Shown: positions 1 to 57,436 of the stretch, piece after piece
Position numbering within the stretch: position 1 is the stretch's first letter
Layout: each line of letters starts with the position of its first letter
Assembly: GCA_028706295.1 (NCBI GenBank)
Contig: JAQWBQ010000019.1
Coordinates: forward strand, 1 to 57,436
Reading direction: 5' to 3'
From: Bacteroidales bacterium
GTDB lineage: Bacteria; Bacteroidota; Bacteroidia; Bacteroidales; FEN-979
DNA length: 57,436 nucleotides
Program-made: the position numbers and the translations under genes
The notes under the pieces: generated by a model
Database searches by the model: none
What the model was told of the DNA's origin: nothing
The model's input: the letters and a program-made list of their open reading frames with translations, nothing else

Positions 1-1649
1 AAAAGCCAGAGGGAACAAATCAGCCTTTTGGGAACAGGTTGTCCCAATAAGCCTGTTGACAAGGAATAGAGGGGAGTCAGGCTGCTGTATTTTTCCGTTG
101 CCACGCTGTACTGCCCCGACCGGGTAAAGACCGGCGAAGGTTTATAGACCGGGCAGAGAGACAGGTTTTCGAAATCGTTGATGAATGAAGCGGTCGGATG
201 CGACGGCTGGATGATCCCGGCCCGTTCAAGCGACCGTAAATAATGGTCCCAGTCCCACGTTGACCCGTAATAGCACCGTTCAAACCGGTAAAGGGAGATG
301 ATATACCGCAGGTTAAAATAGACAGAAAAGAACAGGAGGAAGAAGAAAAGCGAAACCCGGATGAAGTGTATCATCCCCTTGGCCCTAACCGGCTTTCCTT
401 CAAGGCAGGGTACCTTGCCAGTCGGGACGCCCGGATGCTGCTCCCTGACCGGATCGCCGGAGATAGCTCCCGGATTCACTCCGGTTGCGGAACCGGAGGG
501 GAGGCCGGTGATCCGGCCAAGCAGGCTCCCAAACGGAACCGCGAGGATTGTCAGGTATTCGATGTAATTCCGTTGTCCGAAACTGCACCCGAAGTACCAC
601 ATCTTCCAGGTTGCGCTGACCAACGTGACCATGGCGAACAGGACGGCAATCAGCGTTCCGTTCTTTTGTTTTGTCACGATCATGTAAATGATTCCGGCAA
701 GGCAGAAAAGCATGACCGGCGAATTGGTAAAGAGCCCGTTCACCGGCGAAAAAAGCACGGCGCCGATGCGGGGGCGCCGCCAGTTCGCGAATCCCTCGCC
801 CTGGTATGAAAAATGAATCCAGCTCCCGGTCAGATAATCCCAATAGATCATCTGCGGCAAAAATACCAGGAACAGGATCCCGGCAAATATCAACAGGTTC
901 AGCGGCCGGAAAAATTCACGAAGCCGCCTGATAACCTCCCGGCTGTTCGGCGCATCCCAGAAAAACAACAGGGAAACGAGCAGTGCGTTGGTCGGACGGA
1001 TCAGGATGATCAGCCCGAGGATCAGGCACAGGAGCACATAACGGGTCCGACCCGGCCTGTCGTTGTACTGCCTGACTTGATCGAGGAAGAGCGCAAAGAG
1101 AAAGAATGAATAGACGTGCGACATCATCCCGTCGAGGATCACGTAATAGAAGAGATGGGTCCCCGCGAAGAGGATTACCATGGTTGCCATGCTGATCCAT
1201 TCGGAAAAATAACGATCCAGAAACCGTTTGAGGAACCACAGTCCAAGGATGAACCAGATCACACCCGAAAGTTGCAGCATCCGCACAAAGATCATCGAAA
1301 AGCCATCCTGATCATCATAACCGGTGGCACGGGAGATCAGCCGGGAAACAACGAAGGCCGGCGATTGCATCAGGGCCACCCCGTACGTGTACTTGATATC
1401 GATTTTATTTCGGGTGGTGTCGATCGCGAAACCGCCGCCGGTTCTGATGTCGAGATCGGCAGGCATGGCGCGGGCGTCGAAATGATAATAAAAGAGGGCG
1501 GGAAGATAAATATAATAGCCGGCGCGGTCGGACCACACGCCCCGAGGGTCGTCGAACCGGGAAAGATCACGGTTAAAGAACCAGGTCAGTGCGAGGGAGA
1601 CGCAAAAAAGGAGGTAAAAAAACCAGGTTATGTTCGTTCTCTTTTCCAT
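1..1649 (-). CDS. Polytopic membrane protein, GT-C glycosyltransferase-like (3' end cut by window)
   Basis: The frame is open from an ATG at 1649 to the left edge, about 549 codons, so the C-terminus lies outside the window. The N-terminus has one membrane segment (residues about 8-24). It is followed by a periplasmic loop with an acidic residue and the phrase AGYYIYLPALF, typical of GT-C type sugar transferases that use lipid-linked donors. Many hydrophobic segments follow to about residue 460. The visible tail (after about residue 495) is soluble. It contains a DFE-like start and an SGxxSV pattern resembling the beta-sandwich protein encoded just upstream at 1672-2304. That gene ends 22 bases before this start, so the two are probably cotranscribed. 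Substrate and exact family are unknown; a dolichyl-phosphate-mannose-type transferase is the nearest guess. Confidence 0.7.
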   Translation of the reverse strand, partial: MEKRTNITWFFYLLFCVSLALTWFFNRDLSRFDDPRGVWSDRAGYYIYLPALFYYHFDARAMPADLDIRTGGGFAIDTTRNKIDIKYTYGVALMQSPAFVVSRLISRATGYDDQDGFSMIFVRMLQLSGVIWFILGLWFLKRFLDRYFSEWISMATMVILFAGTHLFYYVILDGMMSHVYSFFLFALFLDQVRQYNDRPGRTRYVLLCLILGLIILIRPTNALLVSLLFFWDAPNSREVIRRLREFFRPLNLLIFAGILFLVFLPQMIYWDYLTGSWIHFSYQGEGFANWRRPRIGAVLFSPVNGLFTNSPVMLFCLAGIIYMIVTKQKNGTLIAVLFAMVTLVSATWKMWYFGCSFGQRNYIEYLTILAVPFGSLLGRITGLPSGSATGVNPGAISGDPVREQHPGVPTGKVPCLEGKPVRAKGMIHFIRVSLFFFLLFFSVYFNLRYIISLYRFERCYYGSTWDWDHYLRSLERAGIIQPSHPTASFINDFENLSLCPVYKPSPVFTRSGQYSVATEKYSSLTPLYSLSTGLLGQPVPKRLICSLWL

Positions 1650-1671
1650 GCATTTCCCCGATGGGGTCTTG

Positions 1672-2304
1672 TTACTCATGCTGTTTTTCGAAAAGGGTCA
1701 CGGCAATGTTGTCGGCCAGCATCCATCCTCCGTCGTAGTACCAGAAATAGACCTGGACGACATCCCGCGAAGCGGCAGGATCGGGGATGCGGTAGTCGAG
1801 CGACACTGCATTCCACCGGTCCGGCGCCAACGGTTCCCGGTCGAGCGCAACCGACTGGTATTTGTAATTGATCCCGTCGCGGTTGCAGGTTGTCACCAGG
1901 TTGCACTTCAAACCGGCGTGGCTCCCGCTGTACCAAACCATTGCCCTTACCCGCAGCCACGAGCCGGGGGCCGGTTTCAGATCGGAGAAGCGGATCCACA
2001 GACCCGGTGAGAAATTCACGAAGGAGTTCATACGGAGCGATTTCCCGCTGTTGTAACCGGTAGCTGCAATATGGGTGGAGGTATCGGCGGTATTTCCCGC
2101 CTCAAAATCGTGAAATGCCAGTCGTTTCGCGATAAAGCCGATAGTGTCGCCCAGCCGCTCCCTAACGGGGATGTTCCCGGCTTCCCTCTTTTTCCGAAGA
2201 TCGTTCCAACCGGCATACTCGTTAAAAGCAATAAACAAACCAAGGAGTAACAATCCGGCAAACGGGGCGATGATGTTGTTGCGTTGCAAAGGATGGGGAC
2301 TCAA
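1672..2304 (-). CDS. Membrane-anchored beta-sandwich protein, function unknown
   Basis: This is a 210-residue protein with a single N-terminal membrane segment (about residues 12-27) and then a soluble domain. The domain alternates short beta-strand-like stretches rich in Trp, Tyr and Ser (WIRFSDLKPAPGSWLRVRAM; later VVQVYFWYYDGG). This resembles carbohydrate-binding-type jelly rolls, but no family is recognised with confidence. No ATG is available at the 5' end: an in-frame stop lies upstream at about 2350 and the best start is TTG at 2304. That lies 23 bases after a TATCTTTG promoter box, matching the leader lengths of neighbouring genes. It is followed at 22 bases by the glycosyltransferase-like gene, whose own tail looks similar, so the pair may share a ligand or act on the same surface polymer. 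Confidence 0.6.
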   Translation of the reverse strand: MSPHPLQRNNIIAPFAGLLLLGLFIAFNEYAGWNDLRKKREAGNIPVRERLGDTIGFIAKRLAFHDFEAGNTADTSTHIAATGYNSGKSLRMNSFVNFSPGLWIRFSDLKPAPGSWLRVRAMVWYSGSHAGLKCNLVTTCNRDGINYKYQSVALDREPLAPDRWNAVSLDYRIPDPAASRDVVQVYFWYYDGGWMLADNIAVTLFEKQHE

Positions 2305-2327
2305 GAATAAATCCGGTCTTAAAAAAT

Positions 2328-2335
2328 CAAAGATA
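2328..2335 (-). promoter_or_regulatory. Bacteroidetes -7 box TATCTTTG
   Basis: This matches TAnnTTTG on the minus strand, 23 bases before the TTG start of the beta-sandwich gene. It supports that unusual start codon. Confidence 0.5.
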
Positions 2336-2410
2336 GAAAATATTTAGTTCGATGGCTAAGCGCGGTGCCGGTAAATGCAAACGGTGGAATATGTAAACCC
2401 ATCTTTTCCC

Positions 2411-2441
2411 AACTTGAGGTGCCAAATTGGCTCCTCAAGTT
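2411..2441 (-). terminator. Strong hairpin between response regulator and beta-sandwich gene
   Basis: The arms AACTTGAGGTGCCAA and TTGGCTCCTCAAGTT pair at 14 of 15 positions around a minimal loop. The hairpin lies 60 bases downstream of the response regulator stop. No T-tract follows on the minus strand, so it may be a weak terminator, an mRNA 3' stabiliser or a leader hairpin for the next gene. Confidence 0.45.
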
Positions 2442-2464
2442 TGTCAACTCTTCCGGCGTTAATG

Positions 2465-2472
2465 CAAATATA
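2465..2472 (-). promoter_or_regulatory. Possible second -7 box TATATTTG
   Basis: This matches TAnnTTTG on the minus strand, 160 bases before the TTG start at 2304. If used, its transcript would carry the 2411-2441 hairpin in its leader. It is weaker evidence than the box at 2328 because of the distance. Confidence 0.3.
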
Positions 2473-2499
2473 AAAATTCACTTTCAGGAAAACGCGTGA

Positions 2500-3141
2500 T
2501 TACATCGGGGTAGCGGGTATCATATAAAGCCTGATCATTTTGCGGATCAATTCCGGGTTGGTTTGTACCTTCAAAATTCTCCTCATTCTCCTCAATGACT
2601 TTTCGATGGCGGGAGTTGATCTTCCGGTCTCCACTGCAATCTGCTTTATTAATCTGCCATTTGACAGAAGTCTGGAAATCTCCAGGTCATTCAGCGAAAT
2701 GGTAGGTTCGGCACAATTTTTATATCCCGGTATAAAAAAATGACGGATATTCTCGGGATAATACTGCTGATGTGCAGCGGCATATTTGATCCCTTCAATC
2801 AGCGCTTCATTTCTCTCAACTTTTTCGACAAAGGCAAATACGCCAAGCCGGAACATTCGAAGTTTCCAATACAGGCTTAAATCTCCGGTAAAGATTACGA
2901 CGGGTATTCCGGGGAAGGCTGATTGTATTCGGTTAAAATTATCGACCGGCGAACGATGCTCCTGCAAATAGAGATCAAAAACGACAAGGTCGAACGAAAG
3001 ACTCCGCATCCGGTCTATGGCATCATCCATATTCGTGGCTGATCCGACAATAGTAATTTCATTGTTAGTTTCAGCGTCAAACTGGTATGTCAGCGCTTCA
3101 ATTATCGGATAATGATCATCGATTAAAAAGAACCGGATCAT
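2500..3141 (-). CDS. NarL/FixJ-type response regulator
   Basis: This is a 213-residue two-domain regulator. The receiver domain (about 1-125) shows the acidic pair D8/D9 in FLIDDH, the phospho-acceptor D56 in VVFDLYL, T85 in VIFTGD and K107 in FVEKVE, so it should be phosphorylatable. A C-terminal helix-turn-helix (about 150-205) has the LuxR-like arrangement around LNDLEISRLLSNGRLIKQIA, although it lacks the classic TxRExEV start. The ATG at 3141 is preferred over TTG at 3153; the TACTTTTG box 25 bases upstream fits both. No histidine kinase is nearby, so the signal and partner are unknown. The next genes downstream form a possible surface-polymer pair, but a hairpin separates them. Confidence 0.85.
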   Translation of the reverse strand: MIRFFLIDDHYPIIEALTYQFDAETNNEITIVGSATNMDDAIDRMRSLSFDLVVFDLYLQEHRSPVDNFNRIQSAFPGIPVVIFTGDLSLYWKLRMFRLGVFAFVEKVERNEALIEGIKYAAAHQQYYPENIRHFFIPGYKNCAEPTISLNDLEISRLLSNGRLIKQIAVETGRSTPAIEKSLRRMRRILKVQTNPELIRKMIRLYMIPATPM

Positions 3142-3166
3142 GGAGCCTCTCAATACATTTGCATAG

Positions 3167-3174
3167 CAAAAGTA
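3167..3174 (-). promoter_or_regulatory. -7 box TACTTTTG of response regulator
   Basis: This TAnnTTTG match on the minus strand lies 25 bases from the ATG at 3141. Confidence 0.55.
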
Positions 3175-3480
3175 GAGAAAATTTTAAAGAGAATTCATTT
3201 TGCTTGGGAGGCGTAATGATAAACATATCTTTTAAGGCGATAAAGACCTCACGGAAAAATCAGGCTCATCGGATAACTCGCCGGCAAAGAAAAAACCTCG
3301 ATCTTCAATATTATCGATAGCCTCTTTGCCAAGAAAAAACTCCGGGGTATCCTCTCAAACGCAATTACCCTGACAACGTAAAGGGGATGAGCAAGTTTGT
3401 TCTGTCTTATTATTCCTTACTTGTGTAGATAAAGTTTGATTTATCAGTCGTTCCATTCTCTCCTGTAAAGCTTAACCTGG
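3175..3480. other. Gene-free stretch
   Basis: No coding region on either strand has convincing protein character. The stretch joins the response regulator promoter to insertion-sequence debris. A short open stretch around 3295-3380 reads like a protein tail but is too short and too interrupted to assign. Confidence 0.4.
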
Positions 3481-3482
3481 AT

Positions 3483-3688
3483 TGGCTATCCTCAAAGAGT
3501 TGTTTACCTTCTGTACTTTTTCAAAGATCTGAGAGGTATTTTCCAGAAAATCTTTCTTCCAGGTTGTGATTTGATTTGGATGCACCTGGTAAAATTGAGC
3601 AAGTTCACTCAGGGTTTTCTGTTCTTTCAGCGCGTCAATAGCGACTTTGGCTTTGAACTCTGCACTGTAATTTTGTCTTTTTTTCTAC
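3483..3688 (-). pseudogene. IS3-family transposase OrfA remnant (frameshifted)
   Basis: On the minus strand an ATG at about 3688 starts MSRKK and then goes out of frame in a run of seven A bases. In the adjacent frame the sequence continues as NYSAEFKAKVAIDALKEQ, then LSELAQFYQVHPNQITTWKK and FLENTSQIF. This is the helix-turn-helix of OrfA from IS3-type elements. Adding one A to the run would restore the usual MSRKKRQNYS start. The frame ends at about residue 75 and no OrfB (DDE catalytic part) follows, so the element is dead. The preceding minus-strand sequence (3705-3760) contains an ACTCCC...GGGAGT inverted repeat and may be the element's end. Confidence 0.75.
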
Positions 3689-3715
3689 TCATGATGACAG
3701 TAAATTTAAGGGTTT

Positions 3716-3838
3716 GTTGTACACTTTAACTCCCTGTCCTAATTTTGGGGAGTACTAAAGTATATCGTAATCGGCGCTAATACTACTTCACAAGAAAATA
3801 GCCTGACCATTTCCCTTTAAAATTGGGGAGTGTGAAGA
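3716..3838. repeat. Probable IS terminal sequence, repeated GGGGAGT motif
   Basis: ATTTTGGGGAGT (about 3742-3753) and AAATTGGGGAGT (about 3821-3832) occur in the same orientation between the OrfA remnant and the immunity gene. They look like copies of an insertion-sequence end, but the element boundaries cannot be fixed from one copy. Confidence 0.35.
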
Positions 3839-3843
3839 ATTTA

Positions 3844-4452
3844 TTAATCCCATTGTGTTCTTTGAAAATTATAAACAGGTTTATTTGTGTCCCAAAAACC
3901 ATTTTCAGATATATCCCAACCTGTTTTAAATAAATACTTAATAATTAAATCGCTGGGTAATCTATCCTTAATGCTCCGTTTCTTATAGTATTTTTCTTCT
4001 TCAAAAAATAAAGCTTCACCTTTTTGAAAAAATTCCCATTTTTCAAAATCCTTATAACTAAGAATATTTCGTTGCTTTATTCCTTTATAATAAGAGAATT
4101 TTTGCATTGGATATTTTATTCCTTCATCTGATATACCGATCTGCACACACAGTTTATCAAATTTCTGTGAATACATTTCAATAAAGGAATTCCATCCATC
4201 TTGATAGTTTACAAAGAAAATTGTGGTTCCCTGTTTACTAAGCGGCTCCCAGATGATTAGATTCATTAAATGAGCCCCCCCGGCTTGTGGGGCGGGGTAA
4301 TAAATTTCTTTAATATTAAAACCAATTTGAGATACAATCCAATTAAGTGGAAATTTAGAAATAGAAGTAAGAAGTAGGCTAATATTATCTCTAACAACTG
4401 AAACTTCCTCTTCTATGCAGGTAAGTGTTAAATATTTGTAACCCAAGATCAT
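3844..4452 (-). CDS. Probable immunity protein for the RHS toxin
   Basis: This is a 202-residue soluble protein with no signal peptide or membrane segment, rich in aromatic residues and lysine. I do not recognise its family. Its position defines the likely role: it starts 8 bases after the stop of the 1226-residue RHS protein, on the same strand, and is followed by no other gene. Polymorphic toxin loci place a cytosolic immunity gene exactly there, to protect the producer and its kin from the toxin tip. Features include WEPLSKQGTTIFFVNY, a Lys/Glu-rich middle (EEEKYYKKRSIKDR) and an aromatic tail. The gene is AT-rich like the 3' end of the toxin gene, which suggests that toxin tip and immunity gene were acquired together. 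The ATG at 4452 is the only good start. Confidence 0.6.
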   Translation of the reverse strand: MILGYKYLTLTCIEEEVSVVRDNISLLLTSISKFPLNWIVSQIGFNIKEIYYPAPQAGGAHLMNLIIWEPLSKQGTTIFFVNYQDGWNSFIEMYSQKFDKLCVQIGISDEGIKYPMQKFSYYKGIKQRNILSYKDFEKWEFFQKGEALFFEEEKYYKKRSIKDRLPSDLIIKYLFKTGWDISENGFWDTNKPVYNFQRTQWD

Positions 4453-4460
4453 AATACATT

Positions 4461-7400
4461 TTATTTTTTCAGAATGTCTTTTTTTACAACTGCATTTGGA
4501 TCGTTATTGGTAATTGTATTGACATGTTTTTGACTGCTTGTGGTACTTCGGTCAACTTCATAAGTATTGTGTTGTCCATTCAAATCATACTGTGCATCTG
4601 GACGGTTATTACCCACCTTATTTCCATCAACATCAACTTGAGTCTGATTTTTACGCACGTTAGAGGCACCTTGTTCTTTTGCTGATTGTATATGATCATC
4701 AATGGCCTGATTGTGATCATCACTACCATGTTGCTTGGCATTTCCATCATTGGGAGCAGGACTGTTCCCATAATTATTGCCAACAGCCAGATTAACTGTA
4801 GCATTAGAAGTTAATACTAATCCAGCAGCAGCTTCAGCTACACCTGCGACTGCAACACCTGCTCCGACAGGTCCAGTGCCAGCAGTAGCAAGTGCTCCTG
4901 ACCCAGCATTAGTAGCTCCATTGGCTACCATAAATGCACCTGCGACCTGACTTACCTGATCAGCCTTTGTCAGTGCCGCATTGTAATCTTTAGTACTGGA
5001 AATAAGATGATTTGCTACTGTACTACGAATTGCGATGCTTGTCACCGGGTTAGTAAGATTAGTTGCAACGCCAACAATGGAACCTATAATTTTATCCAGT
5101 AACCCCATTCCATCCGGGTCAATAAATCGGAGGGGATTATCAACTCCGTAAGTATATGGGCTCCATCTTCGGTATTTCTCCGCCAGTGGATCCACGGAGT
5201 GCCATCTGCCTAACTGCGGGTCATAGAACCTGGCGCCGTAATCATACCACTCCAACCCATAGTCCGACTGCAGTTCTTTACCGTTGTACAGCAGGTTGTT
5301 TTTCAAATCGGCGCCGGAGTTGTATGTCAGAGCTTCTAACTGCATACCAAAAGGATAGTAATTATTGTATTCCGCCACTTGTGGAACACCCGGACAGACA
5401 GGGGCATAAATTGCACGGATATTGCCCAGATGATCCTTCATAAAGTACTCAAACCGGAATGTATTGCCCACGGGCACAAGCCGGCCTTCGGTGGTCAGGA
5501 TGTACTTCAGCGTACCCGAATAATCGTAAATGAAGTTACCTGAATAGATCATCGACGAAGGTTGGAGGGTATTGCCATATAAAACCTGCCTGGCGACTTT
5601 ATCGCCTGCAGCATTGTAAATATAAACAATTTTCTCTCCGTTGCCGAAATCAAGTTCAGTAGGTTTGTTCAGAAAGTTATATCTCACCGGATCAATGTTT
5701 TTAGTGAGATCCTTAACCATATTACCGTTGGCATCATACCAGTATTTGCGGCTCGAAGTGTTATCACCCTGGTAGTCAATAACACCGGCAACATTTAGCA
5801 TTTCATCTTTGACATGGTCCAGTTGGTTCCCTCCTTCAAGGTACTCGTATGTCAGTTTATCAATAAACATTACGCTTCCAGTTGCATACCTATGTAATGT
5901 TTTTATGTTTCCGTTAAGATCGTAGGTAATATTTGTTTCATTGAATGATCCATCAGAACTCCACCCGCTACCTGTGTTTCTGAAAAAGACGCCTTCATTA
6001 AGACGGTTGAGACGGTCATATGTATAACGGTACATGTACTGTTCTTCATTACGATTGGTTTTCCAGAGAATAGCGGAGATGTTGCCATTATATTGTTTCA
6101 CCTGCCCTGTGATACCGCTAACTGCCTCGTTGTAATTCATTCTCATTGCAAATATATCATTTTCTGTTACTGTACTGTCGGGATTGTTCACTTCCTTAAG
6201 CCAGCCACGGATGTTATATTTGTAATCGATTTTCTGAAGAAATGGTTCCTGAATTCCGGAAACATAGACAGAGTGTATATACTTTTTCTCAAGTCGGCCC
6301 GATTCATCATATCGCTGACAATTTACCATTACCGGAAAGACCTGGCCGGGAAGCCCTTCTATGATTTGTTCAAGCTGCCGTCCCCGGTGATCATAGGTAA
6401 ACCTTTCCAAATAGCTAATTGTGTTAAAAAAGGCTGTGTGCTTTGTATGATTTGCCAAAACCTTGCCAGTGAAATTGTACTGAGTTGATTTCACATCCTT
6501 TCCACCCTGGCAGGCATTGTCAGTTATTGATTGGATGATCCTATTTTTTTTGTCATAATAGATCGTATTGATCTGCCATTCATTTAGAGTGGATTGTCCT
6601 GGCTCAACCATGATCATAGTCTTGCCTCCGGTGCTCAGCCCTTTAACATTACTATTCACTTCGGATATATCAACCAGGGGATTGGACTGATCAAACAGAT
6701 AAGGACTTCCAACAGGGAGAAAGTTATAATTATCATAATATGAAACTGTCATCACAGTATAAGAGCCATTAAGAGTATTTGCCACGTTGCGTGTATATCC
6801 ATGATCGGAGCCGTTGTAAAATCCTGTTCTTAATTCATTTTGATCCGTTAGACTCAGGTTATCATATGCCTGCTGCATTGCAGAACGATCCAACACCAGT
6901 GTGTGGTTATAAATGCCGGTCATCACTGGTCTGTTGAGATTGTCATACGAGGTCATCAACCACTGCGAACCGTTTTCCCCCTTCATTTTGGCATCCTGTG
7001 TCAGTACCATCCGATCTCGTTTGTCATAGACCATACATTGCCAGCCGGCATCAGGTAGTTTTTTTTCGATCATCCTTCTGCGGGTATCATAACGATAGTA
7101 GTAACAGAGGTCGTTTAGTGAAGGATTGTCAGTAGGGCCAGATGCTTTTGGTGGAACAACACATCTCAGTAAGCCATAATCATCATAAATATAGCGGATT
7201 TGCGCCCATCCATCAGAACTTGTATAGCTTTCTTTCATAACAACCTGGCCGCCCTTGTCCTTATACTCCCTGGAAATGGCATGTTGACTGCCGGTATTCT
7301 CATTGTTAGTTTCAATGACAAAGAGAGTAGATGGCTGATATGATATAGTTTCTAATGTATTCCCGTTAAATTTCCAACTATTTACTTCAGCATTTGTTAA

Positions 7401-8141
7401 ATAAGTATACGAAACGACATGTGGAGTCTCAATCGTCCAGTCTGACCCGGGTGATGCTTGTTTAAGAATCCTATTGAGTGGAGAACCATCAAAAGCTGTT
7501 TGTGAATATCCATGAGCTTTCTCAGAAGGATCGAAATAAGATTCAATGAATGTTTGCTGGTTGGCAATGAACAATTCATCGAAAGCCCCCCCGTTTGTTT
7601 CCGAAGATGATTCATAAGGAATAAAATCCATTTCTTTTCTGCCAAAAGCATCATATGTGTGAGGCTTAATAATATCTCTTTGATTCGGACTTCCCATTAC
7701 TGAAATATCCTGGTAGTTTCTTCCGAACCCGTCGAAATAGGCAATATCAACATTCAATTTGTCACAAGTATAGGTTGATTGAGGATTGAGATTCTCAATC
7801 TCAATCTGAGGAATCCAGGTAATAATGTAGTTTATATTGGTTGCATTCATCTGAATGTTTCCCGGGGTAATTGGAGGAACATATGTAAGCCCATTTCCGA
7901 TAAAGGTAGGATCGATAATTGCATCGTAAGCTATTCCGGCACTGACTTCGAAACCTGGTTCATGTGTAACTTCTTGCCTTGCTTTAACCGTAGCATCCCC
8001 AATCATGCCCTGGTTAAGATGGATGATGTCGGGATATTGGGGCCGGACAAGCAAAGGAATGAAAAAAACAGTCAGAAAAATCATTCCTTTCCGAAAAACA
8101 GAATCTGAGGATTTTACCTTTCTGAAAAAGTTTTGTTGCAT
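4461..8141 (-). CDS. RHS-repeat polymorphic toxin with C-terminal nuclease-like domain
   Basis: This 1226-residue secreted protein has a signal/anchor segment at about residues 18-34. A DUF6443-type N-terminal region follows (TYTCDKLNVDIAYFDGFGRN), and then many YD/RHS repeats (YDNLNRPV, YDANGNMVKD, YDYSGTLKYI). The RHS core ends near residue 1013 with LGRWHSVDPLAEKY and NPLRFIDPDGMG, the point after which toxins of this class diverge. After the core comes an Ala/Gly-rich linker (about 1014-1135). The last 91 residues contain NNRPDAQYD and, 13 residues after that aspartate-containing motif, YEVDRS. This resembles a PD-(D/E)xK nuclease core with Asp in place of the usual Lys; nuclease activity is inferred only. 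The gene is 16 bases downstream of a T9SS cargo gene and 8 bases upstream of the probable immunity gene. Confidence 0.85.
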   Translation of the reverse strand: MQQNFFRKVKSSDSVFRKGMIFLTVFFIPLLVRPQYPDIIHLNQGMIGDATVKARQEVTHEPGFEVSAGIAYDAIIDPTFIGNGLTYVPPITPGNIQMNATNINYIITWIPQIEIENLNPQSTYTCDKLNVDIAYFDGFGRNYQDISVMGSPNQRDIIKPHTYDAFGRKEMDFIPYESSSETNGGAFDELFIANQQTFIESYFDPSEKAHGYSQTAFDGSPLNRILKQASPGSDWTIETPHVVSYTYLTNAEVNSWKFNGNTLETISYQPSTLFVIETNNENTGSQHAISREYKDKGGQVVMKESYTSSDGWAQIRYIYDDYGLLRCVVPPKASGPTDNPSLNDLCYYYRYDTRRRMIEKKLPDAGWQCMVYDKRDRMVLTQDAKMKGENGSQWLMTSYDNLNRPVMTGIYNHTLVLDRSAMQQAYDNLSLTDQNELRTGFYNGSDHGYTRNVANTLNGSYTVMTVSYYDNYNFLPVGSPYLFDQSNPLVDISEVNSNVKGLSTGGKTMIMVEPGQSTLNEWQINTIYYDKKNRIIQSITDNACQGGKDVKSTQYNFTGKVLANHTKHTAFFNTISYLERFTYDHRGRQLEQIIEGLPGQVFPVMVNCQRYDESGRLEKKYIHSVYVSGIQEPFLQKIDYKYNIRGWLKEVNNPDSTVTENDIFAMRMNYNEAVSGITGQVKQYNGNISAILWKTNRNEEQYMYRYTYDRLNRLNEGVFFRNTGSGWSSDGSFNETNITYDLNGNIKTLHRYATGSVMFIDKLTYEYLEGGNQLDHVKDEMLNVAGVIDYQGDNTSSRKYWYDANGNMVKDLTKNIDPVRYNFLNKPTELDFGNGEKIVYIYNAAGDKVARQVLYGNTLQPSSMIYSGNFIYDYSGTLKYILTTEGRLVPVGNTFRFEYFMKDHLGNIRAIYAPVCPGVPQVAEYNNYYPFGMQLEALTYNSGADLKNNLLYNGKELQSDYGLEWYDYGARFYDPQLGRWHSVDPLAEKYRRWSPYTYGVDNPLRFIDPDGMGLLDKIIGSIVGVATNLTNPVTSIAIRSTVANHLISSTKDYNAALTKADQVSQVAGAFMVANGATNAGSGALATAGTGPVGAGVAVAGVAEAAAGLVLTSNATVNLAVGNNYGNSPAPNDGNAKQHGSDDHNQAIDDHIQSAKEQGASNVRKNQTQVDVDGNKVGNNRPDAQYDLNGQHNTYEVDRSTTSSQKHVNTITNNDPNAVVKKDILKK

Positions 8142-8157
8142 AATATTGATATCTGTT

Positions 8158-10224
8158 TTATTTAAGGATTATTTTCTTTACAGTAGAAGCGCCGTCGGCC
8201 ATTATTGCTATCGTGTAAAGCCCAGGCGTGTAGTTCTTCAAAGGAATAACCACAGGCGTACTTTCAGAATAATCTGTAAACTTTTTATTGACAATTTTGA
8301 TTCCAAGTGAATTAGTAATTGTAAGTTCCAACCTTCTAATTGGCATTGTTATTTGGATGGTAAGTAAATCATTGACGGGATTTGGAAATACGATAGTTTT
8401 GGCATTTAAATATCGAGAGATAGCATTAGGAGTGGTAGATGCCATTAATACGACCTTTTCATCATACCCCTGGCAACCGGAATGATCAGTTACCTTCACC
8501 CATATAGTATTATATCCCTCCACCAGATCATATCCGGTAATAACTGTGTGTGCTAAACTGTCACCATTACTCCATCGGTAAAAAAGGAAATCTTTGCCGG
8601 CATCCATTACAAGAATTGAAGTGTCAGCAATTGCAGTGTCATTACCAATATTTACAAAAGGTAAAGGGTGTTCAATTAATTCGATCGAATCATACACAAT
8701 GCATCCGTTCGTTGCAGTCCTCACCAGGGTACATAATCCAGGATGATCGATGGAAAATGTTTTTGCATTGCCTTCGCCATTGTTCCAATTATAAGTTGAG
8801 AAGCCTTCACCTGCTTGCAAGATAATACTGTCTCCAGGACAGAATAATTCCGGTGATTTAATTTTTGGAGCTTTCCTTCGACAGTTTTCCAATCGTGCGA
8901 GAAAAATATCCTCCTCTCCTGATGAGGACACTGAATTATTGCCAATGGTAAGTATATCACTATATGATCCAGATATATATATATCACCGGTTTGAGAAAT
9001 TACCATTGATGAAGGATAATCATTGTTTTCACCTCCAAGCTGGCGGACCCAATTCAAACGACCATCCTTATCCATCGACAAGACAAGTACGTCGCTACTC
9101 TCCTTGACCGATTCTAGCGAAAATTGTTCAAGATAAATTCTTGAAGAAAAAGAACCACTCAGTAGAATCTCCGTATCCGTGGCATGAATTGTACAGGGGC
9201 GATCCTTACGAATACCACCAAAATGTTTCTCCCATAAAATATTACATTTAAGGTCCAATGACAACACGAAAATATCTTCTTCTCCTCGACTTTCAAACAG
9301 GATTTTCTCAGAACGGAAAAAATCACAGAAGCTACCTGTTAGGTAATATCCCAATTTATCTGCTGAGAGTGAATAAACCTCAATGTTCTTACCTGACCCT
9401 ATTACACGGGATTGAATACATTGCTTTTCACGGTTAAATATTGCCAAAAAAATTGTAATTTCCTTTGAGACAGGTGATTTTAGCGTTATGTTTCCGCTTT
9501 CCAGGTTGTCAATGAAAGAACCTGTGATGATCATATTTCCAATACTATCAGTAATTGCAGATACAATTTTATCATTGCCTTTTCCTTGGAAAAGCATATA
9601 ATCTTCAAGTTCACCTTTTTCAGAAAATCTGACTATGAAGCCATCCGATCCTCCCTTACTAATGAATTTTTGATTACCGATAGTCAGCGTGTCAAAGAAA
9701 AATCCAGAAAGGAGAATCTCGTGTGTTAAAGGTTCACATCTAAGTGAAGTGAATCCGTCGTAAATTTTTCCATTTATTGGTATTTTCCATTTTTGATTAC
9801 CATTTGCATATAAACAGGCAAGAAAAAAGTTGACTTGGCCAATTTTGTCATCAGAACCTTTCTCCGCTGCGACAATTAAGAATTCATTGTCGGAAGTTGG
9901 AACTATTTTTTTAATGTATCCCGGAAGCATGGGAGTAAATCTCTTTGACCATAACTGCTGCCCATTGGTATCAAAAGCTGCCATGAATGAATTCTTTCGT
10001 AAAGGACTTACCAGTTTCTCAAAACCTCGAACTCCTATGGGGTCAGTAGTACTGCCGACGATCAGGATGTTTCCAGAAGTATCTATAGCAAAATCATTTA
10101 CAATATCCCACCCTTTTTGACCAGAGGAGATTATCCAATCGGAAAAAACAACCTGAGACCATAGTTTGGATGAGGATAACAAAAAAAATATAAAACACAC
10201 AATTATATAATGAATCTGTTTCAT
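8158..10224 (-). CDS. T9SS-exported beta-propeller protein
   Basis: This 688-residue secreted protein has a signal peptide (MKQIHYIIVCFIFFLLSSSK). The body to about residue 440 consists of repeated blades of the form GxxxDxxxS...G (ILIVGSTTD, IYISGSYSD, ILLSGSF), as in SBBP-type beta-propellers. Two immunoglobulin/PKD-like segments follow (FCPGDSIILQAGEG; HPLPFVNIGNDTAI). The end is a type A sorting domain (residues about 605-688) starting at VFPNPVNDLLTIQ and ending VKKIILK, which sends the protein to the surface by T9SS. It ends 16 bases before the RHS toxin gene, so both are probably on one transcript. No enzymatic motif is visible; an adhesin or toxin-display role is possible but unproven. 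Confidence 0.8.
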   Translation of the reverse strand: MKQIHYIIVCFIFFLLSSSKLWSQVVFSDWIISSGQKGWDIVNDFAIDTSGNILIVGSTTDPIGVRGFEKLVSPLRKNSFMAAFDTNGQQLWSKRFTPMLPGYIKKIVPTSDNEFLIVAAEKGSDDKIGQVNFFLACLYANGNQKWKIPINGKIYDGFTSLRCEPLTHEILLSGFFFDTLTIGNQKFISKGGSDGFIVRFSEKGELEDYMLFQGKGNDKIVSAITDSIGNMIITGSFIDNLESGNITLKSPVSKEITIFLAIFNREKQCIQSRVIGSGKNIEVYSLSADKLGYYLTGSFCDFFRSEKILFESRGEEDIFVLSLDLKCNILWEKHFGGIRKDRPCTIHATDTEILLSGSFSSRIYLEQFSLESVKESSDVLVLSMDKDGRLNWVRQLGGENNDYPSSMVISQTGDIYISGSYSDILTIGNNSVSSSGEEDIFLARLENCRRKAPKIKSPELFCPGDSIILQAGEGFSTYNWNNGEGNAKTFSIDHPGLCTLVRTATNGCIVYDSIELIEHPLPFVNIGNDTAIADTSILVMDAGKDFLFYRWSNGDSLAHTVITGYDLVEGYNTIWVKVTDHSGCQGYDEKVVLMASTTPNAISRYLNAKTIVFPNPVNDLLTIQITMPIRRLELTITNSLGIKIVNKKFTDYSESTPVVIPLKNYTPGLYTIAIMADGASTVKKIILK

Positions 10225-10347
10225 GGGATATTTTTTATAGTATGGTTGCCATCTGTCATTCGGAATGGAAACACCCTTTTATTAGGAGAATATTTGTGTT
10301 CACCGCTGCTTGTTTTGCCATTTAACTCGTAACCAAAGGAGTGATTT

Positions 10348-13300
10348 CTAGTTTGCGGAATAATAATGGTAATCATATTTAGTGATAATATTTCCCTGAT
10401 GGTCCCTTGAAAGTAAAAGCCGCCCAAACTGATCATATTCATAGTAGGTTGTCAATCCTGCCGGGTCTGTTTGTGAAGTCATACCTACCAAAGGTTTAAA
10501 TGAATATGTAGTAAGCAAAGCGTTAATTACAAGTGGATTGGTCCTGAGATTTTGGTTGAACTGATTCCAGAGATCTTTTTGATTCTGAGTAGTCAAATCA
10601 CCGATATTTTCAAGTAACCCTTGAAAATCATTGTTTGAAGCAGCAGACACCGCAGTATTTAAATCAGTGAAGGATATATTCTCAGCGCTCACCACCTGAT
10701 AAGAGTTTTTGTATCCATATACAAAACTGGTGTTGATATCATTTTCTTTGTGGTATTGGAGAATGTTTCCATAGTTGTCATAATCGTCATGAACTATTTT
10801 TATACTTTCAAGTGAAGGATAAGGATCTGTGAAATACAGTAATGTATTGTGCGAGCTTAGCATTGTCTGATTTCCAGTAAATGGAGGAGAATATGCATAG
10901 TGGTTGAATGATTTGAGGATACCTTTCAATGGCTTTTCTGATACTGATGGTATTGCAAGCTTTTGAATTATTTTTATTGGTTCATTAATCCTATTCTGAC
11001 TGCACAAGGTTGACATTCCTGTGGCTGTAGGATCATCATAGGGGTAAGTATAATAAAGGTGCTCAAAATTTCCAAGACTATTTTTTACAGTCTCCTGTGT
11101 AAGCTTTCTGTAATTGGAATTATAATACTTCAGGTATTCTGTTACAACAGTTGTTCCCAAATCATGTAGCCTTTCTGTTTTTTTTGATACTTGAGAAACA
11201 ACGGAATAAACCGGAAAGTATCCCACATAGTCCTGCTCTTGTTCTATATACCAGCAATTACCCATTCCAAACATGCAATTATTTCCTACTATATTGGCAA
11301 AAGCCACTCTGGAACCATAGAACACCTCCGATAGATATGTATTATATTCAAAGTCTGTAAATTGAACCGGAACTGTACCATTTTTCCAGATTTCTTCCTT
11401 TTCAATTGATCCATTAATAGGTACAGAAAAGTTTCTGCAGGCTGGCAGCAGGAAAGATAAATTATCGTTGAATGGAGATATAATATCCTGTTGATTATGG
11501 TACCAACGATTTATCCATCCATTCCTATTACCATTCTCATCAACATCTTGAATAGTAACCTGAGAATACCCAACACCATTTCCAGAGCCAAGTAAACTTG
11601 ATGAATAAAAGTTTGAACTTAATATTTTAATACATGAAATTGGAAGACGCCTGTTTTGATATGATCCTTCATCCCAATAAAAATAAGTATTTCTTGCATA
11701 GCCATAATTAACAGCGATAGATAGGGGTAACATATTAATCCCGTTAAAATATATAAATTGTTTTTTGCTGACAAAATTTGAATTTGCATGATTAGTTATA
11801 GATTTTATCCGGAGACCATTCCCCTGATTAGCAATTGAGGTTAAAAAAGTATTTTCCTCATATTCGAAAATTGTTTGACCACCAGTAGGGTTATAAATTT
11901 GTACCAGAGTTCCGGCTTTTAAATAATCTATATCTGATTTATGGTCATTTCCGTTACTTCCAAGCGTCAATCCAATATCCTGTGGATTTGCAATCAGAGA
12001 GGTATTGGTTGTTTTTCCATTGTAAAAGCCCCAGTAATCCGTTGCATAGGAACATTTTGATGGCAAAGGAATCTGATCATAAATAAATAAATAGGGTGGC
12101 TCGCCATGCTTTTGTATTGATATTAATTTTAAACGAGTTAGTTTTTCATCGTTATCTTTATCGTTTAGTGTTGATAATCCTGTTTGTGTATCATATCCAA
12201 GTCCCGAACTTGTTCCTTCAAAATAATTATAGACAAAGACTATCTTTTCTATTAATTCACTTTTGTAATTCCGAACTTCAACAGAATCCAGCCTGCAATC
12301 CCTTTTAATATCCATTCTGGCAGAAGATTTGTGAAAAATCACTTTACCTAATGGAAATATGATCGTATCAACGTACAGTTTTATATTTGGCAGATATTCG
12401 GTCGAAGAAAATCCCAATTCTTCATAGGTTTGGTTTTGAACCATAGTTGGAAATGAAGAGGCGCAACCATGACGAACAGTACAGGAAAGTTCTTCTTTAT
12501 AGAATTCCTGTATTCCTGATAAACAGCCTGTTATACTTTCACTTCCTGTTTCCATATGTTTGAATGTCTGTGTAAAACTTGGAAATTCCTGAACCGTACC
12601 ATTTGTTGGTTCATAGGTGAATGAAACTTCTCGGTTATTAAAACTTTCTATCTTTGTTAAATACCATGTTCTGCTAACAATTTGTTCATCATCATACCTG
12701 TGGTGACTTATTTCATAACATCTAACTTGTGTATGACTATAAGAGGTTTTCGTGTGTTCTGTAAAGTAATATTGAATTCCATCGGGAGCGATAATTTTCC
12801 AACCGACTTCATTTTCATCAATAATTTGTTTAAAGATTTTATAGTCCTTTCTGTTTAATACTTTAATATCATAAGGTGATTGAGGGTTTATGATGAATTC
12901 CAGGTAATGACCATTGAAGTTCGCTTTGAAAATATCAGGTTCTGAATCTATTACATCACCAGAAGACCACCCGGATGCATTGAAAAAGCCAGGTAAGAAA
13001 GTTGTTGGCAATCCATTGACTGGAATGTCATAATCAGTATAAATAACAACTGAAAATTCAGGATTCGTCTGCGAGATCCCACTTAATATCGGATATACTG
13101 GATTGTTTTGAACACAAGGATATTGATATGGAAAAGTGCCATAAGGGGTGCTGATCTTGCAATAATCGGGCTGTATATATTCATATTCACCCAGATCATC
13201 CCTGTCATTAACAATCTGAGTAATATTTCCAAATGATAAATCCCACCCTAATCCTACCCATGAAGCTTCTTCAGAAACCCTGATACCACCTGCATGATAT

Positions 13301-13518
13301 TTTAATTCAATTGGAAATTCGATGTTGCCAGCTTTTATAGTATAAATCGGAATCTTAATATCGGGAATACCATTGTATTCATTAACCGGAATTTCTCCAT
13401 ATTTTAAAAACTGGAAAGTTCCTGGCGGAACCGGTTTGCGAATTGGATCGTATTCTTCAAACTGAGAAAACAGAGTTAAAGGAAGAATACAAAAAATGAA
13501 TATCTGAAATGCTTTCAT
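10348..13518 (-). CDS. Secreted RHS/SpvB-like protein without core or toxin tip
   Basis: This 1056-residue protein has a signal peptide (MKAFQIFIFCILPLTLFSQ). The N-terminal part carries the phrase IPIYTIKAGNIEFPIELKY and then SWVGLGWDL, which is typical of the N-terminal half of large Bacteroidetes RHS-associated proteins and related to SpvB/TcaB-type shells. The C-terminus ends in one YD repeat (YYEYDQFGRLLLSRD) and stops 10 residues later. There is no RHS core (DPDG) and no toxin domain. It lies upstream of the T9SS propeller and the full RHS toxin, all on the same strand, with 123 bases to the next gene. It may be an accessory shell or a truncated relative; the stop is clean, so decay cannot be claimed. 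Confidence 0.75.
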   Translation of the reverse strand: MKAFQIFIFCILPLTLFSQFEEYDPIRKPVPPGTFQFLKYGEIPVNEYNGIPDIKIPIYTIKAGNIEFPIELKYHAGGIRVSEEASWVGLGWDLSFGNITQIVNDRDDLGEYEYIQPDYCKISTPYGTFPYQYPCVQNNPVYPILSGISQTNPEFSVVIYTDYDIPVNGLPTTFLPGFFNASGWSSGDVIDSEPDIFKANFNGHYLEFIINPQSPYDIKVLNRKDYKIFKQIIDENEVGWKIIAPDGIQYYFTEHTKTSYSHTQVRCYEISHHRYDDEQIVSRTWYLTKIESFNNREVSFTYEPTNGTVQEFPSFTQTFKHMETGSESITGCLSGIQEFYKEELSCTVRHGCASSFPTMVQNQTYEELGFSSTEYLPNIKLYVDTIIFPLGKVIFHKSSARMDIKRDCRLDSVEVRNYKSELIEKIVFVYNYFEGTSSGLGYDTQTGLSTLNDKDNDEKLTRLKLISIQKHGEPPYLFIYDQIPLPSKCSYATDYWGFYNGKTTNTSLIANPQDIGLTLGSNGNDHKSDIDYLKAGTLVQIYNPTGGQTIFEYEENTFLTSIANQGNGLRIKSITNHANSNFVSKKQFIYFNGINMLPLSIAVNYGYARNTYFYWDEGSYQNRRLPISCIKILSSNFYSSSLLGSGNGVGYSQVTIQDVDENGNRNGWINRWYHNQQDIISPFNDNLSFLLPACRNFSVPINGSIEKEEIWKNGTVPVQFTDFEYNTYLSEVFYGSRVAFANIVGNNCMFGMGNCWYIEQEQDYVGYFPVYSVVSQVSKKTERLHDLGTTVVTEYLKYYNSNYRKLTQETVKNSLGNFEHLYYTYPYDDPTATGMSTLCSQNRINEPIKIIQKLAIPSVSEKPLKGILKSFNHYAYSPPFTGNQTMLSSHNTLLYFTDPYPSLESIKIVHDDYDNYGNILQYHKENDINTSFVYGYKNSYQVVSAENISFTDLNTAVSAASNNDFQGLLENIGDLTTQNQKDLWNQFNQNLRTNPLVINALLTTYSFKPLVGMTSQTDPAGLTTYYEYDQFGRLLLSRDHQGNIITKYDYHYYSAN

Positions 13519-13664
13519 TTGATTAAATACTTTTCATTGAGGAGTAATTACGCTACCCGATTTTTCGATTAATTCCGATGAAATTTGTTTTCACTGAAAA
13601 AAAAGTTGTTTACAACAATTGGAAGATGCTTCAGATAAATTAATAAGTCAATCGTATCTCTTTA

Positions 13665-14795
13665 TTATTGTAAATCTTTTCTTTGTAAAACTTTCAGCGA
13701 AGTATTTTGGTTTTTTAATTGGTCCACCTCTTTTTGAAGGGCAATGATGTACAAGGTAAGTTCTTCGATCTTTTTCAACAAGAGTGCGTTCATTTCCCCG
13801 GTGTTAATGCCATTCTCAGCCACCTCTTCGGCGCCGGGTATTTCAGGAAGATGTTTGTTCGCTTTTATGAACTTTTCAACTTCCTTTATTGGAAGCAGCG
13901 CATAATCCCTGTCAAACACATGATCGGGCCATTGACTTCTGAGTCTCACTTTCATCTCTTCACAAATGATTTTACCGTTTACTGCCAGCTTATAATTAGT
14001 ACACCGGTTTACAGTTCCAATGCCCACACGTCCTTCATTGATCGATATAACGGAGGTATCGGTCCAGGCTCCGTTACCATAACTGTTGTTACACATAAAA
14101 AGTGATCCGGTAAATGGATTGCTTTTTATCTTCAGGCTGTTGGTAATGATCTGTGAAGTGCTTTCGAGATAATTCTGAACTTTTACCCCCCATGAATAAA
14201 TTGTCAACGGAGTTGTAACAACTGTATCCTCTTCCTCCTGTTCCCCTCCATCAGTAAACCCATCGGGTATGGCTCCTCCCGATCCGATGGTCGTGTATTG
14301 AAAAATAAAGGGTTGGTTTGCATTGCAGATATTCATACCGGTTGCATTGTTCCCGCTGCAACCAATAATTCCGTTTATGTCCAGTTGATACGAGGGTGTT
14401 AAAATATTAAGTCCAAGGTTATTTTGAAAGTAATTGTTTATTGTTTTTGGATTTTGAATAACACTCGATTTATAAGATTGAAAAAATCCATAGTATCTAG
14501 TCCCATCACATCTCCAGTTTTCGCAGGTTCCAATGGTGTCGTTTGAATTTGTTAAAACATCAACTTTAACAGCCGGTCGTGATAATACTGGTGTCCACAA
14601 CAAATGTAATTTGGCTTTCACATTTGAATTTGTAACTCCCATTCCAATCATATACCTTGACCCATTAACTGTCTCGAAAACACTGCAAGGATTATAAGAT
14701 GATCCATACTCTTTTAACAGGGCCTGAGAATAAAGATTATTTGATAGAACCAGAAGAAAAATTCCCGGTAAAAAAAAGACAGCTATTGTTCTCAT
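13665..14795 (-). CDS. Secreted protein with coiled-coil tail, phage-fibre-like C-terminus
   Basis: This 376-residue protein has a signal peptide (MRTIAVFFLPGIFLLVLSNN). The middle is a beta-rich region with VGIGT, a phrase usual in tail-fibre-type repeats. The C-terminus contains HLPEIPGAEEVAENGINTGE followed by MNALLLKKIEEL and a leucine/glutamine-rich coiled coil (residues about 325-365). This arrangement is common in Bacteroidetes surface proteins and resembles the region around endosialidase-type chaperone tails, but the autoprotease domain itself is not evident. It lacks a T9SS sorting domain. It starts 29 bases after the stop of the T9SS gene at 14825-16453, with which it is probably cotranscribed. 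Function is unknown. Confidence 0.7.
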   Translation of the reverse strand: MRTIAVFFLPGIFLLVLSNNLYSQALLKEYGSSYNPCSVFETVNGSRYMIGMGVTNSNVKAKLHLLWTPVLSRPAVKVDVLTNSNDTIGTCENWRCDGTRYYGFFQSYKSSVIQNPKTINNYFQNNLGLNILTPSYQLDINGIIGCSGNNATGMNICNANQPFIFQYTTIGSGGAIPDGFTDGGEQEEEDTVVTTPLTIYSWGVKVQNYLESTSQIITNSLKIKSNPFTGSLFMCNNSYGNGAWTDTSVISINEGRVGIGTVNRCTNYKLAVNGKIICEEMKVRLRSQWPDHVFDRDYALLPIKEVEKFIKANKHLPEIPGAEEVAENGINTGEMNALLLKKIEELTLYIIALQKEVDQLKNQNTSLKVLQRKDLQ

Positions 14796-14824
14796 GTGAT
14801 AATTTATTAAATCTGATAACTTGA

Positions 14825-16453
14825 TTATTTTGCAACAAAAAACTTCCCGTTTTGACAGGTATCACCACAGCGGAAGGTATAAAAACAGGCGCCTGGCTGC
14901 ATGCCCGATACGTCGAATTGAACCGTATGGAGACCCGGGAGGAAATAGCGATCCATGAGAATTTTGGCCGACTGTCCGAGGACATTGGTAACCGATACGG
15001 TAACCCGGCCTGCCGTTTTTTGTTCAAATGATAAATTCATGGTTGTGATACAGGGATTCGGCCATATATTGATCTTTTGTTCCGGCTTTGAATTTTCAGG
15101 ATCCAAAATTCCGCTGGGAGGAAAATAGGGCGCATCGATCGTGGCTGCGCCCTTGCCCGATTCGCTTTTCGATGTCCAGGTAGTTATTACACTTTTCTGA
15201 GAGGTATTTAACGCTATTTTCGGATTTGGAGGTGAAAATAGCTCACCATCGTTGTACGCGGCCGTTATGCATTCCCAATTATCAGGATTTTTCAGGTTGA
15301 AATCGTTCCGGTACAGCGGAAGTTTCTTATGGGTTGAGTCAAAACAGGTGACGACGAAACTGCTATCGTATGGATTGTAAATGATATCGGGTTGAACTTC
15401 CTGAGCCTGCGTGTTTGCAATATAGAGCCTGGTAAAAATGGTTCCGGTGGCTGCTTTTTTATTGTAAAAACCTGCGATATCATAATTTTCCGAAACCGAA
15501 TCGTATTTTTCAAAAAGGATCACCTCCGTCAGGTTGGTACTGTCGTTGTCGAAATCGCCTGACTGGCAGGCAATGACCGGATTCCTGCATAAATTGGCTA
15601 ATGAGGGATCCGTTGCAGTAAGATTGATGGGTTTTGTAAATTTACTATTGTAGTCGGATTCAGAATGCGCAGTAAAAATATTTCCTGAAACTGCTTTCTG
15701 ATCAGCATATTCTTCCCAAACTGCAAAATATTTCCCTTTGTCTTGGGTTGCTGATCGGCCATATGCCAACCCCACTTTATTTATTCTTTTTTTCGACGTA
15801 GCAATAACCTGCCGGCTCTTAGCCTCCAGGCCATTACCGGCAATAGAATAGATTATCAGTGAATCCCTTACCCCTGTTGTTGAATATAATACACCGATAC
15901 TTTTAGGGTCGGGAAGATTGGTTGAAGTGTCACAGGCAATTGCAAAGTCATGGAACGGAGTGTCACAGTACCAAACGACAGGACCTAAATATTGAAAAGG
16001 GGTTTCCTGGTATCTGCGAATGAGGATACAATAACGGTTAAGAATCTTTTCGTAGTAATCCACGCCAACATAAATAAGCGAACCGCATGTACTATCATAT
16101 ATGGCAGCTATTTGTATGTTTTGAAAAACAAGGTCAGGATCTGCGACATACGAATAATACAATTTGATCCAGGTCAAACCGTTATCAGTGGAGTGTAATA
16201 TTGCATAACCGTTGCAATCATTGGTATCGTATACAATAGCTGCATACAATGAACCATTCGACGCACTGCATACTGCCTCGCTTCTCTGATTCTGTTCCGG
16301 TAGATTATAAATCGGGATATCTTTCCCGAACAGTGGCGACCTGCCGGGGTTGACCGGAGCCATGGGGCCGGGGCCCGATAAATCCTGTGCCAGAAAGGTT
16401 ACCGGCAGGAACAAAAAAAATAATGATAATACGGGGATTGAAATTTTCTTCAT
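14825..16453 (-). CDS. T9SS-exported sialidase/BNR-like repeat protein
   Basis: This 542-residue secreted protein starts with the signal peptide MKKISIPVLSLFFLFLPVTF. An upstream in-frame start at 16501 would add 16 residues but would lie at the promoter box, so ATG 16453 is preferred. The body contains BNR-type Asp-box-like turns (HSTDNGLTWIKLYY at about 100) and repeated YDS/YDT segments, suggesting a beta-propeller. The catalytic arginines of true sialidases are not identifiable. The last 80 residues form a type A sorting domain: INIWPNPCITTMNLSFEQ to GKFFVAK. A -7 box lies 41 bases upstream. It is the first gene of a two-gene unit with the coiled-coil protein downstream. Confidence 0.8.
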   Translation of the reverse strand: MKKISIPVLSLFFLFLPVTFLAQDLSGPGPMAPVNPGRSPLFGKDIPIYNLPEQNQRSEAVCSASNGSLYAAIVYDTNDCNGYAILHSTDNGLTWIKLYYSYVADPDLVFQNIQIAAIYDSTCGSLIYVGVDYYEKILNRYCILIRRYQETPFQYLGPVVWYCDTPFHDFAIACDTSTNLPDPKSIGVLYSTTGVRDSLIIYSIAGNGLEAKSRQVIATSKKRINKVGLAYGRSATQDKGKYFAVWEEYADQKAVSGNIFTAHSESDYNSKFTKPINLTATDPSLANLCRNPVIACQSGDFDNDSTNLTEVILFEKYDSVSENYDIAGFYNKKAATGTIFTRLYIANTQAQEVQPDIIYNPYDSSFVVTCFDSTHKKLPLYRNDFNLKNPDNWECITAAYNDGELFSPPNPKIALNTSQKSVITTWTSKSESGKGAATIDAPYFPPSGILDPENSKPEQKINIWPNPCITTMNLSFEQKTAGRVTVSVTNVLGQSAKILMDRYFLPGLHTVQFDVSGMQPGACFYTFRCGDTCQNGKFFVAK

Positions 16454-16494
16454 GAGGACGGTAATGTTAAATGAATAATATGATATGTGCCTTA

Positions 16495-16502
16495 CAAACA
16501 TA
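16495..16502 (-). promoter_or_regulatory. -7 box TATGTTTG
   Basis: This TAnnTTTG match on the minus strand lies 41 bases before the ATG at 16453. It overlaps the upstream alternative start, which argues against that start. Confidence 0.5.
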
Positions 16503-16722
16503 GAAAAACATTTCCGCTATTTTGGGGTAAACTTTCCGTAATTGGATCATTAATCCTGATATTCAGTTTGTTTCAGATCAGGATCTGCTTCAATTTTATA
16601 AATTAGGCTGGAACTTTCTGCCCGGAGAGCTGGCAAACAAAATATACTATTCCGGGATGACTTCAGGGACCGGCAGCAACGGAATTCCGGTAAGGACCCG
16701 TCAGGCCTGCGAATGGTGAGGT

Positions 16723-17466
16723 TTATCCGGTGATTTTCAGGTACCGGCGGTCAAAGACATTATATTTAAGCAGGCACCATATGGCGCGGAATGCATCCTT
16801 CATCCCGATCTTTTTTCCCTCTTCGTAAGTGCGTCCGTAATAGGAGATACCCACTTCATAGATCCTGATTTTCGGGAACCGGGCGATCTTGGAGGTCACC
16901 TCCGGTTCAAACCCGAACCGGTTTTCCTTGAACCTGATCTGTTTGATGTACTCCGACCGGAAGAGTTTGTAACAGGTCTCCATATCGGTGAGGTTCAGGT
17001 TGGTGAAGATGTTGGAAATCATGGTGAGCACCTTATTTCCGATGGAATGCCAGAAAAAGAGTATCCGGTGTGGTTTCCCGCCCATGAACCGGGAGCCGTA
17101 AACCACATCGGCGAATCCGTCCAACACCGGTTTCAGCAACACGTTGTATTCGGAGGGATCGTACTCGAGATCGGCATCCTGGATGATGATAAAATCGCCT
17201 GTGGCTTCATCCACCCCCCGGTGAAGGGCAGCCCCTTTTCCTTTGTTCTTCGGCTGATTCAACAAACGGATGGCCGAACCAGGATGAGCGCTGATATAAT
17301 TCTCCACCACTTCGATGGTACGGTCTGTACTCGCATCGTTGATGATGATGATCTCCTTCGACACGTTCCCGATAAGCTGAACAGCGAGAATCCGGTCAAG
17401 TATCAGGTGAATGGTACCGGATTCGTTGTATGCGGGAATTAAAACAGAGAGGACTTGACCAGCCAT
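16723..17466 (-). CDS. Family 2 glycosyltransferase (polyprenyl-phosphate sugar synthase-like)
   Basis: This 247-residue cytosolic GT-A enzyme transfers a sugar from a nucleotide donor, probably to a polyprenyl phosphate as in DPM1-like enzymes. It shows the start [11 protein letters not shown], the donor-binding INDASTDRT, the conserved [16 protein letters not shown], and the metal-binding DXD-type [10 protein letters not shown] (about 95-104). YGSRF and ETCYKLFR follow, as in DPM1 relatives. No membrane segment is evident at the C-terminus, so it is the short soluble form. It has its own promoter box and is followed by a gene-free 221 bases. It could supply lipid-linked sugar to GT-C enzymes such as the one at the left edge, but they are far apart and this is inference. 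Confidence 0.85.
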
Positions 17467-17482
17467 AACAGGTATCGAACGG

Positions 17483-17490
17483 CAAACTTA
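17483..17490 (-). promoter_or_regulatory. -7 box TAAGTTTG of GT2 gene
   Basis: This TAnnTTTG match lies 17 bases before the ATG at 17466, in the 35-base gap after murF-alr. Confidence 0.5.
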
Positions 17491-17501
17491 ATGATAAATT
17501 G

Positions 17502-20114
17502 TTATTCGTAAAAGTATATCCGCTTCACCCTGCGCGATATCCCGGTCAAAACCTCATACGGGATGGTTCCCAGTTGTGCCGCGATTTCTGATACGGGATG
17601 CGCATCATTGAACACGATGGCCTCATCGCCCTCTTTGATTTGCAATGCTTCCCGCTGCGGATCCAATTCATGCCGGTTCCATAAATCAGTCACATCGACC
17701 ATCGTCAGATCCATACAGATATTTCCGATGACCGGCGCCGGTTTGCCGTGAATGTAGATTACCCCGGTTCCGTTGCCGAGTTTCCGGTTCAGTCCGTCGG
17801 CATACCCGACCGGGATCAGGGCTATGACACTGTCGCGGGTTACGATTCCTTTGCGGTTATATCCCACCGTTTCACCCCCCGGAATGAATTTCAATTGGGT
17901 GATGACCGTCTTCAGCGTGCTGACATTCCGGAGCATCGATTGTTCCGTTGGATCACTACCCACCCCGTACAAACCGATTCCCAGCCGGACCATGTCGAAC
18001 TGGGCTTCGGGAAACCTGCTGATACCGGCCGAATTGAGAACATGGCGCAACACGGGGTAAGGCAGTGCGCCGCGTATCCGGTCGCTTACCGATCGGAAGA
18101 GGTCGATCTGTTTCAGGGTAAACGCGTCTTCCGAGGGATCTTCACTGGCAGCCAGGTGAGTAAAAACCGACTGGACACGTAACCCGGGATTTTGACGAAG
18201 CAGGTCGATCAGTGCCTCTGTTTCACCAGGTAAAAAACCCAGCCGGTGCATCCCGGTGTCGAGCTTCAGGTGGATCCGGACCTCATCCTGTACCGAGGAC
18301 TGGTTATGCTCCATCGCTTCAATAAGCAGCCTGAGAATCCTGAAATGATAAATTTCCGGCTCCAGGTTATATTTCAGGAGCAGATCGAGGCTATACTCTT
18401 CCGGACTCATGACCAGGATCGGCAGCCTGATTCCCGCCTTGCGGAGCTCAACCCCTTCGTCGGCATAAGCTACGGCAAGATAGTCGACGTGGTGAAACTG
18501 CAAAACGTTCGCGATCTCATAGCTTCCACTGCCGTAAGAGAAAGCCTTGACCATCGCCATGATCCGGGTTCCGGGCCGGAGGCGGGAACGGTAATGGTTC
18601 AGGTTGTGGATCAACGCGTCGAGGTTGATCTCCATCACGGTTTCGTGGGCCTTTTGCTGGAGTTGCCGGCTGATTTTTTCAAACTCAAAGATCCGTGCGC
18701 CTTTCAGGAGAATCGTCTCATGCTGGAACGAGGAGAGCGGGAACTGTTGCAGGAACTCGTCGGTGGTGGTGAAAAACCGTCCCTCCATCCCGAAAAAACC
18801 GGAGTACCTGACCATATCGCGGCCGATGCCAATCACCCTGCTGATATTCCGGGCTTCAAGCATGGAGGCAATTTCACGGTACAGTTCCTCCCTGACCCGT
18901 CCCGACTGCAGGATATCGGAAAGGATTACGCTTTTTTTCTGATGTTGGTTTTGTTGATTTAAGAAATCAAGGGCGATGATCAGCGAGTTGATATCGGAAT
19001 TGTAATAGTCGTTGATCAGCGAACAATGGTTAACGGCTTCTTTCAGTTCGAGGCGGAAGGCGACCGGTACGAGGTTTGAGAAACGGGGAAGGATTGTACC
19101 AATTGAAAATTGAAAATTGAAAATTGAAAACGAAGTATTCACTCCTTTACTCCCAATCGGATGGTTCAAAGATTTCTGACCTGCATCGGTGGCCATTTGC
19201 TCCAGAATTATTCCTGTTGCCAGGCAGTGAATGGCATTTTCGATGGACGCATCATCGGTAAACGGGATGGCGATGGTAAATTCATCTCCCTCAAATTGAA
19301 CCGTGATCCGCGCACAGTCTGGTTCTTTATCAACCCGGGTCACCCTCATATCCGATCCTTCACGCCGTCCCCAGGTAAAGGTCTTCAGCGACCGGTAAGC
19401 AGGATCCGATGCAAGGATTTGCCCGATCAGTTCCTGGTCGGAACAGTAGATCAGCATTCCTGCATGCCGGAAGAGCGTAAGCTTTTCCTTCACCTTTTGT
19501 TCCAATCCCAGAAAATGCTCATCGTGGGCATGGCCGATATTGGTGAAGATGCCGATGGCAGGGCGGATGACCGGCTCCAGGCGTTCCATCTCGCCGGGCC
19601 GTGATATGCCGGCTTCAAAAATGGCCAGATTGTGCGTGGGTTCCATTTTCCAGACAGAAAGGGGAACCCCGATCTGTGAATTATAACTTTTCGGACTGCG
19701 GATGATCCTGAAGTCGGGGCTGAGGAGTTGGAACAGCCACTCTTTGACGATGGTTTTGCCGTTGCTTCCCGTGATCCCGATGACCGGAATATCGAACCGG
19801 TTCCGGTGAAAGGCGCCCAAAGCCTGCAAAGCGCGGAGGGTATCATCGACCAGAATGTACGATGCGTCAACCGACCGTTCAGGCATTGCAGAGACCATAA
19901 ACAACCGGACTCCTTTGTCGTACAGTTCGCCGATGTACTTGTGACCGTCGTTCCGGTCGGATTTAAGGGCTACGAAAAGAGACCGTTCAGGGTGGATCAG
20001 CCTGCGGCTGTCGATGAGTATATCGCTTACCGCTCCGGCGGAACCGTTGTCGGTAAAAAGTTTCCCGCCGCAGATGGCGGCTATCTGTTCGACCGTGTAG
20101 GCCGGGAGGGTCAT
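17502..20114 (-). CDS. murF-alr: Bifunctional UDP-MurNAc-tripeptide:D-Ala-D-Ala ligase / alanine racemase
   Basis: This 870-residue fusion, usual in Bacteroidetes, joins two steps of peptidoglycan precursor synthesis. The Alr half makes D-alanine; the MurF half adds D-Ala-D-Ala to the UDP-MurNAc tripeptide. MurF spans about 1-490: the ATP-binding loop ITGSNGKT lies near 110, IGHAHDEHF near 190, and DYYNSDINSLIIALDF is the ligase C-terminal signature. Alr follows from about 500 with the PLP lysine in MVKAFSYGSG and the barrel motifs LKLDTGMHRLGF and VRLGIGLYG. Oddly, the segment from about residue 309 to 342 is longer than expected for the family. It is partly encoded by four tandem AATTGAA words (19101-19130), giving FSIFNFQFSI. 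The frame is kept. The gene overlaps pdxA by 4 bases. Confidence 0.95.
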   Translation of the reverse strand: MTLPAYTVEQIAAICGGKLFTDNGSAGAVSDILIDSRRLIHPERSLFVALKSDRNDGHKYIGELYDKGVRLFMVSAMPERSVDASYILVDDTLRALQALGAFHRNRFDIPVIGITGSNGKTIVKEWLFQLLSPDFRIIRSPKSYNSQIGVPLSVWKMEPTHNLAIFEAGISRPGEMERLEPVIRPAIGIFTNIGHAHDEHFLGLEQKVKEKLTLFRHAGMLIYCSDQELIGQILASDPAYRSLKTFTWGRREGSDMRVTRVDKEPDCARITVQFEGDEFTIAIPFTDDASIENAIHCLATGIILEQMATDAGQKSLNHPIGSKGVNTSFSIFNFQFSIGTILPRFSNLVPVAFRLELKEAVNHCSLINDYYNSDINSLIIALDFLNQQNQHQKKSVILSDILQSGRVREELYREIASMLEARNISRVIGIGRDMVRYSGFFGMEGRFFTTTDEFLQQFPLSSFQHETILLKGARIFEFEKISRQLQQKAHETVMEINLDALIHNLNHYRSRLRPGTRIMAMVKAFSYGSGSYEIANVLQFHHVDYLAVAYADEGVELRKAGIRLPILVMSPEEYSLDLLLKYNLEPEIYHFRILRLLIEAMEHNQSSVQDEVRIHLKLDTGMHRLGFLPGETEALIDLLRQNPGLRVQSVFTHLAASEDPSEDAFTLKQIDLFRSVSDRIRGALPYPVLRHVLNSAGISRFPEAQFDMVRLGIGLYGVGSDPTEQSMLRNVSTLKTVITQLKFIPGGETVGYNRKGIVTRDSVIALIPVGYADGLNRKLGNGTGVIYIHGKPAPVIGNICMDLTMVDVTDLWNRHELDPQREALQIKEGDEAIVFNDAHPVSEIAAQLGTIPYEVLTGISRRVKRIYFYE
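19101..19130. repeat. Four tandem AATTGAA heptamers inside murF-alr
   Basis: Four 7-base units in a row (TTCAATT on the coding strand) lie within the MurF half and are translated as Phe/Ser/Ile/Asn-rich residues. The same word occurs between genes at about 48787-48805. Confidence 0.85.
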
Positions 20115-21190
20115 GGGCGGGGATTTTCGGGTTGAGCGCCGGGGATCCGGAGCGGGTTGGCATGCAATTCATCATATTCCAGCCGGTTCATGAAGATGTC
20201 GCAGGCCATGTAGAGTGCATTCCGGAAGGCCTCGGGAGAAGCTTCGCCCTTCCCGGCCAGATCGTATGCCGTGCCATGGGCCGGCGAGGTCCGGATCACC
20301 GGGAGGCCGGCGGTAAAGTTAACGCCCTCCTCAAACGACATGAGCTTGAAGGGAACCATACCCTGGTCGTGGTACATGGCTAAAATAGCGTCGAATTGCT
20401 TGAAGTTGGAGGATCCGAAGAATCCGTCGGAAGGATAAGGTCCGAATGCAAGGATATTCCTCGCGTAAGCCTTCTCAATAGCGGGCTGAATGATCGTTTT
20501 CTCTTCAAGCCCGAGCAAACCGTCATCGCCGGCATGCGGATTGAGTGAGAGCAGGGCAATTTTAGGCTTCTGTATCCCGAAATCCCGCATCAGCGAATGG
20601 TTCAAAACCTGAATTTTCCTCAGGATCAAATCTTCGGTAAGGATCTCCGGCACTTTACCCAGCGGAACATGCCCGGTCACAACCCCGATCCGCAATACAT
20701 TGTTGATCATGAGCATCAGGTAGTCATCGACATGAAACTTCCGGGCAAAATATTCGGTATGCCCGGGGAAGGTAAAATCGGGTGACTGGATATTTTTCTT
20801 ATTGATCGGGGCGGTGACCACCACATCGATCAGCTCCTTCTGAAGGTCATTCACCGCGGCTTCAAGCGACAGGTAGGCCAGCTCACCGGCAACGGGCGTC
20901 GATTTCCCGAGATCGATCTTGATCTCTTCATCGTGGATATTCACGATGTTCGGACGCCGCGGATGGGCCTGGTCTGCCCTTCTTACCAGGTTAAAATTAA
21001 AATCATTGATATTTAAAGTTTTCCTGTGATAGGATGCCACTTTGGAGGATCCGTATACCACGACGGTGTACAGCTCCATCAACCGCTGATCCTGTAAAGT
21101 TTTGATAATGATCTCGTAGCTGATCCCGTTTACATCTCCGTGGGTGATTCCCACCCTGATCCGTCGTTCTTTTTCAGCAGATTGTTCCAT
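20111..21190 (-). CDS. pdxA: 4-hydroxythreonine-4-phosphate dehydrogenase
   Basis: This 359-residue NAD-dependent enzyme of pyridoxal phosphate synthesis oxidises 4-phosphohydroxy-threonine. The family hallmarks are the start RVGITHGDVNGISYEII, the zinc/substrate histidines in PGHTEYFAR (about 143) and in YHDQGMVPFK (about 274), and GLPVIRTSPAHGTAYDLAG near the C-terminus. Length is normal. The stop overlaps the start of murF-alr (ATGA), so the two are translationally coupled. The pairing is sensible, since the downstream racemase half needs PLP as cofactor. A -7 box lies 20 bases upstream. Confidence 0.95.
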   Translation of the reverse strand: MEQSAEKERRIRVGITHGDVNGISYEIIIKTLQDQRLMELYTVVVYGSSKVASYHRKTLNINDFNFNLVRRADQAHPRRPNIVNIHDEEIKIDLGKSTPVAGELAYLSLEAAVNDLQKELIDVVVTAPINKKNIQSPDFTFPGHTEYFARKFHVDDYLMLMINNVLRIGVVTGHVPLGKVPEILTEDLILRKIQVLNHSLMRDFGIQKPKIALLSLNPHAGDDGLLGLEEKTIIQPAIEKAYARNILAFGPYPSDGFFGSSNFKQFDAILAMYHDQGMVPFKLMSFEEGVNFTAGLPVIRTSPAHGTAYDLAGKGEASPEAFRNALYMACDIFMNRLEYDELHANPLRIPGAQPENPRP

Positions 21191-21209
21191 AAAGAATTTT
21201 TAAAGGCCA

Positions 21210-21217
21210 CAAAGGTA
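21210..21217 (-). promoter_or_regulatory. -7 box TACCTTTG of pdxA-murF-alr
   Basis: This TAnnTTTG match on the minus strand lies 20 bases before the pdxA ATG. Confidence 0.55.
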
Positions 21218-21287
21218 TTGTAAAATGATGAATTAGGCAGCATGCGCTGACACCACTGGTAATAATATTGATCCTATCCCGGTCGCA

Positions 21288-22775
21288 TCAACGCGACGGC
21301 CGGTTTGCCAGGTTCGACAGAAAGTTGAAGAGCAGCCTCACCCCGAACCCGGTTCCACCGGTGCCCCGGTAGCTGTCGGGCTTATCGAGGAACGCCGGAC
21401 CGGCAATGTCGAGATGAATATACGGATAACGGGTGAAGTGTTCCAGAAATTTTGCAGCAATGATCAGTCCCGCCTCCGGTGTTCCCAGATTTTTCAGATC
21501 GGCAATTTCCGATTTCAGCGATTCCCCGTACTCCTCCCAAAGCGGGAATTCGACCACTCTTTCAAAGACCTGTTGTCCTGATTGTTTTAACAGTCCCAGC
21601 TCTTGCGCGGCATCTTTCTGCATGGCGGCGGCTCCGTAAGGTCCCAATGCCCGCACAGCCGAACCGGTCAGGGTTGCCAGATCGATTACCAGCGCCGGAT
21701 CATATTTTTGAGCATAGCACAACGCATCGGCAAGCAGCAGCCTTCCTTCGGCGTCGGTGTCGACCACCTCAACGGTCGTTCCATCCTGGAATGTGATCAC
21801 ATCACCCGAAACCATGGCATTCGGCCCCGGCCTGTTATCGGTCGCGGGCATCAGCCCGACAAGGTGTACCGGCAAATTTGCCCGCGCCGCAGCAACCATC
21901 GTGGCTGCCACCGCGGCAGCCCCTGCCATGTCGTGTTTCATGTTCTGCATGCTGTTACCCGGCTTCAAATTCATACCTCCGGAATCGTAAATGACTCCTT
22001 TACCGACCAGGACGATTGGTTTTGCCGGAATAGCATTCGCGGGCTTCCATTCCGCTACGATGAACACCGGCGGCTCCATGCTTCCCCGGTTGACGGCCAT
22101 GATGCCGCCCATTTTCAGGGCCTGCAGTCTCGATTTGTTCAGGATCTCGACCGAAACACCCGCCTGCGAAGCCTCCCGCTCCACTTCGAGTGCAAAGGAA
22201 GTCGCCGTCTGATGGGAATTGGGCGTGTTGGTCAGATCACGACACCAGGAAACCGTCCCGACAAGGGTGTTCAGATTTAACGGTGAAATGATCCCTGAAC
22301 CGGGATTGCCATCAAAATCATCGATCGTAGCTGAAAGAAAACCGGAATATATCTCAATTTCGCGCAGGGTATTCACTTTTTTCCCATCCTTTCTGAAACG
22401 GAGGTACTGATAACTCCCCAGAGCCATCCCTTCGGCCAGGGCAAGCGCCTCATCACCATTGCCTTCAACATCGAAAACCGCAACCCGTTCCGCCTTTTGA
22501 TCATTCAGGCTGCGGGCAATTTCGGCCCCTCCCTTGCGACACCCCTCCAGCCGTTTTTCAGGGTCCTGTTCCTTCCGGATGAAAAACAGGAATACCTGGT
22601 AAGTAATGCGGTTCAGCGTAACGACACTTTTTCCCTCCGCCTCAACCTGTTGTCGCAGGTAATTCTTTTCGGCCTGGTTGAAAATTCCTCCCGGGAGTTT
22701 GTTCCATCTCGAAACGACTACCACCAGGTTTTCGAGTTCCTGTTCCCTCGAACTGATCTTGATTTCAGGTATCAT
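21288..22775 (-). CDS. Leucyl aminopeptidase family (M17) metallopeptidase
   Basis: This 495-residue cytosolic aminopeptidase has two metal ions and releases N-terminal residues from peptides. The catalytic domain shows VGKGVIYDSGGMNLKPG (metal-binding Lys and Asp), MKHDMAGAAAVA and the signature DTDAEGRLLLADAL; a usual M17 signature has NTDAEGRL, so Asp replaces Asn here. The N-terminal domain (1-190) is the usual poorly conserved one. The start is ATG 22775; a longer frame to 22862 overlaps the divergent mqnC promoter and has no family support. A -7 box 30 bases upstream agrees. The gene is divergent from mqnC, and their promoter boxes lie within 30 bases of each other. Confidence 0.9.
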   Translation of the reverse strand: MIPEIKISSREQELENLVVVVSRWNKLPGGIFNQAEKNYLRQQVEAEGKSVVTLNRITYQVFLFFIRKEQDPEKRLEGCRKGGAEIARSLNDQKAERVAVFDVEGNGDEALALAEGMALGSYQYLRFRKDGKKVNTLREIEIYSGFLSATIDDFDGNPGSGIISPLNLNTLVGTVSWCRDLTNTPNSHQTATSFALEVEREASQAGVSVEILNKSRLQALKMGGIMAVNRGSMEPPVFIVAEWKPANAIPAKPIVLVGKGVIYDSGGMNLKPGNSMQNMKHDMAGAAAVAATMVAAARANLPVHLVGLMPATDNRPGPNAMVSGDVITFQDGTTVEVVDTDAEGRLLLADALCYAQKYDPALVIDLATLTGSAVRALGPYGAAAMQKDAAQELGLLKQSGQQVFERVVEFPLWEEYGESLKSEIADLKNLGTPEAGLIIAAKFLEHFTRYPYIHLDIAGPAFLDKPDSYRGTGGTGFGVRLLFNFLSNLANRPSR

Positions 22776-22783
22776 GATTTTCG

Positions 22784-22791
22784 TAATTTTG
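22784..22791 (+). promoter_or_regulatory. -7 box TAATTTTG of mqnC
   Basis: This plus-strand TAnnTTTG match has TTG 22 bases upstream at 22759-22761 as a possible -33 element. It lies 87 bases before the mqnC ATG at 22879. Confidence 0.45.
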
Positions 22792-22804
22792 TATCGGAAT
22801 CCGG

Positions 22805-22812
22805 CAAAATTA
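22805..22812 (-). promoter_or_regulatory. -7 box TAATTTTG of M17 aminopeptidase
   Basis: This minus-strand TAnnTTTG match lies 30 bases before the ATG at 22775. It faces the mqnC box with only 13 bases between them. Confidence 0.5.
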
Positions 22813-22878
22813 GGAAAAATCCGTGGCTGCCACGACTGGAAAAAAGGATTCCTCAATTTCAAAGTAATCGCTCAAACT

Positions 22879-23970
22879 ATGCTGAACCGGGAGGAACTGA
22901 TCGACAAAGCGCTGAACCTGGAATTCCTGACCGTTGAAGAGGGCGCACATCTTTTCCGTTCATGCCGGCTTCCGCAAATGATGTGGTTGGGCCATGAATT
23001 ACGCCTCCGGCATCATCCCGGTAACACGGTGACCTGGATCATCGACCGGAATGTGAATATCACCAACGTCTGCATCTCGGGATGTAAATTCTGCAATTTT
23101 TACAGGCCATCGAACAGCAGCGAGGCTTATATCACCACGATCCCCGAATACTGCCAAAAAATTGATGAGATGATGCTGCTGGGAGGCAACCAGTTGCTGC
23201 TCCAGGGCGGTATGCATCCCCATCTCGGAATTGAATTCTACGAAAACCTCTTCCGCGAGCTGAAGCAATGTTATCCCGGGCTCAGGCTGCATGCCTTAGG
23301 GCCTCCGGAGATCGTACATCTGTCAGGTCTTGAGAACCTTCCATACCGGACCATTCTCGAACGGCTGGTGGCTGCCGGGATGGACAGCCTGCCGGGGGCG
23401 GGCGCCGAAATCCTCTCCGACCGGGTGCGAAAAATCCTTTCACCGGTAAAATGCAGTGCCGGCGAATGGCTCGGGGTAATGCGGGAGGCCCACCGGCTCA
23501 ACCTTACGACCTCGGCCACCATGATGTTTGGCCACATCGAAACCCTGGAAGAACGGCTCGACCATCTTGTGGCATTGCGAACCCTTCAACAGGAAAAACC
23601 AGCAGGCAATAAAGGATTTCTTTCCTTCATCCCATGGCCGTTCCAGGATGACGGCACCGTTCTGAAAAAGAAAAGCGGTGTGCAAAACAAGGTAAGTCCC
23701 GAGGAATATATCCGGATGATCGCCCTCAGCAGGATCATGCTTCCCAACATTCCCAACATTCAGGCATCCTGGCTTACGGTGGGAAAAGAGACCGGACAAC
23801 TCTGCCTTCATGCAGGGGCCAACGATTTCGGGAGTATCATGATCGAGGAAAATGTCGTTCGGGTAGCCGGCGCCAGCCACCGGTTCGATGCCGTGGGGAT
23901 TCAGGAAGCGATCCGGGAAGCCGGATTTGAACCGGTACGCCGTAATCAGGATTTTCAGGTCATCATCTGA
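22879..23970 (+). CDS. mqnC: Cyclic dehypoxanthinyl futalosine synthase (radical SAM)
   Basis: This 363-residue radical SAM enzyme of the futalosine route to menaquinone cyclises dehypoxanthine futalosine. The cluster motif is CISGCKFCNFYRP (C-x3-C-x2-C, about residue 70). After it come GGNQLLLQGGMHPHLGIE and ALGPPEIVHLSGLE, usual for MqnC and related MqnE/CofH enzymes. The C-terminus (ASWLTVGKETGQLCLHAGAN, then VVRVAGASHRFD) favours MqnC. The start is ATG 22879 (MLNREEL). The open frame extends upstream to 22678, but that part overlaps the divergent aminopeptidase. The other futalosine genes (mqnA, B, D, E) are not in this window. A terminator-like hairpin follows. Confidence 0.93.
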   Translation: MLNREELIDKALNLEFLTVEEGAHLFRSCRLPQMMWLGHELRLRHHPGNTVTWIIDRNVNITNVCISGCKFCNFYRPSNSSEAYITTIPEYCQKIDEMMLLGGNQLLLQGGMHPHLGIEFYENLFRELKQCYPGLRLHALGPPEIVHLSGLENLPYRTILERLVAAGMDSLPGAGAEILSDRVRKILSPVKCSAGEWLGVMREAHRLNLTTSATMMFGHIETLEERLDHLVALRTLQQEKPAGNKGFLSFIPWPFQDDGTVLKKKSGVQNKVSPEEYIRMIALSRIMLPNIPNIQASWLTVGKETGQLCLHAGANDFGSIMIEENVVRVAGASHRFDAVGIQEAIREAGFEPVRRNQDFQVII

Positions 23971-24028
23971 TTAGCGGAAAGAACAGGAAATAATTTTTGT
24001 AAATCTGCTCCCGACAGTTATATAAAAT

Positions 24029-24068
24029 GCCCGGACGGAAACCGGCAAAAACCGCTTCCGCACCGGGC
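24029..24068. terminator. Bidirectional terminator-like hairpin
   Basis: GC-rich imperfect arms begin GCCCGG and end CCGGGC around a CAAAAA loop, between the convergent mqnC and lipoprotein genes. TATAAAAT on the left provides a T-tract for the minus-strand transcript; the right flank is AAATTC. Confidence 0.6.
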
Positions 24069-24106
24069 AAATTCAATGCATATCTTTCGGGATCCGTTCA
24101 GGAAAC

Positions 24107-24754
24107 TTACTTCCCTGCAAACTTTAGCAATCCCTGCTGCTGCCAATCAGCATACATCTTCCCGGCAATCTTGTAAGCTACTTCGTCGATGTATTGGGGG
24201 TCGTCGATGGAAATTTCCGCGGTCCAGATCAAACCGTTGTTACTGTTTGCGTAAAGATTGGCATGGAGGTTCACAATAGAGGTGGTGACCCAGTAACCGC
24301 CGGAGGTCACTACATTGGTGCCGAATCCGTACACGGGATATCCCCAGTTATAATAGTTGTAATAGTTATAGTAATAGTCGGGATAAACGGTGGTGGTCGG
24401 TGGCACATAGCTCTGCGATTTATCGGTTCCTTTGTAGGTAATGACAAGGATACCATCGACACCCAGGCTGTCGAACTTCTTCTCAAGCTGTATCAGATCG
24501 TATTTGACGCCGGGTTGGATGAAATTGAGCGATTCCGTGGCTTTAAATCCTTTGTTGTTGAAGTAGTTCACGGCATACTGTTCAAAAGGTTTCTGGTATT
24601 CCAATTTATTAAACATCGCCCAGACAACTACGTTCCCCATCTTCTGGGTTTCCTTGGGGTTGGTCCATGTGGTCATGGTTACCGGACTGCACGATGTGAA
24701 TAAATAAGTGACCAGGATCACCAGGATCGACGGCAGGAGTAGGTTTCGTTTCAT
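24107..24754 (-). CDS. DUF4136-like lipoprotein
   Basis: This 215-residue lipoprotein has a signal peptide MKRNLLLPSILVILVTYLF with lipobox LFTSC, so it is probably attached at the periplasmic face or outer membrane. The mature part begins SPVTMTTWTNPKE, contains VVVWAMFNKLEYQKPFEQY, and has a tyrosine/asparagine-rich loop (YYYNYYNYYNWGYP, about 130-143). The C-terminal part (IDDPQYIDEVAYKIAGKMYAD) resembles DUF4136-type lipoproteins. The start at 24754 is chosen over one 18 codons upstream because a -7 box lies 36 bases before it and the signal peptide begins there. Function is unknown. It stands alone, convergent with mqnC. Confidence 0.75.
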   Translation of the reverse strand: MKRNLLLPSILVILVTYLFTSCSPVTMTTWTNPKETQKMGNVVVWAMFNKLEYQKPFEQYAVNYFNNKGFKATESLNFIQPGVKYDLIQLEKKFDSLGVDGILVITYKGTDKSQSYVPPTTTVYPDYYYNYYNYYNWGYPVYGFGTNVVTSGGYWVTTSIVNLHANLYANSNNGLIWTAEISIDDPQYIDEVAYKIAGKMYADWQQQGLLKFAGK

Positions 24755-24790
24755 GGTAAATGATTTAAGGTTTGACATTTCTTTCAGTTC

Positions 24791-24798
24791 CAAAAGTA
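24791..24798 (-). promoter_or_regulatory. -7 box TACTTTTG of the lipoprotein gene
   Basis: This TAnnTTTG match lies 36 bases before the ATG at 24754 and inside the longer alternative reading frame, which supports the shorter protein. Confidence 0.5.
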
Positions 24799-24835
24799 GA
24801 AAAAACAATGGTTCAAAACGAAAAAACCTTTCCAG

Positions 24836-26131
24836 TCAGATCTCCTGCCGGAACCAGCTCATGATCTTCGCGGTCGCACCGCGGTTTTCATCCACATAGT
24901 TGCGGCAACATTCACTGGTTTGCCGGTATAGTAAAGGATCGCCCGTCAGTTTCTCCACAATCAGCCGGAGCTCCCGGGTGGTGCTGAGGGTAAAGGCGCC
25001 GCCAAGCCCGACCAGGTCGACAGCCTCTTTGAATTTGTGATAGCCGGGACCAAAAAGCACCGGGACGCCGAACGTTATGGGTTCCTGGATGTTGTGCAAT
25101 CCGGTTCCGAAACCGCCCCCGATAAATGCAACCGTTGCGTACCGGTACAATTGCGAAAGGATCCCGACGGTATCAATGATCAGGATATCGGCGGTGCTGT
25201 AATTCTCGCCGGTGAGTTCCGAGTACCGGATGGCAGGAACCCCCAATCCTTCAGAGATTTCATGGATCCTGCTTTCACCGGTATCATGCGGCGCAATGAT
25301 AAACTTCAGGGTTCTGCCGGATTCCGGCCCGGTTGTTACAGTTCGATTATTCTGCTGTTCCTGAATGACATCCCGGATCCATGGAAACAGGACTTTTTCA
25401 TCGGCAGGCCAGGTGCTGCCGCAAATAAAAACCGGGTACGTCCCCTTGAATTGCTCGATGAGCGGAAAGGAAATTTGTTTCTGAGCAATCGCGTAAACCC
25501 GGTCAAAACGGGTATCCCCCGTCAGGGTGACCCTCGAAAAACCGGCCTGATTCAGCAGTTGAAGTGACTCGCGGTTTTGAACAAAAAAACGGGTTACACC
25601 TCCGAGTTGTTTCCTGGGCCAGGAGCCGTACCACCTGAAGAAGTAATGGGAGGGCCTGAACATTGCCGAAATATAATAGGTCGGAATTTGTCGGATTCTC
25701 AGCTCCCACAACATATTGAACCAGTAGTCATACTTTATGAAAACCGCCATGGAGGGTTGCACCAACCCGATAAATCGTTTTGCATGCCCGGGCAGATCCA
25801 GGGGGAGATAACTCACGTAATCGGCCTGGTCATAGTTTTTGCGGATTTCGTACCCCGAAGGGGAGAAAAAGGTAAGTAGTATCCTGTACTCCGGCCATTC
25901 CGCTTTGAAGGCCTCAAGGACCGGCCTTCCCTGCTCAAATTCACCAAGCGAAGAGGCATGAAACCAGGCAACCGGGTTTTTCTCCCGATCCAGGCTTCGA
26001 GTCCAATGCTTCAATTTGGTAAACAAATCCCTGCGCCCGCTTACCCATTTCCCGGCCTTGTCGCTGAAGAGCGCCGCTGTTCGAAGGATCAGGCCGTAGC
26101 ATTGAATGAATAACGTATAAATTGCTTTCAT
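24836..26131 (-). CDS. waaA: 3-deoxy-D-manno-octulosonic acid (Kdo) transferase
   Basis: This 431-residue GT30 enzyme adds Kdo from CMP-Kdo to lipid A precursor at the inner membrane. The N-terminal hydrophobic stretch (about 5-25) is the usual membrane anchor. WFHASSLGEFEQGRPVLEAF contains the catalytic glutamate region of the family, and ILLTFFSPSGYEIRK follows. VFICGSTWPADEKVL, FIIAPHD and IGGGFGTGLHNIQEPITFG are C-terminal CMP-Kdo-binding motifs. Length is normal. It is the last gene of a unit after two outer-membrane barrel genes (28 and 13 base gaps), a plausible envelope operon. The presence of waaA shows that this organism makes a Kdo-containing lipid A. Confidence 0.93.
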   Translation of the reverse strand: MKAIYTLFIQCYGLILRTAALFSDKAGKWVSGRRDLFTKLKHWTRSLDREKNPVAWFHASSLGEFEQGRPVLEAFKAEWPEYRILLTFFSPSGYEIRKNYDQADYVSYLPLDLPGHAKRFIGLVQPSMAVFIKYDYWFNMLWELRIRQIPTYYISAMFRPSHYFFRWYGSWPRKQLGGVTRFFVQNRESLQLLNQAGFSRVTLTGDTRFDRVYAIAQKQISFPLIEQFKGTYPVFICGSTWPADEKVLFPWIRDVIQEQQNNRTVTTGPESGRTLKFIIAPHDTGESRIHEISEGLGVPAIRYSELTGENYSTADILIIDTVGILSQLYRYATVAFIGGGFGTGLHNIQEPITFGVPVLFGPGYHKFKEAVDLVGLGGAFTLSTTRELRLIVEKLTGDPLLYRQTSECCRNYVDENRGATAKIMSWFRQEI

Positions 26132-26159
26132 TCCGGTTTAACGGATCCCCGTTTCATGC

Positions 26160-26924
26160 TTAGTAATAGTAGAATTCCTTGGGTGTTCTCCGGTAAAGCG
26201 GGATCATCCATACTGCTCTGATCGTGTAAAACTGGCTGCTCAGGTTCCGTGTGTCTTTGAGACCCGTATCAAAATCCCGCTCCCGGTATGGTTTGGTCCA
26301 GGCCTGCATGAATTCAAACTGGACCGAAAAATTAAGCAACCGGGTATTGCTCAGGTACATGTAACCGATGGAACCGGTCAGGGCGATCCCGCCGTTTAAC
26401 CGGTCATATCCCTTTTTGTAATCCCCTAAAAGCTGGGGAGCCGTATTGCCAGGGTTGTGGATCCTGATCTTGTCCTGAATGTATCCTGCGCCTGCGATGA
26501 CCGTGAATCCCGAGTTCGGATTGGGTGATAAAACCGGGATCACCTTGCCGATCCGGGCAAGAAAATTATAACCCCGTTCGTAATATACCAGGTCGGCATA
26601 AAAACCATTGGCGTCGATGATGAAACCCTGACTGGTCGATATATTCCGCAGCATCGTATCACTGCCTTTTACGCTCTGACCAAACATGAAATTACCTTCA
26701 ACACCGAACAGCCAGTTGTGCTTTGTTTTGATCATGAATCCGCCGCCGATGCTCGAATTTGATCCAAATTGCCGGGCCAGGTCGCCACCCGGGAACTGAT
26801 ATCCGTATGCAGCATAAAAAATGGGGGTAAATATCGCCGAATCGCGGATGCTGACCTGGGCCTTCAGGAGCGTGGATCCCATGAACAGGCAGATGATCAG
26901 AAATAAAAGCCTTGCTGATTTCAT
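26160..26924 (-). CDS. Outer-membrane beta-barrel protein (first paralog-like barrel)
   Basis: This 254-residue protein has a signal peptide (MKSARLLFLIICLFMGSTLL). The mature part alternates amphipathic strands (FYAAYGYQFPGGDLA, GGFMIKTKHNWLFGVEGNFM, TVIAGAGYIQDK, LTGSIGYMYLSN, FSVQFEFMQAW) and ends with an aromatic strand PKEFYYY, as in 8- to 10-stranded barrels. No T9SS signal is present. It shares its general build with the upstream gene at 26938-27720, 13 bases away. Function is unknown; linkage to waaA suggests an envelope role but does not prove it. Confidence 0.7.
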   Translation of the reverse strand: MKSARLLFLIICLFMGSTLLKAQVSIRDSAIFTPIFYAAYGYQFPGGDLARQFGSNSSIGGGFMIKTKHNWLFGVEGNFMFGQSVKGSDTMLRNISTSQGFIIDANGFYADLVYYERGYNFLARIGKVIPVLSPNPNSGFTVIAGAGYIQDKIRIHNPGNTAPQLLGDYKKGYDRLNGGIALTGSIGYMYLSNTRLLNFSVQFEFMQAWTKPYRERDFDTGLKDTRNLSSQFYTIRAVWMIPLYRRTPKEFYYY

Positions 26925-26937
26925 GAATCGGGATTAT

Positions 26938-27720
26938 TCAGAATTTGAAGATCACCCCCACAGAGGGGTTGAGTGTAGTAACGACTTTTTTAATCACATA
27001 TTCTACCGGGGCGGAATAAACAGGTTCGTAAACGATCTGACCGGTTTTGGGATCAACATGTTCATCCCAGCGAATAAACTGGGAAGCGTATTGTCGCTCT
27101 TTTCCAGGCCATCCTGCCAAAAAATCAACCTGCATACGTACGATGAATCGGGGCGTTACCAGATACCCGGCTCCTGCTCCGAGTTGTAAGGCAAACCCGG
27201 CGCCCTGGTTGTGGTTGTTGTTACCTGAATATGGATCGGTCGTGTTAAAATTGGAACTGAAAGAATAGATTAACCCTCCAAGTACCTGTGCAGAAATCTG
27301 AACCCGTTTCACAGTGGTCTCGAAAACCGGACCGATCAACAGGTAATGATTGCTCCAGCTCCCGGTACCCAGCGTATAGCTCTGGCCTTCGGGATAAACA
27401 TGGTCGGCCGAATCTTTCAACGGATTCTGCTGAAAAATATATCTTAACTCCAGCCCGAAATGGTTCTTCCCCATCCAGTCAAAGGAGATCTGGGCCTGCC
27501 ATCCCCCGGAGGCAAAGCCCGACTTTTTATCCTTCGGATCGGTAGCGCCGTATTTGCCTAAAACCATTGAATATCCTGCGGAAAACCCCAATGCCATGTT
27601 CCTGAATTTTTTTGTTGTTGCCGTTACCGGCGATTTCGATGTGGTCGTATCCGACACAGGCTGACCCGAAATATTCAGGATCGAAATAAAAAGAAAGAGG
27701 ATCAACAGCGCTTTTCTCAT
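26938..27720 (-). CDS. Outer-membrane beta-barrel protein (second barrel)
   Basis: This 260-residue protein has a signal peptide (MRKALLILFLFISILNISG) and a short low-complexity Ser/Thr linker (SDTTTSKSPVTATTKK). About eight amphipathic strands follow (ALGFSAGYSMVLG, WQAQISFDWMGKNHFGLELR, YLLIGPVFETTVKRVQISAQ, FALQLGAGAGYLVTPRFIVR), ending with SVGVIFKF, a terminal-Phe barrel signal. It is the first gene of the unit with the second barrel and waaA. A -7 box lies 20 bases before the ATG. No specific function is recognised. Confidence 0.72.
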   Translation of the reverse strand: MRKALLILFLFISILNISGQPVSDTTTSKSPVTATTKKFRNMALGFSAGYSMVLGKYGATDPKDKKSGFASGGWQAQISFDWMGKNHFGLELRYIFQQNPLKDSADHVYPEGQSYTLGTGSWSNHYLLIGPVFETTVKRVQISAQVLGGLIYSFSSNFNTTDPYSGNNNHNQGAGFALQLGAGAGYLVTPRFIVRMQVDFLAGWPGKERQYASQFIRWDEHVDPKTGQIVYEPVYSAPVEYVIKKVVTTLNPSVGVIFKF

Positions 27721-27740
27721 GTTTCGTGAAGATCGGTCGA

Positions 27741-27748
27741 CAAATGTA
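27741..27748 (-). promoter_or_regulatory. -7 box TACATTTG of barrel-barrel-waaA operon
   Basis: This TAnnTTTG match lies 20 bases before the ATG at 27720. Confidence 0.55.
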
Positions 27749-27841
27749 ATGATTTTTTATACCGCGGATGGGTTTTTCAGGCTGATTTCCCGAAATCTGC
27801 CGGATAAACCTGACAGCATCGCTGATCTCAGAAATATTTTG

Positions 27842-27849
27842 TAGCTTTG
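27842..27849 (+). promoter_or_regulatory. -7 box TAGCTTTG upstream of C69 dipeptidase
   Basis: This plus-strand TAnnTTTG match lies 107 bases before the ATG at 27957, implying a longer leader than its neighbours. No closer box is seen. Confidence 0.35.
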
Positions 27850-27956
27850 AAGCCTGAAACATAGGTTCGTTGTCTAAACAACTGATTGAATGTTACTTGA
27901 TCTGAATACCTGAATGCATCACCCAAAATAATAAATCCAAAATCAATCTAATCTTT

Positions 27957-29642
27957 ATGCGTAAATCTGTTTTTCTTTTTCTGTTCATGATGAGTGTTGC
28001 CGGCATTTACACGAAAGCACCTGCCTGTACCAATTTTATTTTTACCAGAGGTTCAACCACCGATGGATCGGTAATGATCACCTATTCGGCTGATTCACAC
28101 ACGCTGTTTGGCGAGCTTTATCACTGGCCTGCAAGCGACTGGCCTGCAGGGAGCATGTTTGAGGTCGTTGAATGGGATACCGGCAAACCGCTCGGAAAGA
28201 TCCCGCAGGTAAAACACACCTACAATGTTATCGGGAACATGAATGAACACCAGGTTGCCATTGGTGAGACCACCTTTGGCGGCCGGGAAGAGTTGGCTGA
28301 ACAGCCCGGGGCCATCTGTGATTACGGGGCGCTGATCTATGTCTCCCTCATGCGTGCCAAAACCGCCCGCGAAGCCATCCGCATCATGGGTGAACTGGTT
28401 GCCAATTACGGATACGCGAGCAGCGGGGAATCGTTTTCTGTCTCCGATGCCAATGAGGCCTGGATCGTGGAATTGATCGGAAAAGGGAAAGTGGAAAAGG
28501 GCGCCGTATGGGTTGCCATGCGTATTCCCGACGGTTATGTCAGCGGCCATGCCAACCACCCCCGCATAACCCAGTTTCCGATGAACGATCCCGAAAATTG
28601 CCTTTACGCCCCCGATGTAATCACCTTTGCCCGCAAAATGGGATGGTTCAATGGCGAGGATAAGGAATTCAGCTTTTCTGATACTTACGCTCCGGTCGAT
28701 TTCAGCGGAGCCAGAGCTTGCGAAGCGAGGGTTTGGGCAATGTTCAACCGGGTCAATTCAAACATGGGAATGTATCAGGACTATGCCATGGGACATATCG
28801 TGAACGGCAAATATGGTTACGCCACGAACCGGATGCCCCTCTGGATCAAACCCGATAAGAAGATCAGCGTGCAGGATGTGATGAACCTCATGCGTGACCA
28901 CTATGAAGGTACCAAAATGGATATGAACAACGACCTCGGCGCCGGCCCGTTCCACTGCCCGTATCGCTGGCGTCCGATGACCTGGAAGGTCGACAGTGTC
29001 GATTATGTTCATGAACGCGCCACCTCGACACAGCAAACCGGTTTCGTCTTCGTGGCCCAGTCTCGCAATTGGTTGCCCGATCCCATCGGGGGAATCTTTT
29101 GGTTCGGACTCGACGATACCTATACCATGGTCTATTCACCCATGTACTGCGGCATGACCCGCGTTCCCGAGGCGTACCGCGTGGGCAACGGAGATTTGTA
29201 CCACTTCAGCAACACCTCCGCCTTCTGGATCTTCAACATGGTCTCCAACTGGGCTTATACCAAGTACGATTACATGATCAAAGACATACAGCCGGTTCAG
29301 CAGGAACTTGAGAAAAAGTATGTCGAAGAAACCACCGCACTGATTGATAAAAAAGCCATGGAACTGTATAAAAAAGACAAGGCTTCGGGTATAAAATACA
29401 TCACCGACTACTCCGTGAAAACGGGACAGGCAACGGTGAAGCGCTGGCAGGAACTGTTCCAGTATCTCTTCGTGAAATATATGGACGGCAATGTAAAAAA
29501 GGAAAAAGATGGCAAATTTGAAAGCAACCCTTATGGCGTTCCGGTAATGCCTTCTCAACCCGGTTATCCGAAATGGTGGCTGAAAGAAATCGTGGATGAC
29601 CACGGGAAAGTAATCCTTCAAACCGGCACCTCAGCCCACTGA
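27957..29642 (+). CDS. Secreted C69-family dipeptidase
   Basis: This 561-residue Ntn-hydrolase peptidase, PepD-like, cleaves dipeptides or N-terminal residues. The signal peptide is MRKSVFLFLFMMSVAGIYT. Maturation would expose the nucleophile Cys in PACTNFIFTRGSTTDGS at about residue 24, which is the family's N-terminal catalytic cysteine. EHQVAIGETTFGGR, SSGESFSVSDANEAWIVEL and GYVSGHANHPRIT are conserved C69 blocks. The location is therefore periplasmic or outer face. A membrane-anchored coiled-coil gene follows at 28 bases and is probably cotranscribed. The substrate is not deducible. Confidence 0.9.
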   Translation: MRKSVFLFLFMMSVAGIYTKAPACTNFIFTRGSTTDGSVMITYSADSHTLFGELYHWPASDWPAGSMFEVVEWDTGKPLGKIPQVKHTYNVIGNMNEHQVAIGETTFGGREELAEQPGAICDYGALIYVSLMRAKTAREAIRIMGELVANYGYASSGESFSVSDANEAWIVELIGKGKVEKGAVWVAMRIPDGYVSGHANHPRITQFPMNDPENCLYAPDVITFARKMGWFNGEDKEFSFSDTYAPVDFSGARACEARVWAMFNRVNSNMGMYQDYAMGHIVNGKYGYATNRMPLWIKPDKKISVQDVMNLMRDHYEGTKMDMNNDLGAGPFHCPYRWRPMTWKVDSVDYVHERATSTQQTGFVFVAQSRNWLPDPIGGIFWFGLDDTYTMVYSPMYCGMTRVPEAYRVGNGDLYHFSNTSAFWIFNMVSNWAYTKYDYMIKDIQPVQQELEKKYVEETTALIDKKAMELYKKDKASGIKYITDYSVKTGQATVKRWQELFQYLFVKYMDGNVKKEKDGKFESNPYGVPVMPSQPGYPKWWLKEIVDDHGKVILQTGTSAH

Positions 29643-29670
29643 TGGAACCGAAATAAAAATCAGACAGACC

Positions 29671-30570
29671 ATGGAAGAATCAAACACCTCTTCAAGAAAG
29701 TATAAAGTTTTCGTGGCAATTCTGTCACTGGTCATCCTTGCCCTGCTGTTCTGGCTTTTCATCCAGCGTTCCCAACTCCTGAAAATGATCAAGGCTAAGG
29801 AAGCTGAGAAAGTCGAACTTCAGCACGATCTCGATTCACTGATGACAGAGCACAACACCATAAAAGTTTCGTACGGCGCCCTCTCGGATTCCCTCAAAGT
29901 CAAAGACAGCATCATCCAGCAAAATGCCCTTGAGATCCGGAAGCTGCTCGACACGGAATACGAATACAACATCATCCGGAAAAAACTGGCCCGGCTCCAG
30001 AAAGTTGCCCAGGGCTATGTGCATCAGATGGATTCACTCTATACCGTAAACCGTGAACTGACCGCCGAAAACGACCGGATACGTCAGGTAGTAAAGACTG
30101 AGCAGAACCGGAATCAAAGCCTGATGAAAGATAAGGAAGAACTCCGTGAGAAGATGAACCAGGCTACTTTTCTGAAGGCTTACGATGTTACTGCCAAACC
30201 TTACAAACTCAAATCGGGCGGCTCCAAAGAACAGATTACCGATAAGGCCAGCCGTACCGACCGGATCCGGATCTGCTTTACGATCGGCGAGAATCCCCTG
30301 GTTACTTCCGGTAAAAAGATCATCTACATCAGGATTCAAAGACCCGACAATGTGGTGGTCATCAAGAGCAAGTACGACACCTTTGTTTTTAACGGACAAA
30401 CGCTTCCGTACTCGCTCCGCGAGGATATCGCTTACGAGGGAAAGGCCATGAACGTTTGCGTAGCCTGGACCAAGAAAGATACCGATAAACCAGCCATGAA
30501 GGGGAGGTACGTCGTTTCGGTATTCGCCGATGACAAAGCGATTGGCGAAGGAACGTTCGAACTCAAGTGA
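29671..30570 (+). CDS. Membrane-anchored coiled-coil protein
   Basis: This 299-residue protein has one membrane segment near the N-terminus (about 14-32, VAILSLVILALLFWLFI) with a short cytosolic lead. A long coiled coil follows (about 35-165), rich in Glu, Lys and Leu (KAKEAEKVELQHDLDSL, TEQNRNQSLMKDKEELREK). The globular C-terminal domain (about 170-299) has beta-strands such as DRIRICFTIGEN and KGRYVVSVFADD. Proteins of this build are common in Bacteroidetes and unassigned. It starts 28 bases after the C69 dipeptidase. A role in envelope organisation is only a guess from topology. Confidence 0.75.
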   Translation: MEESNTSSRKYKVFVAILSLVILALLFWLFIQRSQLLKMIKAKEAEKVELQHDLDSLMTEHNTIKVSYGALSDSLKVKDSIIQQNALEIRKLLDTEYEYNIIRKKLARLQKVAQGYVHQMDSLYTVNRELTAENDRIRQVVKTEQNRNQSLMKDKEELREKMNQATFLKAYDVTAKPYKLKSGGSKEQITDKASRTDRIRICFTIGENPLVTSGKKIIYIRIQRPDNVVVIKSKYDTFVFNGQTLPYSLREDIAYEGKAMNVCVAWTKKDTDKPAMKGRYVVSVFADDKAIGEGTFELK

Positions 30571-30581
30571 CCGGAAAAATT

Positions 30582-30768
30582 GATTTACGATTGCCATGAT
30601 TTACGATTGAAAATGTGCTAATGAGAAAATTTGAGAATTTGAGGATGTGAGGATGTGAAAATTATGAATTGATTTTTTCTCTGTTCGCTAATCACTAATC
30701 GCTAATCACTAATCGCTAATCCCTATTTACTATTCGCTAATCCCTATTCGCTATTCGCTAATTTGATT
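30582..30768. repeat. Intergenic array of short tandem words before pfkA
   Basis: TTTACGATTG occurs twice near 30582-30610. GAGGATGT-type octamers lie at about 30635-30660. An exact series of eleven heptamers runs 30687-30763 (GCTAATC, ACTAATC, CCTATTC and variants). No gene fits in this 206-base gap. Confidence 0.85.
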
Positions 30769-30776
30769 TTTTATTT

Positions 30777-31799
30777 ATGCGTATCGGAATCCTTACTGCC
30801 GGCGGTGATTGTCCGGGAATCAATGCAGCCATCAGGGGAGTCGGGAAGACCGCAATCCTGGAATACGGGATGGAGGTTATCGGAATTTCATCCGGTTTTC
30901 TTGGCCTGATCAACGAAGAGTACATCAACCTGGAGGAGAACCTCCTCTCGGGCATTCTCACGCTGGGTGGTACCATTTTAGGGACTTCCCGCGAGAACCC
31001 GTTCAAAAAAGGCAGTGTTTTCAACGCGATTGACAAGCCCAAGCTGATAAAAAAACATTACCAGGAGTTGGGCCTCGATGCCCTGGTCTGCATCGGCGGG
31101 AACGGAACCCAGCGTACAGCTTCCCAGTTATCGGAAGTTGGTTTGAACATTATTGGTATTCCCAAGACCATCGACAACGATGTGTGGGGGACCGACGTAA
31201 CATTTGGCTTTGATTCCGCCCTGTGGATCGCGACCGAGGCCATCGACCGTCTTCATACCACCGCCAACAGCCACAAGCGCATCATGGTCATCGAGGTTAT
31301 GGGGCACCATGCGGGCTGGCTGGCCTTATATTCCGGAATGGCCAGCGGCGGGGATGTCATCCTGCTTCCCGAAATCGAATTCGACATCGATACGGTAGCA
31401 CGCTGTCTGAAGAAAAGAGCCATCAATAAAAAACCTTACTCCATTGTCGTCGTGGCCGAAGGGATCCCGGTTCCCAAGGGGGAATCAGCCGGACATTACA
31501 TTGCCAGCAACATCCTGCAGCTCACCGGGCTCGAGACCCGTGAAACCATCCTTGGTTATATACAGCGTGGCGGCAGCCCTTCGCCGATGGACCGGGTTCT
31601 GGCGACCCGTTTCGGAGCCCAGGCCGTTGAACTGATCGCCCAGAAAAAATTCGGACAGATGGTTGCGCAAAAGGGAATGGAAGTAACCTCAGTACCTTTA
31701 TCAGAAGTAGGCGGAAAACTCCGTCTTGTACCCGGTGATCATCCGCTGATTGAGAAAGCGCGCCGGATGGGCGTTTGCTTTGGAAGTGAACGGTGCTAA
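30777..31799 (+). CDS. pfkA: 6-phosphofructokinase, group III-like
   Basis: This 340-residue cytosolic enzyme phosphorylates fructose 6-phosphate in glycolysis. Seen: ILTAGGDCPGINAAIRG (start loop), IGGNGTQRTA (about 101-110), PKTIDNDVWGTD with the catalytic Asp (about 124-135), VIEVMGHHAGW and YIQRGGSPSPMDR. The residue usually deciding the phosphate donor is Gly (as in ATP enzymes), but PKTIDND with Lys is the form found in pyrophosphate and mixed-group enzymes. The Asp of GGDG is replaced by Asn, as in one bacterial subfamily I recall. ATP is the more likely donor; this is not certain. The stop overlaps the recJ stop (convergent). The upstream gap is filled by short tandem words. Confidence 0.9.
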   Translation: MRIGILTAGGDCPGINAAIRGVGKTAILEYGMEVIGISSGFLGLINEEYINLEENLLSGILTLGGTILGTSRENPFKKGSVFNAIDKPKLIKKHYQELGLDALVCIGGNGTQRTASQLSEVGLNIIGIPKTIDNDVWGTDVTFGFDSALWIATEAIDRLHTTANSHKRIMVIEVMGHHAGWLALYSGMASGGDVILLPEIEFDIDTVARCLKKRAINKKPYSIVVVAEGIPVPKGESAGHYIASNILQLTGLETRETILGYIQRGGSPSPMDRVLATRFGAQAVELIAQKKFGQMVAQKGMEVTSVPLSEVGGKLRLVPGDHPLIEKARRMGVCFGSERC

Positions 31800-33541
31800 T
31801 CGAAGAATTTTATATCCTTGATGTTCAGCTGAAGGTTAACGGACCCATTCCATTCATTCTCCTCCACATGATAGCAGATGTTGAAGGGGATCTGTTTTTC
31901 GATCAGTCCGAAATGTTCTCCCTGCTGAAAAGCAATGGCCGAAAAGGGTCCTCCCGCAATTTCGGGATGTACAACCGATAATTTCAGGTGGTTTTTACCA
32001 ACGATGCGTGATCCTCCGGCATCCATCACACCCCGGGTCATGAAAACAGGTGCCATATTTCCCGGGCCAAACGGGGCGAACTGTTTCAGCGTACCATAAA
32101 ACCTTGAATTGATCTCGCTGAGCGAAAGGGGTGCATCAATTTCCAGTACGGGAACCAGTTCAATACCTTCCAGCCGGCTGCTCACCGTCGCCTCAAACCG
32201 GGCGCAGAACGCCTCCAGGTTTCCGGGTTGCAACGACAATCCTGCCGCAAATTTATGACCCCCGAAATGTTCCAGAAGATCACTGCAGGCATCCACGGCC
32301 TCATAGATATCAAAATCCCTTACACTCCTTGCAGATCCGGTGATCAGTCCGTTCGACAGAGTCAATACCACCGTGGGTCGGTAAAAGTTTTCCGTAAGGC
32401 GTGAGGCTACAATCCCGATGACTCCCTTGTGCCACTCAGGATGATAAATTACTGTGGAACGCGCGTTCCGGAGCTTTTCATCGCCCTCTATCATGGCCAT
32501 GGCCTGTTGGGTGGCCAGCGAATCGAGCGTTTTTCGCTCGGTATTGTAAGCGTTGATTTGCTCTGCCAGCAGGTTCGCCTCTCCCGGATCCTGGGTGATC
32601 AGCAGCCTGACCGAATTCTTACCGCTTTCAATACGGCCCGCGGCATTGATCCTCGGGCCAATCATAAAGACCAGATCGGTGATGGTAAGTTCCCGGTTGA
32701 AAACGTACCTCCCGCTGCCATCATCGTTTTTAAGTACGCTGGAATAGCGGAGCAATGCCTCCAGCCCGGGCCTTGGCTTCGTGTTGATCAGCTTCAACCC
32801 GAAATAAGCCAGAACCCTGTTTTCGCCGGTAATGTCGACAATGTCGGATGCAATGGCAATAACGACGAGGTCAAGATATTGAATCAGCTTTTCAAAATCG
32901 ATCCCGAAAAATTGGGCATAGGCCTGAACCAGCTTGAATCCGATCCCGCAACCCGACAACTCCTTGTAAGGATAGGAACAATCCGCCCGTTTGGGATCGA
33001 GGATCGCGCTGGCCGGCGGAAGGTCGGCTCCCGGACGGTGGTGATCGCAGATGATAAAATCGATCCCTTTGCTTTTGGCATACGCCACCTTTTCGACTGC
33101 CTTGATCCCGCAATCGAGTGCGATGACCAGCTTGAATCCGGCATCGTAAGCAAAATCAATCCCCTTCACCGATATGCCATATCCTTCATCGTACCGGTCG
33201 GGAATGTAAAAATCAATCTCTGTATAAAAGCTTTGAAGAAACGTGTAAACAAGCGCCACTGCCGATGTTCCGTCAACATCGTAATCGCCGTAAACCAGTA
33301 TTTTTTCATGATTCGTGATGGCCTCCGCGATACGGGTAACGGCCTTATCCATATCCTTCATCAGGAAAGGATCATGAAGATCCGATAAGGAAGGCCTGAA
33401 GAATGTCTTGGCTCCCTCAAAAGTGGTGATTCCCCGCTGCACAAGGAGGTTGGTAAGCGACACTCCGATACCCAGACATTGCGACAATTCTTTTGTAATT
33501 GCCGAATCCCCCTGCGGTTTTAATACCCAACTTTTATCCAT
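31796..33541 (-). CDS. recJ: Single-stranded-DNA-specific 5'-3' exonuclease RecJ
   Basis: This 581-residue DHH-family nuclease acts in recombination and mismatch repair. The DHH domain shows VYGDYDVDGTSAVAL (metal-binding Asp residues, about 80-94), ALDCGIKAVE and the name-giving IICDHHRPG (about 155-163). The DHHA1 part includes GGHKFAAGLSL. The OB-fold C-terminus (about 460-581) is present. Length is normal. It converges on pfkA with a 4-base overlap of the ends, so there is no room for a terminator. No clear -7 box was found upstream. Confidence 0.94.
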   Translation of the reverse strand: MDKSWVLKPQGDSAITKELSQCLGIGVSLTNLLVQRGITTFEGAKTFFRPSLSDLHDPFLMKDMDKAVTRIAEAITNHEKILVYGDYDVDGTSAVALVYTFLQSFYTEIDFYIPDRYDEGYGISVKGIDFAYDAGFKLVIALDCGIKAVEKVAYAKSKGIDFIICDHHRPGADLPPASAILDPKRADCSYPYKELSGCGIGFKLVQAYAQFFGIDFEKLIQYLDLVVIAIASDIVDITGENRVLAYFGLKLINTKPRPGLEALLRYSSVLKNDDGSGRYVFNRELTITDLVFMIGPRINAAGRIESGKNSVRLLITQDPGEANLLAEQINAYNTERKTLDSLATQQAMAMIEGDEKLRNARSTVIYHPEWHKGVIGIVASRLTENFYRPTVVLTLSNGLITGSARSVRDFDIYEAVDACSDLLEHFGGHKFAAGLSLQPGNLEAFCARFEATVSSRLEGIELVPVLEIDAPLSLSEINSRFYGTLKQFAPFGPGNMAPVFMTRGVMDAGGSRIVGKNHLKLSVVHPEIAGGPFSAIAFQQGEHFGLIEKQIPFNICYHVEENEWNGSVNLQLNIKDIKFFD

Positions 33542-33678
33542 CTTAATTTTCCTACGGCTAAATTACAAAAAAAACAGATCGAAATCATTTCCTGGCCATA
33601 TTATAATTTTTACCCGGACCAGGGTTTCCGGTCAGCGGAATTTTCTACAGAAGAAATCAAACCGGAATTCTTTGTCAA

Positions 33679-35112
33679 TCAGAATTCAGCATTTTTCGGG
33701 GTCCGGGGAAATGGGATAACATCCCGGATATTCGACATCCCGGTTACAAAGAGGATCAGCCGTTCAAAACCCAGGCCGAAGCCTGAGTGGGGCGCTGTTC
33801 CGAAGCGACGCGTATCCAGATACCACCATACATCCTTCTCCGGTATGTTCAGTTCATGAATCCGCTTGACCAACAGGTCATAGTTCTCCTCGCGCTGACT
33901 GCCTCCGATGATCTCTCCGATCTTCGGGAAAAGCACATCCATTGCCCTGACGGTCTTCCCATCGTCATTCTGCTTCATATAAAAAGCCTTGATCTCTTTG
34001 GGGTAACCCGTAAGAATGACCGGCTTACCGAAATGTTTTTCAACCAGGTACCGCTCATGCTCTGCCTGCAGATCCGTGCCCCAGTCGACCGGAAATTCCC
34101 ACTGCTGGCCCGAAGCCTTCAGGATATCGATAGCCTCCGTATATTGAAGCCGTTCAAAACGGGTACCCACAATCCCTTTCAGCCGGTCAATCAATTCCTG
34201 ATCATACAATCTGTTCAGAAATTCAAGATCATCATAACAGTGGTCAAGCGCGTACTGAATCAAATACTTCAGAAAATCCTCCGACAGATCCATGTTGTCG
34301 TTGATGTCGTAAAAAGCCATCTCGGGTTCAATCATCCAGAATTCGGCCAGATGCCGCGGCGTGTTTGAGTTTTCGGCCCGGAAGGTCGGCGCAAAAGTGT
34401 AAACCAGCGATAAAGCAAGCGCCCCGAGCTCCGCTTCGAGCTGGCCGCTTACCGTCAGGTTGGTCTCTTTGCCGAAAAAATCCTGTGAATAATCTATATG
34501 TCCGTCGGGTAACCGGGGTGGATCCTGATCATCAAGCGTGGTGACCCGGAACATGGCGCCGGCGCCTTCGGCATCCGACCCGGTGATGATCGGCGCGTGG
34601 ATGTAGAAAAAACCATGGTCGTTGAAATACTTATGAATTGCAAATGCCATCGCGTGCCGGATGCGAAAGATCGCCCCGAAAGTATTCGTACGCGGACGAA
34701 GATGGGCAATATCCCGTAAAAATTCCAAAGTGTGCCCCTTCTTCTGCAAGGGGTAGGTTAAAGGATCAGCCGTACCGTAAACCTCGATGCGTTCAGCCTG
34801 AATCTCAACCGGCTGCCCGGCGGCAGGAGATTCCACCAGCTTCCCGGTCACACAAATACAGGCGCCGGTCGACACCTCTTTCCAGTTATTTAAAGCAGCC
34901 TGATCCGGCAAATTGCCAGTTGTATTACCATAAACCGTTGCAAAGTCAACAATAATCTGAATGTTTTTAATGGTAGAACCGTCATTCAATTCAATAAATC
35001 CGAAGGTTTTTTTGTCCCTTTTGGTCCTGACCCAACCCTTGACGGTCACATCCCGTCCGTAATCTATCGATTTCAGCAGATCGCAGATCTTGTTTCTTCT
35101 CGTGTGTTCCAT
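33679..35112 (-). CDS. asnS: Asparaginyl-tRNA synthetase
   Basis: This 477-residue class II synthetase charges tRNA-Asn in the cytosol. The N-terminal anticodon-binding OB fold is at about 15-110 ([19 protein letters not shown]). Catalytic motifs: [20 protein letters not shown] (motif 1 region, about 150), [20 protein letters not shown] (motif 2 region, about 240-260) and [15 protein letters not shown] (motif 3, about 445-459). The FRAE-N-HLAEFWM arrangement separates it from AspRS. A -7 box TAAATTTG lies 22 bases upstream. It diverges from the small membrane protein at 35331. Confidence 0.95.
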
Positions 35113-35134
35113 AAGATTTCTGAAAATGAAGCCG

Positions 35135-35142
35135 CAAATTTA
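35135..35142 (-). promoter_or_regulatory. -7 box TAAATTTG of asnS
   Basis: This TAnnTTTG match on the minus strand lies 22 bases before the ATG at 35112. Confidence 0.5.
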
Positions 35143-35330
35143 CAGAATTGTCGCGAACAAATAAGCCTGATGATTTATTCCCCGACCACACCGGCGTTAC
35201 AGGAATTGACTTCAGGCGCCTGAAATACAATCCGGCCGCATTGGGTATGATCGGGTTTGGGATAGAAAATCGGATGCCGCCGGTTTGTAACCTGTCGGCC
35301 CTTACCTCGTCAAAGAACCAAACTTTACAC

Positions 35331-35816
35331 ATGAACACCACTACCCATGAACATATGCCCCGTTGGGCCAGGAAATGCGACGAATTCGGAAAACGACATT
35401 GTGACGAAAAGTCATACGGAAAAAGAAAAGGCGAATATGTCGGTAATATCATCTTTAACCTGATCTTTTTGTGGATCGTAAACAAAATTCCCGACTGGAA
35501 TCCCGGATTTATTGGCGGTAACTATGGCGCGGTACTCTGGATCCTGAATGTCAACATTCTGATCCAGATCGGCGGAAATGCCCTGATGTGGATATTCGAT
35601 TTCAGGATGCTCAGGTATCTCTCGCGGATCATCATGGAAGCATCCTCCTTTTTAACCGTGATGACCCTCTACTTTATCTATCCATTTGATTTCAGCCATT
35701 ATCTTAATCTCGCCTGGATTGACCGTATTCTGCCGATCCTGTTTATCATCGCCATGGTGGTATCAGCCTTTAAAGTGGTCGGCAACATCTGGAAGCTGAT
35801 CTTCTGGCGCCCCTGA
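35331..35816 (+). CDS. Small polytopic membrane protein, function unknown
   Basis: This 161-residue protein starts at ATG 35331 (MNTTTHEHMPRWARKC). The open frame reaches back to 35148, but that extension overlaps the asnS promoter region and has no protein character. The N-terminal 35 residues are hydrophilic and rich in Cys, His and Lys. Four hydrophobic segments follow (about 40-55, 65-85, 100-120, 130-150), including FLTVMTLYFIYPFDF and ILPILFIIAMVVSAF. It lies between asnS (divergent) and the DAHP synthase gene (47 bases downstream, same strand). No family recognised. Confidence 0.65.
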   Translation: MNTTTHEHMPRWARKCDEFGKRHCDEKSYGKRKGEYVGNIIFNLIFLWIVNKIPDWNPGFIGGNYGAVLWILNVNILIQIGGNALMWIFDFRMLRYLSRIIMEASSFLTVMTLYFIYPFDFSHYLNLAWIDRILPILFIIAMVVSAFKVVGNIWKLIFWRP

Positions 35817-35849
35817 CCAAAATTCAGAACAGAAGCTTTTGAGATTGCG

Positions 35850-35857
35850 TACCTTTG
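35850..35857 (+). promoter_or_regulatory. -7 box TACCTTTG directly before aroG-type gene
   Basis: This perfect TAnnTTTG, followed by CAG, ends 6 bases before the likely GTG start at 35864. The start codon would lie at or next to the transcription start, giving a leaderless or nearly leaderless mRNA. Confidence 0.45.
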
Positions 35858-35863
35858 CAGGCT

Positions 35864-36964
35864 GTGACCTCTGACATACATATTACGCCATTGCGTGACT
35901 GGCTTGCGGCGCCGGCCATTCCATTGGTTATTGCAGGGCCGTGCAGCGCCGAAAGTGAGCTCCAGGTCATGGAGACGGCAGTCGCCCTTGCCCGGAACCC
36001 GCAGGTCGGGGTCTTCCGCGCCGGTATCTGGAAACCGCGCACCCGCCCCGGTTCTTTCGAAGGCGTCGGAACCCGCGGACTGAAATGGCTTTGTAAGGCC
36101 AGGGAAGAGACCGGTTTGTTGCTTACGGTTGAGGTCGCCAACCCCGGGCACGTTCGCGAAGCCCTCGACCATGGGATTGATATACTGTGGATCGGCGCCC
36201 GCACCGTGGTCAATCCATTTGCCGTGCAGGAGATCGGGGAAGCCATTGGCGACCGGAACATCCCCGTCATGGTTAAAAATCCGCTGAATCCCGATCTGAA
36301 AACCTGGGTGGGCGCCATCGAACGTCTGAATCAGATGGGATTTCATAAACTCATCGCCATCCATCGCGGATTCTCGTTTTTTAACCGGTCGGTTTACCGG
36401 AACGCCCCTATGTGGGAGATCCCCATCGAATTGAAAAGCCTCTGCCCCACCCTCCCGGTTCTGGTCGATCCAAGCCATATCTGCGGAAACCGGGAACTGA
36501 TCCCCGCAACCATCCAGAAAGCCCTCGACCTGGAAATGAATGGCGTAATGATCGAAGTCCACCACCAGCCTTCGAAAGCGCTTACCGATAAAAATCAGCA
36601 GATCACACCCGATCACCTCGCCACGATACTCCGCTCCCTGATCATCCGGCATGAGTCAGGCCCCCCGGAATTTGAGAACAAGCTTGAAGCGTTGCGTTCC
36701 GAAATCGATAAACTCGATGTTGAACTGCTTGAGATCCTGGCCCGCCGGATGAATATCGTGGAAGAGATCGGACAATATAAAAAGGATAACGGAATCACGA
36801 TCCTCCAGATCAGGAGATGGAACCAATTGATCCGTGAAAGGATCGAAAACGGGATAAACCTGGGGCTGAGCCGCGAATTCCTCATGGAACTGCTTCGGGC
36901 TGTTCACGAAGAGGGTATCCAGCGACAATTGGACGTCATGAACCAGAAGGAAGATCCCTCCTGA
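35864..36964 (+). CDS. Bifunctional DAHP synthase / chorismate mutase
   Basis: This 366-residue fusion acts at the first and a branch step of aromatic amino-acid synthesis. The DAHP synthase type I-beta domain (about 1-262) has VIAGPCSAESE, FRAGIWKPRTRPGSFEG, WIGARTVVNPFA, VMVKNPLNPD, AIHRGFS and VDPSHICGNR. The chorismate mutase domain (about 275-360) has KLEALRSEIDKLDVELLEIL, ARRMNIVEEIGQYKKD and IRRWNQLIRERIE. Fusion in this order is known in Bacteroidetes, where the mutase part can mediate feedback control. GTG at 35864 is the likely start, since homologues I recall begin a few residues before TPL; a TTG at 35855 is part of the promoter box. The gene is followed by convergent corA with no gap. 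Confidence 0.93.
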   Translation: MTSDIHITPLRDWLAAPAIPLVIAGPCSAESELQVMETAVALARNPQVGVFRAGIWKPRTRPGSFEGVGTRGLKWLCKAREETGLLLTVEVANPGHVREALDHGIDILWIGARTVVNPFAVQEIGEAIGDRNIPVMVKNPLNPDLKTWVGAIERLNQMGFHKLIAIHRGFSFFNRSVYRNAPMWEIPIELKSLCPTLPVLVDPSHICGNRELIPATIQKALDLEMNGVMIEVHHQPSKALTDKNQQITPDHLATILRSLIIRHESGPPEFENKLEALRSEIDKLDVELLEILARRMNIVEEIGQYKKDNGITILQIRRWNQLIRERIENGINLGLSREFLMELLRAVHEEGIQRQLDVMNQKEDPS

Positions 36965-37876
36965 TCACATCCATTTCTTGATCTTGAAAAATATCACCAT
37001 CAGAATGGCCAGCAGGGCCATGGATCCTGAAACAATGTAGAAAGAAAATGGATGATCCTGTACCGGTAACTTGATATTCATGCCGTAAAGACTGGCAATG
37101 AATGTAAGGGGAAGCAGGATCGATGAAACCAGCGTGAGAATCTTCATCACCTCGTTGGTCTTGTTAACCTGCAGGGAATCAAAGGTCATGGAATATCCTT
37201 TTATCAACTCCCCGTCATCTTCGACCATGTCCCAGATCTTTTGATAGTAATCCATTATGTTCCCCCAGTAGTCTTCCATATCGTCGGCAAATCCCTTGAT
37301 AGCCCCGCTCTGAAGTTTATTGAACAAAACGATCTGGGGCTTGAACATGGTGTTAAGAAGGATAACGTTTTTCCGGGTTTTCGAGATCTTTTCAATGAGC
37401 TGTTCCGCCTTTTTACCGAAGATCGCCTTTCCGCAGTCGTCCACGTTTTTATCGACCTGCTCCACCAACCGCTGGGTATCTTTGGTCAGATGATCCAGGA
37501 TCTGGTAGAAGAGGGCATCGCTGCTTCCCACCTCCATCCGGCCGGTTGCCTGCGACTTGGCTTTTTCCCTGTTGAACAGCTCCTTCAACAACCATTGTGA
37601 TTTCCCGAGACTGATCAGGTAATCCTTTCCCCAGAAGAACTTTATTTCACGGGTTTCGATGAACTGTTCGGTCACGCCAAAGGCAGGAAAATGGAGGATC
37701 ACAAAATAATAATCATCATAAATATCGATTTTCGGACGGAGATTCACTTCAGTCCTGCAGTCTTCCAGATCCAGGTGATGGAAATGATAGCGTGCTTTGA
37801 GCGCCTGCAAATCCTCTTCCGTGGGCCGGGTGATATGCGACCAACGCAGGGTTCCGAATTTTATGGTTTCGATCAT
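36965..37876 (-). CDS. corA: CorA-family magnesium/divalent cation transporter
   Basis: This 303-residue inner-membrane channel imports Mg2+ or a related cation. The N-terminal cytosolic domain (about 1-235) contains HHLDLEDCRTEVNLRPKID and a long helix region ending SMTFDSLQVNKTNEVMKILT. Two C-terminal membrane helices (about 240-262 and 275-297) enclose the pore signature YGMNIKLP. The lysine-rich end KIKKWM is usual. It converges with the DAHP synthase gene and is followed upstream by gldD, 10 bases away, so the two are likely cotranscribed. Its place beside gldD is notable because gldE, another CBS-domain cation-transport type protein, is missing here. Confidence 0.93.
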   Translation of the reverse strand: MIETIKFGTLRWSHITRPTEEDLQALKARYHFHHLDLEDCRTEVNLRPKIDIYDDYYFVILHFPAFGVTEQFIETREIKFFWGKDYLISLGKSQWLLKELFNREKAKSQATGRMEVGSSDALFYQILDHLTKDTQRLVEQVDKNVDDCGKAIFGKKAEQLIEKISKTRKNVILLNTMFKPQIVLFNKLQSGAIKGFADDMEDYWGNIMDYYQKIWDMVEDDGELIKGYSMTFDSLQVNKTNEVMKILTLVSSILLPLTFIASLYGMNIKLPVQDHPFSFYIVSGSMALLAILMVIFFKIKKWM

Positions 37877-37886
37877 GACAACTTCA

Positions 37887-38576
37887 TTATTTCCAGGTAA
37901 AGGTATGGATCATGTGCTCCAGATCGACCCTGAGAAAGTCGATAACCGGGGCCAGTGAATCGTTGTTCGGGACCATGTTGAAGTAAAGCGCGCCTCTTAC
38001 AAAATGGCGTGTACTGTCGGTCAGGTAAAATTGTATAGCCGATGCGGCGTCGGCTCCCCGGATGTCGTAGATCAATCCGAAAACATTCCTGGAGGGATCG
38101 GCGTATTCACGTTGGGTAATGGCGCTGGCCTTGGGTATGTGCTTGTTCACCAGGGTCCGGGCATCTTCAAGCAGGCTGGCAAGATTGCCGTGAACGGGCT
38201 TGTAACTAATGTGCAACGTGGCGTGAAATTGCGGATAATTGATATTGATCCAGTAAGGTTCTGCCAGTTTGCTTCGGTCAGGCGTCACAGAAGCATAAAC
38301 GGGAAATGAAAAAGCATAGGGGAAGGTAGTGTCGAACATCTGGTAATTTTTTACCGGGAAATCGATGCGGTAATAACCCCTGGGCTTCGGTGTGTATGAG
38401 CCGGAACAGGAAAGCATGAAAAGGAAGAGTAACAGAAAAATGGATAAGGAGGTGAAGGGGTGCAACCACGGGTAGCGTCTGAACCATTGACGGGTAGCAT
38501 GAAATTCAGGAAAAGCTGAAAAATCATGAAAGCCGGTCTTGAAAAGAACTGGTAAACGATTGAATATGTTCCGCAT
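37887..38576 (-). CDS. gldD: Gliding motility lipoprotein GldD
   Basis: This 229-residue lipoprotein is needed for gliding and T9SS function in Bacteroidetes. A hydrophobic segment (about 42-56, LSIFLLLFLFMLSC) ends in the lipobox LFMLSC, giving an acylated Cys at about 56. The conserved GldD start YTPKPRGYYRIDFP follows directly. Then YWININYPQFHATLHISYK and RHFVRGALYFNMVPNNDSL occur. The stretch of about 40 residues before the hydrophobic segment is long for a lipoprotein signal; no better start is visible because the codons further in offer no ATG. The usual neighbour gldE is absent. Confidence 0.92.
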   Translation of the reverse strand: MRNIFNRLPVLFKTGFHDFSAFPEFHATRQWFRRYPWLHPFTSLSIFLLLFLFMLSCSGSYTPKPRGYYRIDFPVKNYQMFDTTFPYAFSFPVYASVTPDRSKLAEPYWININYPQFHATLHISYKPVHGNLASLLEDARTLVNKHIPKASAITQREYADPSRNVFGLIYDIRGADAASAIQFYLTDSTRHFVRGALYFNMVPNNDSLAPVIDFLRVDLEHMIHTFTWK

Positions 38577-38643
38577 TCCGAACTTCAGATTATGTCGATT
38601 TGTTCAAGTTACACACCGGTGCACCCACTCACCCCGGATCATT

Positions 38644-39081
38644 TCAGAAGGGCAGGTCATCCTCGACCCCACCGTTGACCGAAGGAAAATCCTCCCGGGT
38701 CGCTTCGGTAGCCGGTGCGATTCCCGGTCCCTCTTCTCCACGACGCTGACCTCCGCCAAGCATCTGCATGGAATCGCCCAGGATCTCGAAAATGAATTTC
38801 TTCTGACCCTCTTTATCCTCGTAATCCCTCCTGCGAATCCTGCCTTCAAGGTAAATGGTCTGTCCCTTTTTTAACCATTTCTCCGCGATGTCGGCGAGGC
38901 CCCTCCACAAAACGATGTTGTGCCACTCCGTGTGGGTCGCCTTCTCACCATCTTTCCCTTTGTAAGTCTCCGTGGTGGCCAGGGTGAATGCCGCCTTCTT
39001 TACGCCGTTCTCAAAATTCTGAATTTCCGGATCTCTCCCCAGATTCCCGATCAGAATCACTTTATTGACTCCAGTTGCCAT
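38644..39081 (-). CDS. ssb: Single-stranded DNA-binding protein
   Basis: This 145-residue protein has the OB fold (about 1-110) beginning VNKVILIGNLGRDPEIQ, with THTEWHNIVLWRGLADIAEK and IYLEGRIRRRDYEDKEG. A short acidic tail ends in DDLPF, the usual interaction tip for repair and replication proteins. It has its own -7 box 33 bases upstream and sits 67 bases from gldD, part of the mutY-ssb-gldE-gldD neighbourhood common in the phylum. Confidence 0.95.
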   Translation of the reverse strand: MATGVNKVILIGNLGRDPEIQNFENGVKKAAFTLATTETYKGKDGEKATHTEWHNIVLWRGLADIAEKWLKKGQTIYLEGRIRRRDYEDKEGQKKFIFEILGDSMQMLGGGQRRGEEGPGIAPATEATREDFPSVNGGVEDDLPF

Positions 39082-39114
39082 AACAATTAATTTTTTTGGT
39101 TAAAACTCCGTGAA

Positions 39115-39122
39115 CAAATGTA
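39115..39122 (-). promoter_or_regulatory. -7 box TACATTTG of ssb
   Basis: This TAnnTTTG match lies 33 bases before the ATG at 39081. Confidence 0.5.
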
Positions 39123-39205
39123 CTTAATTTTTAAGGTTAATCGGGCCGGACGGCAAAAGGTAATACTGATTTTCAACTTTTTTTCAGGGAATAATGGATC
39201 GGGTA

Positions 39206-40480
39206 CTATTTCGTTTTACGGCTGCTTAAAAGATCATCCACGATATCCTCCACCACGACCACTCCTTCGGTCATCCGGTTTTTGTTGATGACCGGTACAG
39301 CAAGCAGGTTGTACTTTGAAACGAGACCGGCCAATGAATCAACCTTATCGTTATCGAAAACCGTCACCGGGTTCTTTTTCATGATGTCGTGAAGCGTTTT
39401 TTCGGGATCGGCCAGAACGAGTTCGCCAAGCGAGATAACCGAAACAAAGCGCTCCTTCTGGTCGGTGATGATCAGGGTATGGATGTGGGCCGGTTCGGGT
39501 TGCTGACGCCTCAACTCCTCCAGGGTTTGCGCTACCGTCATCCCCTCATGAAAAGAGTAGAAATCGGTAGTCATGAGCGAACCCACGTATTGATCCTGGT
39601 ACTCGAGAAGTTCCCTGACCTCCTCAGATGATTCCTTTTCCATCTCTTCCAGCAGCTTCTCGGCCTGTTCATCATTGAGGGCATCGAGGAGGTCGGCCAC
39701 TTCATCGGCAGGCATCTTTTCAAGTACATCGGCAACTTTTTCGACCGGAAGACTTTCGACCAGCCGGATCTGGGCATGGGGTTCCAGCTCCTCCAGCACA
39801 TCGGCCGCCTGCTCCTCATCGAGCGATGCGAAAAGGTAGGTCCGCGTTGTCAGGTCCAACTCCTCAATGATATCCGCCAGATCAGAGGGGTGCAGGGTGT
39901 TCAGCCGGGAAGTCGGCCGGGAGAGTTTCAGCATGGAATTCGACAATCCAACCGCCTCGATATCATCCCACAAAATAAATTTTCCCGGAATATTGATCCG
40001 GAGCGGACCGAGCAGGATCTGAAAAGGTTTTTCAATTCCCACCCGTCGCAACAACCCGTCAAAACCGACATCTACCGCGATCACGTAAGTGCCGGCCGGG
40101 ATGATCACCATCCGGATATCGTTAACCCGTACCAGTTTCCGGCCATGGATATCAACGATCTGCTTGTCCAGCACGTTTTCGGCAAGCCACAAACTGTTAT
40201 GGAACAACCCGGGCGAAATATCATGGATCTCCAGGCAGGTTATGCGCCATTGCCTTTTGAATTTTTTTATTTCGAACGATGAAAAATCAAGGACCCGGGT
40301 CTGGGCTCCCTTTTTCACCCGGATGGCAACTACTTTCGGCCGTACAGGCTCATTTTCCTTGCCCGGAAGGGTGGACTGATCGATTAAAAAATCTTTGATC
40401 CTCCCGAGAATGGTACCGTCGTCAGAGATGTAATTCTTTCCGAGAATCTGACTTAAATAGAAGGTCATTTGCGATGTCAT
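39206..40480 (-). CDS. MgtE_N / CBS-domain protein without transporter domain
   Basis: This 424-residue cytosolic protein has an N-terminal PRC-barrel-like half (about 1-185; two repeats with ISDDGTILGRIKDFLID and VDIHGRKLVRVND). An MgtE N-terminal superhelical domain follows (about 195-290; HPSDLADIIEEL, LEELEPHAQIRLVESLPVEK, MPADEVADLLDAL). A CBS pair lies at about 295-415 (VGSLMTTDFYSFHEGMTVAQ; VTVFDNDKVDSLAGLVSK). No membrane helices follow, so it senses rather than transports, probably Mg2+ or a nucleotide. It has a clear Shine-Dalgarno GGAGG 5 bases before ATG, which is unusual here. It sits between ssb and mutY. Confidence 0.85.
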   Translation of the reverse strand: MTSQMTFYLSQILGKNYISDDGTILGRIKDFLIDQSTLPGKENEPVRPKVVAIRVKKGAQTRVLDFSSFEIKKFKRQWRITCLEIHDISPGLFHNSLWLAENVLDKQIVDIHGRKLVRVNDIRMVIIPAGTYVIAVDVGFDGLLRRVGIEKPFQILLGPLRINIPGKFILWDDIEAVGLSNSMLKLSRPTSRLNTLHPSDLADIIEELDLTTRTYLFASLDEEQAADVLEELEPHAQIRLVESLPVEKVADVLEKMPADEVADLLDALNDEQAEKLLEEMEKESSEEVRELLEYQDQYVGSLMTTDFYSFHEGMTVAQTLEELRRQQPEPAHIHTLIITDQKERFVSVISLGELVLADPEKTLHDIMKKNPVTVFDNDKVDSLAGLVSKYNLLAVPVINKNRMTEGVVVVEDIVDDLLSSRKTK

Positions 40481-40554
40481 GGGTGCCTCCTTCTCTTTTT
40501 ATTCCGCTGTATGGAAGGATGCAACACGCCGGGTCATACCCGGTGCGACACCTT

Positions 40555-41685
40555 TCAGTGCAGGGGTGGATTGATCTTGTTGCTTCGCGCAGGTCCGTCG
40601 TCCATTTCAAAATTTAAAAAATCGGGGGCAAAGATAAATAAATCCCTGAGATAACGGTCGATTAATCTTGGCACGGGAAAGAATTTCAGATCGCTGAAGG
40701 TCACCGCCTGATAGGGCAACCGGGGCTTAACCGAAAAATGAAAATGGTAAAACCAGACCGACAGATTCTGATGGGTCAGCTTGTGTTTCACCGGACCGGT
40801 GACACCATGGAACTCAGGATGATGCGGGGCGAACCATCGCGTGAGCTTTTTCAGGGGTAAGGGCCCGGCATCAGCCGAACCGGAATCCTCCGGGTACTGA
40901 GGAAAATCAAAGAGATTACGCCAGATATCGTTTCCATCCCTTTGTTTCACAAACAAACCCGGTTCATTGCCCTCCCGGTAGGTCATCACCATGTAATGCA
41001 GCGTACGGTCCCTGATTACAGGTTTTATTGATTTTTTTGGCAGCAGGTGCACCCTCCCGGTTTTGTACGCCAGGCATCCTGAGCGAAGGCAACAGCCGGC
41101 ACAACCCGGGTTGGACGGAACACAAAGGGTGGCGCCGAATTCCATGACGGCCTGGTTGAAATCTCCCGGGCGGTCAGGGTCGATCAGGGCCAGGGCAAGA
41201 TCCCGGATCTCTTTCTTTCCCGGGGCGGTATCGACGGGCCTTTCGATTCCGAAAAATCTTGAAAACAGGCGCAACACGTTGCCATCCACCACCGGGCAGG
41301 GCAAATTAAATGCGATGGAGGCGATGGCCGCGGCTGTATAATCGCCAATCCCTTTTAACGCTTTGATGGAGGCATAATCGCCCGGGAACACGCCGTGGTA
41401 TCGGTCCATGATCACCCGCGATGCAGCGAGCATGTTCCGGGCTCTGGAGTAATAACCCAATCCCTGCCATAGTTTTAACAGCTCCTGCTCTTCAGCCCCG
41501 GCCAATGACCTGATATCGGGGTAAGCACGGGTGATATTGATAAAATATGGCAACCCCTGTTCGACCCGGGTTTGTTGCAGGATAATTTCAGAAACCCAGA
41601 TGAGATACGGATCCCGGGTTCTCCGCCAGGGGAGATCCCGCTTGTTCTGCAGGTACCAGTCGATTATAGTTGTGGTGAAATCCAT
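40555..41685 (-). CDS. mutY: A/G-specific adenine glycosylase MutY
   Basis: This 376-residue repair enzyme removes adenine opposite 8-oxoguanine. The HhH-GPD domain spans about 25-215: LQQTRVEQGLPYF with the catalytic Glu, LWQGLGYYSRARNML, then LKGIGDYTAAAIASIAF and VVDGNVLRLFSRFF with the catalytic Asp. The iron-sulfur ligands follow as C-x6-C-x2-C-x5-C (CVPSNPGCAGCCLRSGC, about 192-208). The C-terminal NUDIX-like domain (about 235-345) reads the 8-oxoG strand. The start is ATG 41685. It is a single gene; the 416-base region upstream is gene-free. Confidence 0.95.
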   Translation of the reverse strand: MDFTTTIIDWYLQNKRDLPWRRTRDPYLIWVSEIILQQTRVEQGLPYFINITRAYPDIRSLAGAEEQELLKLWQGLGYYSRARNMLAASRVIMDRYHGVFPGDYASIKALKGIGDYTAAAIASIAFNLPCPVVDGNVLRLFSRFFGIERPVDTAPGKKEIRDLALALIDPDRPGDFNQAVMEFGATLCVPSNPGCAGCCLRSGCLAYKTGRVHLLPKKSIKPVIRDRTLHYMVMTYREGNEPGLFVKQRDGNDIWRNLFDFPQYPEDSGSADAGPLPLKKLTRWFAPHHPEFHGVTGPVKHKLTHQNLSVWFYHFHFSVKPRLPYQAVTFSDLKFFPVPRLIDRYLRDLFIFAPDFLNFEMDDGPARSNKINPPLH

Positions 41686-41715
41686 GAAAAATCAATAACG
41701 AAAATAAATTGCATT

Positions 41716-41775
41716 GTAGCGTGGTAGCGAAAATAATTAATTCGTCAATCGTAAATCATGTCAATCGTAAATTAA
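41716..41775. repeat. Left copy of ~55-base direct repeat (GTAGCG...CAATCGTAAATTA)
   Basis: This copy resembles 46494-46550: GTAGCGTGGTAGCGAAA followed by AATTCGTCAATCGTAAATC and ATGTCAATCGTAAATT. It lies beyond the T9SS/HicBA block on the mutY side. Shorter relatives lie at 42079-42092 and 44321-44347. Confidence 0.8.
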
Positions 41776-41840
41776 CTTTCATTTTCTCTGCAGGGTTCCG
41801 CCTGATCAGATTGGTGTACCGCACCGAATGCGTTTGTCTG

Positions 41841-41879
41841 TATAGTTTTTTCAGTACAGGTCATATAGTTTTTTCAGTA
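41841..41879. repeat. 16-base direct repeat TATAGTTTTTTCAGTA, twice
   Basis: Two exact copies, 41841-41856 and 41864-41879, are flanked by GTCTGT and ACAGAC. Meaning unknown. Confidence 0.6.
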
Positions 41880-42087
41880 GACACAGACACTTCACATGAC
41901 GTAGCCTTAGACCAGACTTAGACAAGTCTTAGGCCACTCTTAGATAAGAAAAGGTTTAAATGGGAATCCTGAACCCGACGAATCTTTCTTAACACGTGAT
42001 GCTTCAGTCATCTTTAAGATGACATACAAATTTACAAAATATTTTCGGCTTTTTATTCTCTAAAAATACTTTTAACCTGTCAATCGT

Positions 42088-42122
42088 AAATTGGTTGTTG
42101 ACTAAAAGTCAACAACCAATTT
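42088..42122. terminator. Perfect 16-bp hairpin spanning the stop of the T9SS gene
   Basis: AAATTGGTTGTTGACT pairs perfectly with AGTCAACAACCAATTT around an AAA loop. The TAG stop codon of the T9SS gene (42102-42104) lies in it. No T-tract follows, so termination is possible but not typical. Confidence 0.55.
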
Positions 42123-43721
42123 CCCTTCCACCACGCTCTCGTTCATGAACACCACCCGGGCGAAGTACATCCCCGCCGGCCAAGCTGAGGTGTTGATATG
42201 CACGGTGGTTTGTTGTTTGGGAATCTCCATCGTGAACATAAGCTTGCCGGTAATACTGAGAATGTCCAACCTTGTTTTATCCCACTGGAACCAAGTGGTT
42301 GTGGATGACAGGATGCTTCCCGGATTCTGCCTGACCAGGTATTGGGGCATAACGATGGTGACCTGCTCCGCGGCTGGGTTCGGGTAGATGTGCAGCCGGG
42401 TCTTTTCGGGATGCTGTTCGGCATCGTCCAATCCCACGATTACCACCTCGCAATCGTCCAACGGCACGGTATCTGATACGATCGGGTGCGGGCAAAGGCT
42501 GTCGTAGGTGAAGGGCCGGGTATAAATGCTGTCGTATTCAAGGTCGGAGGTGAGTTTGAAGGCATAGGTCTGCCAATTCATGGTTGTGTTGTTAAACACT
42601 GGGCCCCCGACTATAATTCTATTATTATAAGTAATATCAGAGGCACGAATGATATCTTCTTTATTGAGAAGTAATGTTTTCTGCTTGATGAAATTTCCAT
42701 TCGAATCTGTCTTGATAACCGCGGTTGTATCAGTGCCTGCACCAAGCCATCCGGCGCACAATACCATCGTTGAGTCCTGAAACCAGTTGATCGTCGTAGC
42801 TTCCCCAAGAGATGAAGAAGTCTTTAGATCCTTATAAAATACAGGGTTGCCATTATTCGAAGTTTTAAACATACAGGGTGAATCCCCTCCGGGTGCAGAT
42901 GTCCTGGCCCGTCTTCCTGACGTATAGATATTGTTATTATTGTCAACTATTGATAACCTGCCATCGCTATACACTCCGTTATTGGTTCCCCAGGGAACCT
43001 CGAAAATGGAAGTGCCGTCCAATGCTGCCTTGATCAGGATAATTTTGATGATGCTCTTTCCGGGATAGGTTGGATCAGGATAATAAGCTTCGCCAGTTAC
43101 GACAATATATGAGTCGGATGTCTTTGTTAATGAAAATGAAACCTCTGAAGAAAATATCGAGTCAGTTAAATAAACCTGGCTCCAGATAACCTCTCCCAAT
43201 GAGTCTAAACGGAAAAGCCATATCTGTTCTTGATTTCCAGATTTCCAACCACTTATTAATGCAATATAATCATTGTCCTCGATTGTTTCGATATCCATAC
43301 CTCCAGAATTGCAACCCGGGGCATTGTATATTTTACACCATTCTTTCTCAAAACAATTGTTCAATTTGATAATAAACGGATCCGTACAACTTGATTGCAG
43401 TTTATTGGTTATTCCGATTTCAATAATCCCTTCACTCAGGGTAGGTCGTGCATTAAAAAATGGAAAATAGCTACTTGCGTTTCCGTACGATTTTTGCCAT
43501 AAAGGATACCCGTTAATATCAGTTTTAAACAGCAAGCCTTTGGCAAAATAAGCATTGTCGTATTCACTGCCGGAAAATAAAAAACCTTTATCGTATTGTT
43601 CCGATAAGGAGTAAACAAGTGTGCTTAGACTATCACCATAAACACGAATCCATTGTTGGGCATTGGATCCAAAATAACAAAACAGAATAATTATTCCTGT
43701 CAAGAATATCTTGTAGTTCAT
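42102..43721 (-). CDS. T9SS-exported repeat protein, paralog A
   Basis: This 539-residue secreted protein has the signal peptide MNYKIFLTGIIILFCYFGSN. The body reads QWIRVYGDSLSTL, YDKGFLFSGSEYD, GYPLWQKSYGN, GWKSGNQEQIWLFRLDSL: blades of a beta-propeller that recurs in many Bacteroidetes cargo proteins. The type A sorting domain starts with LHIYPNPAAEQVTIV and ends EGKLVVDF. The neighbour at 44337-45956 has the same length. The two agree closely in the C-terminal third and in the GEAYYPDPTYPGKSII section but differ in the N-terminal half. A HicBA pair lies between them. A -7 box lies 27 bases upstream. Confidence 0.8.
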   Translation of the reverse strand: MNYKIFLTGIIILFCYFGSNAQQWIRVYGDSLSTLVYSLSEQYDKGFLFSGSEYDNAYFAKGLLFKTDINGYPLWQKSYGNASSYFPFFNARPTLSEGIIEIGITNKLQSSCTDPFIIKLNNCFEKEWCKIYNAPGCNSGGMDIETIEDNDYIALISGWKSGNQEQIWLFRLDSLGEVIWSQVYLTDSIFSSEVSFSLTKTSDSYIVVTGEAYYPDPTYPGKSIIKIILIKAALDGTSIFEVPWGTNNGVYSDGRLSIVDNNNNIYTSGRRARTSAPGGDSPCMFKTSNNGNPVFYKDLKTSSSLGEATTINWFQDSTMVLCAGWLGAGTDTTAVIKTDSNGNFIKQKTLLLNKEDIIRASDITYNNRIIVGGPVFNNTTMNWQTYAFKLTSDLEYDSIYTRPFTYDSLCPHPIVSDTVPLDDCEVVIVGLDDAEQHPEKTRLHIYPNPAAEQVTIVMPQYLVRQNPGSILSSTTTWFQWDKTRLDILSITGKLMFTMEIPKQQTTVHINTSAWPAGMYFARVVFMNESVVEGKLVVDF

Positions 43722-43748
43722 AAATAAAGCAGTCGCCTATGCTGATAT

Positions 43749-43756
43749 CAAAGTTA
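43749..43756 (-). promoter_or_regulatory. -7 box TAACTTTG of T9SS paralog A
   Basis: This TAnnTTTG match lies 27 bases before the ATG at 43721. Confidence 0.5.
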
Positions 43757-43838
43757 GCATATTAATGATTGATGGGGAATAATTGAACTAACAACCAAAA
43801 AGTTGTATCCAAAAAACAGCCATCCCTCAAATTTTTAT

Positions 43839-43846
43839 TAATTTTG
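43839..43846 (+). promoter_or_regulatory. -7 box TAATTTTG of hicBA
   Basis: This plus-strand TAnnTTTG match lies 17 bases before the hicB ATG at 43864. Confidence 0.5.
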
Positions 43847-43863
43847 ACAAAAATGCGAATCAG

Positions 43864-44088
43864 ATGGAACGAATAGTGAATTTGCATATCGAAAGATTAC
43901 CGGAAGGCTTTTATCTTGCTACCTCCGATAATGTACAGGGACTGATTGCACAAGGCAGAACGATATCTGAGACCATTGAAATCGCTAAAGATGTTGCAAA
44001 AAAATTAATCGAGGCCCAGGAAGGGCAGATCTCCGGGCTACGGTCCTTCTCCGACAGTTTTGATTACCCTTTGGTTATTGGAGTTTAG
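43864..44088 (+). CDS. hicB: HicB-family antitoxin
   Basis: This 74-residue protein has the HicB fold: NLHIERLPEGFYLATSDNVQ, then GLIAQGRTISETIEIAKDVA. The usual partial RNase H-like layout is seen (strands about 5-25, helix about 33-52). It is short; the DNA-binding C-terminal part of longer HicB proteins is lacking, so self-repression could need another form or may not occur. It directly precedes hicA (stop and next start adjacent). Its role is to neutralise the HicA mRNA interferase. Confidence 0.85.
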   Translation: MERIVNLHIERLPEGFYLATSDNVQGLIAQGRTISETIEIAKDVAKKLIEAQEGQISGLRSFSDSFDYPLVIGV

Positions 44089-44316
44089 ATGGGGCAGCTC
44101 GCAGGATTCAGATACCGCGATATTGTCCGGATACTAAAACTGTCTGGATTTATTTTTCATCGACAAGCCGCAGGAAGCCATGAAATTTGGCATAATCCAT
44201 TGACAAACAGATATACCACTGTACCAAATCATTCGGGTGATATGCCGGAAGGAACGTTACGGGCCATTTTACGCCAGGCAAACATTGATGTAGAAGAATT
44301 TATAAAATTGACATAA
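44089..44316 (+). CDS. hicA: HicA-family mRNA interferase toxin
   Basis: This 75-residue small toxin cleaves mRNA. The double-stranded RNA-binding-like fold shows YRDIVRILKLSGFIFHRQAAG, then SHEIWHNPLTNRYTTVPNHS with the catalytic His of the GSH motif (about residue 30), and EGTLRAILRQANIDVEEFI at the end. The order hicB-hicA is the reverse of the classic hicA-hicB order but is common in many phyla. The pair sits between two T9SS paralogs in the opposite orientation. Confidence 0.88.
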   Translation: MGQLAGFRYRDIVRILKLSGFIFHRQAAGSHEIWHNPLTNRYTTVPNHSGDMPEGTLRAILRQANIDVEEFIKLT

Positions 44317-44336
44317 TTCGCAAATCGTCAATCATG

Positions 44337-45956
44337 TCAATCGTAAATTATCAGGATTTTCCCTTCCGCCACACTCTCATTCATAAACACCACCCTGGCG
44401 AAGTACATCCCCGCCGGCCAGGCCGAGGTATTGACCTGAACGGTGGCTTGTTGTTTGGGAATCTCCATCGTGAACATCAGTTTGCCGGTAATACTGAGAA
44501 TGTCCAACCGGGTTTTGTCCCACCGGAAATAGGTGGTTGTGGATGACAGGATGCTTCCCGGGTTTTGCCTTACAAGGTACTGGGGCATAACAATGTTGAC
44601 CTGACCTCCGGCAGGGTTGGGATATATTTGTAGTTTGGTCTTTTCGGGATGCTGCTCCGCATCGTCCAATCCCACGATCACCACCTCGCAATCGTCCAAT
44701 GGCACGGTATCCGACACGATCGGGTGCGGGCAGAGGCTGTCGTAGGTGAAAGGCCGGGTATAAACGCTGTCGTACTCGAGATCGGAGGTGAGTTTGAAGG
44801 CATAGGTTTTGATCAAACCTCCTGAGGCGACCGTTCCGGCAAGAATTACCCGGTTATTGTAAGTTATATCTGAACTGAAAAACCCACTGGCAGCATTTAT
44901 CAATAAAACCTTTTCATTCAGGATATTTCCCATTGTATCTGTGCGAATAACCCCAGTAGTGTCTATTCCTGAGGGTGGCTTCCAACCCAAACATTGCACC
45001 AGTGATGAATCCTGAAACCAACTAATTGACGTTGAAATTCCCAAGCCGGAAGTGGATTTGAGGTCTTTGTAAAAGACTGGCTCGCTATTCTTTGATGTTT
45101 TAAACAGGCACGGTGAATCTCCTCCCGGAGCCGTTGTTCTGGCACGCCGGCCGGCAGTATAGATATTATTTTTCAAATCAACCACCGATTGCCTGCCATC
45201 GCTGTACACGCCATTATTTGTTCCCCAGGGCACCTCGAAAACAGCAGTTCCATCCAATTTAACTTTTATCAGGATAACTTTAATGATACTCTTTCCAGGA
45301 TAGGTCGGATCGGGGTAATAGGCTTCACCGGTAATAATAACATCATCATCAGTAGTCATTACAAGCGAATGTGATATTTCGGACCAAAACAGTGGATTGG
45401 TTGCATAAGCTTGCACCCAGTTTACTTCTCCTTCCGGTGTCAGATTAAAAAGCCAAATTCTTTTTTCTTCCCCCGTCTTCCACCTGTCAATTAATGCAAT
45501 GTAACCGCTATCTGGAATCGTTACAATGTCTTTCATCCATGAACTACAGTCCTGGGAATTATAAATCTTACACCACTCTTTTTCCCCACAATTGTTTACT
45601 TTTACCAGCAAGGGATCTGTACAACCTGATTCCAGTTGGTTTGTAGAACCAGACAAAACCAAGCCTCCACTGATAGCCTCCCTGACTGAAGTGTATTGAT
45701 TCATTTGTGATGGTTTTCCATACGAAATTGACCATCGTACATATCCATTAATATCAGTCTTCATGAGGTAACCATTATAGGTCCACCCTTTGTATTTCTC
45801 CCCTGAAAACAAGTAACCTTTATCATAATGCTCTATTACTTTTTTCAATTCGATATTTGAAGAAGTATCTGAGAAAATACGAATCCATTGCTGCGAATAT
45901 GATTCGTAAGAGAAAAACAGACACACAATCCCGGTCAAGAATATCTTGTAATTCAT
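44337..45956 (-). CDS. T9SS-exported repeat protein, paralog B
   Basis: This 539-residue secreted protein has the signal peptide MNYKIFLTGIVCLFFSYESY. It shares with paralog A the first residues of the signal, the section GEAYYPDPTYPGKSIIKVIL, GTNNGVYSDGRQSVVD, GGDSPCLFKTS and almost the whole C-terminal third (PFTYDSLCPHPIVSDTVPLD and the sorting domain IYPNPAGGQVNIVMPQYLVR). It differs strongly in N-terminal blades (for example LMKTDINGYVRWSISYG). The end is EGKILIIYD. The T9SS gene remnant upstream ends 11 bases before it. The pattern is that of a duplication followed by divergence, or gene conversion of the ends. Confidence 0.8.
   Translation of the reverse strand: MNYKIFLTGIVCLFFSYESYSQQWIRIFSDTSSNIELKKVIEHYDKGYLFSGEKYKGWTYNGYLMKTDINGYVRWSISYGKPSQMNQYTSVREAISGGLVLSGSTNQLESGCTDPLLVKVNNCGEKEWCKIYNSQDCSSWMKDIVTIPDSGYIALIDRWKTGEEKRIWLFNLTPEGEVNWVQAYATNPLFWSEISHSLVMTTDDDVIITGEAYYPDPTYPGKSIIKVILIKVKLDGTAVFEVPWGTNNGVYSDGRQSVVDLKNNIYTAGRRARTTAPGGDSPCLFKTSKNSEPVFYKDLKSTSGLGISTSISWFQDSSLVQCLGWKPPSGIDTTGVIRTDTMGNILNEKVLLINAASGFFSSDITYNNRVILAGTVASGGLIKTYAFKLTSDLEYDSVYTRPFTYDSLCPHPIVSDTVPLDDCEVVIVGLDDAEQHPEKTKLQIYPNPAGGQVNIVMPQYLVRQNPGSILSSTTTYFRWDKTRLDILSITGKLMFTMEIPKQQATVQVNTSAWPAGMYFARVVFMNESVAEGKILIIYD
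44353..44790. repeat. C-terminal coding block nearly identical to 42119-42545
   Basis: The two T9SS genes match closely at DNA level here, for example GGGAATCTCCATCGTGAACA and GGTAATACTGAGAATGTCCA in both. Their 5' parts are clearly different. Confidence 0.7.
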
Positions 45957-45967
45957 ACAATGAAAAA

Positions 45968-46444
45968 TTAGCGGATGATAATGACCTTGGAAGATTTTTG
46001 AACAGCTCCGTTTATCGTATATCTAATCAAATAAGACCCAGAGATAAGGTCGCCAACAGGAATGATTACCTCGTGTTGTCGGCCTTGCAGTAAAACTGAT
46101 TTTACACGATCGCCTTTAATATCAAACAGTTCTACCATTGCTTGATCTGAGGGTTTGTCTTTCAGGTACTCAATGATTAAAAAGTCCCTTGCTGGATTTG
46201 GGAACACCCTGAAATCAGATAAGGAGGCTCCTGAACTTTTCCAGTGGTACTTTTCTTTTCGTGACGACTTTAAATTATTAGTAAAGACTATTGGTTCCGA
46301 GTAATCCAACAGATCACAGGAAATCAAGATATTCCTTGCCCATGCGCCAGTGAATAATGAATTGTCGCTCGCTATTTGTTGTAAGGTAATCGTTTGAGTG
46401 CTATCCGGGGGAAGGCATACAGGATCGTGAACAACTGTTTTCAT
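45968..46444 (-). pseudogene. 3' remnant of a T9SS cargo gene
   Basis: The 158-residue open frame starts at a chance ATG (MKTVVHDPVCLPPDSTQ) with no signal peptide. It begins in the middle of a domain (ASDNSLFTGAWARNILISC) and ends with a complete type A sorting domain (FRVFPNPARDFLIIEY to KSSKVIIIR). A T9SS signal is useless without Sec export, so this is most likely the 3' end of a longer gene whose 5' part was lost. The loss point coincides with the direct repeat at 46494-46550, a plausible recombination site. It may still be transcribed with paralog B, 11 bases downstream. An alternative is a regulated short protein; that seems less likely. Confidence 0.65.
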
Positions 46445-46493
46445 TAAGAATCATTTAAAGACAATCGAATTTACGAATAAAATAAAAAACGAG

Positions 46494-46550
46494 GTAGCGT
46501 GATAGCGAAACATAATTCGTCAATCGTAAATCATGTCAATCGTAAATTGA
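46494..46550. repeat. Right copy of ~55-base direct repeat
   Basis: This matches 41716-41775 over most of its length (GTAGCGTGATAGCGAAA, then AATTCGTCAATCGTAAATC and ATGTCAATCGTAAATTGA). The two copies enclose the T9SS/HicBA block. Confidence 0.8.
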
Positions 46551-46616
46551 AAACTCTTTCTTCTGCCTTCGTTCCGAAGCCCGGTTTATTTTTTCCTTGT
46601 TTTTGAAAAAAAGTCC

Positions 46617-46624
46617 TATATTTG
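46617..46624 (+). promoter_or_regulatory. -7 box TATATTTG of HU gene
   Basis: This TAnnTTTG match has a TTG 17 bases upstream (46597-46599). It lies 67 bases before the HU ATG. Confidence 0.55.
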
Positions 46625-46691
46625 CAACCCGTTTCCCTTTTTTTAAAAACCATTCATTAACAACATATTATAATTATCTAATTTTTTTAAC

Positions 46692-46982
46692 ATGACAAAA
46701 GCAGAAATTGTAGCAGAAATTGCTAATAAGACTGGTATTGAAAAAGTTGCCGTTCAGGCCACCGTCGAAGCTTTCATGGACTCCATCAAAAACTCCATGA
46801 CCACAGGTCAAAACGTTTACCTCAGAGGCTTTGGTAGTTTTATCATCAAGAAAAGAGCTGAAAAGACCGGGAGAAACATTTCAAAGAACACCACCCTTAT
46901 CATTCCCGCCCACAACATCCCTTCTTTCAAGCCCGCAAAGACCTTCGTCAATAAAGTAAAATCACACGTTAAAGTGAAGTAA
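46692..46982 (+). CDS. hup: HU/IHF-family DNA-binding protein
   Basis: This 96-residue nucleoid protein has the typical start MTKAEIVAEIANKTGIEK, then VAVQATVEAFMDSIKNSM, the signature VYLRGFGSFIIKKRAEKTGR (about 41-60) and the beta-arm with TLIIPAHNIPSFKPAK. It binds and bends DNA. The neighbouring 29-codon gene 21 bases downstream and RNase G follow on the same strand. It is the first gene after the accessory block and uses a strong -7 box. Confidence 0.93.
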   Translation: MTKAEIVAEIANKTGIEKVAVQATVEAFMDSIKNSMTTGQNVYLRGFGSFIIKKRAEKTGRNISKNTTLIIPAHNIPSFKPAKTFVNKVKSHVKVK

Positions 46983-47003
46983 TAACTTCAAAGGAGATTC
47001 ATT

Positions 47004-47093
47004 ATGCCAAGTGGTAAAAAAAGAAAGAGACACAAGATGGCAACGCACAAGCGGAAAAAACGCTTGCGCAAGAACAGACACAAGAAGAAATAA
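47004..47093 (+). CDS. 29-residue basic peptide, AURKAIP1/Cox24-like
   Basis: This tiny gene reads MPSGKKRKRHKMATHKRKKR and continues LRKNRHKKK, stop. More than half of the residues are Lys, Arg or His, as in small ribosomal proteins; I recall this sequence type as a conserved Bacteroidetes ribosome-associated peptide. A strong Shine-Dalgarno AAAGGAG lies 8 bases upstream, which is rare in this phylum. It sits between HU and RNase G on the same strand, probably one transcript. At this length the gene is easily missed by gene finders. Confidence 0.8.
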   Translation: MPSGKKRKRHKMATHKRKKRLRKNRHKKK

Positions 47094-47172
47094 CCTGCCT
47101 GCTGCTGCAATTCCTTAGGTCATGCCGGATCGGCGGACTGTTGCCCGCGATTTCGTTAACATACAACGCACC

Positions 47173-48723
47173 GTGAATAAGGAATTAATCATCAACTCGA
47201 CCTCCACCGAGGTTGAAATTGCCTTACTGGAAGACAAACTTCTCGTAGAATTAAACAAGGAGAAAACCAACAACGAATTTGCTGTTGGCGATATTTACCT
47301 GGGCAGGATCAAAAAGATCATGCCGGGGCTGAATGCCGCTTTCGTGGATGTTGGTTACGATAAGGACGCTTTTCTCCACTACCTCGATCTGGGCCCCCAG
47401 GTTCAATCCCTGCTGAAATATATCCGGCACAGCCAGTCGAATAGCGGCAATGCCCTTACCATCAGCGATTTTGAACTTGAGACCGATATTCAAAAGACCG
47501 GAAAAATTACCCAGGTGCTCAAACCCAACATGAACATCCTGGTTCAGATCGCCAAGGAACCCATTTCGACCAAAGGCCCGCGGGTGACCTCCGAAATTGC
47601 CTTCGCCGGCCGGTACCTGGTGCTTATCCCCTTCTCCGATAAAATTTCTGTATCGCAGAAGATCAAAAGCGCCGACGAACGAAACCGGCTTAAACGACTG
47701 ATCACCAGCATCAAACCCAAAAACTGCGGGATTATCATCCGGACTGTTGCGGAAAATAAACTGGTCGCCGACCTCGATTCGGACCTCCGGAACCTCTTTA
47801 AAAAATGGGAACTCATCACCACAAAACTTTCAACGGCCCGTCCACCGCAGAAAATCATCGGGGAGATCGACCGTACCTCGGCCATCCTCCGCGACGCGCT
47901 CAACGAGTCGTTTAACAACATCATCGTCAACGACCCGGTTATCTACGAAGATATCCGGAGTTATATCCAGCGCATCGCTCCCGATAAAGTACAGATCGTT
48001 AAACTCCATACCGCGAAAGTTCCTGTTTTCGATCAATACGGGGTCGATAAACAGATAAAAAACTCATTTGGCAAAATTGTCACCATCAAAAGCGGAACCT
48101 ACCTCGTCATTGAACACACCGAAGCGCTGCATGTAATTGATATCAACAGCGGCCACCGGGTGAACCAGGACCAGAACCAGGAAACCAACGCGCTCGAGGT
48201 CAATCTCGAAGCCGCTACCGAAGTGGCCCGTCAACTGAGGCTGCGCGATATGGGAGGCATCATCGTGATCGACTTTATCGACATGACCCAGGGGATGAAT
48301 CGTCGAAAACTTTTTGAGAAACTGCGCGATGAAATGAAACGCGACCGCGCCAAACATTCCATCCTGCCACCCAGCAAGTTCGGCCTGGTTCAGATTACCC
48401 GGCAACGGGTCCGGCCCGAGATGAATGTCCAGATCCTTGAAAAATGCCCCGTTTGCGACGGCTCCGGCGAAATCAGACCCACCGTCCTGCTTACCGATGA
48501 TATTGAAAACAACCTGAGTTTCCTGATCCGCGAACAAAATGAGAAAAACCTTACCCTGATTGTCCACCCCTTCGTCTATGCCTTTCTGACCCGGGGACTG
48601 TTCAACTACCGCTGGAAATGGTGGCGAAAATTCGGACAATTCATCACCCTCGGTAAAAAGAACTCCTATCATTTTCTTGAATACCACCTTTATAATAAGA
48701 ACGGAGACGAGATAAAACTTTAG
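47173..48723 (+). CDS. rng: Ribonuclease G (RNase E/G family)
   Basis: This 516-residue endoribonuclease acts in rRNA maturation and mRNA decay. The start is probably GTG 47173 (MNKELIINSTSTEVEIALLE), since homologues begin there; ATG 47122 would add 17 residues with no known match. The S1 domain follows (about 40-110: GDIYLGRIKKIMPGLNAAFV, DKDAFLHYLDLG). Catalytic aspartates lie in VIDINSGH and IVIDFIDM. The zinc-link cysteines are in CPVCDGSGEIRP. Length is normal. Confidence 0.93.
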   Translation: MNKELIINSTSTEVEIALLEDKLLVELNKEKTNNEFAVGDIYLGRIKKIMPGLNAAFVDVGYDKDAFLHYLDLGPQVQSLLKYIRHSQSNSGNALTISDFELETDIQKTGKITQVLKPNMNILVQIAKEPISTKGPRVTSEIAFAGRYLVLIPFSDKISVSQKIKSADERNRLKRLITSIKPKNCGIIIRTVAENKLVADLDSDLRNLFKKWELITTKLSTARPPQKIIGEIDRTSAILRDALNESFNNIIVNDPVIYEDIRSYIQRIAPDKVQIVKLHTAKVPVFDQYGVDKQIKNSFGKIVTIKSGTYLVIEHTEALHVIDINSGHRVNQDQNQETNALEVNLEAATEVARQLRLRDMGGIIVIDFIDMTQGMNRRKLFEKLRDEMKRDRAKHSILPPSKFGLVQITRQRVRPEMNVQILEKCPVCDGSGEIRPTVLLTDDIENNLSFLIREQNEKNLTLIVHPFVYAFLTRGLFNYRWKWWRKFGQFITLGKKNSYHFLEYHLYNKNGDEIKL

Positions 48724-48731
48724 CGAACAGC

Positions 48732-48873
48732 GATTGGGGATTAGCGATTAGGGATTAGCGATTAGAGGAATGGGGGTCATTTTCTATTTTCAATTTTCAA
48801 TTTTCCCTTGTAATTCAGTCAATCAGTCAATCAGTCAATCAATCATTCAGTCAATCAGTCAATCAATTAATCA
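48732..48873. repeat. Arrays of 7- and 8-base words before trpS
   Basis: Five GATTAGC-type heptamers in a row occupy 48732-48766. TTTTCAA-type heptamers follow at about 48787-48805, then CAGTCAAT octamers with variants (CAATCATT, CAATTAAT) from 48816 to about 48870. Three word families lie in one 150-base gap. Confidence 0.85.
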
Positions 48874-49869
48874 ATGAACATCGTAGTCAGCGGTATCCGT
48901 CCCACAGGGAATCTTCACCTGGGTAGTTATTTCGGAGCCCTTAAAAGTTTTGTGAAGATGCAGGAGGAGAACCAGTGCTTTTTTTTCATTGCCGACTATC
49001 ACTCCCTTACCACCCACCCTACGCCTGCCGATCTGCATGGAAATGTGAAAACCGTCCTGGCTGGATTCCTGGCATGCGGACTCGACCCCGACAAAGTAAC
49101 CCTTTATATCCAAAGCGACCTTCCGGAGACCGCCGAGCTCTATCTGCTCCTCAACATGAATGCCTATATCGGTGAACTGGAACGATGTACCTCTTTTAAG
49201 GAAAAGATCCGCACCCAGCCGCAGAATGTCAATGCCGGACTGCTGACCTATCCGACGCTGATGGCCGCCGATATCATCATTCACAAAGCACATAAGGTTC
49301 CTGTCGGTAAAGACCAGGAACAACATCTCGAGATGACCCGCACCTTTGCCAACCGGTTCAACAGACTGTATAAGGTTGATTATTTCCCCGAACCATTGGC
49401 ATTTACCTTTGAAGAAAACCTGGTCAAAATTCCCGGCCTTGACGGAAGCCTGAAAATGTCGAAATCCGACAACGAAAACAGCGCCATTTACCTTTCCGAC
49501 CCTCCCGAACAGATCCGGAAAAAGGTGATGCGCGCCGTCACCGATACGGGTCAGCCTGATCCCGAAAAACCCCGTTCGCAGGGAGTTGAAAACCTCTTTA
49601 CCCTGATGGGATATTTTTCGTCACCTGCGACGCTTGCGTTTTTCGAGGAACAATATGCCGCTGCTACCATCCGATACGGTGACATGAAAAAACAGTTAGC
49701 TGAAGATATTATCCTGTTTGTTAACCCCATCCGCGAACGGATCCTGTCGGTTGCATCGGACGACGCCTACCTGAAAAAAGCAGCCAGAACAGGCGCCGAC
49801 AAAGCGCGCGATTCGGCTTCGAAAACCATCCGCGAAGTTCGTGAAATCATCGGCTTCAGACATTTTTAA
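48874..49869 (+). CDS. trpS: Tryptophanyl-tRNA synthetase
   Basis: This 331-residue class I synthetase charges tRNA-Trp. The nucleotide-binding HIGH-like motif is in PTGNLHLGSYFGALKSF (about 10-26). DYHSLTTHPTPADL and the KMSKS motif LDGSLKMSKSDNE (about 187-199) follow. It lies directly after the repeat arrays and 6 bases before hflX, and is probably cotranscribed with it. Confidence 0.95.
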   Translation: MNIVVSGIRPTGNLHLGSYFGALKSFVKMQEENQCFFFIADYHSLTTHPTPADLHGNVKTVLAGFLACGLDPDKVTLYIQSDLPETAELYLLLNMNAYIGELERCTSFKEKIRTQPQNVNAGLLTYPTLMAADIIIHKAHKVPVGKDQEQHLEMTRTFANRFNRLYKVDYFPEPLAFTFEENLVKIPGLDGSLKMSKSDNENSAIYLSDPPEQIRKKVMRAVTDTGQPDPEKPRSQGVENLFTLMGYFSSPATLAFFEEQYAAATIRYGDMKKQLAEDIILFVNPIRERILSVASDDAYLKKAARTGADKARDSASKTIREVREIIGFRHF

Positions 49870-49875
49870 TACCGG

Positions 49876-51054
49876 ATGATCGATACCGAAGTCATTCCCG
49901 AGAAGGCCATCCTGGTTGGAATTTCCACCCACAAGCAACCCATGGACCGGACCCTCGAATACCTTGATGAACTTGCTTTTCTGGTCGACACTGCAGGCGG
50001 GATTCCGGTGAAGACTTTTGTCCAGAAACTGGAATACGCTGATCCGCGCACCTATGTTGGCAGCGGCAAACTATCGGAGATCCGCGACTGGATGGATTCA
50101 AACCCGGTCGATATGGTGATTTTCGACGATGAGCTCTCCCCCAGCCAGTTGCGCAATATCGACAGGATCCTGAGTTGCCGGATCCTCGATCGCAACAACC
50201 TGATCCTCGACATATTCGCCCGCCGGGCACGGACCTCCTACGCACGCACCCAGGTCGAACTGGCCCAGAACGAATACCTGCTCCCACGGCTCACCCGGAT
50301 GTGGACCCACCTGGAAAAACAACGTGGGGGAATCGGGCTTCGCGGCCCCGGCGAACAGGAAATCGAGACCGACCGCCGTATTTTACGTTACCGCATCTCC
50401 CTGCTTAAAAAGAAACTGGAAGAGATCGACAAACAAAAGGCTACCCAGCGGAAATCACGGCGCGACCTGGTCCGGGTGGCTCTGGTCGGATATACCAATG
50501 TGGGAAAATCGACCATCATGAACCTCCTCAGCAAGTCGGACGTTTTCGCCGAGAATAAACTCTTCGCCACCCTCGATACCACCGTTCGGAAAGTGGTGTT
50601 CGAAAATCAACCGTTCCTTCTTTCAGATACTGTCGGATTTATTCGCAAACTTCCCCACTCCCTGATCGAATCGTTCAAATCGACCCTCGATGAGGTCCGC
50701 GAAGCCGATATCCTGATTCATATTGCCGACATCAGTCACCACGATTACGAAGAACAGATCAATGTGGTTAAACAAACCCTTACCGACATCGGAGCATCGG
50801 ACAAGCCCACGATCATGGTCTTCAACAAGATCGATGCCTACCGTCAGGTTGTCAGGGATCCCGACGACCTGACCCCCGAAACGAAGGAAAACCTTCCGCT
50901 GGAAGCCCTCGAAAATACCTGGATGGCACGCGAACACTTTCCAACCCTGTTCATTTCCGCCAGGAACAATCAAAACATCGACAAATTGCGCTCAACCATC
51001 CACCACGAAGTACGAAGGATTGTCAGCTCACGATATCCGGAAAATAAAAAGTAA
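49876..51054 (+). CDS. hflX: GTPase HflX
   Basis: This 392-residue ribosome-associated GTPase is thought to rescue or split stalled ribosomes. The N-terminal HflX domain is at about 1-165 (EYLDELAFLVDTAGG, TYVGSGKLSEIRDW, EQEIETDRR). The G domain has VGYTNVGKSTIMNLL (G1, about 206-220), the switch with DTVGFIRKLPHSLIESFKST (G3) and FNKIDAY (G4). Length is normal. The next gene, lnt, begins 110 bases after its stop and has its own promoter. Confidence 0.94.
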   Translation: MIDTEVIPEKAILVGISTHKQPMDRTLEYLDELAFLVDTAGGIPVKTFVQKLEYADPRTYVGSGKLSEIRDWMDSNPVDMVIFDDELSPSQLRNIDRILSCRILDRNNLILDIFARRARTSYARTQVELAQNEYLLPRLTRMWTHLEKQRGGIGLRGPGEQEIETDRRILRYRISLLKKKLEEIDKQKATQRKSRRDLVRVALVGYTNVGKSTIMNLLSKSDVFAENKLFATLDTTVRKVVFENQPFLLSDTVGFIRKLPHSLIESFKSTLDEVREADILIHIADISHHDYEEQINVVKQTLTDIGASDKPTIMVFNKIDAYRQVVRDPDDLTPETKENLPLEALENTWMAREHFPTLFISARNNQNIDKLRSTIHHEVRRIVSSRYPENKK

Positions 51055-51131
51055 TACGACATCTGATTCCCGTAAATTGGGAAAGTACAAGCTTCTTTAC
51101 AGTTCTTTCGCTCCACGATTGCCAAAATCTT

Positions 51132-51139
51132 TATTTTTG
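51132..51139 (+). promoter_or_regulatory. -7 box TATTTTTG of lnt
   Basis: This TAnnTTTG match lies 25 bases before the TTG start at 51164, in a frame otherwise open further upstream into hflX. It supports the shorter protein. Confidence 0.5.
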
Positions 51140-51163
51140 TGGTCTGACTTTATTTGTACCGTT

Positions 51164-52888
51164 TTGAAAATCCGAAAAATTCATCCGGTCCTGTTAAGCC
51201 TCCTCAGCGGGGTTATTCTCTCCCTGGCCTGGCCTGAAAGAGGATTTCCGGGACTTCTCTTTATCGGTTTTTTACCATTGCTCCTGGCTGAGGAAAACCT
51301 GTACCAGAACCGGGAAAAAACCATCAAATTCAGTGCACTGATATATTCCTATCCGGGCTTCCTGTTGTGGAACCTCCTGACAACCTGGTGGATTGTGAAT
51401 TCTACTTTTGTCGGCGCTGCACTGGCCATCATTCTGAATTCCCTGTTCATGTCGATCGTCTTTCAGGCATTTCACTGGACCCGAAAGAAGTTATCCGGCA
51501 GTCCGGTCGGTTATCTGGCGCTGATCTCCTATTGGATCGCCCTGGAATACCTTCACCTCAACTGGGATCTGAACTGGCCATGGCTGAACCTGGGCAACGG
51601 ATTCGCGACCTGGTACAAATGGGTTCAGTGGTACGAATATACCGGAACCTTTGGAGGAACGTTGTGGGTTCTTGTTGGAAATATTATGGTCTTTTTGCTG
51701 ATACAAAAGATTAAAGATCAAAGTTCAAAGATCAAAGTTCAAAAGTCAAATAGTCAGTCAATCACTGATCAGGACCCTGCAAATTCCGACGGATCGGGGG
51801 CTATTGTGCGGCATGGCCTCAGGGATACGAAAACATTGGTTGCTCTATGTTTCATAATACTCTGGATCATCGTTCCGATCCTCTTGTCACGTATCATGTA
51901 CGAAACATACCATGAAAAGGTTCACCCTGTGAATTTTGTAGTTGTTCAGCCCAATATCGATCCCTATTCCGAACAGTATGTATTGCCCCCGCCGGAAGTG
52001 ATCGGTAAGATCATGTCGCTTGCCGACCCGAAACTCGACAGCGCCACCAACTTCCTGATCGCTCCCGAATCGGCCATCCAGGAATCCATGTGGGAAAATG
52101 ACCTCTCTTCGTTCGAAAGCATCGGCCTGCTCCGGAAGGCACTGGACCGGTGGCCCGATCTGAATATCCTGATCGGCGGCTCCACCTTTTACCAGTTGCC
52201 CCCGGGCGCTCCCCTTCCCCGCTGGGCACGTAAATTCACCGACTCGCCCAACCATTATGTCGCCTACAACGCGGCCATCCTGATCAACAACCACGATTCC
52301 CTGCAGTTGTACCATAAATCGAAACTGACCCCCGGAGTCGAAATCCTACCCTCCTTTAAAGGATTCAAATGGCTCGAAAAATATGCCATCGACCTTGGGG
52401 GAACCGTCGGAAGCCTCGGGATGGATTCAGTCCGGAAAGTCTATTCTACAGTAAAAACCGTCGGGGCGGCGCCCGCCATCTGCTATGAATCCATTTTCGG
52501 GGAATTCTTTGCTGAATTTGTCCGCAACGGAGCCCGAATGATGATCATTATCACCAACGACGGCTGGTGGGGAAACACACCCGGTCACCGCCAGCACTTC
52601 AGCTTTGCGCACCTTCGCGCTATCGAAACCCGCCGCAGCATTGCCCGGTCGGCTAACACCGGGATCTCTGCCCTGATCGACCAACGTGGCGATGCATACC
52701 AGGTAACCGGATACTGGAACCCTGCCGTTATCAAAGGTACGTTGAACGCCAACGACCGGATGACCTTCTATGTCAGGCACGGCGATTACATTGCCCGGAT
52801 CTTCACCTGGACGGGGGGGATTCTGCTTCTCTCAGCCATCGGATGGTCGCTGCGAAAACGATTTTCTCTTAAATCGAAATCGAGTTGA
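51164..52888 (+). CDS. lnt: Apolipoprotein N-acyltransferase
   Basis: This 574-residue inner-membrane enzyme adds the third acyl chain to lipoproteins. Six hydrophobic segments fill the first 250 residues. The nitrilase-like domain carries the triad E302 (APESAIQESM), K387 (YHKSKLTPGVE) and C440 (PAICYESIFGE), followed by MIIITNDGWWGNTPG. The start is TTG 51164 (LKIRKIHP); the frame upstream is open to 51020 but overlaps hflX. The loop at about residues 184-222 is encoded by 7-base words (AAAGATC, AAAGTTC) and reads KIKDQSSKIKVQKSNSQSIT; it appears to be an extra insert before the next membrane segment. It overlaps the nitroreductase start by 4 bases. Confidence 0.93.
   Translation: MKIRKIHPVLLSLLSGVILSLAWPERGFPGLLFIGFLPLLLAEENLYQNREKTIKFSALIYSYPGFLLWNLLTTWWIVNSTFVGAALAIILNSLFMSIVFQAFHWTRKKLSGSPVGYLALISYWIALEYLHLNWDLNWPWLNLGNGFATWYKWVQWYEYTGTFGGTLWVLVGNIMVFLLIQKIKDQSSKIKVQKSNSQSITDQDPANSDGSGAIVRHGLRDTKTLVALCFIILWIIVPILLSRIMYETYHEKVHPVNFVVVQPNIDPYSEQYVLPPPEVIGKIMSLADPKLDSATNFLIAPESAIQESMWENDLSSFESIGLLRKALDRWPDLNILIGGSTFYQLPPGAPLPRWARKFTDSPNHYVAYNAAILINNHDSLQLYHKSKLTPGVEILPSFKGFKWLEKYAIDLGGTVGSLGMDSVRKVYSTVKTVGAAPAICYESIFGEFFAEFVRNGARMMIIITNDGWWGNTPGHRQHFSFAHLRAIETRRSIARSANTGISALIDQRGDAYQVTGYWNPAVIKGTLNANDRMTFYVRHGDYIARIFTWTGGILLLSAIGWSLRKRFSLKSKSS
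51713..51770. repeat. Heptamer words AAAGATC/AAAGTTC inside lnt
   Basis: AAAGATC, AAAGTTC, AAAGATC, AAAGTTC and AAAAGTC occur in series, running into AGTCAGTCAATCA. All lie in the coding frame of lnt and are translated as a Lys/Gln/Ser-rich loop. Confidence 0.85.
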
Positions 52889-53490
52889 AAAAAAAAGCAG
52901 TGACCGCCGTTTCTATTAACCGGCTTGCCACGTTCCGGTGGAGCCCGCGCGCATTCTCATCCCGGCCCGTGGAACGTGAAAAACTTGTTGCCCTTTTCGA
53001 GGCAGCCCGATGGTCGGCCTCCGCAGGCAATGAACAACCCTGGAGGTTTATTATCGGTCAACAGCCCGGCGAATCCTGGATGAAGATCCTTGAAACCCTT
53101 GATGAAGGAAACCGGATCTGGAATGTAACCGTGCCGGTACTGCTGTTGGTTGTCGGCAGCAGGATTTCGACCTACGACGGCAACGAAAACGCCTATTTCC
53201 GGTACGATACCGGCCAGGCAATGGCACACCTCAGCCTCGAGGCAATGCGCCAGGGGCTGCATGTGCACCAGATGGGTGGATTCTCCGCCGAAAAAGCCGT
53301 AAAAACGTTTAAAATTCCGGTAGAATATGTTCCACTTGTGGTAATTGCCGTTGGATACCGGGACGACCCGGCCATTCTTCCCGAAAAACTGAGGCAAAGG
53401 GAAATCCAGGAACGCAAACGCAAGGAATTGCGGGAACTTGTTTTTGAAGATTCCTTCGGGACTCCATCCCCGCTGTTGACCGGGTTTTAA
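52885..53490 (+). CDS. Nitroreductase-family FMN oxidoreductase
   Basis: This 201-residue flavoenzyme, probably dimeric, has RWSPRAFSSRPVEREKL, then AARWSASAGNEQPWRFIIG (FMN phosphate-binding region, about 42-60). YFRYDTGQAMAHLSLEAMRQ and GLHVHQMGGFSAEKA follow. It starts at TTG 52885, overlapping the lnt stop. The substrate of this broad family cannot be read from sequence; reduction of nitro compounds or quinones with NAD(P)H is typical. It is coupled to lnt without obvious functional connection. Confidence 0.85.
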   Translation: MKKKAVTAVSINRLATFRWSPRAFSSRPVEREKLVALFEAARWSASAGNEQPWRFIIGQQPGESWMKILETLDEGNRIWNVTVPVLLLVVGSRISTYDGNENAYFRYDTGQAMAHLSLEAMRQGLHVHQMGGFSAEKAVKTFKIPVEYVPLVVIAVGYRDDPAILPEKLRQREIQERKRKELRELVFEDSFGTPSPLLTGF

Positions 53491-53600
53491 CTTTTAACGC
53501 CATTCCCCGGGAAATTAATTGAATTTCATCAGGAACCAGTCCCGAAAAATTCAGAATCATACTCATTCCGTTTTAACATTGTAAAAGAGAGTAAAAACAG

Positions 53601-54620
53601 ATGAACATTAGGATAAGATTCGAAAGACCTTTTTGCATCGCATTGATACTTTCTGCCTTGCTGCTGGGCGCGTGCGGAGGGCCTGACCGGCCTAAGGAGT
53701 CTTCATTGCAGACAGAAACCAAACCCCGTGTTACGGTACCCGATTTCATGGCCGATTCGGCCTATCACCACATCAAAGCCCAGGTGGAATTCGGTCCGCG
53801 GGTACCCAATACCCCGGCCCACGCAAAATGTTCGGAATACCTGACCGGTCTGCTGAAAGGTTATGCAGCGGAAGTGATCGTTCAGAAAGGACAGGTTTAC
53901 GCTTACAATAAAAACACACTGAATTTCAAAAACATCATCGCTTCATGGAATCCCGGAAATACCGACCGTATTCTCCTCTGTGCCCACTGGGATTCACGGC
54001 CTTACGCCGATTTTGACTCCGATCCCAAGAAACACAATAAACCCATCGACGGGGCAAACGACGGCGCCAGCGGGGTAGGTGTCCTTCTTGAAATTGCACG
54101 CAATCTGTCGCTGAAAAATCCTTCCGTGGGAGTGGATATCATTTTGTTTGACGCCGAAGATTACGGTCCACCGCAGGACCATTCTTTATCGGGCCATTCT
54201 GATGAGTACTGGGGGCTCGGTTCCCAGTATTGGGCAAAAAATCCCCACAAAACCGATTACAGCGCTAAATACGGGATCCTTCTCGACATGGTCGGGGCCC
54301 GAAATGCCACCTTCCTCATGGAGGGGGTTTCGATGCAATTTGCCTCCGATATCGTTAAGCAGGTATGGAATACCGCGAACCGTCTCGGTTATTCTTCCTG
54401 GTTCCTTTTTGAACAGGGTGGTTTCATTACCGATGATCATATCCCCCTCAATACCATCCGGAATATCCCCACCATCGACATCATCCACCTCGACCAAAAC
54501 AGCAAAACAGGTTTCTATCCCTATTGGCATACGACCGGCGACAACCTGGAAAAAATAGATAAAAACACCCTGAAAGCCGTCGGTCAAACCCTGCTGACAG
54601 TCATCTACGAGGAGGTTTGA
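53601..54620 (+). CDS. M28-family peptidase lipoprotein (glutaminyl cyclase-like)
   Basis: This 339-residue lipoprotein has the lipobox LLGAC at about residues 21-25. The zinc-binding peptidase domain shows LLCAHWDSRPYADFDSDPKK (His and Asp), then GANDGASGVGVLLEI, FDAEDYGPPQ, LLDMVGARNATF and the late His in WHTTGDNLEK. Several bacterial members of this group are glutaminyl cyclases rather than peptidases; sequence alone does not decide. It converges with the PhoH-type gene. Confidence 0.85.
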   Translation: MNIRIRFERPFCIALILSALLLGACGGPDRPKESSLQTETKPRVTVPDFMADSAYHHIKAQVEFGPRVPNTPAHAKCSEYLTGLLKGYAAEVIVQKGQVYAYNKNTLNFKNIIASWNPGNTDRILLCAHWDSRPYADFDSDPKKHNKPIDGANDGASGVGVLLEIARNLSLKNPSVGVDIILFDAEDYGPPQDHSLSGHSDEYWGLGSQYWAKNPHKTDYSAKYGILLDMVGARNATFLMEGVSMQFASDIVKQVWNTANRLGYSSWFLFEQGGFITDDHIPLNTIRNIPTIDIIHLDQNSKTGFYPYWHTTGDNLEKIDKNTLKAVGQTLLTVIYEEV

Positions 54621-54641
54621 TCTCCTTAAACGGTTTGCGGC

Positions 54642-55979
54642 CTACAACATTTCATTTGCCAGGTTTGCCAATTCCGACCGCTCTCCCTTTTCGAGCCGGA
54701 CATGGGCATAGATCTCATGCTGCTTCACGCGATCTATCAGCGTCGATAATCCGTTCGACTGCGCATCGAGATACGGGGTGTCAATCTGATAAATATCTCC
54801 GGTAAAAATAATCTTCGTATTCTCTCCGGCCCGGGTGATGATCGTCTTTACTTCATGCGGAGTCAGGTTCTGAGCCTCATCCACAATAAAACATACATTG
54901 GATATGCTGCGCCCCCTGATATAGGCTAAAGGGGTTATGACGAGCTTTTCATTTTCAATCGCCTCCGTCAGCACCTTATACTCCTTATCCCGTTCACTGT
55001 ATTGGTTCTGAATGAATTTGAGATTGTCCCACAAAGGCTGCATATAGGGATCCAGTTTTGATTTGATGTCGCCGGGAAGATATCCGATGTCTTTGTTGCT
55101 GAGGGGTACAATGGGCCGGGCCAGGTAGATCTGCTTGAAGTTCCGTTTCTGTTCCAGCGCCCCGGCCAGTGCCAACAGGGTCTTACCCGTTCCGGCAATA
55201 CCCTGAAGGGTTACCAGCTTTACCTCCGGATTTAAAATGGCATGCAGCGCAAATACCTGTTCCGCATTGCGGGGCGTGATCTTATAACAACTCCGCTTCT
55301 CCAGCTTTTCGATGCGCCCGGTAACGGGATTGAAAAAAGAGAGAACCGAACTTTTCCCGTTTTTTAAAATAAAATAATGATTCGGTACAGGATTTTTAAT
55401 ACCAAGGTCCTCGGGCAGGCACCAACCTGCTTCATAAATAATATCGATGAGCGTTTTGTCCAACCCCTCAATCAGGGTCTTGCCCGAGTACAAGCCCTCT
55501 ACATCCTTGATCTTGCCGGTCTCAAAATCTTCGGCGGCAATATTCAGCGATTTGGCTTTCAACCTCAGATTCACATCCTTTGAAACCAGGATCACCTTTT
55601 TCGTCGGATTTTCCGACATCATTACCAAAGCGGCGTTCAGAATGCGGTGGTCAGGCTTGTTCTCACCGAAAACCTTTACGGCATCAAGCTCGCTCTGCTC
55701 ATTCATCACCACCTTGAATTTACCGCCCTTGGGCATGCCTAAGGAAATCCAGCGGGTCAGGGTGGCCTTGTTCGACAACCGGTCGATGATCCGGATAAAC
55801 TCCCGCGCCTCAAAATTGATGGTATCGTTTCCCTTTTTGAAGTTATCGAGCTCCTCCAGCACCGTGATCGGAATGGCAACATCATTGTCATCGAAACTCT
55901 TGATGGCGTGATGGTTGTAAAGAATAACCGAGGTGTCTAGAACAAAGATTTTCTTCTCTTTGACTTTCTTTTTTATCAT
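54642..55979 (-). CDS. PIN domain-PhoH ATPase fusion
   Basis: This 445-residue cytosolic protein starts at ATG 55979 (MIKKKVKEKK); a longer frame to 56024 overlaps the -7 box and is rejected. The N-terminal PIN nuclease domain (about 10-130) has IFVLDTSVILYNHH, VLEELDNFKKG and PDHRILNAAL. The C-terminal PhoH ATPase domain has the Walker A GIAGTGKTLLALAG, then YLARPIVPLSNKDIGYLPG, CFIVDEAQNLTPHEVKT (Walker B) and IIFTGDIYQID. PIN-PhoH fusions are RNA helicase/ribonucleases in bacteria; the cellular target is unknown. It is divergent from polA. Confidence 0.93.
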   Translation of the reverse strand: MIKKKVKEKKIFVLDTSVILYNHHAIKSFDDNDVAIPITVLEELDNFKKGNDTINFEAREFIRIIDRLSNKATLTRWISLGMPKGGKFKVVMNEQSELDAVKVFGENKPDHRILNAALVMMSENPTKKVILVSKDVNLRLKAKSLNIAAEDFETGKIKDVEGLYSGKTLIEGLDKTLIDIIYEAGWCLPEDLGIKNPVPNHYFILKNGKSSVLSFFNPVTGRIEKLEKRSCYKITPRNAEQVFALHAILNPEVKLVTLQGIAGTGKTLLALAGALEQKRNFKQIYLARPIVPLSNKDIGYLPGDIKSKLDPYMQPLWDNLKFIQNQYSERDKEYKVLTEAIENEKLVITPLAYIRGRSISNVCFIVDEAQNLTPHEVKTIITRAGENTKIIFTGDIYQIDTPYLDAQSNGLSTLIDRVKQHEIYAHVRLEKGERSELANLANEML

Positions 55980-56002
55980 GAACGGCTCCTGTTGTTTACT
56001 GC

Positions 56003-56010
56003 CAAATGTA
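56003..56010 (-). promoter_or_regulatory. -7 box TACATTTG of PIN-PhoH gene
   Basis: This TAnnTTTG match lies 23 bases before the ATG at 55979. Confidence 0.5.
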
Positions 56011-56083
56011 CCGAGGAAAAACACAAATTATCGCACTCCGGTTAGAAGATATAAACATCCGGTTGTTAATGCGTGAAGGTTCG

Positions 56084-56091
56084 TACTTTTG
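56084..56091 (+). promoter_or_regulatory. -7 box TACTTTTG of polA
   Basis: This TAnnTTTG match has TTG 18 bases upstream (56063-56065) as -33 element. It lies 20 bases before the polA ATG. Confidence 0.6.
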
Positions 56092-56111
56092 CCGGTAACA
56101 ACACCCCCGAA

Positions 56112-57436
56112 ATGTCAGAAAAAAAATTGTTCCTTCTTGATGCGATGGCCCTCATCTACAGGGCTTATTTCGCATTCAATAAAAATCCCCGGATGAGTTC
56201 AAAAGGTGTCAACACTTCGGCGATATTCGGATTCGCCAATGTGTTGCTCGATCTTCTTAAAAAGGAAAATCCGACCCACCTTGGTGTTGCTTTCGATACC
56301 CTGGCGCCAACGGTCCGGAAAACCGGATTTGAAGCCTATAAAGCACACCGCCAGGAGACCCCGGAAGATATTGTCAACTCCCTCCCTTACATCCATGAAC
56401 TGTTGGATGGTTTCCGCATTCCAAGTCTTTTTGTCGATGGTTATGAGGCCGATGACGTTATTGGTACCCTCGCCCGGAAAGCGGAATCAAAAGGTTTTAC
56501 CACCTATATGATGACTTCTGATAAGGATTTCGGACAACTGGTCAATGAGCATACCTTTATCTACAAACCCGGAAAATTCGGAAGTGACGTGGAAATCATG
56601 GGTGTGGCTGAAGTCTGCTCGAAATTCGGGATCCGGCGGCCGGAACAGGTAATCGACCTGCTTGGCCTCTGGGGTGATGCCTCCGACAATATTCCCGGGA
56701 TTCCGGGTGTAGGCGAAGTCACCGCAAAAAAACTGCTTGCCGAATTCGATACCGTTGAAAATCTCCTTGCCCGCGCGGGTGAAATTTCAAATGAAAACCT
56801 TCGCAAAAAGGTTATTGATTTCAGCGAACAGGCCCTTGTCTCAAAACAACTGGCTACCATCATTCTCGATGTCCCGATCGATTTCGATGAACAACAACTG
56901 ATCCTCGAACCTCCCGATACCGACCGGTTGAAAAAATTGTTCGATGATCTCGAATTCCGTACCTTCTCTCAACGGCTTAACACCTTCCTTTCACTTAAAG
57001 CAATGGGAGATCCCGGCGGTCAGATTACTACCCCGAACGGGGCCCGGGCAGGCATTCCGTCTGAAACCAGCCGGGATCGCGCGATCGCTGGCGCTGAAGT
57101 AAACATCCCATTCACTCCTTCGGCCAACAGCCCGGATACCCTGCGCACCCTTTCTGACACCCCCCATCAGTACCATCTGGCCGACACCCCTGCCGAACGC
57201 GCCCGCCTCCTCGGGGAGCTGAAACAACAAACCTGCTTTTGCTTTGACACCGAGACTACCGGGGTCGACACCAATTCCTCCGAACTGGTGGGCATCTCCT
57301 TCGCCTGGAAACCATTTGAGGCCTGGTACATACCGCTTCCCGATAATTATCATGAAACCATGCAAATCATGGAAGCGTTCAAACCCCTCTTTGAGGATCC
57401 GGTCATCACAAAGATCGGACAGAACCTGAAATTCGA
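56112..57436 (+). CDS. polA: DNA polymerase I (5' part, cut by right edge)
   Basis: The first 441 residues of about 930 are visible. The N-terminal 5'-3' exonuclease domain (about 1-295) has LFLLDAMALIYRAYFAF, VDGYEADDVIGTLA, MMTSDKDFGQL and LLGLWGDASDNIPGIPGVGE. A linker (about 300-360) is rich in Pro and Ser. The 3'-5' exonuclease-like domain begins at about 365, with CFCFDTETTGVDTNSSELVG, retaining the DxE that is catalytic in proofreading enzymes. Polymerase motifs lie beyond the window. It has its own promoter and diverges from PIN-PhoH. Confidence 0.94.
   Translation, partial: MSEKKLFLLDAMALIYRAYFAFNKNPRMSSKGVNTSAIFGFANVLLDLLKKENPTHLGVAFDTLAPTVRKTGFEAYKAHRQETPEDIVNSLPYIHELLDGFRIPSLFVDGYEADDVIGTLARKAESKGFTTYMMTSDKDFGQLVNEHTFIYKPGKFGSDVEIMGVAEVCSKFGIRRPEQVIDLLGLWGDASDNIPGIPGVGEVTAKKLLAEFDTVENLLARAGEISNENLRKKVIDFSEQALVSKQLATIILDVPIDFDEQQLILEPPDTDRLKKLFDDLEFRTFSQRLNTFLSLKAMGDPGGQITTPNGARAGIPSETSRDRAIAGAEVNIPFTPSANSPDTLRTLSDTPHQYHLADTPAERARLLGELKQQTCFCFDTETTGVDTNSSELVGISFAWKPFEAWYIPLPDNYHETMQIMEAFKPLFEDPVITKIGQNLKF

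Follow-up and report, generated by a model that had tools for sequence, protein, structure and literature searches.

Ordered 7–8-nt tandem words recur across loci of a Bacteroidales genome and probably evolve in concert

The window, that is, the whole 57,436-nt stretch of DNA analysed here, is contig C4 of a draft Bacteroidales genome (3.99 Mb, 149 contigs, 95.6% complete), which we call G000; other G-codes denote congener genomes and L-codes denote loci. Genes were named by Pfam matches, and those that we take to be MurF, TrpS and Lnt by Pfam matches plus their presumed domain architecture. In a TrpS comparison, the closest named records were uncultured Bacteroidales or Bacteroidetes MAGs, several of them lake-derived, with identities of at most 83%. 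The sister species of G000 is G006 (TrpS 95%), and the remaining 17 congeners searched had TrpS identities of 80–84% to G000. Two long composite arrays of recurring word blocks fill gaps between genes in the window (the letters of the word types are given below). The first, C-G-H-J-L on the plus strand (30574..30776), spans from 4 nt past the stop of an ORF (29671-30570) to the ATG of a phosphofructokinase gene (30777-31799), and the second, D-F-L read on the minus strand (48721..48873), spans from the stop of an RNase E/G-family gene (47122-48723) to the ATG of the TrpS-like gene (48874-49869). Two further arrays lie within genes. Word F (AATTGAA, 4.3 copies; 19101..19130, plus strand) is carried by a Mur ligase-alanine racemase fusion gene (17502-20114, minus strand), which reads the stop-free strand of the array, and words M (AAAGATC/AAAGTTC on the gene's strand) followed by AGTCAGTCAATC (51706..51770, minus strand) are carried by an Lnt-like ORF (51020-52888, plus strand), on whose strand the array has no stops. 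Word C, on the minus strand throughout, occurs twice at 41746..41772 (CAATCGTAAAT on the plus strand), upstream of an HhH-GPD/NUDIX gene (40555-41685, minus strand); once at 42081..42091, just downstream of an ORF (42102-43721, minus strand); with a variant at 44316..44348, at the end of an ORF (44337-45956, minus strand); and twice at 46521..46547, upstream of an ORF (45968-46444, minus strand).

The arrays named by an earlier sequence-only reading were recovered by TRF, and the pattern was thereby confirmed: 30685-30762 (period 7, 11.1 copies, 78% matches), 48732-48765 (period 7, 4.9 copies), 19101-19130 (period 7, 4.3 copies, 100% matches), 48779-48805 (period 7, 3.9 copies), 48815-48873 (period 8, 7.4 copies) and 51706-51743 (period 7, 5.4 copies). 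The array at 30.7 kb, described there as eleven units of GCTAATC, stands as an array but not as a uniform word, with only 4 exact GCTAATC units in a mixture of CTAATCG, CTAATCA, CTAATCC, CTATTCG and similar words. CAATCGTAAAT, reported at 41.7, 42.1, 44.3 and 46.5 kb, was found 8 times in the window versus 0.05 expected, and two of these copies sit at 30.6 kb, where they had been missed. The proposed comparison of word counts with shuffled sequence gave a divided result: the counts of single words were weak evidence (GCTAATC, 9 versus 5.4 expected, equalled in 9 of 100 shuffles; CAGTCAAT, 7 versus 1.8 expected), while the tandem arrangement and the unit length were significant.

The G000 sample comprised 569 kb including the window (14% of the assembly) in 40 stretches, of which C64 and C109 had been chosen for holding GCTAATC arrays. 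Similar arrays were found at many other places in the sample, between and inside genes, so the word families do recur across the chromosome and are not unique to one place. At a threshold of 12 matched positions, the exact runs numbered 21 for period 7 and 15 for period 8, with another 10 at period 14 and 8 at period 16, their doubles, versus 3 in all for periods 2–6 and 1 run in total in a Markov control. In the 230 called gaps of the sample (60 kb, threshold 10), there were 16 runs of period 7, 23 of period 8 and 2 in all of periods 2–6, and Markov models fitted per gap gave 0.75 for each of periods 7 and 8. At threshold 11, 41 of the 50 period-7/8 runs (23 + 27) fell outside called genes, which make up 86.8% of the sample. 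Tandem units of 5–11 nt beyond chance length, as in the long simple sequence repeats (LSSRs) discussed below, are therefore present in G000, and heptamers are the top class only in part, since octamers equal or exceed them at thresholds lower than 12. In nine other sampled genomes, where many stretches were picked for holding arrays and some samples were small, period 7 was commonest in 9/9, and period 8 occurred in 7/9. In the surroundings of trpS at 80 Bacteroidota loci (515 kb), period 7 accounted for 19 runs, period 8 for 7 and each other period for at most 4; of the former two, 8 and 4 fall in the five nearest loci, L154-L158. The arrays are thus a real genome-wide feature. Chance, base composition or an assembly artefact is extremely improbable as their source: the genomes are drafts and contig C110 of G008 does end within an array, but the Markov controls were far lower, the arrays lie at orthologous places of separately assembled genomes, and the same word class is arrayed in two plasmid records described as complete.

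A self-comparison of the G000 sample gave 68 repeated intervals, mostly word arrays, the rest being mainly coding repeats. The arrays proved to be mosaics of word blocks that follow a constant order: C (TTTACGATTG), D (TGATTGAC), E (ACAATGG), F (AATTGAA), G (ATGTGCTA), H (AATTTGAG), J (AATTTTGAATTGAT) and L (CTAATCG and variants), followed by N (TTTTGAA) or M (TTTGATC). The word list was compiled by the author, mainly from G000, and patterns of different word types were allowed to overlap by at most 5 nt. The best order derived from 29 G000 arrays accounted for 111 of their 121 word pairs. We then tested this order, without refitting, on 34 G006 arrays, having set aside eight stretches in synteny with the G000 sample (the retained loci L240 and L245 share some G000-sample DNA); it accounted for 133 of 141 word pairs, versus a maximum of 94 in 5000 shuffles, or 118 with free strand choice per array. 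Both the fixed order and the exchange between loci discussed below are matters on which the sequence-only reading was silent. Within single arrays the words drift gradually, and no sampled locus held the complete ordered set of word types. Neither the opening nor the closing word is constant among 50 arrays, unlike the termini of a transposon or MITE.

Seven word classes were common within the genus, compared with a letter-shuffled mean of 1.38 (equalled in 2 of 2000). A word set common to the whole phylum was also considered and set aside as weak: 3 of 19 classes (L159-L233 plus two plasmids) were common with G000/G006, against a letter-shuffled mean of 0.84 (equalled in 76 of 2000), and a plasmid found with an array as the query contributed one of the three. 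AAATCGTAAATCGTAAATCG occurred in 11 of 395 genomes of the phylum and its reversed control in 3, with none in G000. For the initial word search, reversal gave no informative control, CTAATC being a mirror palindrome. Neither a search of one word-C pattern against viral contigs nor one of the pfkA array against phage records gave a match. Against plasmids, the pfkA array matched two records, both with CTAATCN-class arrays: a Chryseobacterium plasmid with about 65 perfect units of GCGATTA, and a Bernardetia plasmid in which the array ends about 5 nt before an annotated start.

We compared orthologous arrays between the sister species G000 and G006. Two loci, pfkA and L051:6274, keep their flanking genes and final words, while the middle is replaced, being C-G-H-J (or C-F-H-J) in one species and E-F in the other. 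Orthologous arrays also differ by unit steps. Of 14 orthologous arrays, the G000 copy had its best single match at another locus of the G000 sample in 6 (30570, 48724, 41720 by a slim margin, L021:9410, L051:6256 and 51705) and on the orthologous G006 stretch in 8; when other G006 loci were also counted, 7 of 14 matched some non-orthologous place better. Because only 14% of G000 was searched, 6/14 and 7/14 are likely lower bounds. Much of the inheritance is nevertheless vertical, since 8 of 14 arrays match their ortholog best and the words of the trpS gap often follow clades (by eye). The orthologous rng-trpS gaps of the congeners hold different words. Little sharing between loci in several congener samples also speaks against exchange: gaps with 12-mers common to at least three other loci numbered 72/225 in G000 and 83/174 in G006, versus 0/12 in G001, 0/16 in G008, 0/42 in G012 and 0/52 in G018, a contrast that is only rough because reversed controls were high in small samples, the samples being unequal and partly array-selected.

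Words also turn over inside proteins. The fused Mur ligase-alanine racemase (MurF-Alr) has three loops with arrays in some congeners. By eye, its second loop carries a clear 7-nt array in 11 of 18 and none clear in 7 of 18, and different words occur in most species (TTTTCAA in G000 and G006, TCATTCG in G018, TCACCCG/TCACGCG in G013, TCAATCG in G007, GTCATTG in G008, and others). The array at 19101..19130 is identical in G000 and G006, so coding arrays can be stable too. One loop of Lnt carries AAAGATC/AAAGTTC in G000, AAACGCA/AAATGCA in G006 and AAAATAC in L156. Sharing between sites was assessed in 14 genomes for the trpS gap and the three loops of MurF-Alr, so that one gene supplied three of the four sites. 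The sister species G006 was left out, as were G009 (gene only partial), G001 (gene not present in full) and G007 and G010 (no extracted trpS gap); G017 was represented by the last 250 nt before trpS. An exact stretch of at least 12 nt was common to 11 of 72 same-genome site pairs versus 29 of 939 between-genome pairs, a level of same-genome sharing reached by 0 of 5000 label permutations, in which clade-wide words count more than once because the permutation ignores relatedness. By eye, five different words contribute. Purely local slippage, in which each array grows from its own seed and loci are independent, would account for the unit-step differences between orthologous arrays, and heptamer excess is common in bacteria according to the available text of PMC4679880. 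Such independence is nonetheless very improbable in view of the common vocabulary with its fixed order, the same-genome sharing of words at separate sites, and the better matches found elsewhere than at the ortholog.

The arrays are placed non-randomly with respect to genes. In codirectional gaps, the word strand was sense in 59 and antisense in 25 of 84 arrays (one-sided P = 1.3e-4), and many arrays start at the stop codon of the upstream gene. Divergent gaps held 10 of 102 arrays with both neighbours called, versus 83 of 377 gaps of at least 60 nt (G000 and G006). Arrays inside genes (16 of 131) occurred on either strand, with the word strand antisense in 12 of 16. In 83 of 89 arrays every frame of the word strand contains a stop; for the opposite strand this holds in 43 of 89. 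Stops on the word strand are as dense (0.111) as its composition predicts (0.101 in shuffles), so only the difference from the opposite strand (0.039) counts towards the orientation bias. Near a gene end, the word strand would stop translation at once, and the opposite strand may extend it. Selection against damage accounts for the orientation bias without any function. A functional regulatory role, for example as binding sites in untranslated regions (5' or 3'), such as has been proposed for TAACTGA repeats, would also fit the sense bias, the arrays that reach a start codon and the words TAAATCGTAA found directly before trpS in several congeners. We regard this role as rather improbable, because the words at one site change completely between congeners, blocks are replaced between sister species and some arrays lie inside genes on either strand. 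RNA folding, too, was like that of other gaps (mean z of −0.55 and −0.52 for the two strands versus −0.45), and no Rfam family matched the window at gathering scores.

We also examined candidate machinery. The sequence-only reading had suggested a linked enzyme such as a reverse transcriptase, or a slippage-prone repair defect, and neither was borne out. No RVT_1 (PF00078) match was found in G000, nor in G011 and G013, although 16 of 19 congeners have one, and repeats made by a retroelement were discounted for the G000 assembly (95.6% complete) on this ground. MutS1 and MutL of G000 matched over the cut-off with no internal stop (positions 2-810 of 840 and 1-553 of 555 of the profiles), and among the 19 congeners MutS1 passed the cut-off in all but G001 and G004 (17 of 19). 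REP/REPIN elements with RAYT were likewise set aside for want of a Y1_Tnp (PF01797) match in the G000 assembly (95.6% complete); G005, G008, G011 and G015 had none either. Ku end joining was discarded as a source, with no Ku match in 19 of 19 genomes, G000 included. These absences bear on a dedicated trans-acting writer that would add 7–8-nt words at breaks or chosen sites. A small but appreciable chance may be given to such a mechanism, which would be an unrecognised enzyme with a template or an end-processing polymerase, the vocabulary following the template and changing with it. Such a writer would be consistent with the narrow unit length, the genome-specific words shared by unlinked sites, the fixed word order and the persistence of sites while words change. 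Against it stand the missing RVT_1, Y1_Tnp and Ku matches, in a search that covered known families in a 95.6% complete assembly, the gradual word drift within arrays, as in tandem duplication, and the lack of a sampled locus with all word types in order. There is a small chance, too, that an unrecognised copying process free of reverse transcriptase writes a heritable, ordered 7–8-nt vocabulary into gene boundaries and protein loops, overwriting older words; with such overwriting across the chromosome, spacers and the loops of essential enzymes would evolve in concert.

Taken together, the sequences show a restricted unit length, an ordered common vocabulary, block replacement and genome-specific words at unlinked sites, among them loops of essential enzymes, and the pattern supports concerted evolution. 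We infer that arrays are copied between loci. Our preferred explanation, which we hold to be probable, is that lineage-specific families of 7–8-nt tandem words, LSSRs of an STRR-like kind, evolve in concert through whole-unit slippage, ectopic template switching and selection. Arrays would lengthen and shorten by whole units through replication slippage, their 7–8-nt loops escaping MutS/MutL. A stalled or broken end in one array could then re-prime on a similar array elsewhere, by RecA-type or microhomology template switching, and copy one or several word blocks; through such block copying words would spread, keep their order and replace older words. Selection would retain arrays where harm is small, namely in codirectional gaps, usually with the stop-bearing strand sense, and in protein loops that read the stop-free strand in frame. 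The explanation does not require, and the data do not show, any benefit of the arrays to the cell. Mismatch repair handles short loops only, which is consistent with the lack of short units and does not explain the rarity of 5-, 6- and 9-nt units. Nor does the proposal spell out how a gene loop first acquires an array.

Cyanobacterial STRR sequences are heptanucleotide tandem repeats between genes, and by this general description the intergenic arrays here resemble them; the likeness to cyanobacterial heptamer repeats noted in the sequence-only reading is accepted. Its statement that nothing of the kind was described in Bacteroidetes does not hold, since TAACTGA arrays have been reported in five Bacteroidetes (MacGregor 2015, PMC4679880), some of which carry further heptamer repeats in those gaps. 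An excess of heptamers, their preference for intergenic DNA and sites that persist while the sequence changes are already known (PMC4679880, PMC4692102), and bacterial satellites derived from heptamers are mentioned in PMC6749651. The LSSRs of 5–11 nt (Mrazek et al. 2007, as cited in PMC4679880) resemble the present arrays in their dominant heptamers, for which slippage was proposed, and in their scattered distribution among species; as described there, they differ from arrays with several word types in a fixed order and inferred exchange between loci. The TAACTGA repeats of Beggiatoaceae, cyanobacteria and Bacteroidetes are likewise intergenic heptamer arrays, often near a start codon and missing from the same gap in close relatives, but in the available text they consist of one word (PMC4679880), in contrast to the multi-word vocabulary here; TAACTGA was not among the 30 word classes listed for the G000 sample. 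Xanthomonas GGGAATC and Nostoc GGGGA(C/T)T are dispersed intergenic heptamers that often keep their place between species as their length and sequence change, each described as a single G-rich, quadruplex-prone word (PMC4692102), whereas the words here are many and AT-richer. Borg element repeats are also fast-changing, intergenic and in-frame intragenic, but their units are described as perfect, as multiples of three nt within ORFs and as nearly always unique in sequence (PMC9879509), unlike the 7-nt units within ORFs and the words recurring at many loci that we observed. In the open-access literature we found neither ordered multi-word arrays nor inter-locus exchange described; the features for which no description was found are the ordered vocabulary across loci, block replacement, congener-specific words at one site and same-genome sharing.

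The old puzzle of heptamer excess becomes testable through the orthologous sites of sister species. In genomes of this kind, intergenic gaps would be poor phylogenetic markers and likely assembly break points. If arrays are copied between loci, bacterial spacers and the loops of essential enzymes can evolve concertedly, like eukaryotic satellites, and such concerted evolution would proceed without a recognised transposase and alter protein sequence, as in MurF-Alr and Lnt.

At 42-46 kb of the window, two neighbouring ORFs on one strand (42102-43721 and 44337-45956) each encode 539 aa. CAATCGTAAAT lies at an edge of each ORF, and the first of the pair, 42102-43721, carries a Por secretion tail. 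In the sister species (G006), several places on contigs C348 and C217 matched parts of the region of this ORF pair. A decayed period-11 array of CTTAGACCAGT, with 3.5 copies, was found at 41906-41948; unit length 11 is otherwise almost absent here. The stretch 46692-47094 holds a gene that we take to be HU-like from the way it reads and, after it, a small, strongly basic ORF of ~29 residues.

Outside these genomes, a heptamer array of ~65 perfect GCGATTA units was detected on the Chryseobacterium fluminis plasmid NZ_CP111120.1 (7335 bp; locus L303), a plasmid without annotated features. In a congener (G008), contig C110 stops inside a word array located at its end (L084, 15537-15626), and word arrays may therefore break assemblies.

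Octamer arrays in the 569-kb sample of the window's own genome (G000) contained a hairpin, GGCACTTCGACA-GCTCAGTGCC, whose pairing is perfect or nearly so, at four places: L021:7034-7242, L041:1820-1903, L041:2829-2929 and L050:2468-2558. Despite these hairpins, no match to a Y1 transposase was found in G000. The arrays of loci L247 and L235 in the sister species are orthologs of those at L021 and L050 in G000. Within these two sister-species arrays we observed inserts of ~100-300 nt with TTATCTCC-TTTGAGCAAGT, which were absent from the same array places (L021 and L050) in G000. The TTATCTCC-TTTGAGCAAGT inserts of the sister species look like a miniature mobile element landing in the arrays.
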